Assembly: GCA_963576725.1 (NCBI GenBank) | Contig: OY755237.1 | Coordinates: forward strand, 62,470,979-62,534,978 | DNA: 64,000 bases | Origin: Azorinus chamasolen | Lineage: Eukaryota; Mollusca; Bivalvia; Cardiida; Solecurtidae | Direction: 5' to 3' | Part shown: positions 1-64,000 of the stretch, one piece after another | Layout of the letters: each line of letters starts with the position of its first letter | Position numbering within the stretch: position 1 is the first letter of the stretch | The notes under the pieces: generated by a model | Databases searched by the model: none | The model's input: the letters and a program-made list of their open reading frames with translations, nothing else | What the model was told of the DNA's origin: nothing | Program-made: the position numbers and the translations under genes

Positions 1-222
1 TCAGGCACAATTTTTTGTCTCATACCAGTTAACTCTTAGCATGATAGCCATGAATATATAGTCTATATGCAGAGGAAATGTCAAGTAACAGACAGCATTA
101 GTATCCAATTGCCTGACACTCGGGTCAAGGGTTTTGAAAGAAATGAAAAAAACAAAACCTTTCTGATTAAAAATTAAAAACAGAAGATGGTTTCATGCAC
201 AAGTTTGACAAAATTCAATTAC

Positions 223-476
223 TTAACCCTTTACCTCATTGAGACACCCATTTCAAGTCTTTGCAAACAGACAATAATCTGTAGGTGCCACCTTATCAGT
301 GTCTACTCTGTTTGCTTTAGTACTTATAGAATTATATAGATCTGATCCCTTATTTTCTGCCACGGCAAATAAATCGAGAACTATACAAATATACATGTAC
401 CATTATAAAAATTCTGCTAATTGACAGTCATAGAGTCATTACTTCTTACATAACTATCCATCAGGTGAAGGGTTAA
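223..476 (+). mobile_element. TTAA-B MITE, degenerate copy
   Basis: TTAA and CCCTTTACCTC open the copy and GAAGGGTTAA closes it. The central palindrome is decayed (GCAAACAGACAATAATCTG). Its right TTAA is shared with the next copy, so the two elements abut head to tail. Confidence 0.55.
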
Positions 477-707
477 CCCTTTCCCTGATGAATATTCATA
501 TAGGAAATAATGACATTTTTTATAATGGCATATGAACACAGGACATTTTGGCTCTGACAGGCAGAAGCTGTAGAATCATATCTAGATATTACACCATAAG
601 CAAACAGAGCAGACCCTAATCAGACGGCTCCTATAGGAGCCGTCTGATCTGGGTCTACTCTGTTTGCAGATGCGTCAAAATGCGTTTACATAAGGGAAAA
701 AGGTTAA
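473..707 (-). mobile_element. TTAA-B MITE
   Basis: The ends are TTAACCCTTTCCCTG and AAAAAGGTTAA. The central stem is intact, with apex GGCTCCTATAGGAGCC at about 626-641. Arm order is GCAGACCCTAATC then GATCTGGGTCTAC, which is the minus orientation. Confidence 0.8.
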
Positions 708-814
708 CAGATATACAGTTCATTGATCTAGTTATATAGTTCAAGCTTATATGCCTAAGGCCAAGATAGTAAACATTTCAACACAATGTAAGTCAAATAA
801 GTAATTGTTTGTCT

Positions 815-1135
815 TTAATCAGCTCCTACTGTACTAAATTTGTTTTCGATTTGGATTGTTCAACAACAGTACTCATTTTGCTATTTAATCTTTTACTTCA
901 TAAATACACCTTCCTGCAACTTTGCAACAGAGTACTAAGAAGACCCAGATCAGACGGCTCCTATAGGAGCCATCTGATCAGGGTTTGCTTTATATGATAT
1001 ATTATAGATCTAATTCTACAGTTTCTGTCAATAAAAAAATATTTTTGTCCATAGTGCCATTATAACAATTCAGTTAATTAATGTTCATGATGTCATTTTT
1101 TTCTTTCCTGAACATTCATGGAGTAAAGGATTAAT
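815..1135 (+). mobile_element. TTAA-B MITE, left end degenerate
   Basis: The right half is clear: TATTATAGATCTAATTCTAC, then the CATTCATGG subterminal motif and GGAGTAAAGGATTAA. The core has a GGCTCCTATAGGAGCC apex. The left terminus is diverged, so the start is approximate. Confidence 0.6.
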
Positions 1136-1239
1136 CCAAATCATGCTTTTGTTTCCTGATTTTTAGTGTGCCCAGTATCAAGTCAGTCCACAGTAGTACC
1201 TTAGCCAGGGCCATTATCCAACCAACAGACCTATTAAAT

Positions 1240-1471
1240 TTAACCCTTTCCCTCATATAAATACTTTTCACACATTTGCAAACAGTGCAGACCCAGATCA
1301 GAGGACTCCTGTAGCAGCTCTCTGATCAGGGTCTGCTCTGTTTGCTTATGGATTATATAAACCTGATCAAACAGTTTTTTCAATGCAAAACATTCACTGG
1401 AAAACTTTACATTATAAAAATCAAGTTAATAAATGAATATTCATTAAGCGACCAAAAAAAGAGAGAGTTAA
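1240..1471 (+). mobile_element. TTAA-A MITE
   Basis: It starts TTAACCCTTTCCCTCAT and ends GAGAGTTAA. The core apex is damaged (GACTCCTGTAGCAGCTC) but both arms remain. Confidence 0.65.
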
Positions 1472-1814
1472 CAATACCCCCCATAATACTGATTGATATG
1501 TGAAGCAGCAACTTTTTTAATACACCAATAAACAGTTTGATACAACATAAAAAATCTTTAATACTTGAAATTCTTGAACTCATATTCACTCAGAATGCTT
1601 CTCTTATGTTGTACATTGACAAAACTGTATATTAACCTTTCCTCCATAGCTACACCTTTTTTGCCTTTGCAAACAATAGACCCAGATCACACTGCTCCTG
1701 TACCAGCCTTCTCCTACAGAAGTCTTTCAGCGAAGTTTACAACAAATACCAATGAACTCAACCATAAGCAATCACTGACTATTCCACTTTTAAAAATTCA
1801 GCATACTAATAATT

Positions 1815-2051
1815 ATTGATTGTTTACCTCATAAATATCTATGCACAAAATACTGACATAAGCAGTAGTAATTAGTTGAATTTTATAATGACATGAACAC
1901 ATCAGCATTTGGCCATGGCAGACACAGTAGAATCAGATTTATGGTATTCCTTAAGCAAACAGAGCAGGCCCTGATCAGACAGCTCCTACGGGATCTAGGT
2001 CCACTCTGTTTGCGAAGGCGTGAAAAGATGTATCTATCAGGTAGAGGGTTA
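1815..2051 (-). mobile_element. TTAA-B MITE, degenerate
   Basis: The right half of the stem has lost about 15 bases: GCTCCTACGGGATCTAGGTC replaces the usual apex and arm. It runs straight into the TA-T element that follows. Confidence 0.5.
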
Positions 2052-2053
2052 TA

Positions 2054-2255
2054 CAGTAGAACCCTAATGCGACCACTTAATGAATAAACATGGGTGTCTT
2101 TATAAGCAGGTGGTTGCTAAATGTAGGACAAAAGTAAAGCAGAAAGCTCCTCTAGGAGCTTTCTGCATTACTTTTGTCCTGCATTAAGCTACTACCTGCA
2201 TCTAGCACCCAGAATTATACCTCTTTTAGGTGGTCGCATTAGCGGGGGTTTACTG
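2054..2255. mobile_element. TA-T MITE (Tigger/pogo-like), intact
   Basis: The ends are CAGTAGAACC and the inverted GGGGTTTACTG, flanked by TA on both sides (2052-2053 and 2256-2257). The long inner palindrome has apex AAGCTCCTCTAGGAGCTT. The inner arms carry CAGGTGG and ACAAAAGTAA. Known fact: Tc1/mariner-pogo elements duplicate TA and often start CAGT. Inference: a non-autonomous member of that superfamily. Confidence 0.8.
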
Positions 2256-2284
2256 TAGTATCTCTACATTGGTCAATGACTTAC

Positions 2285-2489
2285 ACTGTGCAGGCAGTCC
2301 AGACACAAGGTTTGGCTGTTCCAAATAGGGGCAGGGAGGAGTACCAGGGTATTTGCTGGTCTTTAGGGACCTCAAAAATGGTGGATTCATGTCTGATACA
2401 GGTACCTCACTTCTATAGTCACTGGTGAGGCATGTGCATAAAACAGACACATAGAAGAATGGACTGGCTGTACTGATGCATGAAAATAA
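2285..2489 (-). CDS. PSMG1: PSMG1 exon 4 (partial gene; last exon seen)
   Basis: The exon follows a TTATTTCAG acceptor and ends at a GTAAGT donor after 205 bases. Its first codon is in phase with exon 3. It reads LFSCISTASPFFYVSVLCTC, then SDYR, PPFLRSLKTS and YLEQPNLVSGLPA. The last two motifs match the conserved PSMG1 segment between the central strand and the C-terminal helices. The exon ends in phase 1, so at least one further exon (about 70-80 residues in relatives) is needed. I searched the minus strand from 2284 to 1 and found no convincing continuation, so it probably lies off the left edge. Confidence 0.85.
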
Positions 2490-2526
2490 CTGAAATAACA
2501 CAAAAACACATGTTACAAATTTAATA

Positions 2527-2918
2527 TTAACCCTTTACCTCATAGATACACCTTTGACATCAGACATGATACTAGTACCAAATCAATGACAATAGCTCAG
2601 CTTCTATTTTACTGCAATTACTCAAAATATTCGACCAGGCAAATTTAAGTAGATAGTATAGACCCAGACCAAACAGTTCTAAGCAAACAGAGCATACCCT
2701 GATCAGATGGTTCCTATAGGTGCCATCTGATCTGAATTTACTTGAAACCATTGTGATAAATAGAGCTTTTGCTCCTATAGGAGCAAATGCTCTATTTATC
2801 ACAATGGTTTCAAACTACAAAATTCTAAAAAAAATCCTTTTCTCTAGTTAATGATACTTTTTGGTAGATTCATTCAAAGAGGTTGGGTCTAAAAATAGCC
2901 TATGGAGGAAAGGGTTAA
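2527..2918. mobile_element. Chimeric TTAA MITE (B/D-type left part, C-type right part)
   Basis: The left part, up to about 2742, carries a normal stem (GCATACCCTGATC ... GATCTGAATTTAC). It switches abruptly to the GAAACCATTGTGATAAATAG stem of family C, which then runs to a normal family C terminus, GGAGGAAAGGGTTAA. There is one TTAA at each outer end and none at the junction. This suggests recombination or template switching between families rather than simple nesting. Confidence 0.6.
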
Positions 2919-3059
2919 AAGGCATATGAATGAGGTAAAGGTGTATATATATATATAGAATAAAGGGGTTATACAATACAAGTAGAAATAATTCAATTTA
3001 AAACAGTTTGGATCTTGATCAATGAGGACAAGCATGTAGTCTTTTTTAGACAAATCCAC

Positions 3060-3259
3060 TTAACCCTTTCCCTCATATGAACGCCTTTTCATTTGCAAAC
3101 AGAGTAGACCCAGATCAGACGGCTCCTATAGGAGCCGTCTGATCAGAGTCTGCTCTGATTGCTAATGGACACCTTCCATATTTCATTATAACTATTTTGT
3201 CCATGAATATTCAGTAGGTATTGAAATTTGGAATAAACATAGAACAGGGAAAGGGTTAA
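3060..3259 (+). mobile_element. TTAA-A MITE, intact, short
   Basis: A clean 200-bp copy: TTAACCCTTTCCCTCATAT ... GAACAGGGAAAGGGTTAA. The apex is GGCTCCTATAGGAGCC and the arms are GTAGACCCAGATC and GATCAGAGTCTGC. It lacks about 60 bp between the stem and CACCTTCCATATTTC compared with longer copies. Confidence 0.85.
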
Positions 3260-3452
3260 GGTCTGGGTAAACAAATTTAATATTTTCTCAACAGACAATT
3301 AAATTACCAGTTAATCATCCATGTCTAAATTGCTACCCAGTATGTACCTTTCAGAATATTAAAGCCATTTTCTCTGAGAAATACTGCTGTTCTTCCACAT
3401 TTTGTTGATTAGTAATGTATCTGTACCCTGGAATGGTTTAGCAATTAGCATA

Positions 3453-3611
3453 TTAACCATTTCCTGCTCTGTTTGCTAATGGAATTTAATAGGGTCTGTT
3501 TCTGTAGTTTCTAAAATGGCTACATTGTTCCACCTTCCATATTTCATTATAACTTTTATTCATGAATATTCAGTAGGTACTGAAGTTTGGAATAAACAGG
3601 TAAAGGGTTAA
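3453..3611 (+). mobile_element. TTAA-A MITE lacking the left stem arm
   Basis: It starts at TTAACCATTTCCTG and joins directly to CTCTGTTTGCTAATGG. The left arm and apex are deleted, and the right part up to GGTAAAGGGTTAA is normal. Confidence 0.65.
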
Positions 3612-3724
3612 TACCACTCTGACATCATTGATGACATTTTCCCATGCTTTCATTACAGTAAACACCAATTAACCATTTCAGTCATGAATATTAGCAGGAG
3701 ATTCAACCTATTATGATTTATGGC

Positions 3725-3951
3725 TTAACTCTTTATTCCATGAATATTCATGTCAGAAACATCGACATCATGAATAGAAATTACATTTGTAGTTTATTGT
3801 TTTAAATGGCAAATGAAAATAGGATTTTTTAGCCATTTTTTCCCATTTCATTAGCAAACAGCAGACACTGATCAGACGGCTACTATAGGAGCCATGTGAT
3901 CTGGGTTTACTCTGCTTGCAAAGGCATAGAAAGGTGCATTTATGAAGTAAT
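3725..3951 (-). mobile_element. TTAA-B MITE
   Basis: It has TTAACTCTTTATTCCATGAA at the left, a core with apex GGCTACTATAGGAGCC, and a diverged right end near GCATTTATGAAG. A further family B right-half fragment follows at about 3960-4062. Confidence 0.6.
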
Positions 3952-4220
3952 AAATATACGGAATAACAAAAATTTCATGTGTTAATTTGCAATTTTAAAA
4001 ATTAAACTAATTGATATTCATGGTGTCATTATTTCTTACATGAATATTCACAGAGTAAAGGGTTCCATACATAAGCCATATTGCCATTTCTACAAACATA
4101 CAATGGAAGTGTCAAATAGACTGGATCCTGATGAGACACTGAGTTACTCAGTATCTCCCCTAGTTTCAATCTGTTGCAAAGCTTCATGTAATCTCAAATC
4201 TGCCCATAGCATGCAAAAGT

Positions 4221-4462
4221 TTAACCCTTTCCCTATTCTATGTTTATTCAAATCCTACTGAATATTCATGGACAAACTAATTGTAATGAAATATGGAAGA
4301 TGGAAAATTGTAGCAATTTTAGAAACAAAAGAAACAGGTCTATCAAATCTTATAAGGAAATAGAGCAGACCCTGATCAGACGGCTCCTACACGAGCCGTC
4401 TGATCATGGTCTACTCTGTTAGCAGATGTGTGAAAACATGTTTATATGAAGGAAAGGGTTAA
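4221..4462 (-). mobile_element. TTAA-A MITE, intact
   Basis: TTAACCCTTTCCCTATTC to GAAGGAAAGGGTTAA. The stem apex is GGCTCCTACACGAGCC. It sits in PSMG1 intron 3, 54 bp from exon 3. Confidence 0.8.
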
Positions 4463-4515
4463 TAGTTTATTCCGGCACTACATTGTACAATCAAGGTGAA
4501 AACATATACAGTTAC

Positions 4516-4727
4516 CTGATTTGTCCAAGAATATGACTGCTCTGGGCTCACATCAGTTTTACAAATACACAGGAACATATCTGGGATTGATCTGGATCTG
4601 TACACATAACAGCATTTGTCAGATGGTGACATCTGGTCAAAGGTGTTTACATCATCCTCTGCCATTCCACTGAACAAAGCCCCAATCACATAATAGTCTT
4701 CATGAAGTACATAGGTTTGGACAAAAC
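4516..4727 (-). CDS. PSMG1: PSMG1 exon 3
   Basis: The acceptor is TTTTTTAG and the donor is GTAACT after TGGACAAATCAG. The length of 212 bases carries phase 1 in and phase 0 out, consistent with exons 2 and 4. The peptide includes GFVQTYV, the KCCYVYRS segment, the conserved FLCICKTDV strand and a PEQSYSWTNQ stretch that matches the PSMG1 signature FLCQC...QYQWLEK. In relatives this is the central part of the chaperone fold. No frameshift or stop interrupts it. Confidence 0.9.
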
Positions 4728-4971
4728 CTAAAAAAAGAAAAAGGAAAATGTTTGGGAAAAAATCTTATCTCTGGATGGAAATGTCATTTGAGCAAAATTA
4801 AACAGCACAATAAACTTGAAGGATTGTAGGCAAGAATGTACAAATCTATATCAAGGGTCAAAAACTACAACATATATAGGGTGAATACTTGAGGGCCTTA
4901 GCATAAATATTGGCTCCTGAGAAACAAAGTAACTCTTGAAACAGCTCACTGTCAGGTCCAAACTACCACAT

Positions 4972-5098
4972 TTAACCCTTTCCTTCATAAAAAAAGCATT
5001 TTTCACGCGTTTGCAAACAGCACAGACCCAGATCAGGTGGCTCCTGCAAGCAGATCTTATACTGTGTCTATCAGGTTGGTAGTAGCTTAATGCAGGAC
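4972..5098 (+). mobile_element. Truncated TTAA-A MITE fused to a TA-T fragment
   Basis: A normal TTAACCCTTTCCTTCAT left end and left arm (CACAGACCCAGATC) stop after CTCCTGCA. A short piece of the TA-T inner arm follows (GGTAGTAGCTTAATGCAGGA). Confidence 0.5.
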
Positions 5099-5186
5099 GA
5101 AAAGACAATTTGCAAAGGCATTAGTTTTCCCTTTATGAGAAAAAAAGAAATACTCATGCATCCTAATTACCCCAGTAAATACCAGT

Positions 5187-5446
5187 TAATTTCAAGCCAT
5201 TCCCTGTTCTATATTTATTCCAGTTTTCAATACCTACAGATGTATTCATGTAAAAACAGTAATAATGAAATATGGAAGGTGTAACATTGTAGCCATGTTA
5301 GAACCTAACGAAGCAGATTTATCAAATTCCAATGGCAAATAGAGCAGAACCTGATCCAATGGCTCTTATAGGAATCATCTGATCTGGGTCTACTCTGTAA
5401 AATGCAAATGTGTGAAAATGTGTTTATAAGAGGGTATGGGTTAACA
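5187..5446 (-). mobile_element. TTAA-A MITE
   Basis: It has a degenerate left end (TTAATTTCAAGCCATTCC), typical TTTCAATACCTAC and GAAATATGGAAGGTG segments, a mutated core (GGCTCTTATAGGAATC) and GAGGGTATGGGTTAA at the right. Confidence 0.65.
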
Positions 5447-5617
5447 GCTTTGTAGAGGCTTATAAATGTTGTCTGTTATTACTCCTTACAGATACCTTCT
5501 GACAGCTTTGCAAACAGAGTAGACCCAGAACAGACAGCTCCTGCTCAGTGATTTTTTTGCCTATAAAATACTGGAAGAGAATGAAAGGACTTCTTTAAGG
5601 GTGTATATAATCTAAAT

Positions 5618-5637
5618 CCCCCCCCCCCCCCCCCCCC
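5618..5637 (+). repeat. Poly-C tract
   Basis: An uninterrupted run of 20 C within PSMG1 intron 2, 55 bp from exon 2. A run this long is also a likely place for a length error in the assembly. Confidence 0.9.
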
Positions 5638-5692
5638 TTGTCAAAACTTGGACCAAAACAAAAAACAACAACAAAACATCTAAATCACTTAC

Positions 5693-5799
5693 CTGCAGCT
5701 GCTGGACCAATTGCTATAATCAAACTCTGGCAAGACAGTTTATGGTCTGCCTGTTTTGATAACTCTGTATAGAGGAGTGGTGTCCATCTGGCACATGTC
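5693..5799 (-). CDS. PSMG1: PSMG1 exon 2
   Basis: The acceptor is CATTTTTAG and the donor is GTAAGTG after GCTGCAG. The 107-base exon completes the split codon GA|G from exon 1, then reads TCARWTPLLY and on to the motif QSLIIAIGPAAAG. The KFIIAIG-like strand is the most conserved N-terminal element of PSMG1. It leaves in phase 1, as exon 3 requires. Confidence 0.88.
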
Positions 5800-5958
5800 C
5801 TAAAAATGAACAGTATTGTTTCAGTTGGAGATAAATGGTAAGATGAAAATATCAGGCACTACCTACGTGAAAATAATCATAAGTATTGCAAACACTTATA
5901 ACAAAAGGAGACCCTAAACAGCAGCAAAACTAGAACAGATGTCAGGCCACCATTATGT

Positions 5959-6207
5959 TTAACCCTTTACTGCATAAATACACCTTGCTACACCTTTGCA
6001 AACAGAGTAGACCCAGATCAGACAGCTCCTATAGGAGCCGTCTGATCAGGGTCTGCTGTTTGCTCATGGTATAATATAGAAATGATTCTTCAGCTTTTGC
6101 CATTTCCATAAATTCCTTTGTCCATGTGCTATTATAACAATGAATCTACTTAATATTCATGATGTCATTATTTCTAAAATGAATATTAATGGAGTAAAAC
6201 GGGTTAA
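5959..6207 (+). mobile_element. TTAA-B MITE, intact
   Basis: TTAACCCTTTACTGCAT to GGAGTAAAACGGGTTAA, 249 bp, in PSMG1 intron 1. The stem apex is AGCTCCTATAGGAGCC. A small deletion removes CT from the right arm (GGTCTGCTGTTTGC). Confidence 0.85.
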
Positions 6208-6831
6208 TGCAATGAAAATGATTGAACTGAATACAATATTGGCAATTTGGCTCCAAATTACATATAGGCAATATCACAGGTGTCCGGCTCATAATATATG
6301 TATAAAATAAGTTAAAATGTCCCTAAATTTACGTTTTGTAACAATTGGAGCCGAAAATATATATGTTGGGGCGTTTTGGAATAAAGCTGAAATTTCGTAC
6401 AGATTATCAATTTTCATTAGCCGGACTCCTGTCGGCAATATAATTGGGTCCCTTGACGAATAGAAAATATCATGGAATATCCGAGACATTGCCGACAAAT
6501 ATCCTAACAGAACGTGGATCACTAAACGCCACTTAACACCCTTTATCCTAGTCTCATTAATGGCCCGTAAGACAGCATGCTAATTTTGTGACAGGTGCCG
6601 TCTTGCCGGGATATCGTTAAAACCGAAAGTAGCTCGATATCACCATTTAGAGTACACTGATGTGAACTACCTTTATCCGGACACTGGTCTATATCAGAGA
6701 CTTTTCCTTTCTGCATGTTTTGAATATGACTGGTGTGACAAAGCAGATCAATCATGAATGATGACAGTATTAAGATGTGGCGGTTATAGATATTATTTGT
6801 AGAGTAGTAAAAGAGATATTTCCAAACTGAC
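6208..6831. other. PSMG1 intron 1, unclassified low-copy DNA
   Basis: This stretch is noticeably richer in CG dinucleotides than the surrounding introns. It holds several related short words (GTCCGGCTC, GCCGGACTCC, TTGCCGACA) but I cannot assign it to a repeat family. Open frames on the minus strand here (6289-6522 and the read-through of exon 1) show no protein similarity that I recognise. Confidence 0.4.
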
Positions 6832-6920
6832 TCTGTTGTTGTGTCTGATTCGATGTCGTCTTCATCTTCATCGACAGCTCTTGAAAAGCCTTCAATAATT
6901 TCTCCGAAGTACGTCGCCAT
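6832..6920 (-). CDS. PSMG1: PSMG1 exon 1: proteasome assembly chaperone 1, N-terminus
   Basis: The start codon at 6918-6920 opens MATYFGEIIEGFSRAVDEDE, followed by an acidic stretch. This is the arrangement of PSMG1 proteins (MAATFFGE..., then an acidic run). A GTCAGT donor after ACAGA leaves two bases of a GAG codon that exon 2 completes, so the phases fit. Known role: PSMG1 forms a heterodimer with PSMG2 that scaffolds assembly of the 20S proteasome alpha-ring and keeps alpha-rings from pairing off-pathway. The four exons found (minus strand, 6920 to 2285) encode about 204 residues, against about 288 in human, so the C-terminal quarter is missing. The gene is divergent from SYAP1. An alternative reading that ignores the donor would give an unrelated 125-residue tail. 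Confidence 0.85.
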
Positions 6921-8712
6921 GCTGCGGGAATCCTATGGATCTATTTATAGAATTGGGAAAATCCCTTGCTACTGAGGAAGTAAATAACTTGATTTAAAGT
7001 GTTTATTTCTTAGTGTTCCTAGACAAAACTTTATATTTAAGTTACCATCGTAACAGCGTTAATCCGCTTGCATTTTATCAGAAAAAAAAACACACAAGCA
7101 AACTCAATACGTTAAAACCTACAAAAAAGCCGAGAACCAGTGAAAGGTGATGCAATAGACGGATATCACGGAAGATACCGGAACCAATAGCATGCCTTGA
7201 CACACAATAAAATTTTGCTGCCACTTTGAGGTTATTCGCGTCTAAAAATAAAGTTTGCTCAAATTTGGATTTAATGCTCATTTGACTACTTCTGATTCGA
7301 CCCTTTAAAACACTGTCATTTTTAAAAGTTGTTTTGCCTATTGAAAAAATATTGACCTTATTATATTAAGGACAGATAGTTCTATTACAGTGTCAAAAAG
7401 CTCTCGATGTATCTTCTCGATCCTACCTGTTTGCAAACGTGACTTGTGTGTAAATATCTAGAAAGTGAAAACCCAAGTTTAACACTTTCATGAAATCCAG
7501 ATAACTAATATTTTGCTTTTTTCTAGAAATTTACAACGATGTCTCATTATTAATAAATCCAAAAACTTATTAAAATATATTATTGATTTAATTATTAAGT
7601 CTTTGATTAATTCTTTACTCTATGCATGAATATTGATATTTAAGGAATACTTGGCGTCATTTAGTCGAATTTATAATGGCAAATAAACTCAGGAGTTTAT
7701 GCCCATGACAGAAACTGAATCAGATCTAAATATTATCCCCAAAAATACAGTATAAAGCGTTAAAACGTGTTCTAATTACCAATTATCTAGAAAAATTTAG
7801 AGTTACCAGTTCTTCAACTTGGTACTGGATATCCAGCTGCAGCACTTACAGGGTACTGCATAATGGTGTTAATGGAGACATATACTGCATTTGGATTTCG
7901 GACTTCCTCACTTGGACTGGCGACATATGTGGATGCCCTGTATGCTCTACATAGTTTGTGCTTACATTGTCAATGATGTTTTTTTATTTGCTTGCATGTT
8001 TAAGGTTTTTTTTGTTTTGATTTTTATGCTTGATCTTTGTTTCTAGAACCTGCTTGAAATCAGCCTTTGTTGCTCGCTTTTATTATTAAAACTCCGTGTG
8101 TTTGCAATCAGTTTTTTTTATTTCTTATCTTAGATTTTATATATGTAATATTTTGGGGTTTCTTCTACGGGTAATCGCTTTAAGTCTTTGAAAATAGACC
8201 AGATCAAGATCAGGCAGCTCTCAAATAGGCCGTCTGATCGCAACCTGGTCTAGAATGCTCTAAGGTGCATGGTAACCATAGCATAATCAATTAAGCTGTT
8301 CTAGGCAACTAAAGGTATCTAACTTTTCTGATTCTGAACCACACATTCAGTAAAATAACTGTGATACTTTCATGTGAATGTACATACCGCAATACTTTTA
8401 TTTTTATGCATGCTCTATGTGATATGTTACTGTTTGCATGTTCATACTTCTGTTATATTTGTTTTTTGACTCTTGTTTGTCGGAATAAAAGCCCGTCAGG
8501 GCTTATGTTATTATGTTATGAATATCCGACGTTAAACAAAACTTTTCTTATGTGTTATGAAATTGTGTTATCCTTGAGAGAGACATGTCTGACAGGATAC
8601 CAGTAATTATAACGTCTGTGATATCCCAGGAAACCATATATAGCGGGTCCTTTTTTCCACTTCGTCTTGTTGCAGATGATAACAGATACAGCATTGAAGC
8701 GGTCAGAAAGTG

Positions 8713-8735
8713 GGTGCACGACCGACTCGTGCACC
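8713..8735. repeat. Short perfect hairpin
   Basis: GGTGCACGA and TCGTGCACC form a 9-bp perfect stem with the 5-base loop CCGAC. It lies about 320 bp upstream of the SYAP1 start codon. Function unknown. Confidence 0.6.
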
Positions 8736-8997
8736 GTAAATCCTGACATGATCGATTATGCAACGTATTAGTATCACAGGTAGCAGTTTTGCTGATTTCA
8801 GTCAATGCAAACGAGGTAATAACTACAGTTCAGAAATAAGATGGTATTGTTGAACTTAATCGAATGCTTTTATTCAGTTCGTGGTTATATAACATCCGTC
8901 CGTTACGGATTCAGTAAGATGCCGATATATAAAAAAATACCGTTTGGGCCGAATAGGGAAAATGTCGGGTTAAATCTAAAACGCAGTTTTCAATGTC

Positions 8998-9006
8998 AAC
9001 TTCCGG
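8998..9006 (+). promoter_or_regulatory. ETS-type motif upstream of SYAP1
   Basis: AACTTCCGG lies 48 bp before the SYAP1 start codon. CTTCCGG is the classical ETS/GABP site often found near transcription starts of housekeeping genes. Here the position is suggestive only. Confidence 0.35.
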
Positions 9007-9054
9007 TCTGCTGATGTTTACAAAATTTTGGACAATAAACATAACATTTTAACC

Positions 9055-9304
9055 ATGATAAAGAACGTGACAAAGTGGTTAGGTGTGATTGATAACACAG
9101 AAAGTGAAGAGACACTCCAAGTGAATTCTGAGGGTGATGAAAAAGTCATTGAAAAGGAACCAGAAGATGAGAAAACTGAAATATCGGACGAGGCCGAGGG
9201 CAAAAAAGACGGGACTCCAAATGACGACATTATTTCTCCTGAAACGAAACAAGCCCTCGAAGAAGCATCAGCAAAAGCCATAAATACCGCTAAGGAATGG
9301 GGAA
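9055..9304 (+). CDS. SYAP1: SYAP1 exon 1: synapse-associated protein 1 (BSD domain), N-terminus
   Basis: The start is the ATG at 9055, in context AACCATGA. It opens MIKNVTKWLGVIDN, which corresponds to the MFRGLSSWLG-type beginning of SYAP1. An acidic, low-complexity stretch follows (about residues 15-62), then ALEEASAKAINTAKEWGS, like the AKDFGNYLF helix of relatives. The donor GTACGT splits a serine codon after one base. The full set of seven exons ending at 54106 gives 344 residues (human 352). Known roles: mammalian SYAP1/BSTA promotes mTORC2-dependent AKT1 Ser473 phosphorylation; fly Sap47 is presynaptic and affects plasticity. A TTG-initiated extension from 9028 is not needed, since family members begin at this position. 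Confidence 0.92.
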
Positions 9305-10091
9305 GTACGTTTCAGAAGTAGGGCACTTAGTGCATTCAGACTAACACAATTTTCAGTTAAATAGTGTCGTAATGTCACGCTTCAATGATTTTCAAATCAA
9401 TTGCTTTCAATATAGAATCTGGGTCATCTCATACGTTTTCCTTGTCAATTCAAGTTCTCGTTTGTTGATCCTCCAGTCTGTTTGTGCATTATTCCATCTG
9501 TCTATTTGTTTTATTTGAATATATCTTGCTAAATATTCGCTGAGATGGTACCTCGTGTACAATGAATTAAACAGTTTAAAACACAAAAGATGTATTGATT
9601 CTATAATTGAAAACACCAGTGTGACCACCCCTTGCAGCCCATGTGCATTGGGTGCATTTTCCTAAAATGATCGATCAGATCAATTAAGACAGTAGCAAAC
9701 CTGTCAAGGAACATGCATTGTGTGTGTGTTTCATGCATTTTACATCTAATTTATCACGCTCACACATGTATTTTCTTAGAAATTCTTGAAAAAAAGGTTT
9801 GAAATATGACCATTGAAGTCTTAAATTGCCTTCAAAACCCCTTAAATTGTCTCATAAATAATGCAATGTGCCGATTACGATGCATTATTTAGGCCGAATC
9901 GCTGTGACGTCACTCATTAATTCCCCCTCTGTAGACTCCACTAAGCTGTCAGGAAAAGGCTTTGTCACGTCTTTAAAATGGCAATTATCAGGAGCTTCTT
10001 GGGGTCCTAGCGGCCCCCTACTATTAAGGTCACTCTTAACGCGTTCTGACCCTTGACAGGTATGCAGTAATAAAACATGCATGGTTTACAT

Positions 10092-10406
10092 CAGGGTTTT
10101 CCCCAGAAATTTATGAAGGCATGTTACATCTGGCATGTAAATCTGGTTTCAAATTCAATATAACAAATACATGTAAAACTATTTATCCATAAATAGGCAT
10201 TATTTTATCAAATTGAAATGGTTTTCATACACATCTGATTATAAACAACACAGAATTTTATAGTAATTATGAATTTGGGCATTTTAAGTAACTCAAAATT
10301 GTTATATTTATAAAAGTCCATTGAAAAGTAAGGCATGTTGCAAGAGATATTTTGATATAAAGGCATGTTGCATTTGACATGCCTTAAATGCCTGGGGAAA
10401 ACCCAG
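10092..10406. mobile_element. Non-autonomous hAT element, 315 bp
   Basis: The ends are CAGGGTTTTCCCCAG and the inverted CTGGGGAAAACCCAG. They are flanked by a perfect 8-bp duplication, GTTTACAT (10084-10091 and 10407-10414), the hallmark of hAT insertion. AGGCATGTT..CAT words are repeated just inside both ends. It has no coding capacity. Confidence 0.85.
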
Positions 10407-10977
10407 GTTTACATGGTAAGACTTCATTTGATACTGTCTAATGGTCTCGCAATACTGCCCCCCCCCCCCTTTTTTCAGAGTGTTAGCTGTGTATCACATG
10501 AAAGTGTATGTGAATTATTTGGACAAAAAATATGTACAGAAAATTGCTTGTGCTCTTGACTCACTTTTGTCACTCACATTTTTATTGAGTGAAATACGAG
10601 TGAAAATTGGATATAGCGAGTCGAAAATTTAGGCACATTATAAAAAATGTGTGTACATATTTTGGGTTAAGTAAATGAGCCCTGCAGTGTGGTTTTAAAT
10701 GCATACAATGCTAACCCAGATTAAATCCGGACAGCTGCAATATTGAAAACAAAAGTAGATTTCAAACTCTCCACATTGGATCATCATAATGTATAGATCT
10801 GATTCTCGGCTAATAATTAATTAATTATTTCTTATAGTCAGTGTAGACACTAATCAGATGTGACTTGTACAAGTAATTATAATACAGCTGAAAAGGCGTA
10901 CACTGACATGCATGTTGGAAATCTCATACCAGGGTTCAAATACATGTACAGACTGAGTCAAGCCTGTCAATAGCAGT

Positions 10978-11206
10978 CAACCCATTCCTCCATATGCTAT
11001 TTTTAGACCCAACCTCTTTGAATGAATCTGCCCAAAAGGAACATTTACTAGAGAAAAGTAAAATTTTAGAATTTTGTAGTTTGAAACCATTGTGATAAAT
11101 AGAGCATTTGCTCTTATAGGAGCAAATGCTCTATTTATCACAATGGTTTCAGGAAGTGGTTATTACAGAGGTGTAGAAAGGCGTATTTTGTGGAGGAAAG
11201 GGTTAA
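10978..11206 (-). mobile_element. TTAA-C MITE
   Basis: It ends TGGAGGAAAGGGTTAA, while its left flank is TCAA (mutated TTAA). The 68-bp perfect stem begins GAAACCATTGTGATAAATAG and has apex GCTCTTATAGGAGC. Confidence 0.8.
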
Positions 11207-11224
11207 TAGATTGAGGATTGTTGT

Positions 11225-11330
11225 ATGGGCAGGCCGTTGCTTAATCCAGGTTGAGAGCAATACAGAAAGTTCATTTTGGGAGCTTTCTACTTTACATTCT
11301 ACCTGCATTAAGCTATCACCTGCCTTTACA
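11225..11330. mobile_element. TA-T fragment
   Basis: Only the inner arms remain (GCAGGCCGTTGCTTAATCC ... CTGCATTAAGCTATCACCTG). The apex is eroded to TCATTTTGGGAGC and neither TA terminus is present. Confidence 0.55.
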
Positions 11331-11806
11331 ATATTCTATACTTTGTGAAAGAGCGGCCACTATTGCAGCTGAGGGTCTACTGTTTTCTCCCATTTGGTTT
11401 TGAAATTACATGTAGATTAAATTGTCAGTCATCAATTGATTTTGCCAGTAGACAATTTGGGCTGTGGCAAAACATTGCCAGTGGAGAAAAAGTTAAGTTT
11501 CAACCCTGTCACAGTACAATCTATCACAAAAGTAATGATGTGAACATAGCATAACAATATTCATTTTCTGGATAGCAGGAATTTCCAAACATTTAATCTT
11601 GAAACATACATAGTTTTATAATCACTACAAACTGGGGCAAAGAATTCCATAAGATTTTACAACCATGGTATGCAAACGACTTTTGTCCAAAGGGGTTATT
11701 TTCAAGTTTCTGTACATGGTACTATAAAGGATTCCATGTTGGAAAGATTCACTAGAACCATTGACTGACAGAGTAATGTTACCAGTGATTTATGTACATG
11801 TATATA

Positions 11807-12011
11807 CAGTAGAACCACTCTAATGCGACCACTTAATGAATAAACATTGGTGCCTTTATAAGCAGGTGGTTGCTTAATGGCGGACAAAAGTAAGACAGAA
11901 AGCTCCTCTACGAGCTTTCTGCATTACTTTTGTCCTGCATTCAGCAGCCACCTGCATCTTCCACTCAGAATTATACCCCTTTTGGATGGTCGCTTTAGAG
12001 GGGGTTTACTG
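11807..12011. mobile_element. TA-T MITE, intact
   Basis: 205 bp from CAGTAGAACCACTC to GGGTTTACTG, flanked by TA on both sides. One base breaks the apex (AGCTCCTCTACGAGCT). Confidence 0.8.
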
Positions 12012-12432
12012 TAGTTCTATAGATCTAGTTACCACTATTTATTGTCATTAGACTACCTGAATGATTTCGTTAATTTATTACATCTATACCCTCTTATATG
12101 AAAGTTCACATGGTCAAAGGACAAGTGAACTTTATAATTCTTGAGTCACTTATTCTGCAATAACCCTCCCTCCCCTTCCCAATGTAAACAATTTGGATAC
12201 AGATCAAGATGGGATGAGAAACCAAGTAATCTATATTTCTTTACAGAATAAACACTGAGACTAGTGAACGAATTTGAACATCATGACAAGTGTGCCTGTG
12301 AATTTGATGATCTTTTACTAATTTGTCATTTTGTGCAGTCATACAATGTTTACATACAGTAATAGTGTTTAATTATTCATGAATGTTTTATAACACTGAT
12401 TGAGTGATTGCAACTACATGTATTTGTTTCAG

Positions 12433-12515
12433 GTTATCTGTATTCTTTTGGAAAGCAGGCAACTGAAAAAGTAACAGAACAAGCAAAGATCATCACAAAG
12501 AAGGTTGAAGAAAAG
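12433..12515 (+). CDS. SYAP1: SYAP1 exon 2
   Basis: TTGTTTCAG acceptor and GTAAAC donor; 83 bases, phase 1 in and 0 out. It encodes SYLYSFGKQATEKVTEQAK and then IITKKVEEK, matching the amphipathic helical segment NYLFNFASAATKKI...KKSVEE of SYAP1. Compared with human, about 7-9 residues (IDGIIDK-like) are absent between this exon and exon 3. Fly Sap47 also seems to lack them, so a missed microexon is possible but not required. Confidence 0.88.
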
Positions 12516-12654
12516 GTAAACTATACATATTTAGATTAACTTAGGCAGTGTAGACCCAGAACACACTGCTCCTGAAGGAGAAGTTTGATCAGGGTCTTCC
12601 CAATTTGCTGCTATGTTAGTCTAATTTAATTTAAAGTAATCAAAATATGCCAGA

Positions 12655-12912
12655 TTGACTTATTCAACTTTATAAATCTCAGAAATAATGACATCATGAA
12701 TATTTTTTAGCTGAACATTTATAATGCAAGTAAAATTTCAATAATCAAGGTTATATTTTTTGCATTGACAAAAGCTGTAGAATCCGATCTGTATCATGTC
12801 AAAAGCAAACAGAGCTGACCCTGATCAGATGACTCCTATAGGAGCTGTCTGATCTGGGTCTACTCTTGTTTTCAAATGCTTGAAAAAAGCATTCATAGGA
12901 AGGAAGAGGTTA
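12655..12912 (-). mobile_element. TTAA-B MITE, degenerate ends
   Basis: A good stem remains: GCTGACCCTGATC, apex GACTCCTATAGGAGCT, GATCTGGGTCTAC. Both termini have drifted (right end GGAAGAGGTTATGG). A second eroded core lies just before it, at 12546-12610. Confidence 0.55.
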
Positions 12913-12965
12913 TGGTAATTACGGTAAGGTCTGCATAGTTTTACACTTGTTCACATTTTAGAAAT

Positions 12966-13192
12966 TTAACCCTTTCCTCCATAGGCCTTTTTAGACCAAC
13001 CTCTTTGAATGAATCTACCAAAAAGAAGTATTAACTAGAGAAAAGGAAAATTTTAGAATTGTGTAGTATTGAAACCATTGAGATAAATAGGGCATTTGCT
13101 CCTATGGAGCAAATGCTCTATTTATCACAATGGTTTCAGGTAGTGACTATTACAGAGGCGTAGAAAGGCATATTTATGGAGGAAAGGGTTAA
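12966..13192 (-). mobile_element. TTAA-C MITE
   Basis: TTAACCCTTTCCTCCATAG to GGAGGAAAGGGTTAA, 227 bp. Two bases are missing at the apex (GCTCCTATGGAGC), which shortens but keeps the palindrome. Confidence 0.85.
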
Positions 13193-13618
13193 ACACAGGC
13201 TGTTGACTCTGATCAGCAATAGCTGTGGATAAGAGGTGTAATTAAATTAGGAAATCTAGATTAACAAATTGTGTTTCTCTAATTTAGACTGGGAAATAAG
13301 ACAATTAGATAAATCAGTACAAGTCCTATCTACAACACTGCCAGTAACCAGCCTCTCTAATTCCAATGTGATTGCTGATCCTGGTCTATGTTGTTTGGGA
13401 TTGTACTTTTACATTATAGAAGCTATTCTCATGTTATAACTCATAAAACATTGATTTAGAAATCAGACAGCTCCTACAGGACCGGTCTGATCTGCGTCTA
13501 CTCTTTTTACAAATGTGTAAAAGGCATATTTATGGAGTAAAGGGCTAAAAAGTAACACATTCATGACTTGTGTTCTTCAACATTCTCGTCTTAGAGTGTT
13601 TCCATTTTCAACACAATA

Positions 13619-13822
13619 CAATAAAACCTCTCTATAACGGCCACTAAATAACATAAAATATTTTGTGTTAAAGGCAGGTGGCTACTTAAAGCAAAGCGAA
13701 AGTAAAACAGAACGCTCCTATAGGAGCGTTCTGTTTTACTTTCACCTTGCTTTAAGCAAGCACCTGCCCTAAATACCAAGTAATTAACATAATTTAGTGG
13801 CCGTTATAGAGAGGTTTTACTG
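13619..13822. mobile_element. TA-T MITE, second subfamily
   Basis: 204 bp from CAATAAAACCTCTCTATAAC to the inverted GAGAGGTTTTACTG, with TA on each side. The termini resemble Tigger/pogo elements more than the other copies do (CTCTATAACGG). The apex is CGCTCCTATAGGAGCG. The internal sequence differs from the other TA-T copies except at the apex and CAGGTGG. Confidence 0.85.
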
Positions 13823-13929
13823 TACTTCAGCCATAGATTTGTTTGTTTGTACAGGGGTTTTACATCACTTTAACAGTATTTCAGTCATATCATGACATCC
13901 AGCTATTTACAGATGATTGCAAATGCCAC

Positions 13930-14127
13930 ACATTTTTTTGTGCACAGAGCAAATTGCATTGATTCATGCGTAGTAGAACACCTGTCCAAGTAGAACCACA
14001 ACCTACTGCAAGCCAGCTGAAAGGCTTCCTCATGAATAGTTAAAATTCTGATTAGGATTCAAGCCGCAGTGGTGATGGGCTAAGTGATAGTCAGTTGAAG
14101 ACCATTACCACTTGACCACAGAGGCCC
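13930..14127 (-). mobile_element. tRNA-derived SINE
   Basis: On the minus strand a pol III head starts at about 14127: A box TGGTCAAGTGG and B box GGCTTGAATCC. A body follows that includes CAGCTGGCTTGCAGTAGG and a GTGGTTCTACTTGG segment typical of molluscan SINEs. The 3' end is approximate. Confidence 0.65.
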
Positions 14128-14645
14128 TCTCAACCATGACATTCAAACTTACATGTATATCTTTTTGTCTGCATTTACTTACAGAGACACCCATATGGAC
14201 CGAAACTGTCTACAAAGGTTTTCAAACATTCAAGTTAACTCTTAGAATGCTATGTTTGTATACGTTCAAATGTGTGAACAGTTTTGATTTATATTAGACA
14301 CATACTGATTTATTCAGCATCACATCAGAGACATGTATAACATTTATGTGGTTGCATTTTTGAAAGGCTTAGTATGAGAACTAAGCAGGTAACAATTTTT
14401 GCAGATGACACTGGATTGTAAAAAGATTGAATTAGCTCAACTGGCACAACATGCCATGATGAGCTATTGAGGTAACCCTGTGTCTGTTGGATTAATTGGG
14501 TTAAATATCAAATTTTAGAGGTAAACATAAACAAAAATGAATAAATTGAAATTTAAAGTGGAAATTGACAGTCAATAAGAAATCCTTATGTGATTTCGAT
14601 CCGGGGGAGCGTACATGTATAGTACTTTCATTCACATATACGCTT

Positions 14646-16010
14646 TTTAGCTCACCTGAGCAAAGCTCAGGGTGAGCTTTTGGGATACTTGAATGTCCGT
14701 CGTCCGTCGTCCGTCGTCCGTCGTCCGTCGTCAACAATTTGCTTGTGAACACTCTAGTGGTCACAATTGTAGTCCAATCTTCATGAAACTTGGTCAGAAT
14801 GAATTTCTTGATAAAATCTCGGACAAGTTCGAAAGTGGGTCAAGTTGGGTTAAAAACTAGGTCACTAGGTCAAATAGTAGGAAAACCTTGTGAACCCTCT
14901 ACAGGTCACATTTTTAGCCCAATTTTCATGAAACTTGGTCAGAATGATTGTCTTGATAAAATCTCGGAGGAGTTTGAAAAATGGGTCATGTGGGGTAAAA
15001 AACTAGGTCACTAGGTCAAACAGTAGAAAAACCTTGTGAACACTCTAGTGGTCACAATTTTAGTCCAATCTTCATGAAACTTGGTCAGAATGAATGTCTT
15101 GATAAAATCTTGGACGAGTTCGAAAGTGGGTCAAGTGGAGTTAAAAACTAGGTCACTAGGTCAAACAGTAGAAAAACCTTGTGAACACTCTAGTGGTCAC
15201 AATTTTAGTCCAATCTTCATGAAACTTGGTCAGAATGAATGTCTTGATAAAATCTTGGACGAGTTAGAAAGTGGGTCAAGTGGAGTTAAAAACTAGGTCA
15301 CTAGGTCAAATAGTAGAAATAACTTGTGAACACTCTAGTGGTCACATGTTTTGTCCAATCCTCATGAAACTTAGTCATAATGATTGTCTTGATAAAATCT
15401 TGGACGAGTTGGAAAGTGGGTTATGTGGGGTTAAAAACTAGGTCACTAGGTCAAATAGTAGGAAAACCTTGTGAACACTCTAGAGGTTACATTTATAGCC
15501 AAATCTTCATGAAAATTGGTCAGAATGATTGTCCTTATAAAATCTTGGACAAGTTTGAAAGTGGGTTATGTGAGGTCAAAAAGTAGGTCACTGGGTCATA
15601 TCTTAGAGAAATCTAGTTTACACTCCAGTGGCCACATTTTTAGCCCAGTCTTCCTCAAACTTTCTCAGAGTGCTTGTATTGGTGATATCAAGGTTGAGTG
15701 TGATCATGGGTTGGGTGGGAATAAAAAGTAGGTCACTAGGTTAAATCTTTGAAAAAATACTTTAGAGGGCACATTTTAGCCCAATCTTCATTGGTCAGAA
15801 TCATTGTCTTGATCAAATCAATAGACTAAATTTTTGAAACTCTTGTTCTGCAGAACCACTGCTCATGATTCACTGCTCATGATCCACTATCAACATTGTT
15901 CATATATTACCCCTAAGGTCAATATTGACCCTAACCATGGGCTACCCAGCAAAAATCTTAAATCTATGGTAATCAGGTGAGCGATTAAGGGCCATCTTGG
16001 CCCTCTTGTT
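14646..16010 (+). mobile_element. HINE copy 1 (Helentron-associated, 'pearl'-like), 1.37 kb
   Basis: The 5' end TTTTTAGCTCACCTGAGC can fold on GCTCAGGGTGAGC. A 7-bp microsatellite follows (CGTCGTC, several units from 14695). Then come about seven tandem units of 145 bp (for example 15036, 15181 and 15326), each with GTGAACACTCTAGTGGTCAC and AACTAGGTCACTAGGTCAAA. The 3' end carries TCAGGTGAGCG and a stem-loop AGGGCCATCTTGGCCCT before CTTGTT. Frames open in it are by-products of the repeat. It sits in a degenerate TTAA-A MITE: CGCTTTTT precedes it and CACATATTTGCAAA follows. Confidence 0.75.
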
Positions 16011-16221
16011 CACATATTTGCAAATATTGTAGACCCAGATCAGAATGCTTCTGTAAGAGCTGTCTGATCAGGGTCTGTTCTATCAGCTTATGAAATTAAG
16101 ATAGATCTGCCTCTTGAAATCTTAAAATCTGCACCCAAAGTTTTCAGTGAAATTTAGCAATTTGAAACAGTTTGGTAGATGTACATAATAGAACTTTTGG
16201 CCCATTGACCCACAGGGGTAA

Positions 16222-17219
16222 CAGGGTTCCCACGGACAGGGAAAAGTCAGGGGAAAAAGGGTTTTTTTTCAAGATCAGGGAAAAGTCAGGGAATTTTTTA
16301 ATTGGTCAGGGAAATTTGAAATTTGGCAAAAGTCAGGGAAAAGTCAGGGAAATTTGGAACCAAAGGATGAGGGTTGAGGAAATATGTCAAAAAGGAGAAA
16401 GAATGAAAATAAAAGGCTAAGGCAGTTTCTTCAGTTTTGACCAAACCAAATATCTTTATACATCATTGATTAGCTTTGTATATTTCACATCCAAATTTTA
16501 TAGTATATCTGTCATGAAGTCTGTTAAAACAAAATCATTGGGGAATTCTAGCACCTCTGCAAGACTCCAGCATCCATTTTGACAGCAGTGCTAGAATAGG
16601 GCAGCAATGCTAGATATTGGACATTCTACTGTAGTGTCTCAGGCTGGGTAGCTGCTAGATATTGGACATTCTACTGTACTGTCTTCACTTGTTAGGACAG
16701 GCTGGGCAGCAGTGCTAGATATTGGACATTCTACTGTACTGTCTTCACTTGTAAGGGCAGCAATATTTTGTCTGCTATTATGAAAACAGTGAAAATGCAG
16801 ACCCTTTTCTGGCGTCTACAGAGACCCATTAAAAGGACCTATTTTTCACAATTTGGGAAAAACACCCCATGTGATGCAAAATTTTGATTAAATTGCAAAA
16901 CAAGAGGGCCTGAAAATGCATATATTAGGACATGTTTGGCATCATGCATGTTACATTCAGTATTGAGCAATTAAGAATGAAAAAGTCAAAAACATTTTTA
17001 AAATGATCGAAACACTACTGCTTTATATACAGTTGTCATAAAGAGAGAGGTGGTAAGGATAGGCTGATGGGGAGGACGGAGGCCAACATGTATTGATCAT
17101 GCTCATAGATGACCAATTAAACTTCTGTTAACATGGGGTCAGGGAAAATTGAAATTCGGTCAGGGAAAAGTCAGTGAAAAGTCAGGGAATTTTATTTTTT
17201 CTGTTTTGTGGGAACCCTG
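16222..17219. mobile_element. hAT-like element, 1.0 kb, nested
   Basis: The ends are CAGGGTTCCCACGG and the inverted GTGGGAACCCTG. GGGAAAAGTCAGGG repeats lie just inside both. Internally 16590-16770 has a roughly 80-bp tandem duplication (TGCTAGATATTGGACATTC). GGGTAA is found at both borders, less than a clean 8-bp duplication. It has no transposase. It appears inserted in the hairpin element whose remainder is 17220-17325. Confidence 0.65.
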
Positions 17220-17325
17220 GGTAAGACACGTTTGAGTCAGTATATGTATATATAGAAAGTTTCTATATACACATGTATACCGACTCAAACATGTCTTACA
17301 TGTACCCCTGTGCATTGACTCAGGT
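17220..17325. repeat. Hairpin element split by the hAT insertion
   Basis: TAAGACACGTTTGAGTC pairs with GACTCAAACATGTCTTA around a CTTTCTATA centre. Outside this, CACAGGGGTAA (16211-16221) pairs with TACCCCTGTG on the far side, which shows that the palindrome once was continuous across the hAT copy. Confidence 0.55.
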
Positions 17326-17623
17326 AAGCGATACAGGACTGTTATTGCTCTTTTGTTTTTCACATCCATAATGCCCCGAGGACACAATTGCCACACAATT
17401 CAAATTGGAAGAAATTTAGCCATGCATATATCTTAAGACCAAGGCATTAACTCACTGTAACCCTGTCAGGCATTTATACGGTACTTGGTTGCCAGCTTCT
17501 GTCTGGATGATAGAAACTGGGATTCAAGAAAACTTGTTTTAAGATATTTGAATCAGAAGATGATTTATTTCTTTCAAGCCTAAAATACTGAACTGAAATA
17601 TGCTCTCAAGTTCATTGTCATAT

Positions 17624-17861
17624 TTAACCCTTTACTCTATAAATATGCCTTTGCAAAGAGAGTAGACCCAGATCAGACGGCTCCTATAGGAATCATCTGA
17701 TCATGGTCTGCTCTGTTTGCTTATGACATACCATAAATATGATTCCACAGTTTCTGCAATGACCAGTAATTCCTTAGTGCATGTGCTATTATAATTATTA
17801 ATCTTTCAATATTTATGATGTCATTATTTCTTACATGAATAGTCATGGAATAAAGGGTTAA
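17624..17861 (+). mobile_element. TTAA-B MITE
   Basis: TTAACCCTTTACTCTAT to GGAATAAAGGGTTAA. The left arm and apex (GGCTCCTATAGGAATC) are recognisable. Confidence 0.8.
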
Positions 17862-17922
17862 GTCTAAGGGATAGCTTACAAGACTGATAGATTCTGCTGA
17901 TATTATTTTTCAAAGCCTTGCA

Positions 17923-19233
17923 TTTTTAGCTCACCTGAGCAAAGCTCAGGGTGAGCTTTTGGGAGACTTGAATGTCTGGCGTGTATCGTCCGTCGTCAAC
18001 AATTTGCTTGTGAACACTCTAGTGGTCACAATTATAGTCCAATCTTCATGAAACTTGGTCAGAATGATTGTCTTGATAAAATCTCGGACGAGTTCGAAAG
18101 TGTCTCGTGTTGGGTCAAAAACTAGGTCACTAGGTCATATAGTAGAAAAATTTTGTGAACAATTTAGAGGTCACATTTTCAGCTTAATCTTCATGAAACT
18201 TTGTCAGAATGATTGTCCTGCTAAAATCTTGGATGAGTTTGAAAGTGGGTCATGTAGTCTAAAACTAGGTAACCAGGTCAAATAGTAGAAAAACCTTGTG
18301 AACACTCTAGAGGTCACATTTTCAGCCCAATCTTCATGAAACTTTGCCAGAATGATTGTTTTGATAAGATCAAGAATGAGTTCGAAAGTGGGTCATGTGA
18401 GGTCTAAAACTAGGTCACCAGGTCAAATAGTAGAAAAACCTTGTGAACACTCTAAGGGTCACATTTTCAGCCCAATCTTCATGAAACTTAATCAGAAAGA
18501 TTGTTTTGATAAAATCTTGGACAAGTTTTAAAGTGGGTCATGTGGGGTCAAAAACATGGTCACAAGGTCAAAAAGTAGAAACACCTTCTGAACATGCTAG
18601 AGGTTACATTTTATGTCCAATCTTCATGAAACTTAGTCAGAATGATTGTCTTGATAAAATCTCGAACAAGTTAAAAGTGGGTCACATGGGGGTAAAACAC
18701 TAGGTCAAATGGTAGGAAAACCTTGTGAACATGCTAGAGGTCACACTTTTAGCCGAGGCTTCATGAACCTTAGTCAGAATGAATATCCTGATAAAATCTT
18801 GTGTGAGTTTGAAAGTGGGTTAAGTGGGGCCAAAAAGTAGGTCACTAGGTCATATCTTAGAAAAAAATCTTGTTTATACACCAGCGGCCACATTTTTAGC
18901 CCAATCTTCCTCAAACTTGCTCAGAATGTTTGTCTTGGTGATATCAAGGTTGAATGTGATAATGGTTGGGGCGGGATCAAAAAGTAGGTCACTAGGTCAA
19001 ATCTTAGAAAAAGGTCACATTTTTAGCCCAATCATCATTGGTCAGAATGATTGTCTTGATAAAATCAATATTCTAAATCTTTGAAAATCTTGATCTCCAG
19101 AACCACAGCTCATGATCTACTATTAACATTATTCCCTTAGGTCAATATTGGCCCCATCCTGGGACTACCCAGCTATACTCTTAGATCTATGGTAATCAGG
19201 TGAGCGATTAAGGGCCATCTTGGCCCTCTTGTT
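17923..19233 (+). mobile_element. HINE copy 2
   Basis: It has the same 5' hairpin end as copy 1 after a T-run (CATTTTTAGCTCACC). The microsatellite is almost absent. There are about seven 145-bp units, and the usual AGGGCCATCTTGGCCCT stem before CTTGTTT. It is in the same orientation as the other three copies. Confidence 0.75.
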
Positions 19234-19497
19234 TACTGATGTCTTGTTCTGATGGACATTTTACTCTGTATTAGTCTTTGGAGGGGCTAGGCAAGCTTTT
19301 ACCACCAACATTCATTTGACACCAGCGCACACATATGTAGAAAATCTATCCTGTAGATCAAGTACCAGTATTCTCCCATCATTGTAAGCTCCATTTCCTT
19401 TGAAAAAAAATTTCTGATGTTTAATAACAGTTCGTATCACCCTTGCTTATCATTGCCTTTGAAGAACAGGTTGGATCCATATTACATAAAAAGGCTA

Positions 19498-19674
19498 TGG
19501 AACTCATTCCCTCAAAACCATATTAAAAAGAGAAAAAGAACATGTTAGAATTGTGTAGTTTTTAAACCATTGTGATAAATGGAGCATTTGCTCCCATGGA
19601 GCAAATGCTCTATTTATCACAATGGTTTTAAAAAGTGACTTTTACAGAGGTGTCAACATGAGGGAATGGGTGAA
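19498..19674 (-). mobile_element. TTAA-C MITE, internal deletion
   Basis: The stem GTTTTTAAACCATTGTGATA has apex GCTCCCATGGAGC. Ends are CATTCCCTCA and TGAGGGAATGGGTGAA, without intact TTAA. Confidence 0.6.
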
Positions 19675-20036
19675 CCTGTTTGCATGTTCAATGTCCTTGA
19701 TAGACATATAGGCAAACAGTACAGGCTCAGACCAGAGGGCTTCATAAAGAGCGCTACAAAGCGAGTATGCTCTACTTTCTTCAAAACTGGTTTTCCAAAG
19801 GTCACATGAGCAAAATAGTTCTAGTAGAAATCCCCCTTCAGATGAATAGTACATGTATATATATAGGCAAGAACATGTAAGAAAGGTTGTTTTGATTAAT
19901 GGGATTGCCCTTTATCCCATAAATAATAATGTAAAAAATGATTATCATTAATATTTATTAGCTGAACTTTTATAAAGGCATATGAACACTGGAAAATTTG
20001 GCTGTGGCAGAAACTTCAGAATCACACCTTTATTAT

Positions 20037-20190
20037 TAATTAGCCATTTCACTCATATAAACACATTTGCAAACAGAGTAGACCCAGACCAGACAGCTCC
20101 TATAGGAGCCGTCTGATCAGGGTCTGCTCTGTTTGCATTTGACACAAAATAGATCTGATTCTACTGAATGTTAATCTTTTCATTGTTTGA
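20037..20190 (+). mobile_element. TTAA-A MITE, right half truncated
   Basis: The full stem is present (GTAGACCCAGACC, apex AGCTCCTATAGGAGCC, GATCAGGGTCTGC). Only a short part of the right side follows it. Confidence 0.6.
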
Positions 20191-20547
20191 TTAGGTTTGT
20201 GATTACCATGGAAATGAAAGAAAAACATGAAAAAGAGTAGCAGATTCAATTACATATTATTGATTAATTAAAATGACTGACATAACTGCATTCAATCCAA
20301 ATCAGATGCAGTCCCCATCTGTTGCATACAGTTTGAAATCTGAGACTATGCATGACTAATTGTTTAACGGTAAACCTTTGAATGCTGATTTTCAAAGTGG
20401 AATGGCCCTTAGTGTTTTATTATAGAGTCCATTCAGTATGAATATATTGCTAGAGAACTCAACTTGGTATGACAAAGAGTACCGACCCTGATCAGAGGGC
20501 TCCTTTAGGACACTGTTTGCAAATGTCAGGACACCCATTTCCTGTAT

Positions 20548-20753
20548 TTAACCCTTTCCTCCTTAAATACGCCCTTCTACGCATCTGTAAAAGTCACTTT
20601 TTGAAACCATTGTGAGCAAATGCTCTATCTATCACAATGGTTTCAGAACTAAACTAAATTCTAAAATTTTCCTTTTCTCTAGTTAATGCTCCTTTTCGGT
20701 AGATTCATTCAAAGAGGTTGGATCTTAAAATAGCCTATGGAAGAAAGGGTTAA
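20548..20753 (+). mobile_element. TTAA-C MITE
   Basis: TTAACCCTTTCCTCCTTAAAT to GGAAGAAAGGGTTAA. The stem apex is deleted (GAAACCATTGTGAGCAAATG). A decayed family D copy lies immediately to its left (20370-20547). Confidence 0.8.
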
Positions 20754-20907
20754 AGGGTTAGTTACACAAACCTGGGGCATATCTACTGTAAAATATTTCA
20801 GAAATATGAACTACCGGTATGCCACTGAAAACTATAGGCATACTTGCATGGGTGGTCATTATCTAGGTGAACTTTGTTTAAAGCCTAGCTTGTTCCAGAG
20901 CATTATT

Positions 20908-21130
20908 AGCTCGCCTGTTTTAGAAGAAAAAAGTCGACCTATTGTGATCACTTCGTCGTAGGCGTTAGCGTTGTTGTCAATGGTGGTGTGCAAAAACTTT
21001 AATGTAGCTGATTAATCAAAAAGTATAAAAGGTATCAAAATGAAACTTAGTAGGTTAGTAGATCTACTTGAGGAGAATTGTATGCAGTGGACAAGCAAAA
21101 AATCAGAATAGCCTTGGCACCACGTTTTTA
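20908..21130 (+). mobile_element. 5' fragment of an AGCTCGCCTG-type element
   Basis: TTAGCTCGCCTGTTTTAGAAG followed by CGTCGTAGGCGTTAGCG and AAAACTTTAATG. This is the same 5' end type as the 2-kb element at 31091. The 3' part is missing. A shorter fragment of this class is at 41332-41410. Confidence 0.5.
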
Positions 21131-21277
21131 TTCTTCTTCTTAATTCCATTTCAAACTTCCTCTTCCTTCATATTACACTTGTTCCAACAATTTTGAGTTT
21201 CATGATACTTCCGTTGAACTCTGATTTGAGTCTTTGTCTAATGTACTGATTTACAGCCCCAATTAATTCTCTGTTTA

Positions 21278-21460
21278 AATACCCCTTTCCCTGTTCTATG
21301 TTTATTTCAAATTTCAATACCTACTGAATATTCATGGGCAAAATAATTAAAACAATGTTTATTCCAAATTTCAATACCTACTGAATATTCATGGACGAAA
21401 TAATTATAACGAAATATGGAAGGTGGAAATGGAATATTGTAGCTATTTTAGAAAGTAAAG
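21278..21460 (-). mobile_element. TTAA-A MITE, truncated, with tandem duplication
   Basis: The segment TTTCAATACCTACTGAATAT occurs twice in tandem (about 21309 and 21370). The copy then stops before the stem. Confidence 0.6.
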
Positions 21461-21499
21461 GAACAGTAAAAGTCACTGTAGATAAAGTCAGTGCTGTAG

Positions 21500-22060
21500 A
21501 GAGGATTTTGAAAAGTTTCCCTCTTGTCAGCATCAACAAGTCCTTAGTTATGGCAGCAGTAAAATTAATATTATGCCTTTATAATCCCAGAAATGATGTC
21601 CATCACTTTCCAGCTGAAAGCGACTGTTTTAGCTTCTTTGGGGTCGGTGAACCAGCCCTTACCATCTGTTGTTACTGTACTTTTGATCCAGGCTCTCAGA
21701 GTAATGAATCCATGTTTCATCCCCAATTACTATATGAGGCAAAAGCTCATGCTCAAATTATCTGAACTTCCTTTAGTACAGATCCCATTGAGATGCCAAA
21801 TATATCAACAACTTCTTGCAAAGTGACTCGCATATATTTCTTGATATGACATTCAATATTTTTAATTTATCATTTGTTTGGACATTATATGGAAGTTGGA
21901 TGCCCACTGCCACCTCTGTTTCTGATGTTGCTTCAACCACCTTAAAATGGTGCTACTCAAGAACAAAATGCACTAAGTGACATGCATGAATCAAAATAAC
22001 AACCAGCATTTCCTATTCTTCAAGAAAGTTGGTGACAGCATGCTGTCCTTTGTATGTTGA
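21500..22060 (-). pseudogene. mariner-type transposase, dead copy
   Basis: Reading the minus strand from right to left, one frame gives VTLQEVVDIFGISMGSVLKE, the second helix-turn-helix region of mariner transposases. Further on come GDETWIHYSESLDQK, containing the first catalytic aspartate motif (family GDETW), then GSP-type and AGKVM-like remnants, and FWDYKGIILI, matching FWDSQGVLLID with the second aspartate. The pieces lie in different frames with several stops, so it is non-functional. It is in SYAP1 intron 2, opposite to the gene. I saw no terminal repeats. Confidence 0.7.
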
Positions 22061-22649
22061 ATCCATATTACCATGTATACATACAACGTATAAGTAACTG
22101 AATCTAATACAACGCATTCAATTTAAAAAATTATTCATGCATGAAGTCTGTCAATATTTAATTAACCTGTACAAATCAAGTTATTTATTATGTAACATTT
22201 GAACAAAAGTTCACCAAGATAATGACCGCCCATTGTAAACCCTTCAACACAGAGAATGTTTTGTCATTTTCTTTTTTCTGTCAATATTCTCACTAAGAGC
22301 ATAATTATTTTCTTTCATTTGTTTCAAAATATCTGTGTTTATTTTTAAATATTGTAAAACACTAAGTTGCATGTATTAATATTTGCTTATTTGAGTCTTA
22401 TCATGAGAAAAGATGTATCATGTGTTTTGTAAACAGCACAGGTAAAGATCATTCAGCCATTGCTTCTAAAATGTTGTCTCTTAAGGTGCTGCATCTGTTA
22501 TGGGACTGTACTTTTTGACAGGTAGATAAATTAGATTATAAAATCGTGTGCATGCTGATGAGTGTCAACTGGTGTTGGGTCTGCTTCTGAATTGGTGTCT
22601 ATTGAAGCAGCTCATGTATACGATTTTTGATTATACGCTTATATTTCAG
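22061..22649. other. SYAP1 intron 2, distal part
   Basis: AT-rich sequence with no repeat or exon that I can identify. The last 20 bases supply the pyrimidine-rich acceptor TTATATTTCAG. Confidence 0.5.
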
Positions 22650-22796
22650 ACCTTCCTTGGAGAGTTCAGCAAGGAACAGGAGAAATTTGTCACAGAGAAG
22701 ACTGAGAAAGAGAAGAAGTCGGAGGCGGCAGTTCCACCGTGGGTGGGGTATAACGAGGAGGATACAATGAAATCTCAAATACTCGCTCTGTCACAG
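22650..22796 (+). CDS. SYAP1: SYAP1 exon 3
   Basis: 147 bases, phase 0 on both sides, ending at a GTACAC donor. It encodes [17 protein letters not shown], then [17 protein letters not shown] and [16 protein letters not shown] and SEAAVPPWV are hallmark SYAP1 segments directly before the BSD domain. These are residues 112-160 of the predicted protein. Confidence 0.93.
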
Positions 22797-22957
22797 GTAC
22801 ACAAAGGGTCTTAGGTATATTTACCCTTATCCCGCTGATCACAACATAACCATCATTCGCAAACAGCGTGGATCCAGATATAATGCCAAGCAACTTGGCA
22901 TCTCATCAAAGATCAAAGCTGTTTGGCACCCTATGAGTATTTTCTCAAAACCTTTAA

Positions 22958-23211
22958 CCTTTTCTCTTTTCTATGTTTAATCCAAATTTCAATACCTACT
23001 GAATTTTCATTGACAAAATACTTGTAATGAAATTTGGAAGGTGGATCATTGTAGCCATTTTTGAAAGTAAAGAAACAGATCTTTCAAATTCCAATAGCAA
23101 ACAGAGCAGACCCTTATCAGAAGGCTCATATCGGAACCGTCTGATCTTGGTCTACTCTATTTGCAAATGCATGAAAACATGTTTTAACTTTATTTGCGGG
23201 AAAGGGTTTAC
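22958..23211 (-). mobile_element. TTAA-A MITE
   Basis: TTAACCTTTTCTCTTTTC to GCGGGAAAGGGTTTA. The core apex has changed to GGCTCATATCGGAACC. A truncated family B end follows at 23306-23430. Confidence 0.75.
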
Positions 23212-24146
23212 AAACTACAAGTATTTTAGTAAGTCAAACTTGTTTCATAAATATCTAAGTTTGAGCAGCCGTTATATTTCAACAGGATATGGGTTAATTA
23301 TCCCTTAACCCTTTACTCCATGAATATTCATGCAAGAAATAATGAGTTGAATTCTTATAATGACATTATAAACACATACAGTTTTGGCCATTGTAGAAAC
23401 TGTCTGTATGTGTTTTCCAGCTGGTGACTTCTGAAGGAATTTCTGGAGTGCTATCAAATTGGATGCATTTGAATATTACATTATGTGGAATGTAGTCAAC
23501 TAACGTTTACATAATTGTATGAGAATCAATAAGAAGGCAGTGAACAAATAAACACAGTGTCATTAATTGTGTCATTACATGTTTTATATGCAATATTACT
23601 ATTGAAGGTTTCTATACACTGCAGGCTTAATCTGTCACTATAAATAGGATTTATTAATTTATATAACTTGTTAGCTGAATTCTGTAATGGTGTGTAATTG
23701 TACTCTTACACCACTGTTCATAATAACTCTAGTTTGCAAAGCTTGTTTTGACTGAAAGACAGAGCTTTATGTCACTAGAATGTATTGAGGACTTTGTACA
23801 AAATAGTAATTTCAAAAATATTATCTACTTCAATTTTCAAAGATCATTATCCAGCCACTTTTAAAAACAAAACAAAAATAATATCAGGGATGTCAAACAT
23901 TTTTGATCCAGATGAGTTCACCATCATACTAGACATTATATCTGATGCAATATGATTGCAAGGGGTTGAAATGAGTTCATTGCCATGGCAGAGGTTGTAG
24001 AATCAGATCAATATTATTCTATATTAAGCAAACACAATAGGCTGAAGGAACTATATGTACTGGGTCTGCTGTGTTTGCACAGTCATCAAAAGACACCTTA
24101 TTGAGCAAAACAGTTCAGAATACTTAACACAAAGTGTTCACATCAC

Positions 24147-24337
24147 AGTAGAACTTGTCATAAGCAGTCATTCATTTATTGAACTTAGGAGTGTTCAAAA
24201 ACAGGTGGTTGCTTAATGCAGGACAAAAGTAATGCAGAAAGCTTCTATAGGAGCTTTCCGCTTTACTTTTGACCTGAATCAAGCTACCACCTGCCTTACA
24301 GATCCATCATTAGACCTCTTTTTTAATGGCCTCAGTT
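24147..24337. mobile_element. TA-T MITE, degenerate termini
   Basis: CAGTAGAACTTGTC at the left. The inner palindrome AGCTTCTATAGGAGCT is well kept. The right terminus is eroded. An eroded TTAA-B core (GCTGAAGGAACTATATG) precedes it near 24020-24080. Confidence 0.65.
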
Positions 24338-24625
24338 TGGATTTAGATGAGACTTAGAGTACCATGACGTCTCATCACAATCAGAGCTGTTATGTATATG
24401 TTATTCTTATCATGTTTCTGGGAAGATAATGTAAGAAAACGAATTGGAGCATTAAAACAGATGACTATTTGTAAATGACAGTTGCTTAGAACTGCTTTTA
24501 ATGTTAAATATATAAGTTAAAGAAAATGTTTCATTGTAGCAGATAGACTTATCCATTCAAATCAAAGTTCATTTACAATTTTCATCAAATTTTACAGAAT
24601 TATTTGATCTTACTTTCTTTTTCAG

Positions 24626-24765
24626 GACAAGAGAAATTTTCTACGAAATCCCCCAACTGGCATTCAGTTTCAGTTTGACTTCGACACTGTATTTCCAGTT
24701 GCTATGGCAACATTACAAGAAGACCCAAACCTTCAAAAAATGAGATTTGAATTAGTTCCTAAACA
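24626..24765 (+). CDS. SYAP1: SYAP1 exon 4 (BSD domain, first part)
   Basis: TTTTTCAG acceptor and GTAAGT donor; 140 bases, phase 0 in and 2 out. It reads [20 protein letters not shown] and then [20 protein letters not shown] and VPK. The phenylalanine-rich FQFDFD stretch and the LQED..L.KMRF..VPK helix form the first two-thirds of the BSD fold (residues 161-206). Confidence 0.94.
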
Positions 24766-24848
24766 GTAAGTTTGCATTTCATAAATTTTTGAATTTATAT
24801 CGTATTGAATAATTACACAACACAATAAACAACACACATACATGTATG

Positions 24849-25180
24849 AACAGCCCAAGTGGCTGAGTAGATAGAGCATTGGCTTCTAGATTGAGAGGTT
24901 ACAGGTTTGATCCCTGGCTTTAGAGGGAAAATTGGGTATGAATACTTAGGGGAATTAAAGTCAAAGGGGAATTAGTATGAATTATATTACTCTAGTGTAA
25001 GTATTACAGCATTCAACAGTTTTAATTTAGCTAGAATTTTTTTGGATTTTTTAGTGTTAAAGAATTTTTTTCCATTGTTTACAACTAATGGGTGGATGAA
25101 CTTCATCACTTGAATGTCCTTCACTTATCACCAGTACTCCAAATAGTTGAAGGCGCTGTCCCCATACAGCTCTTGCTTGC
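24849..25180 (+). mobile_element. tRNA-derived SINE
   Basis: A box TGGCTGAGTAGATAGAGCA and B box GGTTTGATCCC are correctly spaced for a pol III promoter. The anticodon arm does not fold as a functional tRNA. A tail of about 250 bp follows. The 3' border is uncertain. Confidence 0.6.
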
Positions 25181-25196
25181 TTAGTTATATATTGAG

Positions 25197-25446
25197 TTAA
25201 CCCTTTCCCTCATTTAAACGTATTTTCATGCATTTGCAAACAGAGTAGACCCAGATCAGATGGCTCCTATAGGAGCCGTCTGATCAGGGTCTGCTCTGTT
25301 TGCTAAAGGAATTTGATAGATCTGTTTCTATACTTTCTAATATGGCTACAATGTTCCATCTTCCATATTTTATAACAATTATTTTGTTCATGAATGTTCA
25401 GAAGGTATTGAAATTTGAACTAAACATAGAACAGGGAAAGTGTTAA
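25197..25446 (+). mobile_element. TTAA-A MITE, full length
   Basis: 250 bp, TTAACCCTTTCCCTCATTT to GAACAGGGAAAGTGTTAA. The stem is intact with apex GGCTCCTATAGGAGCC. This is a good reference copy. Confidence 0.9.
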
Positions 25447-25567
25447 TTCTTTATCTTGTTCTACAGAGTGATGAATATTTTTTTTAACCTGCCGCTGTTT
25501 GTTATTAGTACGCATACATTTTGTACTTGATTGTAAGAAATGAAATTTAATTGACTTGGTTCATGAT

Positions 25568-25817
25568 TTAACCCTTTCCCTGTTCTTTGTTTATTACAAA
25601 TTTCATTACCTACTGAATATTCATGGACAAAACAGTTATAATGAAATATAGAAGGTGATACATTGCAGCCATTTTAGAAAGTAAAGAACCAGATCTATTA
25701 AATTATATTAGCAAACAGAGCAGACCCTGATCAGACGGCTCCTCTAGGAGCTGTCTGATTTGGGTCTACTCTGTTTGCAAATGGGTGAAAACACGTTTAC
25801 TTGAGGGAAAGGGTTAA
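25568..25817 (-). mobile_element. TTAA-A MITE, full length
   Basis: 250 bp, TTAACCCTTTCCCTGTTC to GAGGGAAAGGGTTAA, the reverse of the copy 120 bp upstream. The apex is GGCTCCTCTAGGAGCT. The two could pair as an inverted repeat in SYAP1 pre-mRNA. Confidence 0.9.
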
Positions 25818-25906
25818 GAGGATCTAGTATTTGTTAAGAATATACGATGAATCATTTAATAGAGCATTACATCAACAGCTCACTTCAATACATTTTGTAT
25901 ATACAG

Positions 25907-26199
25907 TTGAACTTCGATATCTCAAACTTCAATGGAGCATACAAATTAGTTTGAGATAACAGATTTCTGATCTGGACAATTTCTTACGTTCACAGTTTAA
26001 TGAAAGTCTAAAGTAATGCTGAAAGCTCCTGTAGGAGCTGCCGGCATTGCTTTAGACTTGCATTGAGCTGTCACACATGTTTGTTGATATGCGTAGTTAT
26101 ACATTTTAGAGCAATTCTGTATTGTAAGTTTTGAAAGGACAGAACTATTAGTTTGATTTATTCAGAGTTATCCAAGTTCGAGATATTGAAGTACATGTA
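25907..26199. mobile_element. Diverged Tigger-like palindromic element
   Basis: CAGTTGAACTTCGATATCTC at the left pairs with GAGATATTGAAGTACATG at the right. The inner palindrome has apex AGCTCCTGTAGGAGCT, like TA-T, although the termini differ. Confidence 0.6.
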
Positions 26200-26482
26200 T
26201 GGTGTTATGAATTATTCTGTGAGCAAAGATGTGTGTTTGCAGCGTTGTTGTTGTACAGTCTGTGTATCGAATCAGTTGCAGTATTCCACAAGTATCTGTT
26301 CATGATCTCCACTATTTGCATTTGGATTGCACAAAGAACTGGTTTCTGATAGGTTGAAAACAGTGTAGACCCTGATCAGAGGCATTATTTTTGACATTGT
26401 GACAGGTCTGGGTCTACAATGACAGGTATCAAACCCTTGAAGGCACCTTGCATGACTCATGTTCACCTGATTTTGATTGCAG

Positions 26483-26574
26483 GATAAACGAAGCGACATT
26501 TTGGAGAAATTATTTCTACAGAGTGTCTCTAATAAAACAATCCACCCAGCTTACTTCACTGGCACAGCAAACAG
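26483..26574 (+). CDS. SYAP1: SYAP1 exon 5 (BSD domain, last part)
   Basis: TTGATTGCAG acceptor and GTGAGA donor; 92 bases, phase 2 in and 1 out. It encodes [20 protein letters not shown] and then [10 protein letters not shown]. The FW pair (residues 213-214) in FWRNYF is the diagnostic motif of the BSD domain. The next residues match the human VSLIKQSAQLTAL almost exactly. Confidence 0.95.
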
Positions 26575-26639
26575 GTGAGATATAACAAATCCAAATCGTG
26601 ATACGACTGAAATAGTGTTAAATTGACGTAAAACCCAGT

Positions 26640-27138
26640 AAAAAACAAACCAAACCAAATCTCTTATTTCTTAACCAAACCCAGTTTCATAGGTACTCAG
26701 AATTATTTAAGCAGTTATCTGCCTAAAAGTATCTAAATTATTTTTTGCTAGAAGTTCGGTTTAGAGGGGTTTTACTGTATATGATTGTATAAAACAATGA
26801 GTTTTTGATTAGACTAGATGACTCTTATTCAACAGAGTTATGACACCTTGAACTTTGCTTCTGCACTGTGATATTGTGTTGGTGATTAACCATGAGTTCT
26901 AGATCATGTTTGACTTTCATTCCAATTAACACATTTTTAAGGCAGTTTTCACTCTTGGACTATAAAATTTCACGATATTAGTATGCTGCAGGTGTGGGTC
27001 TTCATGTCATTCCAACACATCTAGTTGTAGTGGTAATTAAGCAGTAATCTGTTAAATAATTCAGCTAATAGATATTCATGATTTCATTATTTCTTTCATG
27101 AATATACATCAGGTTTTGGTTTGGTTTGTAAATGGTTT
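26640..27138. other. SYAP1 intron 5 start, TA-T remnant and plain intron
   Basis: GGTTTAGAGGGGTTTTACTG at about 26758-26778 is the right end of an eroded TA-T copy. A family B end fragment is at about 27050-27115. I see nothing else. Confidence 0.45.
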
Positions 27139-27370
27139 TACGTCACTTTAATCCTCTACTCCATGAATACTCTTTTCTATGTCTGTGCAAATGAAGTAGA
27201 CTCAGATCTAATGGATGACCATGGTCTGCTCTATTTGCTTATGAAATGATACTGAGCTGATTCTGTTATGGTCAAACATTCATATTTATTAGCCATTGTA
27301 AAAAATAATCTAACTCATGTTCATGATGTCAGTTTTACTTCCATGAATATTCGTGGAGTAAAGAGTTAAA
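27139..27370 (+). mobile_element. TTAA-B MITE, core mostly deleted
   Basis: TTTAATCCTCTACTCCATGAA to GGAGTAAAGAGTTAA. The stem is reduced to GTAGACTCAGATC then GACCATGGTCTGC. Confidence 0.65.
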
Positions 27371-27371
27371 T

Positions 27372-27480
27372 ATAGTAAAACCCCGCTAATGCGACCACCT
27401 AAAAGAGGTATCATTCTGGGTGCTAGATGCAGGTGGTAGCTTAATGCAGGACAAAAGTTATGCAGAAAGCTCCTCATATT
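27372..27480. mobile_element. TA-T MITE, left half only
   Basis: CAGGTGGTAGCTTAATGCAG and AAGCTCCTCAT follow an AGTAAAACCCCGCTAATGC end. The copy breaks at the palindrome centre and joins a SINE-like tail (about 27485-27545). Confidence 0.6.
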
Positions 27481-27589
27481 GTGACACCCACCTAATTACA
27501 GGTGGAGGAAGACGTAACATGTTTTCCTGTGCACAGAACAAATTATATCGGGTTTAGGGTTAACTGTCTTGAAAGCAAAAAGGTGGAAT

Positions 27590-28060
27590 GAATATATTTT
27601 TGGCGTTGTCCATCCGTGCATTTGTTTTTGTGTCCATTTGTCACAGAGTCGTGTCTCAGAAACTGTTAGAGGATTTCAGTGAAACTTTGGGTAAATGTTT
27701 GGTACCATAAAGAAATGTGGGCCTGGAAATATCACTTACATACCTTGGAACCCCTTAGTTATGGTCTTTTATATGCCAAAAATTTAACTTTTTTGTCTGT
27801 CTGGAATCATATGTAAAAACCGTATGGAGTTTTTCTGTGAAACTGTATGATTGTGTCCATCTAGAGTCATATCTCAGAAACAAAGTCGAGTTTTTCGCTG
27901 AAAGTTTGTGTAAATATTGAGAATTCTAAAGAAATGTCGTCCTTCAAGTTTCACTTACATTAGACCACGGAATACCATAGTTATGGCCCTTTGTTTGCCA
28001 AAAATTTAACTACTGTCCATCCGGTCAATAATTCAGTTAAATACTGAGACTAGCACTTGT
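27590..28060 (+). mobile_element. Unclassified repeat with two diverged 230-bp units
   Basis: TTGGCGTTGTCCATCCGTGC starts it. Two similar units follow, each with TATCTCAGAAAC or a similar word, a GTGAAACT-type word, AAAGAAATGT and TGCCAAAAATTTAAC. The layout resembles the HINE class but with other sequences. Confidence 0.45.
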
Positions 28061-28114
28061 TTGGCGGGGGATATCAATTTGCTTGTTCCTTCAAATATTA
28101 TCATACTGGAAGAA

Positions 28115-28345
28115 ATAACTCTTTCCTCCATAAATACGCCTTTCTACACCTCTGTATAAGTCACCTGTTGAAACCATTGTGATAAATAGAGCATTTGCTC
28201 CTATAGGAGCAAATGCTCTATTTATCACAATGGTTTCAAATTACAAAACTCTGAAAAAAATCCTTTTCTCTAGTTTATGCTCCTTTTTGGTAGATGCATC
28301 TAAAGAGGTTGGATCTAAAAATAGCCTTAGAGGAAACTTTCCCCC
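28115..28345 (+). mobile_element. TTAA-C MITE
   Basis: AACTCTTTCCTCCATAAATA opens the copy. The stem is perfect with apex GCTCCTATAGGAGC. The right terminus is eroded (GCCTTAGAGGAAAC). Confidence 0.75.
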
Positions 28346-28404
28346 GAAAGGGATAAGATGCTAGACAGAGCAACAGATAAGGGTCACTGGGTGCATACCC
28401 AAAT

Positions 28405-28505
28405 ACTTAAATCGTCATTTCTCCACCAAAGCCTTTACTGTGACCACTCTTTAGAATCGTCTCTTCGAGATGATTCTAAAGAGTGGTCACACTATAGGGT
28501 TTGGT
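28405..28505. repeat. Hairpin element (GTGACCACTC type)
   Basis: TGTGACCACTCTTTAGAATC pairs with GATTCTAAAGAGTGGTCACA around TCTTCGA. The same hairpin recurs at 52262-52366, where CCACCAAACC and GGTTTGGTGG extend the arms. Confidence 0.65.
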
Positions 28506-28783
28506 TGAGAAATAAAGAAGTTATTCATGAAACTGTTGAACTTTACACACCTTATCTCGAAGTTATCTGGACATCTGGCTAGTTGTAGGCATAATATAAG
28601 TCATAAACAAAGGCTTGTAACTTGTAGCAATTGTATTCTGTATAAGTTTCTGTTTTGCCTTGTTATGTTGAAAAAAGAGAGTTTCGTCTTATTTTGGTTT
28701 TAGTATATGTCAGACTGACATTTCACTTTTCTAGTAAGCATTATTTGCAGACAGATGAGACCAATGAGAATTTGTGGTTGAAT

Positions 28784-29014
28784 TTAACTCTTTCCTCCAT
28801 AAATACGCCTTTCTACGCCTCTGTAAAGATCACTTTAAGAAACCATTCTGATAAATAGAGCATTTGCTCCTATAGGAGCAAATGCTCTGTTTATCACAAT
28901 GGTTTCAAAACTACATAATTCTAAACTTTCCCTTTCCTCTAGTAAGTGCTCCTTTTCGGTAGATTTATTCAAAGAGTTTGGGTCTAAAAAAAAGCATATA
29001 GAGGAATGGGTTAA
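28784..29014 (+). mobile_element. TTAA-C MITE, intact
   Basis: 231 bp, TTAACTCTTTCCTCCAT to GAGGAATGGGTTAA. The perfect apex is GCTCCTATAGGAGC. Its right TTAA is the left TTAA of the next element. Confidence 0.88.
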
Positions 29015-29217
29015 CTCTTAACGCGGACTTTTCAGAGTGGAATGGTCCGTCATTTTTTATTGGTATAATCCATACAGCTTGAAAGTGTAAAATGTGTAAG
29101 ATTTTGAATAACAAACAGTGCCGACCAAGATCAGGGTGCTTCTGTAGGAGCCCTTGATTTGAGTCTTCACTGTTTGCAAATGAACATGCACTAATTATTT
29201 CCAACATTCGAAGGGGT
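29011..29217 (-). mobile_element. TTAA-D MITE
   Basis: TTAACTCTTAACGCGGAC, then AGAGTGGAATGGTCC, the stem GCCGACCAAGATC ... GATTTGAGTCTTC and the end CATTCGAAGGGGTAA. The apex is weak (GCTTCTGTAGGAGC). Confidence 0.7.
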
Positions 29218-29398
29218 AATCTGCTGAATTAGTTACTTTAAACAGCCTTTGCAAACAGTTTAGGTCTTGATGAGAGTTACTCAGCATCTCATTAGATTCC
29301 ATATTGTTTGAAACAGATGACATTGAATTAGATGAAAAAAGCAGATTTTTGCAGATTTGAATTACTCAGCATGTGATGAGTTTGGCAGATGTATTGCA

Positions 29399-29648
29399 TT
29401 TAACTCTTTCCTCATTGAAATACCTTTTCAAACCTTGGCATATAAAGTAGACCCAGATCAGATGGCTTCTCTAGGATGCGTCTAATTAGAATCTGCTGTG
29501 TTTTGCTTAAGGAATTATTTAGATCTGATTCTACATTTTCTGCCAAAGCCAAACAATTCTGTTTTCATAATACATTTTTAAAAGTCAGTTAATAAATATA
29601 AATGAGGTCAGTATTTCTTGAATACATATTCTTGAGGGAAAGCGTTGA
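29399..29648 (+). mobile_element. TTAA-A MITE, diverged
   Basis: TTAACTCTTTCCTCATTG to GAGGGAAAGCGTTGA. The left arm GTAGACCCAGATC is intact and the right arm is decayed (AATTAGAATCTGC). Confidence 0.65.
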
Positions 29649-29933
29649 TATCACAAAAGATTGTATGTTGCATTTTCTTGTCCATGATATTTGTTCCACA
29701 ATTTGCAATAATTTTAGATTGAATTTCTAAGATACATTGTTTTTTCATCTTTAATGCTTTTGCTTAGATGTTTTTGTCTAGGATGATGAATGGTACAGCT
29801 GAAAAGAGAAATTATTGTTCATCGTTTAATCCTTTGAACATTGAAAATCAGTGTGCTGGCATTTGTTAACAGTGTAGACCCAGATTAGAGGGCTCCTAGA
29901 TTTTGCTTACCCCTCTAGAGTCATGGGCCTAAG

Positions 29934-30069
29934 GTTATAAAATTTCTGAGTCTTAGATCATTCTCAAGTATCTGATTGGTCAGATTCTGAGTTTGCTCAG
30001 AATCTGACCAATCAGATGCTTGAGAATGATCTTAGACTCAAGCAAAACGTTTTATAACCTCGGGGCCTG
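29934..30069. repeat. Long hairpin (GATTGGTCAGATT type), copy 1
   Basis: GGTTATAAAATTTCTGAGTC and TCAAGTATCTGATTGGTCAG pair with their inverted copies around GAGTTTGCTC. It interrupts a family D MITE after GGGCTCCTAGA. Confidence 0.75.
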
Positions 30070-30166
30070 ATACAGTTTGAATTAGCTCTGTTTTGACCCT
30101 GTACCTGATAATAACACCAATTTCACCTTTGCAAACAGGGTAGACTCAGATCATACATCTATCTCA

Positions 30167-30303
30167 TAGGTTATAAAACGTTTTGCTTGAGTCTGAGATC
30201 ATTTTCAAGCATCCGATTGGTCAGATTCTGAGCTTGCTCAGAATCTGACCAATCATATACTTGAGAATGATCTAATACTCAGAAGTTTTACTTTTATAAC
30301 CTT
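30167..30303. repeat. Long hairpin (GATTGGTCAGATT type), copy 2
   Basis: The same arms as copy 1, about 100 bp away, again inside a TTAA MITE (the stem GTAGACTCAGATCATAC stops just before it). The arms are about 65 bp. Confidence 0.75.
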
Positions 30304-30688
30304 TGACCCTGATTTTGTACTGCTCTGTTTAAATCAGATTCTCTACTGTTTGCTATTGCACTGAAGTTTTCATATCTTATATTTTCGGTACAAAAATTAG
30401 ATTAATATGTACATGTAATAGGCAGTCTTGCATGGATATTCATTAGGCAAAAGCTTAAAACATTATTTTTGAGTCTTTACCTTTGCCCTTTTGCATGCCA
30501 AGCAATTTTTGTGTGCTACATAGTGTATTTTCTGTCCCTAATGTTGTACATGTACAATGTTAGTGCAATATTTTCTGTCCCTAATGTAGTACATGTACAA
30601 TGTTAGTGCAAAACAAAATGAATTCTGATGAGATGATCCGTTACTTAACTTCTCATCTGGAGCCACATTTTGTTCAAATGTCATCATT

Positions 30689-30942
30689 GACGGTTTACTC
30701 CATGAATATTCATGAAATAATTAATGACATTTTGAATATTAATTAGATATTAATTGTAATAATGGCACATGGACACAGAAATGTTTTGCTAATGCAGAAA
30801 TTGTAGAATCATATCTATAATGTACCACAAGCAAACAGAGCAGACCCTGATCAGACGGCTCCCATAGGAGCCGTCTGATCGGGCTCAGTCTGCTCAGTTT
30901 GCAAAATCGTAGAAAGGCGTATTTGTGGAGTAAAGGGTGAGT
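30689..30942 (-). mobile_element. TTAA-B MITE
   Basis: TTTACTCCATGAATATTCAT at the left and GGAGTAAAGGGTGA at the right. The stem is good (apex GGCTCCCATAGGAGCC) with a small insertion in the right arm (GGGCTCAGTCTGC). Confidence 0.7.
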
Positions 30943-31017
30943 TTGTCAGCTTCACTCTGAAGCATACTGGAAATTTTACTGATTAATTATGCATTCAGTT
31001 TAGAATAAATGGAGGCT

Positions 31018-33270
31018 GTTTACCCTTTCCCTGGGCCTGTTGAGTATTCATATAAAATATTATGACGTCATGAATAATATTTTAGCTGATTTTTAGCTCG
31101 CCTGTTCGTAGAACAGTAGAGCTTATGCTATACCCCCGGCGTGAGCGTGAGCATGGGCGTGAGCGTGGCCAAGGTTAAAGTTTTTTGGACGGGTTGTTTT
31201 AAAGCTTAATATTTGTACTAGGATGCTGAAATTTTGTATGGAAGTTCATTTGAGGTCAGATATTGCAGTTATGAAGTTAAACATTAGAAATATTTTTCAA
31301 TTTTATCAATTTTTGACATGTTTTGGACTTAGTCCTTTTGGCCACATGTCACCAGGTTAAAGTTTTTTGGACGGGTTGTTTTAAAGCTTAATATTTGTGC
31401 TAGGATGCTGAAATTTTGTATGGAGGTTCATTTGAGGTCAGATATTGCACTACTGAAGTTAAACATTAAAAATATTTTTCAATTTTATCAATTTTTGACA
31501 TGTTTTGGACTTAGTCCTTTTGGCCACAAATCACCAGGTTAAAGTTTTTTGGACAGGTTGTTTTAGAACTTAATAATTGTGCTAGGATGTTGGAATTTCT
31601 AATGGAGGCTCATTTGGGGTCAAATATTACTGTTATGAAGTTAAACATTAAAAATGTGTTTAAATTTTATTCAATTTTTGACATATTTTGGAGTAAGTTT
31701 TTCGGGGGACCAAAAATCACCAGGTTAAAGTTTTGAGATGGGTTGGTATAAAGCTTAATATTTGTGCTATGATGCTGAAATTTGGTGAGAAGGTTCATAT
31801 TGTCGAGACCCTTCCGACCATGCCAACATTTTTGCCCTGCTGACCTTGACCTTGACTTTTGACCTACTTTTGCAAAAATCTTTAAATACCTATATTATTG
31901 GAACCATTTGGCCTAGGGCTTCCATACTTGGTATGACCATGCCAATATGTTTGCCCTTAAAACTGTCCTTGACCTTGACCTTTGACCTACTTTTGCAAAA
32001 ATCTTTAAATGCCTATATTATTTGAACCAATAGACCTAGGGCTTCCATACTTGGTATGCACCTTTCTTGTGTTTAGACTTTTCCAACAATTTCATTGTTT
32101 GCCCTTCTGACCTTGACCTTGACTTTCGACCTACTTTTGAAAAAATCTTTAAATGCCTATATTATTGGAACCAATAGGACTAGGACTTCCATACTGGGTA
32201 TGATCATGCCAACTTTTTTTCCCTCCTGACCTTGACCTTTGACCTACTTTTGCAAAAATCTTTAAATGCCTATAACATTTGAACCGATGGGCCTAGGGCT
32301 TCCATACCTAGTATGACCATGCCAACATGTTTGCCTTTCTGACCTTGACCTTTGACATACTTTTGCAAGTTTTTAAATGCATATACGTCCATACTTGGTT
32401 TGTATCTTTTCTGTCTGAAGACTTTTTCAAACACACCAATGTTTTTTACCATATGACCTTGACATTTCACCCATTTTTTTACAAAAATCTGTAAGTACCT
32501 ATAACTTGGAACCAATGTACCTAGGACTTCCATACTTGGTATGACCATACAAACATTTGCCCTTTTGACCTTGACCTTTGCATTTGACCTACTTTTGCAA
32601 AAGCCTTTAAATGCATATAACATTGGAACCAATAGGCGTAGGGCTTCCATACTTTGTATGTATATTTCCTGTCTTAAGACTCAACCATACCAATGTTTTT
32701 ACCATGTGACCTTGACTTTGACCTTTCACCTTCGTTTGCAAAAATCTTTAAATTCCTATAATATTGGATGCGATGGGCACAGGACTTTTATACTTGGTAT
32801 GACCATGCCAACAATGTTACCCTTCTGACCTTCACCTTTGACCTACTTTTGCAAAAATCTTTAACTACCTATAACATTTGAACCAACAGACCTAGGGCTA
32901 CCATATTTGGTATTAGGGCTTTCATATTTGGTATGTATCTTTTTTGTTTGATAATCTTTTTAAATTGAGGAAAATCGGTATTTGGTTGCCTTTTGGTTTT
33001 GATATTGATGCAGTTAAGTTTAAATTGAAAATTGATTTTTTTTTGTGTGTTCAATATGACACGTTTTAGACTTAACTTTTAAACAGGCGAGCATCAGGTG
33101 GCTTTGACACCATTTCTGGTTTACAATGGCATATGTACACATGAAGTTTTGGTATTGGTTGGATTGTGGAGTTGGATCTATTGTCATTTCATAAACAAAC
33201 TGAGCAGACCCTGATCAGACAGCTCTTACTTATTCAGCTTTACAATCTGAAAGAGTTTGGAGAAAGGGTG
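31018..33270 (-). mobile_element. TTAA-B MITE split by a 2-kb element
   Basis: The left part (31018-31090: TTTACCCTTTCCCTG ... TTTTAGCTGA) resumes at about 33111 with TTTACAATGGCATATG and runs to a half stem (GCAGACCCTGATC). The 31091 element is inserted between. Confidence 0.6.
31091..33110 (+). mobile_element. 2-kb AGCTCGCCTG element with two internal repeat arrays
   Basis: The 5' end TTTTAGCTCGCCTGTT and the inverted AACAGGCGAGC near the 3' end parallel the HINE layout. GGCGTGAGCGTGAGC sits near the start. The first array has about three units of roughly 190 bp (GTTAAAGTTTTTTGGACGGG). The second has about ten units of roughly 100-130 bp with TGACCTTGACCTTTGACCTA, ACTTTTGCAAAAATCTTTAA and CTAGGGCTTCCATACTTGG. 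No transposase. Likely a second Helentron-associated family. Confidence 0.65.
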
Positions 33271-33288
33271 TCCACGTAATAATGGAAA

Positions 33289-33510
33289 TTAACCCTTTCC
33301 CTGTTTAACATTTATGTAACAAATAACGACATCATGAATATTTATTAGCTAAATTATATAATGGCATATGTATATATGAACCTTTTGTATTATTATAAAC
33401 TGTAGAGTTGAATTTATTTTAATTTCATAAGCAAACCGATCAGGTCCTGAGTCTACTCTATTAAATTTTGCAAATGCCTGAAAAAGTGTTCAGATGCGGG
33501 AAAGGGTTAA
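33289..33510 (-). mobile_element. TTAA-B MITE abutting SYAP1 exon 6
   Basis: TTAACCCTTTCCCTGTTT to GCGGGAAAGGGTTAA, 222 bp. The left arm and apex are gone (CCGATCAGGTCCTGAGTCTA). It ends only 25 bp before the exon 6 acceptor junction. Confidence 0.8.
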
Positions 33511-33535
33511 GAAAAACCAGTGTTTCCATTTTCAG

Positions 33536-33709
33536 AAAAAACTGCACCACAGCAAGAGATAAAGCAGGTCAAAGAAGAAGAGGAGATTGTTACAGTCAGT
33601 CCCCAGGATAATGAGTTTGTTAGTGATGCTTTCCAGGACCAAATGAGTGAGGAAGATCTCAAGAAGGAGATGGAAATGTTGGGTGTAGAGGATAAAGATA
33701 AAGCAGAAG
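33536..33709 (+). CDS. SYAP1: SYAP1 exon 6
   Basis: CCATTTTCAG acceptor and GTATAG donor; 174 bases, phase 1 in and 1 out. It encodes EKTAPQQEIKQVKEEEEIVT and then SPQDNEFVSDAFQDQ, SEEDLKKEMEMLGVED. EFVSDAF and the DLRKEMEQL-like helix are the conserved post-BSD region of SYAP1. The one-base overhang G can join either to GT of exon 7 or to AC of exon 8, which makes the two C-termini possible. Confidence 0.93.
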
Positions 33710-33771
33710 GTATAGCTGCTGTGTATGCAGTCACTTTATGATATTCAGAGCTCCGTGTAAGAGGCCTACAG

Positions 33772-34014
33772 ATAACCCTTTCCCTGTTTATGTTTATATC
33801 AATTTCATTACTTACTGAATATTTATAGACAAAATATTTATAATGAAATAAGGCAGGTTGAACATTGTAGCCATTTTAGAAACTAAAGAAACAGATCTAT
33901 CAAATTTCAATAGCGAAAGGAGCAGACCCTAATCAGATGGCTGCAGAAGCTGTCTGATCTGGGTCTACTTTGTTTGCAAATGCGTGAAAAACATTTATAT
34001 GAAGGAAAGTTAAC
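33772..34014 (-). mobile_element. TTAA-A MITE
   Basis: GATAACCCTTTCCCTGTTTA to GAAGGAAAGTTAA. The core apex is lost (GGCTGCAGAAGCTG). A family B copy (34016-34316) follows. Confidence 0.7.
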
Positions 34015-34615
34015 CTGATTTCTCAGTGCACTCATCCAGACATGTATTTAAACTATATCTAATTTTCATTTCTGTAAGAAAAAATGACATCATGAATATT
34101 AATAAGTTTGTTTTTTAATGACACATGCACACAGGAAGTTCTGGCTATGGCAGAAACTGTAGAATCATGTCTATATTATTTCATTATCAGATTATCATAA
34201 TCTATATTATTTCATATGCAAACAGAGAAGACCCTGACCAGACAACTCCTATAGAAGCCTGCTGATCTGGGTCTACTCTGTTTGCAAAGATGTAGAAAGG
34301 CATATTTATTAAGGATTTGTCTAAGGGGTGACTTACTGATGTCAAGGTCATACATCAAGGTCAAAGGTCATATCAGGGGCATAGTGTTTCACAAACACAA
34401 CTTGTTCTAAAATTGTTGTAAGTTGATTTTTCATTAATTTCTATTGAAACACACTATTAGAGTGACAAGGAGTTGGGATCCTGATGAGACACCTATTTCC
34501 TTGGCATCTCTTATGAAACAAAACATTTTGCAGAGGTCAACATGAATTTGCCTTTCAGACTATAGTTATAACAATCTTGCTCTCAACCCATGATACATGA
34601 TGATAGTCTACCTTA

Positions 34616-34818
34616 TTAACCCTTCGCTTGCTAGTCACGTCAATATACCTACCTGTAAATAGTGAAGACCCAGATGAGACAGCTCCTGCAGGAGCTGTCT
34701 CATCAGGGTCTGCACTATTTACAACTTGATTGTGCAACCAGTGCACTCCAGAGCAGTGATTGCACAGCGATATACTGATGGAGAAATGTATTTTAAAATT
34801 CAGCAAGCGAAGGGTTAA
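34616..34818 (+). mobile_element. TTAA-E MITE, intact
   Basis: 203 bp, TTAACCCTTCGCTTGCTA to the inverted AGCAAGCGAAGGGTTAA. The stem is AGACCCAGATGAGA, apex CAGCTCCTGCAGGAGCTG, TCTCATCAGGGTCT. Unique internal GTGCAACCAGTGCACTCC. A second copy is at 63662. Confidence 0.88.
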
Positions 34819-34833
34819 CATTATCTGACTTTT

Positions 34834-34980
34834 TTAACCCTTTGAATACAAGAAATGAGTTTGCTGGCATTTGTAAACAAGCCTAAATCCAGATCAGGGG
34901 ACTTGTAGGTGAACCCTTTGATCAAGGTCTGCACTGTTTGTCATTCATAATCCTCCAGCAATTTGATACCTTACATAAGG
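34834..34980 (+). mobile_element. TTAA-D MITE, right end lost
   Basis: TTAACCCTTTGAATACAAG, then the stem CCTAAATCCAGATC ... GATCAAGGTCTGC and GTTTGTCATTC. It merges into the next MITE without a terminus. Confidence 0.6.
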
Positions 34981-34995
34981 GATTGATTCTACAGT

Positions 34996-35212
34996 AAACC
35001 CTTTACTTCATAAATACACTTTTCTACACCTTTGCAAATAGAGTAGACCCAGATTAGATAGCTGCTGTTTGCTTATGAAATAATATATGTGACTCTACAG
35101 TTTCTGCCATGACCAAACTTTCCTCTGTTCATATGCCTTTCTAAAAATGAATCTAATTAAAATTCATGACATCGATATTTCTTACATGAATGTCCATGGA
35201 GTAAAGGTTAAA
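34996..35212 (+). mobile_element. TTAA-B MITE, stem truncated
   Basis: GTAAACCCTTTACTTCATAA to GGAGTAAAGGTTAA. After GTAGACCCAGATTAGATAG the right arm is deleted down to CTGCTGTTTGC. Confidence 0.7.
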
Positions 35213-35251
35213 CACTGATGGACCACTCTGCTTGGAGAATCAGCATTCAAA

Positions 35252-35699
35252 GAGTTAATCCTTTCCTTTACATTGTAGCTTTTTTCACACCTTTACACAG
35301 TAGACCCAGATCAGATGGCTCCTGTAGAAGTCGTCTGATCAGGGCATGCTCTATTTGCTTAACCCTTTCCCTGTTCCATGTTTATTACAAAATTCAATAG
35401 CTATTGAACATTCATGGACAAAATAGTTACAATGAAATATGGAAGGTGGAAAATTGTAGCCATTTTAGAAAGTAAAGAAACAGGTGTATCAAATTCTACT
35501 AGCAAACAGTAGGCCCTGATCTGGGTCTACTCTGTTTGAAAATATGTGAAAACATGTTTATATGAGGGAAAGGGTTTAGATGATATAGGTCTGATTCTAT
35601 AATTTTCCCTTGAAAAGTTTTCATTATAAAAAATTCAGCTAATAGATATTGATGATGTCATTATTTCTTATGTGAATATTGAACTGGGAAAGGGTTAAT
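35252..35699 (+). mobile_element. TTAA-A/B MITE interrupted by another TTAA-A MITE
   Basis: The outer copy has TTAATCCTTTCC, the left arm, apex GGCTCCTGTAGAAGTC and CTATTTGC. It resumes at about 35579 with GATGATATAGGTCTGATTC and ends GGGAAAGGGTTAA. Confidence 0.75.
35359..35578 (-). mobile_element. TTAA-A MITE nested in the 35252 copy
   Basis: TTAACCCTTTCCCTGTTCC to GAGGGAAAGGGTTTA. It is inserted in the TTTGCTTA motif at the foot of the outer stem. Its own apex and left arm are deleted (AGGCCCTGATCTGGGTCTAC). Confidence 0.78.
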
Positions 35700-36106
35700 G
35701 AATACCAACACGTTGGGAATAGTATTAGTGTAAGAAAACAGACAGTATTGGGCCTCTTACTATACAGCTCTGGGTATTGTAGTTGACAAACACATGTATA
35801 CATTTTTATTAGCAGGGCAGGATATATAGCAGATAGATGCAGATGGTATTAGGCGTTCTTATCATTATTGCACTTAGGACAAATCTAACACTTATGCATG
35901 CCTACCTGCTCTACATTGTTATCAAGGGCTTGCAGACAGATAAACTTTTGACAGAACATATTGAATCTGCTGTTTTAGACTAGTGTATTTTTGGTATATC
36001 TTTTCAAACTTTGTTCAATTTTTTTGTTTATGGGCATAATGTCTAAGGTGCTTTAGAAATGTAGCAACAGCTTTAGGAAACACTTCATTTATTGAGAATG
36101 AGTGGA

Positions 36107-37421
36107 TTTTTAGCTCACCTGAGCAAAGCTCAGGGTGAGCTTTTGGGAGACTTGAATGTCCGGCGTCCGGCATCAACAATTTGCTTGTGAACACTCTAGT
36201 GGTCAAAATTTTAGTCCAATCTTCATGAAACTTGGTCAGAATGAATGTCTTGATAAAATCTCGGACGAGTTCGAAAGTGGGTCAAGTTGGGTTAAAAACT
36301 AGGTCACTAGGTCAAATAGTAGAAAAACCTTGTGAGCCCTCTAGAGGTCATATTTTTAGCCCAATTTTCTTGAAACTTGGTCAGAATGATTGTCTTGATA
36401 AAATCTCGGAGGAGTTTGAAAAGTGGATTACATGGGGTGAAAAACTAGGTCACTAGGTCAAACAGTAGCAAAACCTTGTGAACCCTCTAGTGGTCACAAT
36501 TTTTGTCCAATCTTCATGAAACTTGGTCAGAACGAATGTCTTGATAAAATCTCAGACGTGGTTGAAAGTGGGTCAAGTGGGGTTAAAAACTAGGTCAAAC
36601 AGTAGAAAAACCTTGTGAACACTCTAGTGGTCACAATGTTTGTCCAATCTTCATGAAACTTGGTCAGAACGAATGTCTTGATAAAATCTCAGACGAGTTT
36701 GAAAGTGGGTCAAGTGGGGTTGAAAACTAGGTCACTAGGTCAAACCGTAGAAAAACCTTGTGAACACTCTAGTGGTCACATTTTTTGTCCAATCTTCATG
36801 AAACTTGGTCATAATGATTGTCTTGATAAAAGCTCGAATGAGTTTGAAAGTGGGTAATGTGGGGTTAAAACTTGGTCACTAGGTCAAATAGTAGGAAAAC
36901 CTTGTGAACACTCTAGAGGTCACATTTATAACCAAATCTTCTTGAAAATTGGTTAGAATGATTGTCCTAATAAAATCTTGGACAAGTTTGAAAGTGGGTT
37001 ACGTGTGGTCAAAAAGTAGGTCACTGGGTCATATCTTAGAAAAATCTTGTTTACACTCCAGATGCCACATTTTTAGCCCAATTTTCCTCAAACTCGCTCA
37101 GACTGTTTGTCTTGGTGATATCAAGGTTGAGTGTGATCATGGATGGGGTGGGAATAAAAAGTAGGTCACTAGGTCAAATCTTAGAAAAAGTACTCTAGAG
37201 GGCAAATATTTAGCCCAATCTCCATTGGTCAGAATCATTGTCTTGATAAAGTCAATATTCTAAATCTTTGAAAATCTTGTTCTGTAGAACCACTGCTCAT
37301 GGTCCACTATCAACATTGTTCAAATATTGCCCCTAATGTCAATATTGGCCCTCTAACTAGCAAAAATCTTAAATCTATGGTAATCAGATGAGCAATTAAG
37401 GGCCATCTTGGCCCTCTTGTT
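36107..37421 (+). mobile_element. HINE copy 3
   Basis: TTTTTAGCTCACCTGAGC after GGAT. A short GTCCGGCGTCCGGC microsatellite. About seven 145-bp units, one with a 14-bp deletion around 36590. 3' TCAGATGAGC and the AGGGCCATCTTGGCCCT stem. Confidence 0.75.
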
Positions 37422-38053
37422 AAAAGTGTGATACAAATAAAATTAGAAAAAAAGAAGAACTGTTTCACAGTAGGTGACAAATGGCCCCAAAGCAAAGCAA
37501 GACATTGAGATTCGTGTTGCACAGTGTGACCTGAATTCCCACGATATACTCACACACCAGATTTTGTATTCCTACCTCAAGTAGTATAGGAGAATGCTTC
37601 GCTCAAGGTTTTCCACCATCACAAGATGTACTCACACATCAAATTTGACATTCCTTCCTCAAGTAATACAGGAGATATGTTCCAGACAAGCTGTACACGG
37701 ACACACAGGTACATGGATACACCGACGTACACACGGACAGTTTGATTACTATATGCCACCAAAGCAAGCTTAGGGGGCATAATAATAATTGAAAAAGGAA
37801 AGGAAACAAGTGTACTTAGAATATATGGGTAAAGAATTAATAGGATTACATCAAACGTTAAGTTTCTGGACAATAATTTTATGTTTAGCTATGAAAGACA
37901 CATTTTGACCAGGCTTGGTTTACATTTAACTAACATAGAGACACAGGTAAGAATCACATGTGGGATCTCAGATCAGGGCCTTTTTTAAAAATGAAAAACA
38001 GTTTCTGTAGAATAACATTCATACCCAAACTGTTTGACACATATCATACTTGC
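37422..38053. other. SYAP1 intron 6, mostly unique
   Basis: Contains a repeat end at about 37690-37785 (ACACACGGACAG, then TGCCACCAAAGCAAGC and TTAGGGGGCATAAT), which resembles the 3' end of a lost tandem-repeat element. I see nothing else. Confidence 0.45.
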
Positions 38054-38250
38054 TAACCCTTTACTTCATATAGATGACTTTTCATGCCTTTGCAAACAGA
38101 GTAGACCCAGCTTAGGTGACTCCTGTAGGAGCCATCTGATCAGGGTCTGCTCTGTTTGCTTATGAAATTACACAGATCTGATCTTAAAAGTTTTTGTCAA
38201 CAATTTCCTTTTAAATGTTTACCTAGCAAAAACTAAGTTAATAAGTCAAA
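38054..38250 (+). mobile_element. TTAA-A MITE, right end lost
   Basis: CTAACCCTTTACTTCATA, GTAGACCCAGCTTAG, apex GACTCCTGTAGGAGCC, GATCAGGGTCTGC. It degenerates after GAAATTACACAGATCTG. Confidence 0.6.
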
Positions 38251-38325
38251 TCATATAATATATGTATGTGGTCAGATGTAACAGTTGAGATACTGAAATG
38301 ATGTATGTGGTCAGGATGTAAGCAG

Positions 38326-38535
38326 GAAACCCTTTCCTCCATAAATACGCCTTTCTACGCCTCTGTAATAACCACTTCTTGAAACCATTTTGATAATAGA
38401 GCAAATGCTCTATTTATAACAATGGTTTCAAACTACAAAATTCTAAAATTTTACTTTTCTCTAGTAAATGCTCCTTTTGGGTAGATTCATTCAAAGAGGT
38501 TGGGTCTAAAAATAGCCTATGGAGGAAAGGGTTAA
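38326..38535 (+). mobile_element. TTAA-C MITE
   Basis: GAAACCCTTTCCTCCATAAA to GGAGGAAAGGGTTAA. The apex is deleted so the stem turns at ATAGAGCAAATGCTCTAT. Confidence 0.82.
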
Positions 38536-38606
38536 GGTACTAAGATAATGAATTACACAGGGTCTCATTTTACCCTTTACAAGCTGAGGTAACCTTTGTA
38601 TTATCA

Positions 38607-39620
38607 GGTTCTAGGACATTAGCCCACCCGGATGACAGCCCACTTTTTCTCTAAGGGCGGACATTAGCCCACTCATGGTTTTGTAGGGGGCAGACATTAG
38701 CCCACTTGTGGTTTTGTGGAGGGCGGACATTAGCCCACTCGTACTTTTTTGATGGGCGGACATTAGCCCACTCGGACACTACACCCCTCGGGCAGTAGAC
38801 CCCTCGTAATTTGCTCACCTATTTCTGTATGTCTGTAAGGCCAAATGACTGCAAAAATAATATCTTCGACTTTAGATCGGAGCAACATAATTTTATTACA
38901 CAAATTTTATTTTTCGGTAATGTTCGAACAAGTACGTTGAACTACAAGGTAATGGTCCGAAATGTTTGGACAAGGGATAAAAAAAATCACAGACGACTGC
39001 ATTCTCTAACATTCCCGCATCAATTGTTTCAGGGATTCGGCTAAAGGTTTATACATTGCCCGGCAACGGAATTGAACATATTGAAAGCAGTGTTCGTGTT
39101 TATTAAATAGAAATAAATTTGGGAAAAAAATTTCATTCAATTGACAGTATCAGTACAGTCTTTTTCATGTTTATATTTTAACACTAACAATCAATGTAGC
39201 GAATTATTCATGATTTGTCAAACAGTGCAGTGCACAGAAACATAAACAAACATTATAACTAAGATAATTAGGGGCCAAACATCCCCGGTCCGAAAGAGAC
39301 TTGTTTTCCGTAACATAAAGAACCAGTAAGAGTAGCAGAATATTTGATAAATCATGGGTAATTACAACGCTTTTCACCTAATTGGGAGTGTGAATAAACA
39401 TACACGTATATTATAATCTCGAGGGGTCTATTGTCCGAGTGGGCTAATGTCCGCCCATCAAAAAACCACGAGTGGGCTAATGTCCGCCCTCCACAAAACC
39501 ATGAGTGGGCTAATGTCCGCCCCCCCACAAAACCACGAGTGGGCTAATGTCCGCCCTTAGAGAAAAAGTGGGCTGTCATCCGGGTGGGCTGTCATCCGGG
39601 TGGGCTAATGTCCGTTTACC
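38607..39620. mobile_element. 1-kb foldback element with 9-bp target duplication
   Basis: A perfect direct repeat GTATTATCA flanks the element (38598-38606 and 39621-39629). The ends GGTTCTAGGACATTAGCCC and the inverted GGGCTAATGTCCGTTTACC start inverted repeats of about 200 bp. The arms are built from 4-5 units around GGGCGGACATTAGCCCACTC spaced by GGTTTTGT linkers. The middle, about 600 bp, is unrelated sequence without a credible gene. A 9-bp duplication with long inverted ends is typical of Mutator-like and some foldback elements; the family is not assigned. Confidence 0.85.
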
Positions 39621-39951
39621 GTATTATCATAGGTCTTTGCTTTGTCTTATTATAAATACTATGTCTGCTTAAACTTGGGTCTCTTGCAATATTTACTCAC
39701 TTCTGATTCGTTCAAGCAAGCTTTTGAGAAACTGTTGTCTGTGTGTCAGACAGATTTGATCATGGTGAGGCTTGGCCTCAGTGTCTTATCTTGATCCAAG
39801 CTAATTGCAGATTGCACTTGCAGGAAAAGGGTGAAGAATAGTGTCAGTTTTGTTATGGTTATCTCCCTTAGGATGAGTTTACTAATTCTGTGCTTCTATG
39901 TTATTGAAAATGTAGTTTGTAAAGTAAACAGTTATTTTTTTGGACAGCACT

Positions 39952-40403
39952 TTAACCCTTTAAATGCTGATCTTTTAACCCTTTCCCTGTTCTATGTTTA
40001 TTACAAATTTCAATACCTACTGAATATTCATGGACAAAATAGTTATAAAGAAATATGGAACATGGAGCATTGTAGCCATTTTAGAAAGTAAAGACGCAGA
40101 TCTTTGAAATTCTATTAGCAAACAGAGTAGACCCTGATCAGACGGCTCCTCTAGGAGCCGTCTGATCTGGGTCTACTCTGTTTGCAGATACATGAAAACA
40201 CGTTTATATGAGGGAAAGGGTTAAAGCAGAATGGTCCATCCATATATATAAGTCCAATCTGTATGAAAGGATATAAGTTTGAGAGAAATTTAAATGGCAA
40301 ACAGTGCAAACCCAGATCAGAGGGCTCCTCTAAGATCCCTTTGATCTAGGTCTACACTGTTTGCAGATGAGATTCCACTTGTTTCCTGCATTCAAAGAGT
40401 TCA
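39952..40403 (-). mobile_element. TTAA-D MITE interrupted by a TTAA-A MITE
   Basis: Left TTAACCCTTTAAATGCTGAT. After the insertion it continues AGCAGAATGGTCCATCC, the stem GCAAACCCAGATC ... GATCTAGGTCTAC and CATTCAAAGAGTT. Confidence 0.78.
39975..40224 (-). mobile_element. TTAA-A MITE, full length, nested
   Basis: 250 bp, TTAACCCTTTCCCTGTTC to GAGGGAAAGGGTTAA, inside the family D copy. The apex GGCTCCTCTAGGAGCC is perfect. The left arm reads GTAGACCCTGATC, so one of the two usual arm differences has been lost. Confidence 0.9.
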
Positions 40404-40530
40404 GGTATAATAGAATCTGCTGTGTTCTTGTCAGCCATATTGAAGGTGGTTAACAAGGATCTCACTCCACTCTGTCTGATCTTGATGGGGCTCTAATACA
40501 GCATCCTAAGAGTGTAGTTAATAGCTAAAT

Positions 40531-40768
40531 TTAACCCTTTCCCTGTTCTAATTTTAGTCCAAATTTCAATACCTACTGAATATTCATTAACAGAATACAT
40601 TTAGTTATAAAGAAATATGGAACTTGGAACATTGCAGACAAATATTTATCAAATTCTATCAGCAAACAGAGCAGACCCTGATCTGACGGCTCCTCTAGGA
40701 GCCGTCTGATCTGGGTCTACTCTGTTTGCAAATGTGTGAAAACACGTTTGTATGAGGGAAAGGGTTAA
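40531..40768 (-). mobile_element. TTAA-A MITE
   Basis: TTAACCCTTTCCCTGTTC to GAGGGAAAGGGTTAA, 238 bp. The apex is GGCTCCTCTAGGAGCC and the arms are GCAGACCCTGATC and GATCTGGGTCTAC. Confidence 0.9.
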
Positions 40769-40912
40769 GAAAAAAACAAATATACAGATATTTCCGTACT
40801 TTGATGGCAGTAAAATTGTCTGCTTTAAAGTTTTGCTGGCTATATAGTTTTGTTAATACAGTAAACTGTGGCATTACATGATGGATTAGTGAAATGATAA
40901 ACCACTTCACTT

Positions 40913-41162
40913 TTAACCCTTTCCCTGTTGCATATTTATGTGAGAAATAATGATACCATGATTATAAATTAGACTATATATTTGTAATGGCATATGAATG
41001 CAAGACATTTTAGCTCAGACAGAAACTGTAGAATCAGATCTGTATTATACCATAAGCCAACAGTGCAGATCTTGATCAGATGGCACTTACGGGAGCAATC
41101 TGATCTGGGCCTACTTTGTTTGTAAATGCATGAAAAGGTGTTTGTATGAAGGAAAGGGTTAA
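40913..41162 (-). mobile_element. TTAA-B MITE, full length
   Basis: 250 bp, TTAACCCTTTCCCTGTTG to GAAGGAAAGGGTTAA. The stem is worn (GGCACTTACGGGAGCA). Confidence 0.85.
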
Positions 41163-41410
41163 GTATTGACATGTAGATTTGCTGGTATTGCAATGCAGAC
41201 AAAAGAAACCAGAAATGGTTCTCATCTGCAAAAATCAATCAGAAATCTTGGTATAATTCCAGCAAGCCAATGATATATGTAGGTGTGGCTTAGCCAGAAT
41301 CATAAAGTATGCACGAAATTACATTTTATTTTTAGCTCGTCTGTTTTCGAAGAAATAATACAGGCTATTGTCATAACTGCGGTGTTTGCATTATTGTTGT
41401 TGTCTGGAAC

Positions 41411-41645
41411 TTTAACCCATTCCCTCATAGGCTATTTTTAGATACAACCTCTTTGTATAAATCTACCGAAAAGGAGCATTAACTAGAGAAAAAGAAAATG
41501 TTAGAATTTTGTAGTTTGAAACCATTGTGATAAATAGAGCATTTGCTCCTGTAGGAGCAAATGCTCTATATATCACAATGGTTTCACAAAGTGACTTTTA
41601 CAGAGTCGTCAAAAGTCGTCAGTATGAGGGAATATGAGGGAATGT
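41411..41645 (-). mobile_element. TTAA-C MITE
   Basis: TTAACCCATTCCCTCATAG to TATGAGGGAATATGAGGGAA (short end duplication). The apex is GCTCCTGTAGGAGC. Confidence 0.8.
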
Positions 41646-42245
41646 TGGCTATTACTTCTTTACTATTCATGCACATCTTATGAAACTTCACACACTTATT
41701 CACCATCACAAGGGCTACAATTGAACAGACAAGCATTGGCACCCACATGCAGTGCTTTTGTTTAATTCTGCAGCAGTTTGGATAATGAAAGACATTTATT
41801 TTATATGATATGATCATCCAATGACCGGTAACAGATTACATGACATTTCAAAAGGCCATGAGCGGGGACCACCCAGTCGGTTTTGCTACAAGTGATATAT
41901 CATTACATGCAATATTATTACTGGTGGAGTTTACTGTATATATCTTTTACACAATTGAAGAAATTTCATTTAGAGAAACAAACAATTTTGATTCATATAG
42001 GATGGATACCCAGTTACTTTGAATCAAATCTCGATTCAGACATTTGAAAACAATGAATCATGCAACACAAGGCATATTTTATACTGTTGTTTTTTTGTAA
42101 CTGTTCCAGTGTGTTTTTATGCCCCTACATCTGAAAGGGGCGCATTTAGAGTTACCTTTTTGTATCTGTCTGTCCATCAGACTGTTTTGTGTTATGTATA
42201 ATTCTAAATATATTTGGTAGAGAGTAATGAGCTTTTATACAGGTC

Positions 42246-42446
42246 TAACCCATTCCTCCACAATTACGCCTTTCTACGCCTTGGCAAACAGAGTAGACCC
42301 AGATGATTAGGGTCTGCTCTGTATGCTTATGATATAATATAGGTATGATTCTACAGTTTCTGCCATGGTAAAAATATTCCTGTGTCCATGTGCTATCATA
42401 ACATTTCGATATTTATTACATGAATATTCATGGAGGGAAGGGTTAC
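42246..42446 (+). mobile_element. TTAA-B MITE, apex deleted
   Basis: CTAACCCATTCCTCCACAAT to GGAGGGAAGGGTTA. GTAGACCCAGATGATTAGGG shows a deletion of the whole apex. A reversed family B copy follows at about 42560-42740. Confidence 0.7.
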
Positions 42447-42846
42447 GGATAGATGCTCATTATGTAATCTTGCCCCCCGCCCCACACCCACACCCACCCC
42501 CACCCTACGGTATAGTTTTTATGTGCACTCAGTAACAGTAGAGATACAGCCCTTGAAGTTGTATCATGTGGACGGTACCCAGAAATTGTTGGTAATGGCA
42601 GAAACTGTAGAAACATGTATTTGTTATACCATAAGCAAACAAAGCAGACCCTGATCAGATGGCTTCTGCAAGAGCCATCTGACCTGGTTCTACTCTGTTT
42701 GCAAAGGCGTAGAAAGGCATATTTATAGAGTAAAGGGTTACTGTTCGAGATTGTCATTATCATTTGACATTGACCTCTTTGATTTATATGAATACCATAG
42801 TCTCCTTAATAAATGCCCCAACACTAACAGAAGCTCCCTTACTAAT

Positions 42847-42861
42847 GGGGGGGGGGGGGGG
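42847..42861 (+). repeat. Poly-G tract
   Basis: An uninterrupted run of 15 G in SYAP1 intron 6. Confidence 0.9.
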
Positions 42862-42903
42862 AACTAACGATCAAGAAAACAACTAAAACCCTATATAATA
42901 ACC

Positions 42904-43103
42904 ATTTAACCCTTTACCTCATAGGCTATTTTTAGGTCCAACCTCTTTGAATACATGCACCGGAAGGGAACATTAAATGCAGAAAAGGATTATTTTAGAA
43001 TTTTGTAGTTTGAAACAATTGTGATAAATAGAGCATTTGCTCCTATGGAGCAAATGCTCTATTTATCACAATGCCTTCAACATGTGACTTTTGCAGAGGC
43101 GTC
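42904..43103 (-). mobile_element. TTAA-C MITE, right end lost
   Basis: TTAACCCTTTACCTCATAGG at the left. The apex is GCTCCTATGGAGC. It breaks off after GACTTTTGCAGAGGCGTC and meets a TA-T scrap (TAACTTAATGCAGAC). Confidence 0.75.
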
Positions 43104-43109
43104 ACCTAA

Positions 43110-43770
43110 TGTTTGGTAACTTAATGCAGACTGAAGCAGTACAGACAGCTTTCTACATCACTGTAATTCTGTGTGTAGCAATTGCCTGTGTACAAAATGC
43201 AAGAAGCTCCTTTTGAAAATATAAGGCCCCCATGGGCATTTGTTAGAGATAATATGGTACAAACAACTATTCCCAATAATCAAATTTGATAAACCTTTAT
43301 TTCACGTGACATTTGAATTCTCTGAACACTTCCATTTCATAGTCACATACAAATCATTTAAGTGCTGAAATCTAATTTTTGTATGATGAGAGACAGCAAG
43401 ACACATTTTAGTTTGATTAGAGCATTCTCGTGTGGGTGAGTTGTCATTTCTTTGAGATTTGTACAGTACAAATGTGTCTGCTGATCCTCTCTGTGGCTTA
43501 ACTCTTGCTTCAATAAGGACAAATTTGTGACAACCTAAGTAAACAGTTTGGATCCAGATGAGACAACTAATAAGTTGAGGTCACATCAGAATCCAAACTG
43601 TTTAACACACTGATCAAGCTTTTGACAAACAATGGATGAATAAAGATATTTGGAAAATTGTTTTTCGACCATTGTTTTTGCAGACAAAATTTATTATATG
43701 TTGAAGGGGTAAAATATTGCTGTGTCATCATTCTGTAGGCCTGTATGACTAGAATGAAACTTATAAACAA
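43110..43770. other. SYAP1 intron 6, no recognised element
   Basis: Includes a small family F-like core at 43540-43605 (GTTTGGATCCAGATGAGAC ... ATCCAAACTGTTT). The rest appears unique and shows no exon. Confidence 0.4.
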
Positions 43771-43777
43771 TCATCTT

Positions 43778-44012
43778 TTAACCCTATACGTCAAAAAGAG
43801 CATATGTATGCATTTGCAAACAGAATAGATCTAGATTAAACAGCTCCAATAGGAGCTGACTGATCAGGTTCTGCTTTGTGTGTTTATGGAATTACATATA
43901 TAGTTTCAGCCATATTAGCCAAAAGTCAGATGTTCATATTATACCAGCATTAAAATTCAGCTTAATCTTTATTTCTGATATTATAATTAATATTCATCAA
44001 GAAAATGGTTTT
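43778..44012 (+). mobile_element. TTAA-A MITE, diverged
   Basis: TTAACCCTATACGTCAAAAA; stem ATAGATCTAGATT ... GATCAGGTTCTGC with apex AGCTCCAATAGGAGCT. Right end ATGGTTTTACCCC. Confidence 0.6.
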
Positions 44013-44124
44013 ACCCCTAGCCTTATTCCAAGATAAGTTTGAGAGACCTAATTCCAGCATGAACAACTGATCTTAGTTTATACTGTTTTCTGATAATGGT
44101 TTTGTGGTATTGTCTGTCTGTTTT

Positions 44125-45388
44125 TATTAGCTCACCTGAGCAAAGCTCAGGGTGAGCTTTTGGGAGACTTGAATGTCTGTCGTCCGTCGTCCGTCGTCCG
44201 TCGTGCGTCGTCAACAATTTGCTTGTGAACACTCTAGTGGTCACAATTGTAGTCCAATCTTCATGAAACTTGGTCAGAATGAATGTCTTGATAAAATCTC
44301 GGACGAGTTCGAAAGTGGGTCAAGTTGGGTTAAAAACTAGGTCACTAGGTCAAATAGTAGGAACACCTTGTGAACCCTCTAGAGGTCACATTTTTAGCCC
44401 AATTTTCATGAAACTTGGTCAGAATGATTGTCTTGATAAAATCTCGGAGGAGTTTGAAAAGTGGGTTACGTGTGGTAAAAAACTAGGTCACTAGGTCAAA
44501 CAGTAGAAAAACCTTGTGAACACTCCAGTGGTCACAATTTTAGTCCAATCTTCATGAAACTTGGTCAGAATACATGTCATGATAAAATCTCGGACGAGTT
44601 CGAAAGTGGGTCAAGTGGGGTTAAAAACTAGGTCACTAGGTCAAACAGTAGAAACCTTGTGAACACTCTAGTGGTCACAATTTTAGTCCAATCATCATAA
44701 AACTTAGTCAGAATGATTGCCTTGATAAAATATCTGACGAGTTCAAAAGTGGGTTATATGGGGTCAAAAACTAGGTCACTAGGTCAAATAGTAGGAAAAC
44801 GTTGTGAACACTCTAGATGTCACAGTTTTAGCCCTATTTTCATGAAACTTAGTCAGAATGCTTGTCCTACTGAAATCTCGGATGAGTTTGAAAGTGGGTC
44901 ATGTTGAGTCAAAAACTAGGTCACTAGGTCAAATAGTCGAAAAACTGTGTGAACACTCTGGAGGCCACATTTGTGGCCTAATATTCATGAAACTATCAGA
45001 ATAATTGATTTGATAAAGTTTTGGATGAGTTTGAAAGTGGATCATGTGGAGTCAAAAACTAGGTCACTAGGTCAAACAGTAGAAAAAACTTGGGAACATT
45101 CTAGAGGTCACATTTTTAGTCCAATTGTCATGAAACTTGGTCAGTATGATTGTCTTGATAAAATCTCGGACGAGTTTGAAAGTAGGTCATGTTGGGTAAA
45201 AAAGTAGGTCACTAGGTCAAACAATAAGAACACCTAATGAACACTCTAGAGGTCACATTTTTTGCCCCATATTCATGAAACTTGGTCAGAATGATTGCCT
45301 TAATAAAATCTCTGATGAGTTTTGAATGTAATGACTAGTACCCCACTTTCTCAGGTGAGCGATATAGGGCCATCTGGGCCCTCTTGTT
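44125..45388 (+). mobile_element. HINE copy 4
   Basis: TATTAGCTCACCTGAGC, then four CGTCCGT-type microsatellite units and about seven 145-bp units. The 3' end is shorter than in the others: TCAGGTGAGCGATATAGGG followed directly by CCATCTGGGCCCTCTTGTT, so the stem has mismatches. Confidence 0.75.
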
Positions 45389-45828
45389 TTCGTTACATTC
45401 CTTTGCATGCTTTAGTTACTGGTGAGTCTTATATGCAGATAAGATACTAAGATTAAATCAGCATCTCATTTGGATCCGAACTGTTTGTTTTTGGGATTAC
45501 ATTTCATGGTTTTTGCAAACAGTGTAGATCCAGACCAGCCATCATGTCTCTGATGTAGCATCAGATCAGGGTCTACATTGCTTGCTGGCTATCTGTTTCA
45601 GTTTCTTTTAAGGTTCTATACTGTTAACATAATACCAATACCTTAAAACTCCTTTTCAACAAACAGCATGAAATGTTGCTTTTTGTAGTGTGTGTATTCT
45701 ACTTGTTATTTATTGTCTATGGAAGCCCCTAAGATGATCTACATTTGGTTTCTTTTTAATATGTACAGTCATATGTCCCGAAAAAGTCTTACTTATAGTC
45801 CAAGAGTCATCAAACTTCATAGAAATGT

Positions 45829-46047
45829 TTAACCCTGTCCTTCATATCAATGTGTTTTCACGCATTTGCAAACAGAGTTGACCTATAGGAGCCATCTGAT
45901 CAGGGTCTGCACTGTTTGCTAATGGAATTTGAAAGATCTGTACCTTTGCTTTCTAAAATGGCTACCATGTTCCTTCTTCCAAATTTTGATGTAACTATTT
46001 TCTATGAATATTCATTAGGAATAAATGTAGAACAGGCAAAGAGTTAA
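45829..46047 (+). mobile_element. TTAA-A MITE, left arm deleted
   Basis: TTAACCCTGTCCTTCATAT to AACAGGCAAAGAGTTAA. GTTGACCTATAGGAGCC shows loss of the left arm up to the apex. Confidence 0.75.
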
Positions 46048-46430
46048 TAGGATGAGAATATGTGCACTAGGGTTTTAGTGTTATAATGGACTGGAATTAT
46101 GGCCTGTGACTTAGTCAAAATTAAGGTACTGTATATGGCAAATATATGACAAATATGGAAATAGGCACATCTATGTCTTTCACTGCAAAAGGGGCTTGGG
46201 GGTATTAGTGGGAGGGCTTGTACTAGGAAATATTCTATAAAACAGCAATAACAAGTATGGTCAATTGAGATCGATTAGTATTTGACAACAACTAGCTAGG
46301 CTTGAAATCAGATAATGGATTTTGTGTATGGAAAATAGTGTTTTGTCAAAAGAATATCAGTTGGGTTACTCCCCCACCACACCTGGTGCTGTTTTTTTCT
46401 CACAGCTTCGTCTTTGGTTTGTCTGCACAG

Positions 46431-46510
46431 GTAAAAATGATGATGATGAAGATTGGGAGCAGGCGCTCATTGATGAATATTTAGAATTACAAAAGCAAGG
46501 CAACGAATAG
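46431..46510 (+). CDS. SYAP1: SYAP1 alternative exon 7 (short C-terminus)
   Basis: A pyrimidine-rich acceptor (TTTGGTTTGTCTGCACAG) precedes 80 bases. Joined to exon 6 they complete a glycine codon and read GKNDDDEDWEQALIDEYLEL, then QKQGNE and stop. D.WEQ.L...L.EY resembles the WEQELQQDLQDY of exon 8 and the human DWEKELQQELQEYE. The exon therefore looks like a diverged duplicate of the terminal exon. It gives a 321-residue protein. The stop TAG is followed at once by GTATGT, a good donor, so the exon may be spliced on to exon 8 with the stop right at the junction, a position expected to escape nonsense-mediated decay. Confidence 0.75.
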
Positions 46511-46630
46511 GTATGTTGACGAGGGAGCACTAATTGTGGTGGTGTATAGAGGGAGACAATTTATAATCCTTACATATCCTAATTAGTAACTTCAGCTTCT
46601 CTATTTATTTACAGCAATTTTCAGTAAGAT

Positions 46631-46829
46631 ACATTAGAACCTGTCTTAAGCGACCATCAAAAAGAGGTATAATTATGGGTCTGTAAGGCATGTGGTAGCT
46701 TAAGGCAGGTCAAAAGTAATGCAGAAAGGGAGCTTTCTGCATTACTTTTGTCCTGCATTAAGCAACCACCTGCTTTTTAAAACTCCTATGTTCAATAAAT
46801 GGATGGTCACTTAAGAGAGGTTCTATTGT
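46631..46829. mobile_element. TA-T MITE, third subfamily
   Basis: ATTAGAACCTGTCTTAAGCG pairs with CTTAAGAGAGGTTCTATTG. The inner palindrome lost its apex (AGAAAGGGAGCTTTCT). It lies 120 bp after SYAP1 exon 7. Confidence 0.75.
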
Positions 46830-46998
46830 ACTTTTGAATTGTTTGTTTAGGCTTTTTAAATGCAGTAAAACTTGTCATAAATGACCTCTGACTAATTAAA
46901 TATGGGTGTCTATAAAAGCAAGTGGTTGTGTCATGTCATGTCATGCATATTGCATAAAGTTACAACATTATTATTGTGCTGCATTAAGCCCCTGCTGC

Positions 46999-47232
46999 CT
47001 TAACCCTTTACCGTAAAGATATGCCTTTCATGCATTTGAAAACAGAGTAGATCTAGATCAGGTGGCTATACAGGAGCTGTCTGACTATGGTCTGCATTGT
47101 TTGGTTATGAAATGATATAGGTTGGATTTTACAGTGTCAGTCATTGCCAAATATCCCTGTGTTCATTATGCTGTTATACAAAATCATCTGACTAAAATTC
47201 CTGATGTCATGAATATTAACCCTTGACTCCAT
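46999..47232 (+). mobile_element. TTAA-B MITE, plus the 5' end of the next one
   Basis: CTTAACCCTTTACCGTAAAG, stem ATAGATCTAGATC ... GACTATGGTCTGC, then TTAACCCTTGACTCCATAAA, which is the start of a second copy cut by the 47240 element. Confidence 0.65.
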
Positions 47233-47239
47233 AAATATA

Positions 47240-48252
47240 GAGAATAATAGGTTAGTGCCGTAGATGGGACGCTTTATCCGACGAGGGGAGAAAACGTTGA
47301 GGCGAGGCTTGCCGAGCCTCAACTGTTTTCTCTCCGAGTCGGATAAAGGCGTCCCATCTACGGCACTAACCTATTATTCGATTTATCCAGTCAATATAGT
47401 TAAATGTCTTTTTTATAGACTCATAACACTCTTGAAATAATTTACATTGAAAATGCAGTTTTTCGATCAACGGATCCCTCCCTTTTCACTTCCATTTAGA
47501 CGTAAATAGATCTAATGAGCTACCGCAGAGGAATATAGTTTCGATACTTGTATTACTAGAAGGGAAACGTGGTTGAAAATTTGAAAAATAAGATGATTTG
47601 AATCGAGGGTCGATAAGTTATTTCAAACAGACATGATCTATATTCTTTGGTCAAATTCGAGTTACGTAGTCTCGGTTTCTATTTTTAGATTCTACCTAAC
47701 GTCACTCAGAAATCGATGGAACTGAACAGGCTATATTTAGGTTTATGACTATCACCGCCCCTGTAAGAGTTTATCAATCAAATAATCATGAGAGTGAAAA
47801 GAAAACATTTACTATTTATCTGTCAATCTTTGCTTCCAGGTTTGATTTTATCAAAAACGGGGTTTGCCAGCGGTGGGTTAAATTAATAAAAGTGATAAAT
47901 CAACATCATTTTGTATGTGGCCTCAGTGGCGTAATCGGTAAGGGCGACGTCTCTAGAGAGATTAGAATTAGTTTTCGTAGGATCAGGCACGGGTTCGAAT
48001 CCAGCTGTAGCCAATTATTTTTATTTTTTCTCATTTGAATAATTCTTCTGGTGACCAAATAGATCTGTTAGATATATTCCATCAACATGTTTATGAATAT
48101 TTACAGAAAACTAAAATAGTTCCATGGTTATAGAATCATTACGCCTATCTACTAACCTAATAAACCTTCCACTACCGGAAGTAACCTAATAAACCTAAGT
48201 TTATTTGCACCCCCTTTATTATGTCACTAGAGAAGCCTGGTGACTGGATAAA
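47240..48252. mobile_element. 1-kb insertion with long hairpin and tRNA-like sequence
   Basis: It splits a TTAA-B MITE: CTCCATAAATA before it, AACCTTTCTATGC and the stem after it. The left part is a near-perfect 138-bp hairpin (47242-47379) with arms GAATAATAGGTTAGTGCCG and GGGACGC.TTTATCCGAC. TTTATCCAGTCA at 47383 pairs with TGACTGGATAAA at the right end. The interior is CG-richer than the flanks. No transposase. Confidence 0.65.
47922..48012 (+). repeat. tRNA-like sequence inside the insertion
   Basis: A box TGGCGTAATCGG and B box GGTTCGAATCC are both perfect, and TGGC/GCCA can close an acceptor-like stem. The T stem has mismatches and no normal anticodon arm forms. A pol III promoter remnant or SINE head is more likely than a working tRNA. 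Confidence 0.55.
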
Positions 48253-48495
48253 AACCTTTCTATGCTTTATCAAACAGAGAAGACCCAGATCAGGTGGCTC
48301 CTAAAGGAACCATCTGATCAAGGTCTGCTCTTTTTATGCCCCCCAGATCATAAACAGGGAAAGGGGGGTTAAACTGTATGGTCATCTGCCTAACCACCTC
48401 GCAATTTTTCCTTACTACAAGAATGGAACAGCAAGGTTTCACTGTAGTGATTTTGTATGATTGATTGCATGCATGATTTCCTCTAGTTAGAATCC

Positions 48496-48723
48496 TTAAC
48501 TTTTTACTCCATCAATACGCTTTTCAACAGAGCAGACCCAGATCAGATGGCTTCTATACCACCGTCCGGTCAGTGTCTGCTCTGTTTGCTTCTGACATAA
48601 TATAGACATGAATCTACCTTTTCTGCCATGGCAAAGAATCCCTTTGTCGATGTGCTATTATAAAAATTAATCTAATTAATATTCATCATTTTTTACGTGA
48701 ATACTCATGGAGTAAAGAGTTAA
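48496..48723 (+). mobile_element. TTAA-B MITE
   Basis: CTTAACTTTTTACTCCATCA to GGAGTAAAGAGTTAA. Apex altered to GGCTTCTATACCACCG. Confidence 0.72.
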
Positions 48724-48933
48724 AGCTTTGGTTTTTCCTTTAGCATGCCATGGATAATCTGTGATTATATTTACAAACTGTTTTAATCCATACTTGATGT
48801 CTCATCAGGATTCAATCTGTTTGAATCTCTATTGCATTATTCATCTCAGAAAAGAGATGGAAAGAAGTTTGCTTTCAAATCTTACTTAGAAAACATTGAT
48901 AATTTACCCACTGTAACATGCAAAAGATGTATG

Positions 48934-49170
48934 TTAACCCTTGCCCTGTTCTGTATTTAGGCCAACTTTCAATACCTACTGAATATTCGTTAATATAAAG
49001 AAATATGGAAGGTGGAACGTTGTAGACATTTTAGAAAGCAAAGAAACAGATCTATAAAATTCTATTAGCAAATAGAGCAGACCCTGATCAGATGGCTCCT
49101 ATAGGAGCCATCTGATCTGGGTCTACTCTGTTTGCAAATGTGTGAAAACACGTTTATATGAGGGAAACCA
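48934..49170 (-). mobile_element. TTAA-A MITE, right terminus lost
   Basis: TTAACCCTTGCCCTGTTC; perfect stem with apex GGCTCCTATAGGAGCC; ends at GAGGGAAACC. A family B copy (49178-49385) follows. Confidence 0.8.
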
Positions 49171-49385
49171 GTAGAGGTTTAATGCTTATGCAAACAATAT
49201 ACCCAGATCAGATGGTTTCTGTAGGAGCTGTCTAACCAGGTTCTGCTCTGTTTGCTTATGGAATAATATAGATCTGATTCTACAGTGTGTGCCATGATTA
49301 AATAAATTCTTTACTCATAATGCCATTATAAGATCTCAGGTAAATAATAGTCTTGCGGTCTATTTCTTACATGGATATTCATTAT

Positions 49386-49652
49386 TTAACCCTTTCCCTC
49401 ATATACATATAAATGCATTTTCACACATTTGCAAACAGAGTAGACCCAGATCAGATGGCTCTTATAGGAGCTGTCTGATCAGGGTCTGCTCTTTTTGCTA
49501 ATGAAATTAGAAAGATCTGTTGCTTTACACTCTAAAATGGCTACAATGTTCCGCCTTCCATATTCCATTATAACTAGTTTGTCCATGAATAATCAGTAGG
49601 TATTGAAATTTTGGAATAAACATAGAACACCTGGGAAAGGGTGAAAGGGTTA
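49386..49652 (+). mobile_element. TTAA-A MITE
   Basis: TTTAACCCTTTCCCTCATAT, stem GTAGACCCAGATC, apex GGCTCTTATAGGAGCT, GATCAGGGTCTGC. The right end is extended (CTGGGAAAGGGTGAAAGGGT). Confidence 0.82.
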
Positions 49653-49736
49653 CCTCTTACAGATCATAAGATTTGTTAAATTATTACATGCTTAGTTATT
49701 AATTTTACTAAGTGAACTGTCTTCCGCTGCGATTCT

Positions 49737-49981
49737 TAACCCTTTCCTCCATGAAAGTTCATGTAAGAAATAATGACGCCATGGATATTAACTAGATGCA
49801 TTTTCTTAGTACTATATAAACACATCAAAGTTTGGCCATGACAGCAACTGTAAAATTATATCTATATTATTTCATAAAGCAAATAGAGCAGACCCTGATC
49901 AGACGGCTCCTATAGCTGTCTGATCTGGGTCTACTCTGTTTGCAGAGGCGTAGAAAGGCGTATTTATGGAATAAAGGTTTA
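49737..49981 (-). mobile_element. TTAA-B MITE, small apex deletion
   Basis: TTAACCCTTTCCTCCATGAA to GGAATAAAGGTTTAA. GGCTCCTATAGCTG shows loss of GGA at the apex. Confidence 0.75.
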
Positions 49982-50117
49982 AAGTTAATTTTTCTTTCAA
50001 CTTTCTCATAAATAGGTCAGAATGTCAAACATTTTGTATCCTCTGTTGAAACGCTGAGTAATTTGGCATCTCATCTGCATCCTATTGGAACTGGAATTAT
50101 TGGATCTGGGCCCATGC

Positions 50118-50283
50118 TTATAAAGCTTTTAGTTGAGTCTGAGTTTCGTTCTCAGGCTTTTGATTGGTCAGATTTGAGTTCTCAAGCTTTTGATTGGTCA
50201 GATATGAGCCAAAGGCTCAAATCTGACCAATCAAAAGCTTGAGAACGATCTCAGACTCAACTAAAAGCTTTATAAGCATGGAC
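50118..50283. repeat. Long hairpin (GATTGGTCAGATT type), copy 3
   Basis: CCATGCTTATAAAGCTTTTA and TGATTGGTCAGATTTGAG pair with inverted copies around GAGCCAAAGGCTC. The left arm carries a 30-bp internal duplication. It sits within a TTAA MITE between GATCTGGG and ACCCAGTTC. Confidence 0.75.
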
Positions 50284-50472
50284 CCAGTTCTATATAATTC
50301 CATAAGCAAACAAAACAGACCCTGATCAGATGGCCACTACAGGAGCCGTCTGATCTGGGTCTTCTCTGCTTGCAAACACGTAAAAAGATGTTTTTAATAA
50401 GGAAAGTGTGAATTAGGGTTGCTATGGTACTATTTGTAACAGAGACCACAATTATCTGGATTTGTTTTAATA

Positions 50473-50734
50473 TTTAACTCTTTACCTGTTCTGTATTCAT
50501 GTAAGGAAAAATGATATCGATATTGAATAGCTGGATATCGATATTGAATAGCTGAATATTTCTAATGCAAATTTTTCTCAAGGGACATTTTTGCTTTGAC
50601 AAAAACTGCAGAAACGGATCTATATCATGTCACAAGCAAACAGAGCAGACCCTGAGCAGACGCCTCCTAAAGGAGCTGTCTGATCTTGGTCTACTCTGTT
50701 TGCAAATGCATTTAAATGAGGGAAAGCGTTAAAG
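50473..50734 (-). mobile_element. TTAA-B MITE with short tandem duplication
   Basis: TTAACTCTTTACCTGTTC to GAGGGAAAGCGTTAA. GGATATCGATATTGAATAGC-type sequence is duplicated in tandem. The apex is GCCTCCTAAAGGAGCT. Confidence 0.75.
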
Positions 50735-51394
50735 ATAAGATTAGTTAAGGATTTCAGTCTAAAAAATTAAATTGAAGATGAAAATCAAATGCATCTGAAT
50801 TTTGAAAGAAGGGTGAACAAATTTGTTTGGAAATGTTATTGTGACCTTCTATTTCTCCTGTCTGCAATATCTTTTGTTAAGAAATCTTGGAAAATTAGTT
50901 TTTACCTCTCACTGCAAAATGCGGTCTAAATTCTATTTCTGTGGGGAATATTTTTAATTTGTTTTATACCTTGATTTATATAGTATTTTGGATTTAAAGC
51001 TTTCAAGGTTTGTCCTAGACTATTTTTTACAATTGCTAGATTTATTTTATTTAACTCTTTGTATATGGGAAAATAGGTGTATTGTCATTTTCAATGAAGA
51101 CCCAGATCCCTCAGGAGCCCTCTGATCAGGGTCTTCACTGTTTGTCATTCAGAATATTCTCGCAGTGTATACCCTTTATGTTTGAATGGACTCAATCCTC
51201 AATTAATGATGGTCTTTTCCACTTTGAAACTTCAGAATGCAAAGGATTGGATTGAATCCAGTCTGAACATTCTAACTTGAAATGCTTACTGATAACAGTT
51301 TATCACCATATTATACCAAGTTTATCTTGTCATCAGGATCTGAATAGTTTAACTCTCACATATATTTTTGAAAGAATATAAACAGAAATCTAAT

Positions 51395-51637
51395 TTGACT
51401 CTTTACTCCTTAAATATGCCTTTTAACACCTTTGCAAATAGAATTGACCCAGATCTGTCGGCTCAGGCAGGAGCCATCTGATCAGGATCTGCACTGTTTT
51501 CTTATGAAATAATATAGATATGATTTTCCAGTTTCTGCTATGGCAAGAATTGCCTGTATCCACATGCCATTATAAAAAATATCAGAATTAATATCCATGA
51601 TGTTATTTCTAGCAAAAATATTCATTGAGTAAAGCCA
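51395..51637 (+). mobile_element. TTAA-B MITE, ends eroded
   Basis: GACTCTTTACTCCTTAAATA, stem ATTGACCCAGATC ... GATCAGGATCTGC, TTCATTGAGTAAAGCC. A family D copy lies upstream at about 51049-51245. Confidence 0.65.
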
Positions 51638-51690
51638 AGGGCCAAAAAGTAATTTAATGCAGAGCACAGCTTTTGCAGATGGCAATTTCT

Positions 51691-51930
51691 TAACCCTTTC
51701 CTTCATAAAAATGCATTTGCAAACAGAGTAGACCCAGATCATTTGCAAACAGAGTAGACCCAGATCAGACGTCTGATCAGGGTCTATTCTGTTTGCTAAT
51801 GGAATTTGATAGTTCTGTTTGTTTACTTTCTAAAATGGCTACAATGTTCCACCTTCCATATTTCATAATAACTACTTTGTCCATGAAATGCAATAGGTAT
51901 TGAAATTTGGAATAAAAATAAAAGAGGTTA
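51691..51930 (+). mobile_element. TTAA-A MITE with duplicated left arm
   Basis: TTAACCCTTTCCTTCATA to AAAAGAGGTTAA. TTTGCAAACAGAGTAGACCC occurs twice in tandem before a minimal apex CAGACGTCTG, consistent with slippage at the stem during replication. Confidence 0.8.
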
Positions 51931-51949
51931 AGAGGGTCAGAGACCATAC

Positions 51950-52203
51950 ACATGAGTCAGGCCATGAGTAAATATATATCAGAGGTCATGAGTCAGGCCA
52001 TGAGTAAATATATATCAGAGGTCATGAGTCAGGCCATGAGTAAATATATATCAGAGGTCATGAGTCAGGCCATGAGTAAATATATATCAAAGGTCATGAG
52101 TCAGGCCATGAGTAAATATATATCAGAGGTCATGAGTCAGGCCATGAGTAAATATCATATCAGAGGTCATGAGTCAGGCCATGAGTAAATCTATATCAGA
52201 GGT
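51950..52203 (+). repeat. 36-bp minisatellite, about 7 units
   Basis: Unit starts ATGAGTCAGGCCATGAGTAA and continues ATATATATCAGAGGTC. The first five units are nearly identical; the sixth has an extra C and the seventh a CTATAT variant. The open frame through it (repeated MSQAMSKYISEV) follows only from the 36-base period. Confidence 0.92.
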
Positions 52204-52261
52204 CCAGCTAAGATGCATAAATTAACATGTTTTCCTGAATAGCTCCTTTATTTCTCCACCA

Positions 52262-52366
52262 AACCCACTCCTTCATTTCTCTGTCAAATCCTATGTTGTG
52301 ACCACTCTTTAGAATTGTCTCTTTGAGATGATTCTATAGAGTGGTCACAACATAAGGTTTGGTGGA
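52262..52366. repeat. Hairpin element (GTGACCACTC type), copy 2
   Basis: CCACCAAACC ... TTGTGACCACTCTTTAGAAT pairs with ATTCTATAGAGTGGTCACAA ... GGTTTGGTGG around TCTCTTTGAGA. The left arm carries an extra ACTCCTTCATTTCTCTGTC. Confidence 0.7.
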
Positions 52367-52458
52367 GATGATTTTAGTATTGCGTACACACAGTTATCTG
52401 TTGTTCTGTATATGGTTCACAAAGCTTTTCCCATGGCTTTACTCAAATCACCCACTTA

Positions 52459-52689
52459 TTAACCGATTCCCTCATATTGGCGACTTTTGACGACTCTGTA
52501 AAAGTCACTTTGTGAAACCATTGTGATAAATAGAGCACTTGCTCCTACATGAGCAAATGCTCTATTTATCACAATGGTTTCAAACTACAAAATTCTAAAA
52601 AAAAATCCTTTTCTCTAGTTAATGCTCCTTTTCGGTAGATTTATTCAAAGAGGTTGGATCTAAAAATAGCTTATGAGGTAATGGGTTAA
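52459..52689 (+). mobile_element. TTAA-C MITE, second subfamily
   Basis: TTAACCGATTCCCTCATATT to GAGGTAATGGGTTAA. It has GGCGACTTTTGACGACTCTG in place of the ATACGCCTTTCTACGCC of other copies, as also in the copy at 62272. Confidence 0.85.
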
Positions 52690-53075
52690 TGGCAACATTT
52701 TGAATATCAGTTACCTTTTATGCAGCAGGGCACAGATGACTGTACGATGTCAATGAGTTGCAATGGCTGCTTGTTTATCTTTTTACTGGGACAATAAGAC
52801 AAAAGAAATTTTAGTTTACATGCAGGCAGAATACATAAGAAATTTGTCAAATTGTATTACCCAACCTGTGTTTTGAATGGCTCTTTGATTGATTACTGGT
52901 ATATGGGTGTGCACATAATTTCAGCTAAAATATCTGCCTTATTTACCATAAGTATTCAGACAGACATACTTAGACAAATAGTGCAGACCCAGATCAAAAT
53001 GTTCCTGAATGGTCTGTATGATCAGGGTCTACACTATTAGAGTCTATGCCAGTCTAATCCAGATTTAACAACATA

Positions 53076-53279
53076 CAGTAAAACCCCTCTAATGCGACCA
53101 CCAAAAAGGGGCATAATTCACAGTGGCAAAGGCAGATGGTAGCTTAATGCAGGATGAAAGTTATGCAGAAATCTCCTATAGGAACTTTCTGCATAACTTT
53201 GTCCTGCATTACGCTACCACCTGCTTATGAAGACAGTCGTGTTTGTTCATTAAGTGGTCGCATTAGAGGGGTTTTACTG
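53076..53279. mobile_element. TA-T MITE, reference copy
   Basis: 204 bp from CAGTAAAACCCCTCTAATGC to the perfect inverted terminus. TA lies on both sides. Apex ATCTCCTATAGGAACT. Confidence 0.9.
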
Positions 53280-53557
53280 TAGTACTAAATTGAATAATTC
53301 AGCTTTACAAACAAAGAGCCATCTAATCAGGGTCTGTTCTGTTTGCTTATGGTTTGATATAAATCTGATTCTACAGTTACTGTCCTGTGTTTATATGCCA
53401 TTATAAAAAATCTAATTAATATTCATGATGTCATAATTTTTTACATGAATATTCAACAGGGAAAGGGTTAATTAGAACTGATTTGGATTTAGCAGGAGAT
53501 TTGTGATAACCCATCCAGATGAAATGCCACGTAAATACGTGTGTCATTGGTGTCCAA

Positions 53558-53636
53558 ATCGAGGGCTTGGAGCAAAACTATTCTAACTCCTTCACAAAGT
53601 GAAGGAGTTAGAATAGTTTTACACCAAGCCCTCGAA
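53558..53636. repeat. Short-loop hairpin element
   Basis: TCGAGGGCTTGG, CAAAACTATTCTAACTCC and TTCAC are followed by their inverted copies with a 2-base turn. The arms are about 38 bp with few mismatches. Confidence 0.8.
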
Positions 53637-53724
53637 ATTGTCTCCAATTGATATTTTCAACTGTACAAACTGGTGGAGAGATTGTGTGTCCAAAATTTAT
53701 GTACATAACTAGGGTATATACTAC

Positions 53725-53930
53725 GAGAGTAAAATGTTGAATGTTCATGTATAAAATAATGACATAATGAATATTTTTAGCTGTATTTTTAAAATGGTAT
53801 ATGTACATAGAGTCTTTTGTTATTGGTATATATACTGTAGAGTCAGATGTATTACTTTTATTGACAAACAGAGCTGACCCTGATCAGACAGGAGCTGTCT
53901 GATCTGGGTGAAGGAAAGGGTTGATAGGCA
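53725..53930 (-). mobile_element. TTAA-B MITE, right arm deleted
   Basis: TGAATGTTCATGTATAAAAT, GCTGACCCTGATCAGACAGG, a collapsed apex, then GATCTGGGTGAAGGAAAGGG. It ends 28 bp before SYAP1 exon 8. Confidence 0.65.
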
Positions 53931-53957
53931 CTAATAGATTTTGCTTTCTCTTTCCAG

Positions 53958-54106
53958 ACTCATCAGATGCTTTGCCTGAGTGGGAACAAGAATTACAACA
54001 AGATCTTCAGGACTATGAGCTGGTCAATGAAGGATGTGATATAGACGATGCTGATCTTGAAAACGAAATTCTGAAACAAATTGAACAAGAGGCTGGCAAT
54101 CCATAG
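53958..54106 (+). CDS. SYAP1: SYAP1 exon 8 (canonical C-terminus)
   Basis: TTTCTCTTTCCAG acceptor. With the G from exon 6 it reads DSSDALPEWEQELQQDLQDY, then ELVNEGCDIDDADLENEI and LKQIEQEAGNP and stop. This matches the end of SYAP1 in vertebrates (DWEKELQQELQEYEVV ... KEIEKML). The product with this exon has 344 residues. It is highly acidic. No AATAAA lies in the next 800 bases outside MITE-derived sequence, so the polyadenylation site is not located. Confidence 0.92.
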
Positions 54107-54600
54107 CTGTGATTTTATTGTTATCCTGGTTATGACTTTTTAGGGGATGTATGTTGTTGGGATTTAGATTTAAATTTTCTGGTTTGGGAACACCAGTATA
54201 CTGTATATGCATATGTATGAAGGAGAATGTTTCAGAAGGGTGATACACCATCTACTCTCATACTTTATTGAACTGTATTTTGAGGACTGAGTGCAAAACT
54301 GGTGTAACATTTTAAATCCTTCATTTGCAATTTGTTGTCTTTAACACTTCCCCTAATGAATATTTATGTTTGACTTGATCAATTCATGAATATTCATTTA
54401 CTTAATATTTATAATGTTAAACTTTCAAAGGATATTTTGGCCTAGGCAAACACTATGTAATCACATTGATATAATTCCATAATCAGACAGAGCAGACCTT
54501 GATCAGATGACTCCTACAGGAGCCATCTGATCTGGATCTGAAAGAAAGGCCTGTAAAAGTGTTTATATGAACTCTTTTGGCGACAAATATTTTGTCTGCG
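54107..54600 (+). other. SYAP1 3' flank, probable 3' UTR, with MITE remnant
   Basis: The first 240 bases are unique. From about 54345 a reversed TTAA-B copy is recognisable (TGAATATTCATTTACTTAA ... GCAGACCTTGATC, apex GACTCCTACAGGAGCC). Confidence 0.45.
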
Positions 54601-54756
54601 CACCTTGTTGTCTGCTTTAATCCCTTGCCTGTTCATTATCCATGTATTGAATAATGACACCATGAATATTCATTAGCTGAATTGGTATAATGGTACATGA
54701 ACACATGATCTTTTTACCATGGCAGAAACTCTAGAATCGGGTACATGTACATGTAC

Positions 54757-55015
54757 AGTAAAAACCCCTCTAATGCGGCCACCAAAAAGGGGCATAATTC
54801 TAGGTGCCTGATGCAGGTGGCAGTTTAATGTAGGACGAAATTTATGCAGAAAGCTCTCTGCATTACTTTCATCCTGCATTAAGCAGCCACCTGCTTATAA
54901 AGACAACCATGTTTATTCATTACACGTTACACGTACACGTTGAAACGAATAAAGTATATCTGTCTGTCTGTCTGTCTGTCTGTCATTAAGTGGCCACATT
55001 AGTGGGGTTCTACTA
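54757..55015. mobile_element. TA-T MITE with a later insertion
   Basis: CAGTAAAAACCCCTCTAATG to the inverted GTGGGGTTCTACTATA. About 75 bp (54906-54984) ending in a CTGT microsatellite are inserted, with CATTA on both sides as a possible target duplication. Confidence 0.75.
54957..54984 (+). repeat. CTGT microsatellite
   Basis: Seven CTGT-type units close the short insertion, preceded by ACACGTTGAAACGAATAAAG. Confidence 0.85.
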
Positions 55016-55098
55016 TATATATAATTTCATCAGCAAGAGCCTGATCAGACCTCTCCTACAGGAGCTGTCTTATCTGTAAATTTGTATGGGGTAAATGG

Positions 55099-55368
55099 TT
55101 AACCCTTTACTCAATAACTAAGCCTTTCTCTGCCTTTGCAAACAGAATAGAGTAGACCCAGATCAGATGGCTCCTACAGGAGCCGTCTGATCAGGGTCTA
55201 CTCTGTTTGCTTATGATATAATATATATATGTGATTCTACAGCTTCAGCCATGGCCCATGGCAAAAAAATCCATTCCTGTGTTCTTGTGCTATTATAACA
55301 ATAATTATTAATCTTATGAATATTTATGATGTCATTATTTTCTTACATGAATATTCATGAAGTAAAGG
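55099..55368 (+). mobile_element. TTAA-B MITE, full length
   Basis: TTAACCCTTTACTCAATA to GAAGTAAAGGGA. Apex GGCTCCTACAGGAGCC. The right arm reads GATCAGGGTCTAC, so one arm difference is lost. Confidence 0.82.
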
Positions 55369-55693
55369 GACTTTCCTGTAATTTCTTTACAAAAATAAAC
55401 ATTGAGCGAGATGCCATGCTACTTGGAGTCTCATTTGGATGCTATTTGTTTCCAATAGTATCTCAAGATTTGCACATTCCTTGTAGTTACAGTGGTTTTG
55501 CACCAATCCCTCAGTAAATGGATGTATGTGTGAGAAGATTTGTTATGGCTCATGTACTAATATTCATCCCATTTTGATAAGTTTTGTTTTATGTTCCTTT
55601 ATGAGTATTCTGCCAACCACTTTGAGTTTTGTTTCTGTTCCATTGTGAGTTCTCCAGTCAACCACTTTGAAAACTGTAGAGAAGTACAGTTTT

Positions 55694-55975
55694 TATACCC
55701 CGCAAACTTGTTTGAGGGGGTATACTGGAACCACCCTGTCTGGCGGTCAGATGGTCGGGCTGGCAGGCGGTTGGACGGTCAGTCGGTCTGTCCGTATTTG
55801 AACATGGGTAGTTGGGTCGTGAACTTTTCCTTCACTCTTAAAGTTATTGACTTTATATTTGATATACATAATAACCATGATTAGTTGATGTGCAAGACAC
55901 AAATTTCTTGTGTTTATCACTGAATATTGCAAAATTATTTCCCCTTGAACTTTGAGTATTTTTTTTTGTCATTTT
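55694..55975 (+). mobile_element. 5' fragment of a TATACCCC-type repeat
   Basis: TATACCCCGCAAACTTG with the inverted GAGGGGGTATA forms a hairpin start. A GGCGGTCAGATGGTCGG / GGACGGTCAGTCGGTC microsatellite-like run follows. This is the HINE-type layout without the tandem array. Confidence 0.5.
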
Positions 55976-55986
55976 AGACTTCCAAC

Positions 55987-56118
55987 ATGGGTATTTGGAT
56001 TTGCGATCTAGTGATAGTTCTGGTTGTATATGTAATGGCACTTATGTATCATTATGCAGAAATGTGGAAATATTTCAAGGCTGTACTTAAACCTTTCCCA
56101 GATGAACATGCAGAACAT
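55987..56118 (+). CDS. Candidate membrane micropeptide, exon 1
   Basis: Tentative. A pyrimidine tract and TTTTTTTTGTCATTTTAG acceptor stand just before a start codon in strong context (AACATGG). The 44 codons encode MGIWICDLVIVLVVYVMALM, a good single membrane span, then YHYAEMWKYFKAVLKPFPDE and HAEH, ending at a GTATGC donor in phase 0. A possible last exon at 56656 would give a 50-residue protein. I do not recognise the family. The aromatic segment plus PFP after the membrane anchor also faintly recalls cytochrome P450 N-termini, but no further P450 exon was found. Confidence 0.35.
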
Positions 56119-56151
56119 GTATGCATGAATTTATCACTTCATGAATATTGC

Positions 56152-56379
56152 TTAACCCTTTCCTCCATAAATACGCCTTTCTACGCTTCTGTAAAAGTCC
56201 CTTTATGAAGCCATTGTGATAAATAGAGCATTTGCTCCTATAGGAGCAAATGCTCTATTTATCACAATGGTTTCAAACTACACAATTCTAAAATTTTCCT
56301 TTTCTCTAGTTAATGCTCCTTTTCGGTAGATTTAATCAAAATGGTTCGATCTAAAATAGCCTATGGAGGAAAGGGTTAA
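56152..56379 (+). mobile_element. TTAA-C MITE, intact
   Basis: 228 bp, TTAACCCTTTCCTCCATAAA to GGAGGAAAGGGTTAA, perfect 14-base apex. A reversed, worn family B copy follows (56380-56554). Confidence 0.9.
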
Positions 56380-56655
56380 CAACATTTTGAAAGGATAAAC
56401 TTTTTTAAAGGGAATGTTTGGCTTTTACAAACACATAATGATCAGATCTGTATAGTTTCATAAGCAATTAGAGCAGACCCAGATCAGATGGCTCCTGACC
56501 TTGGTCTACTCTATTTGCAAAAGGCGTAAAAACAGTTTATATGAGGCAAAGGGTTAATGTTTGATAAGTCAGCAATTTGTTAACCATTGCATTTAGAATA
56601 AAGGGGTATATTTACTGTTTAGTGATGCACATTTCAAATTCTGTCAACATTTCAG

Positions 56656-56676
56656 AAGGGTGAAGAAGAGAAATAG
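56656..56676 (+). CDS. Candidate membrane micropeptide, exon 2
   Basis: Tentative. The acceptor GTCAACATTTCAG is followed in phase 0 by KGEEEK and a stop. Joined to 55987-56118 the product would be 50 residues: one membrane span and a charged tail. The exon is very short and the pairing rests only on phase and splice signals. Confidence 0.3.
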   Translation, partial: KGEEEK

Positions 56677-56789
56677 CAGCTAGTTTGGCCCATATATGAA
56701 TACAATACGATACACACTTTTTGTCAGATACTGAAAGTCTTTGATCAAAGCAGAAGGAATTATTTTGTATTATGTTTTTTCCCCTTTTT

Positions 56790-57037
56790 TTAACCCATTT
56801 CTCCTTAAATAAGCTTTTCTATGCCTTTGCAACAAAGTAGACCTAGAACAGACGGCTCCTATATGAGCCGTCCGGTCAGGGTCTGCTCTGTTTACTTATG
56901 ATATAATATAAATATGATTCCATAGTTTCTGTAATTGTCAAAAAGTCATGTGTCCATGTGCTATTAAAACAATTATTCTAATTAATATTGATGACATCAT
57001 TATTTCTTACATGAATATTCATGGAGTAAATGGTTAA
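56790..57037 (+). mobile_element. TTAA-B MITE, intact
   Basis: 248 bp, TTAACCCATTTCTCCTTAAA to GGAGTAAATGGTTAA. The apex is GGCTCCTATATGAGCC. Confidence 0.85.
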
Positions 57038-57187
57038 AAACTATTGAACTAGACTCTGCTAGATATCCTCTGCATTAGTATGCTTTGGATGAACTATTGA
57101 TTGTACCCAACACTTTTGATTCAGATGAAATATTTAATGCTTTGGCATTTCAGTTGGCAGCAAGCTGGTTTGATATTCTGATATTTT

Positions 57188-57662
57188 TTTTAACCCTGTA
57201 CTTCATAGATATACCTGTTTAATGCATTTGCCAACAGAGTAGATCCAGAGGAGATGGTTTCTACAGGAACTGTGTGATCAGGGTCTGCTTTGTTTGCTTA
57301 ACCCTTTCCTCCATAAATATGCCTTTCTTCGCCTCTGTAAAAGTCACTCTATGAAACCGTTGTGACAAATAGAGCATTAATTTTGCTCCATAGGAGCAAA
57401 TGCTCTATTTGTCACAGTGGTTTCAATACTACACAATTCTAACATTTTCCTTTTCTCTAGTAAATGCTCCTGTAGATTTATCCAAAGAGATTGGCTCTAA
57501 AGTTAGCCTATGGAGGAATGGGTAAAGGAAAAAAATAGATCTAGTTCTACAGTTTATGCCCTGACCAGTCATATTTCTGTTTACATGCCATTATAAAAAA
57601 TCATCTACTTTATATTCATGATGTCCTTATTCCTTACATGAATATTCATTATGTAAAGGGGA
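57188..57662 (+). mobile_element. TTAA-B MITE interrupted by a TTAA-C MITE
   Basis: TTAACCCTGTACTTCATAG, stem, TGCTTTGTTTGC, then the insertion. It resumes GGAAAAAAATAGATCTAG and ends at TTATGTAAAGGGGA. Confidence 0.78.
57298..57525 (+). mobile_element. TTAA-C MITE nested at the stem foot
   Basis: TTAACCCTTTCCTCCATAAA to GGAGGAATGGGTAA. Inserted in TTTGCTTA, the same relative site as the nested copy at 35359. The left arm has four extra bases (GCATTAATTTTGCTCC). Confidence 0.82.
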
Positions 57663-58149
57663 CTTCAGTAATTGAAGCTGACAAAACTTTTAAAACTTTT
57701 CATTTGATGAATATTTATGTACAAAATAATGGCTTAATGAATATTGATTAGATGAATTCTTGTAATTGCATATAAACACAGAAAGCTTACTCTGTTTGCA
57801 AATGCATGAAAAGGTGTTTACATGAAGGAAAGAGCTAAGGTATATACATGTACATGTAATGTGAAATTGTGTGTAAGTTACAAATTGCAAAGAATTTTGA
57901 TTATATAAACTGCAATAACTGAATTACATAGGAGCTTATTTAGAACCCTCCTTGTCCCTTCTCCTCCAGTTTACCCTTTACTTGATGAATATACATGTAA
58001 GAAATATTGACTACGAATATTAATTTTAAATCCTGAATTTATTTTTAAAATGGCACATGAACACAGGAAGTTTTGGCATGGTAGAAACTGCTGGATCAGA
58101 CCTATGTTAGTTCATAAGCAAACAACTTGGATCTGGCAGGATTTAGTCT

Positions 58150-58413
58150 TTAAACCTTTCCTTCATATAAATGTGTTTCCATGCATTTGCAAACAGAGTA
58201 GACCCATATCAGATGGCTCCTATTGGAGCCGTCTGATATGGGTCTACTCTGTTTGCAGGTCTGCTCTATCAGGGTCTGCTCTGTTTGCTAGTGGAATCTG
58301 TTTCTTTACTTACTTAAATGGGTACAATGTTCCACCTTCCATATTTCAATCAATCTATTTTGTTAGTGAATATTCAGTAGGTACTGAAATTTGGAAAGGG
58401 AAAGGGGTAATCT
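58150..58413 (+). mobile_element. TTAA-A MITE with symmetrised stem
   Basis: The stem GTAGACCCATATC / GATATGGGTCTAC is now perfectly symmetric. It is followed by a second, partial right arm of the normal type (TATCAGGGTCTGCTCTG). This looks like arm-to-arm copying inside one element. Confidence 0.75.
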
Positions 58414-58414
58414 T

Positions 58415-58666
58415 TTAACCCATTCCCTGTTCTATGTTTATTCCAAATCTCAATACCTACTGAATATTCAAGGACAAATTAGTTATCATGAAATAAGGAA
58501 GGTAGAACATTGGCGCCATTTTAGAAAGTAAAGAAACAGACCTTTCAAATTCCATAAGCAAACAGAGTAGACACTGATCAGACAGCTCCTCTAGGAGCCG
58601 TCTGATCTGGGTCTACTCTGTTTGCATATGCGTGAAACACGTTTATAATTATGAGGGAAGGGTTAA
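58415..58666 (-). mobile_element. TTAA-A MITE
   Basis: 252 bp, TTAACCCATTCCCTGTTC to TATGAGGGAAGGGTTAA. The apex is AGCTCCTCTAGGAGCC. Confidence 0.88.
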
Positions 58667-59476
58667 CTCAGTTTCCTGATAAATTGAATCAATTGGAAAA
58701 TGTTTGAAAAATGAGCAGATTACAGTTTGTAGCAGACTACTTTTGCAGGAGGAGAAGGGATGGTCTTAGTGCAAGGCTGTTATTATGAGGATAGCTGTGA
58801 TGGATGTAAAGTACAAGTATCTAGGGAAGTTAAATGTCTGTAAATCTTTTCCTTTTATTTTTTATTTCAAAATCTCTGCTTAATCTTAAACCTGCTGTGG
58901 TCCAATCTGTGTTCACCTATTTTAACTGTTTGGATCCAGATGAGATGCCCAGTAAATGGGCATTTCATCTGTGTTTAAACTGTTAACGATCAGATTTGAA
59001 AATAAAATTACTAAAATAATCAAATATGAAAACAGAACTAGATGCCATTTTCTACTGACAAACATTAATTTTGCTCTGCACGCTAAAGGTTAAGTTCAAA
59101 GATGCTGTTGTTGAAATTGGCGGAAAATTATGTAAAAATTGGCTTTCCGTATCTCAGGAGAGAACAAGGAAGGTGCTAACCCTTCTCCCACTAAGCTCAA
59201 CTTGACGAGAATTGGCACACAGCGTGGATCCAGATGAAACCCTGAGTAACTTGGGGTCTATTCAGGATCCAAACTGTTTGTCAATCATTTAATAGTCTTG
59301 AAAGTTTGATAGAATCGGAAGTAGTCAAAATTACACCAGGATGAATTTTGAGCAAACATATTTTTTGACAGAGAGTTTTAAAACTTAAGCTCTATCTCTC
59401 TGAACACATAATAGCATCGGTCTTCACAATCTGCTTCTGTTCTTAATTTTTGTTTTTCTTCTGTTTTTGTTTTATT
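58667..59476. other. Gene-poor stretch with family F cores
   Basis: TTTGGATCCAGATGAGATGC pairs with GCATTTCATCTGTG at 58928-58975. A second such core lies at 59220-59280 (CGTGGATCCAGATG ... AGGATCCAAACTG). A run open for about 38 codons at 59086-59200 is not supported as an exon. Confidence 0.4.
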
Positions 59477-59479
59477 CAT

Positions 59480-59705
59480 CGTAACCCTTTCCTTCATATA
59501 AATGTGTTTTCACACATTTGCAAGCAGAGTAGACCCAGATCAGAGGGCTCCTATAGGATCAGGGTCTGCTCTATTTGCCAATGGAATTCGATGGATCTGT
59601 TTCTTTGATTTCTGAAATGGCCACAATCTTCCACCTTACATAATTATAAATATTTTCAGTAGGTATTGTAATTTGAAATATACATAGAACAATAATGTTA
59701 AAATA
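59480..59705 (+). mobile_element. TTAA-A MITE, apex deleted
   Basis: GTAACCCTTTCCTTCATATA, GTAGACCCAGATCAGAGGG, then GGATCAGGGTCTGC. The right end is eroded (AACAATAATGTTAA). Confidence 0.65.
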
Positions 59706-59879
59706 ATGTTGTTTTTTTTTCATTTTAAAAACACAAAGAGATGGTCAAATAGTTTCAATCCTGATGAGATGTTTAGTTTAGTTTCTTGGTACAATATATT
59801 TTATATGGACCCCTGAAACAGTTTGTCAAGGTTACATCAAAATTGGTCCCTTTAGTACAATGAGTAAATGTACATGTAT

Positions 59880-60090
59880 TTAACCTTTAGCCTGCTGAAC
59901 AAATTATTTTTACAGAATTTTTCACTTACTACATTTTCAAAATTGAAGCTATAAATCAATTTATCAAATTTCAATCAGACTGTCAAACAGTTTGGATCTT
60001 GATGAGACGCCGAGTCACTCGGCATCTCATCTGGATCCAAACTGTTAGCATAGGTATTCACTCATCCGCCCATAGCAGGCTAAAGGTTAA
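59880..60090 (+). mobile_element. TTAA-F MITE, intact
   Basis: 211 bp, TTAACCTTTAGCCTGCTGA to the inverted TAGCAGGCTAAAGGTTAA. The core is AACAGTTTGGATC, TGATGAGACGCCGAGTC, ACTCGGCATCTCATC, GATCCAAACTGTT: a different stem with a GAGTCACTC apex. Confidence 0.85.
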
Positions 60091-60190
60091 TGTACATATT
60101 GATGGTAGACTTGGTTATTTACAGGGCGGATAAAGCATAAATTTTCACTAAAACCCTCATGGGGAACTTCTGTCTAAGCATGTTGGTATA

Positions 60191-60368
60191 AAGTAGAACC
60201 CCTCTAATGTGACCACTTAATGAATAAACACGGGTCTTTATAATAGGCAGGTGGTTGCTTAATGCAGGACAAAAGTAATGCATTACTTTTGTCCTGCATA
60301 AGCTAACACCTGCATCTAGCACCCATAATTATACGTCTTAGGTGGTTGCATTAGCGGATTTTAATGTA
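60191..60368. mobile_element. TA-T MITE, apex deleted
   Basis: GTAGAACCCCTCTAATGTG at the left. The inner arms meet directly (CAAAAGTAATGCATTACTTT), so the whole GCTCC apex is missing while the rest of the stem remains. Confidence 0.8.
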
Positions 60369-60479
60369 TGTACATACATATGTCAGTTCCAATGTGCTGT
60401 TCTATGTAAGGGCCATTAACCCTGATTAGAAAGGTCCACATTAAGCTATTTGAGCAAAGAGTATAGACCCAGATTAAAG

Positions 60480-60695
60480 GGCTTTTTGTCCCTTACACTA
60501 TGAATATTCATAAGAAATAATAACATCATGAATATTAGTTTAATATTTATAATGACCCATGAATACAGGAATATATTTGGCAATGGTATTATATCTATAT
60601 TATTTCATAAGCAAACAGAGTAGAACCTGATCAGACATATGTAGGATCTGGAGCTACTCTGTTTGCATTGGCATATTTATGGGATAAAGGGTTAA
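60480..60695 (-). mobile_element. TTAA-B MITE, apex lost
   Basis: GTCCCTTACACTATGAATAT to GGGATAAAGGGTTAA. The stem is cut to GTAGAACCTGATC ... GGATCTGGAGCTAC. Confidence 0.65.
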
Positions 60696-60934
60696 AGAAA
60701 TCTTTTGAGTGGGGTTAGATTTGGGCTTGATTTGCAAATTAGCATTCAGAGGTCACAATCGCATAAACACTCAATCAGAGAAAGTTAGATTGGCGCATTA
60801 TACATATCTGGGAAAGTGCCTGTAGAAAATGTGGCTTAAATGGAATAAAAAATGTCATAATTTATTGAACCCATAAGATGTTGGTGAAATGTTATTTGAT
60901 GTTGTCATGGTTTCATAGTTGTGATGTAAACAGT

Positions 60935-61143
60935 TTAACCCTTTGAATGCTTAATTTTCAAGGTGGAATGGTCCAATATTGTTTTACGACAGTCTATTCA
61001 GTATAATTGGGTAAATTTGTGAAAAGAGCTTGAATGACAAACTGTGCAGACCCTGATCACAGGGCTCCACTAGGAGACGTCTGATCTGGTTCTGCACTGT
61101 TTGCTAATATCAATATACTTGTTTCCCCCATTCAATGGGTTAA
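60935..61143 (-). mobile_element. TTAA-D MITE, intact
   Basis: 209 bp, TTAACCCTTTGAATGCTTA to CATTCAATGGGTTAA. Apex GGCTCCACTAGGAGAC, arms GCAGACCCTGATC and GATCTGGTTCTGC. Confidence 0.85.
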
Positions 61144-61240
61144 AATCTTAGCCATGGTTTTAATGTCCTTGAAAAGTTGAAAACCTAAACTGATCATTAG
61201 ACAGACCAAAACACATCTGCTTGTAATAGTCTTGTAGCTA

Positions 61241-61453
61241 TTAACCCTTACAGTGTGGGACACGAGTCACTAAAGTCCTTTGCAAGCAGTGTAGACCCAG
61301 ATGAGAGGACTCCTGTAGGAGCCCTCTCATCAGCGTCTGCACTGTTTGTCATGTTACACTTCTCTGTAGAAAAATCCCTAATTAGTCACCATAAGCTTGA
61401 CCTGTTTGAATTTTGGAATAGTCCATTTGAACATTCAACGTTGTAAGGGTTAA
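61241..61453 (+). mobile_element. TTAA MITE, family D-like with distinct ends
   Basis: 213 bp, TTAACCCTTACAGTGTGG to CAACGTTGTAAGGGTTAA. The stem AGACCCAGATGAGAGG / CCTCTCATCAGCGTCT has apex GACTCCTGTAGGAGCC. Confidence 0.82.
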
Positions 61454-61562
61454 ACCCCTCAGGTAGCTATCAGTGTGTTGTGAACAGTAGAATTATTGTT
61501 GATAAAAGATGCTTTTCTGCTTGTCTGTTGACAAGACCTTTCTTCCATCTATGCACACAACT

Positions 61563-61798
61563 TTAAACCATTCCCTGTATCATATTTATTCAAGATTTCT
61601 TCACCTCATGATTATTCATGGACATGTGCAGTAAAATGGGAACATGGAAAAGGAAATCTTTTCACTGTTGTGGAAAGTGCATGGTCAGATCTATAAATTT
61701 CCATAAGCAAACCGAGCAGATCCTGATCAGACGGCTCCTATAGGAGCTGTCTGATCTGGATCTGCTCTGTTTGCAAATGTATATGAAGGAAAGGGTTA
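61563..61798 (-). mobile_element. TTAA-A MITE
   Basis: TTTAAACCATTCCCTGTATC to GAAGGAAAGGGTTAA. Apex GGCTCCTATAGGAGCT. Confidence 0.78.
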
Positions 61799-61886
61799 AG
61801 AGGACGAGACACTTTAATTTCAAACTACTTTGCATTAATGTAGTAGCAGATTTTCTGTTATAATATTGGTAATTAAATTTTAGTTC

Positions 61887-62118
61887 AGTTTACCCCTTAC
61901 CTCATGACTTCTCATGTAAGAAATAATGACATCATGAAAATTAATTAAATACATTTCTGGATTTGCACATGAGCACAGGAAAAGTTTGGCTCGAACAGAA
62001 ACTGCATCATCGGATCTGTATTATTCTGTAAGCAAACAGAACAGACCCTGTAGAAGCTGTCGGATCTGGGTCTTCTCTGTTTGCAAAGGTGGGGTGGCGT
62101 ATCTCAGGTTAAGGTTTA
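61887..62118 (-). mobile_element. TTAA-B MITE, left arm deleted
   Basis: GTTTACCCCTTACCTCATGA; ACAGACCCTGTAGAAGCTGT lacks the left arm; right end GTTAAGGTTTAA. Confidence 0.65.
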
Positions 62119-62271
62119 AAACATTTTTGAGAAAGTGTTATAAATGTTTTATAATGTGACCCAGGTAGAAATGCTACCATACCCTTTCATTACAGTGAGC
62201 AATTGCATGAAACAATAGCAAGGGGACTGACATTGCAAACAGTATTTTCATTCACCCAAATGATGAGCATA

Positions 62272-62500
62272 TTAACCCATTCCCTCATATTGACGACTTT
62301 TGACGACTCTGTAAAAGCCACTTTGTGAACCATTGTGATAAATAGAGCATTTGCTCCTATAGGAGCAAATGCTCTATTTATCACAATGGTTTCTAACTAA
62401 AAAATTCTAAAAAATTTCCTTTTCTCTAGTTAATGCTCCTTTTCGGTAGATTTATTCAAAGAGGTTGTATCTAAAAATAGCCTATGAGGTAATGGGTTAA
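62272..62500 (+). mobile_element. TTAA-C MITE, second subfamily, intact
   Basis: 229 bp, TTAACCCATTCCCTCATATT to GAGGTAATGGGTTAA. Perfect apex GCTCCTATAGGAGC; pairs with the subfamily of the 52459 copy. Confidence 0.9.
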
Positions 62501-62518
62501 TATTAAGTACATGTATAC

Positions 62519-62705
62519 AGTAAAGACCCTCTAAACTGGAATTTCACCATTTTAGTATCAATGTTGACATTTAATGCACGGTGAAAGTCATACAGAGGGC
62601 TACCAAAGCTTTGTGTATGACTTTCACCTTGCATTAAGCAACCACCTGCCTGAAAGTATCTAAATTCTTCTTTACTAAATGTCTGGTTTAGAAGGTTTAT
62701 TTTCT
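62519..62705. mobile_element. TA-T MITE, diverged
   Basis: CAGTAAAGACCCTCTAAACTG to the inverted TTTAGAAGGTTTATT. The inner stem is GTGAAAGTCATACAGAGGGC with a broken apex (TACCAAAGCTTTGTG). Confidence 0.6.
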
Positions 62706-62936
62706 GTACATACTTGTTATAGAAGCATTATTAGGCTGTGAGTTAAATAGTCAATGAACTGCTTTTTAAAGGGAGTTAACTTTTGCGTAGTTACGTGCTT
62801 TTATATATTGGAGGTATTCCGAAATGTTTATTGTTGAGCAAAGAAAGCAGGTGTGCTGATTTACTTTTCATTTTGTTTATCTCAGTTTTTAGAGATGCTT
62901 AAATTAATGTGGTTTATTTTCACTATTTTGTTTGAA

Positions 62937-63185
62937 TTAACCCTATACTCCAAAAATACACCTTTCTGTGCCTTTGCGAACAGAGTAGACCCAGATCAGA
63001 TGACTCATAAAGGAGTCTTCTGATTAGGGTCTGCTCTGTTTGCTTATGATATGATATAGATATGGTTCTACAGTGTCTGCCATTGCAAAAGATTCCTGTG
63101 TCCATGTGCTATTATAACTGTTAATCTAATTAATATGCATGACATCATTATTTCTCACATGAATATTCATGGAGTAAAGGGTTAC
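62937..63185 (+). mobile_element. TTAA-B MITE, full length
   Basis: TTAACCCTATACTCCAAAAA to GGAGTAAAGGGTTAC. Apex GACTCATAAAGGAGTC. A TATATA microsatellite follows at about 63245-63270. Confidence 0.82.
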
Positions 63186-63269
63186 ATGAACATAGTGTAT
63201 GTGTATATCAACTATTCATGATATGGATGTGTTGTTATTTATACTATATATATATATGTATGTATATAG

Positions 63270-63661
63270 TGGTTAAATATTTGGTTATGTATTATATATT
63301 ATTATGATGATGTTAATTATAGTGATAAAAACTGCAAGTTACAACAGGTGATATTGAGGAAGTGAAACCTATATTTACTGGGCTGTGAGAAAAATACTGT
63401 CACCAAAAAACCCCAACCTGTCACCACATCCTGCATGTATCTGGTCAAGGTCAACAATGTTATCACAAATGCTGATTAGTGTCAGAATTTATATCTTTAT
63501 CAAATGCTGTAACATGTCAAACAATGTACATTGTAGATTGGCACTGGATTCAATTATTTTGAAATACTTATTTTAGATGCCTTTGAAAAAGCTGAATTAA
63601 ATATTTCAAAGTTTGGAACATTAATTGTTTGTTTATTTATTTGTATCAAGGTCTTACCGTT
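63270..63661. other. No recognised feature
   Basis: AT-rich sequence. The frame at 63385-63576 has no protein-like composition or splice support. Confidence 0.4.
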
Positions 63662-63911
63662 TTAACCCTTCACTTGCTATTCACGTCAATATACCTACCT
63701 GTAAATAGTGAAGACCCAGATGAGACAGCTCCTGCAGGAGCTGTCTCATCAGGGTCTGTACTATTTACAAGTTGATTGTGCAACCAGTGCACTCCACAGC
63801 AGTGATTGCACAGCGAAATACTTGTACACAGTGAAGATATATGTAATTATACAACAGGGCATGGGTAAAGAAGGAGAAATGTATTTTGAAATTCAGCAAG
63901 AGAAGGGTTAA
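63662..63911 (+). mobile_element. TTAA-E MITE with 47-bp extra segment
   Basis: TTAACCCTTCACTTGCTA to AGCAAGAGAAGGGTTAA. Stem and apex are identical to the copy at 34616. The length difference of about 47 bp comes from a TTGTACACAGTGAAGATAT-type insertion near 63820-63865. Confidence 0.85.
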
Positions 63912-63934
63912 CAGTGTTTCAGTAATATCAACAT

Positions 63935-64000
63935 TCAGCTAATTAGAAGTCGAGGAAGACACCGAAGGTTGTTTCCTTGCACAAAAATTTCATTGTTCTG
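63935..64000 (+). mobile_element. SINE-like tail at the window edge
   Basis: GTCGAGGAAGACACCGAAGG and TTTCCTTGCACAAAAATTTC resemble the GAGGAAG ... GTGCACAGA.CAAATT tails seen at 27485-27545 and in the 13930 SINE. It is cut by the window edge. Confidence 0.4.

Follow-up and report, generated by a model that had tools for sequence, protein, structure and literature searches.

The window, a 64,000-nucleotide stretch of contig OY755237.1 from the bivalve Azorinus chamasolen, contains hairpins (Table 1) that lie in miniature inverted-repeat transposable elements (MITEs). Tip-bearing stems at the sampled sites fell into three lineages: A and C, both with TTAA ends, and T, which has TA ends and several subfamilies. 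The A lineage takes in A/B of the first-pass annotation together with D, E, F and G as named here, and the T lineage consists of T1, T2 and T4. Ten open reading frames of at least 110 residues are also present in the window; a protein search with one 135-residue frame returned three candidates, none at an E-value of 0.001.

Table 1. Hairpins of the A, C and T lineages in the window
Positions	Feature	Basis
600..667	A hairpin, exact tip at 627	sequence
2106..2199	T1 central hairpin, tip variant GCTCCTCTAGGAGC at 2146	sequence
2742..2813	C hairpin, exact tip at 2771; adjoins an A-type hairpin (tip at 2710, two changes), forming a C/A composite	
3090..3167	A hairpin, exact tip at 3122	
6009..6054	A hairpin (A1 type), exact tip at 6025; TTAA-side terminus C-like	
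13617..13824	T2 element, 208-bp imperfect palindrome, exact tip at 13714	
20068..20137	A hairpin, exact tip at 20096	
25236..25303	A hairpin (A2 type), exact tip at 25263	
25992..26071	T4 hairpin, tip GCTCCTGTAGGAGC at 26025	
28168..28239	C hairpin, 72-bp perfect palindrome, exact tip at 28197	
28839..28906	C hairpin, exact tip at 28866	
34654..34723	D hairpin (A lineage), tip GCTCCTGCAGGAGC at 34682	
40118..40185	A hairpin, tip variant GCTCCTCTAGGAGC at 40145	
49064..49139	A hairpin, exact tip at 49095	
51740..51801	A hairpin, symmetrical tip deletion giving a shorter palindrome	
56206..56275	C hairpin, exact tip at 56234	
59986..60046	F hairpin (A-lineage stem, TTAA on one side), other tip GCCGAGT-C-ACTCGGC	
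60262..60299	T1 hairpin, tip and inner stem symmetrically deleted	
61707..61774	A hairpin, exact tip at 61734	
62328..62391	C hairpin, exact tip at 62353	
63700..63769	D hairpin, tip GCTCCTGCAGGAGC at 63728	

Architecture of the elements and their stems

In A elements (~250 bp; 200-270 bp measured) the hairpin centre lies ~73 bp from one TTAA end, and in C elements (~230 bp; 227-231 bp measured) it lies ~89 bp from one end, so that the hairpin is subterminal and does not make up the whole element. A simple pattern with TTAA at both ends matched 11 of 18 A copies and 5 of 11 C copies in the window; the others have a changed end, are composite or lie outside the simple pattern. Alignment showed that the terminal inverted repeats of both begin with CCC (TTAACCCTTTCC and GGAAAGGGTTAA), and by eye the first ~40 bases of A1-type A copies and of C are alike. 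From the TTAA ends and CCC repeats we take A and C to be piggyBac-type MITEs, an assignment made by termini alone. They have the TTAA ends and terminal repeats of that type but add a strong subterminal hairpin, whose conserved tip is common with the TA elements. T1 and T2 copies carry TA-flanked ends TACAGTARAACC with CAGTARAACC inverted repeats (read by eye), and the outer ends of T4 differ from these. On the TA-flanked ends alone T is presumably a pogo/Tigger-type TA MITE, to which it adds a central palindrome of ~80-95 bp with the tip.

Consensus arms outside the tip, taken as words read by eye, were compared by permutation in 55 pairs. The values for A-C (0.81), A-T1 (0.49) and C-T1 (0.73) indicate chance-level similarity. 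The low values among those listed (0.04 for D-T1, C-T2 and F-I; 0.012 for C-I) are taken as the product of multiple testing; those for D-T1 and C-T2 may reflect distant stem kinship between lineages. The proposal that the stems are unrelated thus holds when A, C and T are compared with one another; inside the A lineage (A, D, E, F and G) and inside the T lineage (T1, T2 and T4) the stems are clearly related. CAGA two bases outside the tip (CAGANNGCTCC) is common to A and most T copies. In branches F and G the A-lineage stem is kept with other tips, showing that the tip is replaceable and not indispensable.

The tip unit and its abundance

The 14-mer GCTCCTATAGGAGC, proposed as the shared apex, was confirmed, but the conserved unit is more accurately GCTCCT-N2-AGGAGC, in which two constant 6-base half-sites flank a variable dinucleotide (AT, CT, AC, GT, GC and others). 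In several C copies (13070, 19559 and 43018) the tip is one base shorter. The ten copies to which the first-pass annotation had assigned the apex lie within 7 bases of the positions it gave: four A copies (627, 3122, 25263 and 49095), four C copies (28197, 28866, 56234 and 62353) and two T copies (13714, exact, and 2146, a one-base variant). The window contains 14 exact sites, along with 5 sites of CTCCTCTAGGAG and 2 of CTCCTGCAGGAG. Of the variants ascribed to families D and E, CTCCTGCAGGAG does occur in D copies (the hairpins starting at 34654 and 63700), whereas CTCCTCTAGGAG belongs to four A copies and one T copy. All 24 window sites of the general pattern GCTCCTNNAGGAGC are centres of longer hairpins: of the next 15 bases at each site, 11 or more are complementary. 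The pattern did not occur in 30 first-order Markov windows. Flanks of the 14 exact sites were complementary at 7 to 10 of 10 and 16 to 20 of 20 positions, compared with at most 7 of 10 or 12 of 20 in 50 viral control stretches containing the 14-mer, one of which ended at 5.

Genome-wide (1.72 Gb), there are 178,273 copies of the exact 14-mer and none of its reversed control. A 260-kb sample drawn from fixed positions on 16 contigs, including 3,186 bases of N, gave 26 exact sites, which extrapolates to 172,000 and agrees with the whole-genome count; its 63 GCTCCTNNAGGAGC sites extrapolate to 418,000. None of 59 other letter orders of the half-site was found in the sample, where the next most frequent half-site reached 19 and the others listed at most 3. 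Over 348,112 bases of the same genome, 99 of 102 tip sites had complementary arms. By arm, these 102 sites (two of them counted twice where L057 and L058 overlap) were A/A in 57 cases, T/T in 27 and C/C in 15; one arm was unassigned in 3, and none was cross-lineage. A further 20 exact sites inspected by eye were all A, C or T. A pyrimidine stood at -3 in 64,434 genome tip sites, and among the matches listed almost all belonged to the C lineage. Enrichment outside one lineage, which had been set beforehand as the point to decide, was therefore found, in that three stem lineages carry the tip, and the claim that MITE families with unrelated stems and either TTAA or TA ends have one tip in common holds.

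Copies picked by their stem alone showed no consistent extra conservation of the tip relative to the stem. The unmixed sets pointed opposite ways (C, tip 0.011 and stem 0.023; T2, tip 0.060 and stem 0.029). Most D and some E copies had been drawn into the A set, and other T subfamilies into the T1 set, which inflated their stem divergence, and only small sets were left for D (3 copies), T1t (2), T1c (1) and T4 (0). Rfam returned no match in the window at gathering score. By E-value, 6 kb gave 37 sub-threshold matches, mostly to microRNAs, of which the best (mir-580, 4e-11, 58.6 bits against 83) was to a palindrome at 29947 without the tip. The histone 3′ stem-loop, which has a similar shape, was absent from the Rfam matches at either level.

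Exchange at the tip and its possible origins

An A|C junction pattern was found at 125 sites genome-wide. Eight of the 12 sites fetched were hybrids, in all four half-combinations, and their halves aligned to within one base of the tip centre, giving an estimate of ~80 hybrids in the genome. The tip is thus a junction at which A and C elements swapped halves. Being its own reverse complement, the tip lets any half join any half, whatever the orientation. The first-pass annotation had considered an exchange of the centre by TTAA and TA copies; the exchange demonstrated here is between the two TTAA families. Sites with a right arm of T type and a left arm of another kind numbered 962, 77 of which were listed with letters. 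Among these 77, no left arm was of C type, 4 were CAGACG or CAGATG (A-like, two changes from T) and 13 were CAGACA or CAGATA (A-like, yet one change from T1).

The tip may have spread between families only by recombination or template switching at hairpin tips, without any function. The A|C hybrids joined within the tip, the fusion of a C arm plus tip to the beginning of an A hairpin (L074:9240) and the similar first bases of A1-type A copies and C are all consistent with this. However, swapping halves makes no new symmetrical stem round an old tip, the hybrids are rare (none among the 102 sampled sites), and the T-right sites listed gave no C arm and only ambiguous A-like ones; as the whole explanation, exchange is possible but doubtful. 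Plain common ancestry, in which the tip is a remnant of one ancestral hairpin that happened to stay unchanged, draws on the CAGA beyond the tip in A and most T copies, on the related stems within A and within T, and on the weak arm values for D-T1 and C-T2. It is unlikely, given that the A-T1, A-C and C-T1 stems are at chance beside an identical 12-base tip and that the element ends differ (TTAA versus TA). Coincidence needs only six half-site bases per family, as the other six follow by symmetry, but the chance of three of ~7 stem lineages (counted by eye) sharing a half-site is ~2 in a million (35 x (1/4096)^2), and no rival half-site came near it in the 260-kb sample, so that this explanation is hardly credible.

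The first-pass annotation had also suggested that the apex seeds a mechanism that builds palindromes: the tip would prime fold-back synthesis and the flank would be copied into a new inverted repeat, so that stems are replaced and the tip stays. Fold-back priming at short inverted repeats, by which a short palindrome can seed a larger one, is described for chromosome breaks in both yeast and mammalian cells (PMC7999016). Such priming would account for the central position of the tip and the unrelated stems. One-armed A elements, in which the TTAA-side arm is lost up to the tip, do occur (L109, L116 and L119 by BLAST and eye; L111 by eye only; also L072:9058). Their new flank, GCATTTGCTCC, is a word of the inner C stem, a match that is weak evidence because the query that found them demanded CATTTGCTCC. 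In contrast to what is described for fold-back priming, the one specified palindrome predicted from the one-armed elements had no site genome-wide. Moreover, stem position 17 is paired in only 11% of 133 A-lineage copies, and among those listed the mismatch is also present in D, some E, five of six F and one of three G copies; the 260-kb orientation filter fixed A on the TTAA side at this position and left the other base free (A in 26 of 30, T in 4). The persistence of this mismatch indicates that the arms were not wholly re-copied there. These results weaken the palindrome-building proposal, which we consider quite improbable.

Our preferred explanation, held tentatively and at somewhat less than even confidence, is that GCTCCT-N2-AGGAGC forms the tip of an ancient cis-acting hairpin module in the non-autonomous A, C and T transposons, kept by selection in source elements and serving also as an exchange junction. 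The lineages would have had the tip before their stems diverged, or gained it long ago, and the stems would then have drifted while remaining paired. The tip would be retained in source copies since something acts on it, for which a dimeric DNA-binding protein or a factor handling the extruded or transcribed hairpin is a candidate. Its self-complementarity would make it double as an orientation-independent exchange point. A more specific form of this explanation, in which the tip is a host-factor recognition site for hairpin tips whose carriage helped unrelated TTAA and TA transposons to multiply, and whose symmetry also made it a general exchange point for half-swapping in any orientation, is conceivable but rather uncertain.

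Relation to known elements and meaning

Repeats resembling these have been described in the haemoglobin genes of Lucina pectinata (PMC4732748). Consensus 1, 210 bp long, has inverted ends of 30 bp and a central palindrome of 77 bp, consensus 2 contains a 68-bp self-complementary segment with 74% identity, and the authors state that the two have a short segment in common, for which the repeat section of the paper offers no interpretation (PMC4732748). Compared by description only, consensus 1 resembles T, and the consensus 2 segment resembles the A hairpin in length. The main text on Mercenaria mercenaria by Farhat et al. 2022 has one piggyBac table row and contains none of the terms MITE, palindrome, hairpin, inverted repeat or non-autonomous (PMC8905726), and the accessible portions of PMC10294476, PMC5139131 and PMC6210712 hold nothing on the tip. 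Literature searches with the 14-mer, shorter forms and six arm words returned only papers on other subjects, and titles and abstract beginnings on MITEs with palindromes, hairpins, piggyBac, bivalves or molluscs described no tip common to families. A-, T- and C-arm patterns had no match in viral contigs, collections that may omit the genome of the window itself; among bacterial and archaeal genomes the A-arm pattern had four matches, and the flanking sequence listed showed no extended hairpin at any of them.

SINE families that are otherwise unrelated can have common core domains. The present case is similar in that heads and tails without kinship are linked by a short conserved core, but differs in that the elements are DNA transposons and what they have in common is the tip of a hairpin. 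The usual classification of MITE families goes by their termini and target sites, with the interior regarded as junk. In this genome a 12-base tip inside the elements cuts across that classification, in what extrapolates to hundreds of thousands of copies. Recognition of the tip, if it takes place, would point to a host step common to different transposases. If it is only an exchange point, it would show how mosaic MITEs originate and provide a marked junction at which such events can be counted genome-wide. Either reading makes it testable why palindromic MITEs retain their hairpins.

The tip in the window and across the genome

All ten apex coordinates of the first-pass annotation proved correct when re-checked in the window. 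The apex word, hereafter the tip, consists of two 6-base half-sites around a variable dinucleotide (GCTCCT-N2-AGGAGC). Its exact form, the 14-mer GCTCCTATAGGAGC, occurs 14 times in the window, and 24 sites were found when any central dinucleotide was allowed; at 24/24, 11 or more of the 15 adjoining bases per side were complementary. No tip site appeared in any of 30 first-order Markov windows used as a control, and none of 50 viral stretches holding the 14-mer, a control for the word itself, had such complementary arms.

In the assembly containing the window (1,723,440,353 bp in 137 contigs), the exact 14-mer occurs 178,273 times and the reversed pattern 0 times. In a genome sample of 26 stretches of 10 kb, placed at preset positions across 16 contigs and including 3,186 N bases, the exact 14-mer occurred 26 times and GCTCCTNNAGGAGC 63 times, extrapolating to ~172,000 and ~418,000 copies, respectively. 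The 59 alternative arrangements of the six letters in the half-site had 0 occurrences in these 260 kb. When all half-sites with a 2-base gap were ranked, the tip half-site came first (63), the next had 19 and the others listed had at most 3. Within the first 20 stretches, 52 of the 112 palindromes detected were centred on CTCCNNNNGGAG. The second commonest 2-gap palindromic word, CATGAANNTTCATG (19 in the 260 kb, L063-L088), seemingly comes from the tail of A1, a subtype of the A elements.

One tip on separate stems

Alignments and a check of the ends describe A as a TTAA element with the termini TTAACCCTTTCC.../...GGAAAGGGTTAA, ~250 bp long, and C as an element of ~230 bp; the hairpin centre lies ~73 bp from one end in A and ~89 bp from one end in C. 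Of the window copies, 11/18 in A and 5/11 in C had both ends recognisable by a pattern search, and by eye the first ~40 bases are common to A1-type A copies and C. T elements, ~210 bp long, carry TACAGTARAACC at their ends and have a palindrome of ~80-95 bp at their centre. Judged from the termini alone, A and C are presumably of piggyBac type and T of pogo/Tigger type.

Consensus arms, read by eye, were aligned outward from the tip and compared with shuffles in 55 pairs. A and its branches D, E, F and G grouped in a single stem lineage, and T1, T2 and T4 in a second (0/500 shuffles for each pair). Arm similarity was at chance for A-C (0.81), A-T1 (0.49) and C-T1 (0.73) in the shuffle test; two other cross pairs among the 55, D-T1 and C-T2, gave low values (0.04). 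It follows from this split that the tip is common to three lineages (A, C and T), and the proposal of one apex on families with separate stems therefore holds. F and G have A-type stems with different tips, and both the A-type stem and the tip are absent from palindromes H, I/J, K and L.

In 348,112 bases, a sample that includes the window and eight stretches picked for holding the 14-mer and that counts two sites twice, the 102 exact GCTCCTNNAGGAGC sites were A/A (57), T/T (27), C/C (15) or had one arm unassigned (3); none joined two lineages. The T/C score of one two-change site (L064:7077) was attributed to a small deletion in a C copy. On one contig, 20 additional exact sites taken in sequence could each be placed by eye in A, C or T.

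Other features of the window are collected in the table. Kin of most of its tip-less long palindromes reappear in the genome sample, as do several more short-tip C copies, so that the latter look like an amplified C subfamily.

Hairpin variants, tip-less palindromes and tandem arrays in the window
Feature	Position	Remark
C/A composite	about 2680-2813
C copy, short tip	13070-13138	3-base centre, one base shorter
C copy, short tip	19559-19633	as above
C copy, short tip	43018-43072	as above
Tip wholly or partly lost	46688-46773
Tip wholly or partly lost	51740-51801	symmetrical; shorter perfect palindrome remains
Tip wholly or partly lost	54813-54894
Tip wholly or partly lost	60262-60299	symmetrical; shorter perfect palindrome remains
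Long palindrome, no tip	28417-28513
Long palindrome, no tip	29947-30040
Long palindrome, no tip	30188-30281
Long palindrome, no tip	50178-50246
Long palindrome, no tip	52285-52361
Long palindrome, no tip	53559-53635
145-bp tandem array	14742-15746	CTTGTGAACACTCTAGWGGTCACA..., ~7 copies
145-bp tandem array	18007-19012	same unit, ~7 copies
145-bp tandem array	36184-37189	same unit, ~7 copies
145-bp tandem array	44222-45322	same unit, ~7 copies
33-bp tandem array	38654-38774	then array of a different 16-bp unit
33-bp tandem array	39436-39556	apparently reverse complement of the preceding; then array of a different 16-bp unit

Exchange of element halves at the tip

Genome-wide, 125 sites (54 + 71) matched a pattern in which the tip is flanked by one A arm and one C arm. 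Twelve, picked across contigs from the 100 sites listed, were fetched, and eight were true A|C hybrids (L110, L112, L113, L114, L115, L117, L118 and L120), with halves matching the reference halves to within 1 base of the centre. Extrapolated from this rate, the genome would hold ~80 true hybrids. Naming the element halves on either side of the tip head and tail, the combinations were A-head/C-head (2), A-head/C-tail (3), A-tail/C-head (2) and A-tail/C-tail (1). Several hybrids, such as L112 and L113, span TTAA to TTAA, and L074:9240 joins a C tip to the beginning of an A hairpin.

The remaining four (L109, L111, L116 and L119) were A elements without one stem arm beside the tip, the call for L111 resting on eye, as its arm-less half had no BLAST match. 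All four bear GCATTTGCTCC, a word largely prescribed by the query. The identical loss in these separate elements lies between CATTTG and CTCC, a junction that the query selected, and is explained either by deletion recurring at a 2-base repeat or by amplification of a single variant.

A pattern requiring a T arm on the right of the tip but not on the left matched 962 sites (476 + 486) genome-wide; 100 were listed, 77 with letters. Many of these 77 were one base off a T arm, and none carried a C arm. Six read CAGGTGGCTCC, which a deletion within the T2 stem would produce. The left arm read CAGACG or CAGATG in 4 (two differences from T) and CAGACA or CAGATA in 13 (a single difference from T1); all 17 left arms could be A arms or altered T arms.

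Maintenance and origin of the tip

Protection of the tip in every copy would show as lower variation there than in the stem. Among copies picked by stem alone, tip/stem divergence was 0.098/0.121 in A (n = 129) and 0.062/0.118 in T1 (n = 39), sets whose mixed subfamilies inflate the stem value, and 0.131/0.199 in E (n = 14). The cleaner sets disagree: the tip varied less than the stem in C (0.011/0.023, n = 22) but more in T2 (0.060/0.029, n = 14). This pattern fits neutral decay after insertion and gives no support for resident copies having a function. Any selection would have acted on source elements, where the tip outlasted stem divergence.

The suggestion that the apex seeds palindromes was examined through one product. 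Fold-back priming on the one-armed A elements predicts a palindrome CATTTGCTCC..GGAGCAAATG with A-spacer on both sides, and a genome-wide pattern search found 0 such sites, which rejects this product rather than the general idea. Snap-back building is also opposed by the A-lineage arms. Across 133 copies, stem position 17 paired in only 11% and position 24 in 16%. In 30 oriented copies, selected by a filter that demanded A at position 17 on the TTAA side, the opposite base was A in 26 copies and T in the other 4; the mismatch also occurs in D, some E, 5/6 F and 1/3 G copies printed. Since copying one arm from the other would erase the mismatch, its persistence indicates that the arms were not wholly re-copied. 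The differences between A and D are, by eye, paired changes, and stem pairing is thus preserved piece by piece.

In PMC4732748, two repeats in Lucina pectinata haemoglobin genes are reported to have central palindromes of 77 and 68 bp with a common short segment. Compared by description rather than by sequence, their architecture resembles T and their length the A hairpin. No paper listed by searches of the openly accessible literature dealt with a tip common to several MITE families.

Tip sharing, the central position, the free centre dinucleotide and A|C exchange are established. Besides snap-back building, they could be read as plain descent or as exchange without function. We tentatively favour, with less than even confidence, an old hairpin module in the elements, in which the tip may have been retained by selection in source elements, presumably through a factor acting on it, and may double as an exchange junction.
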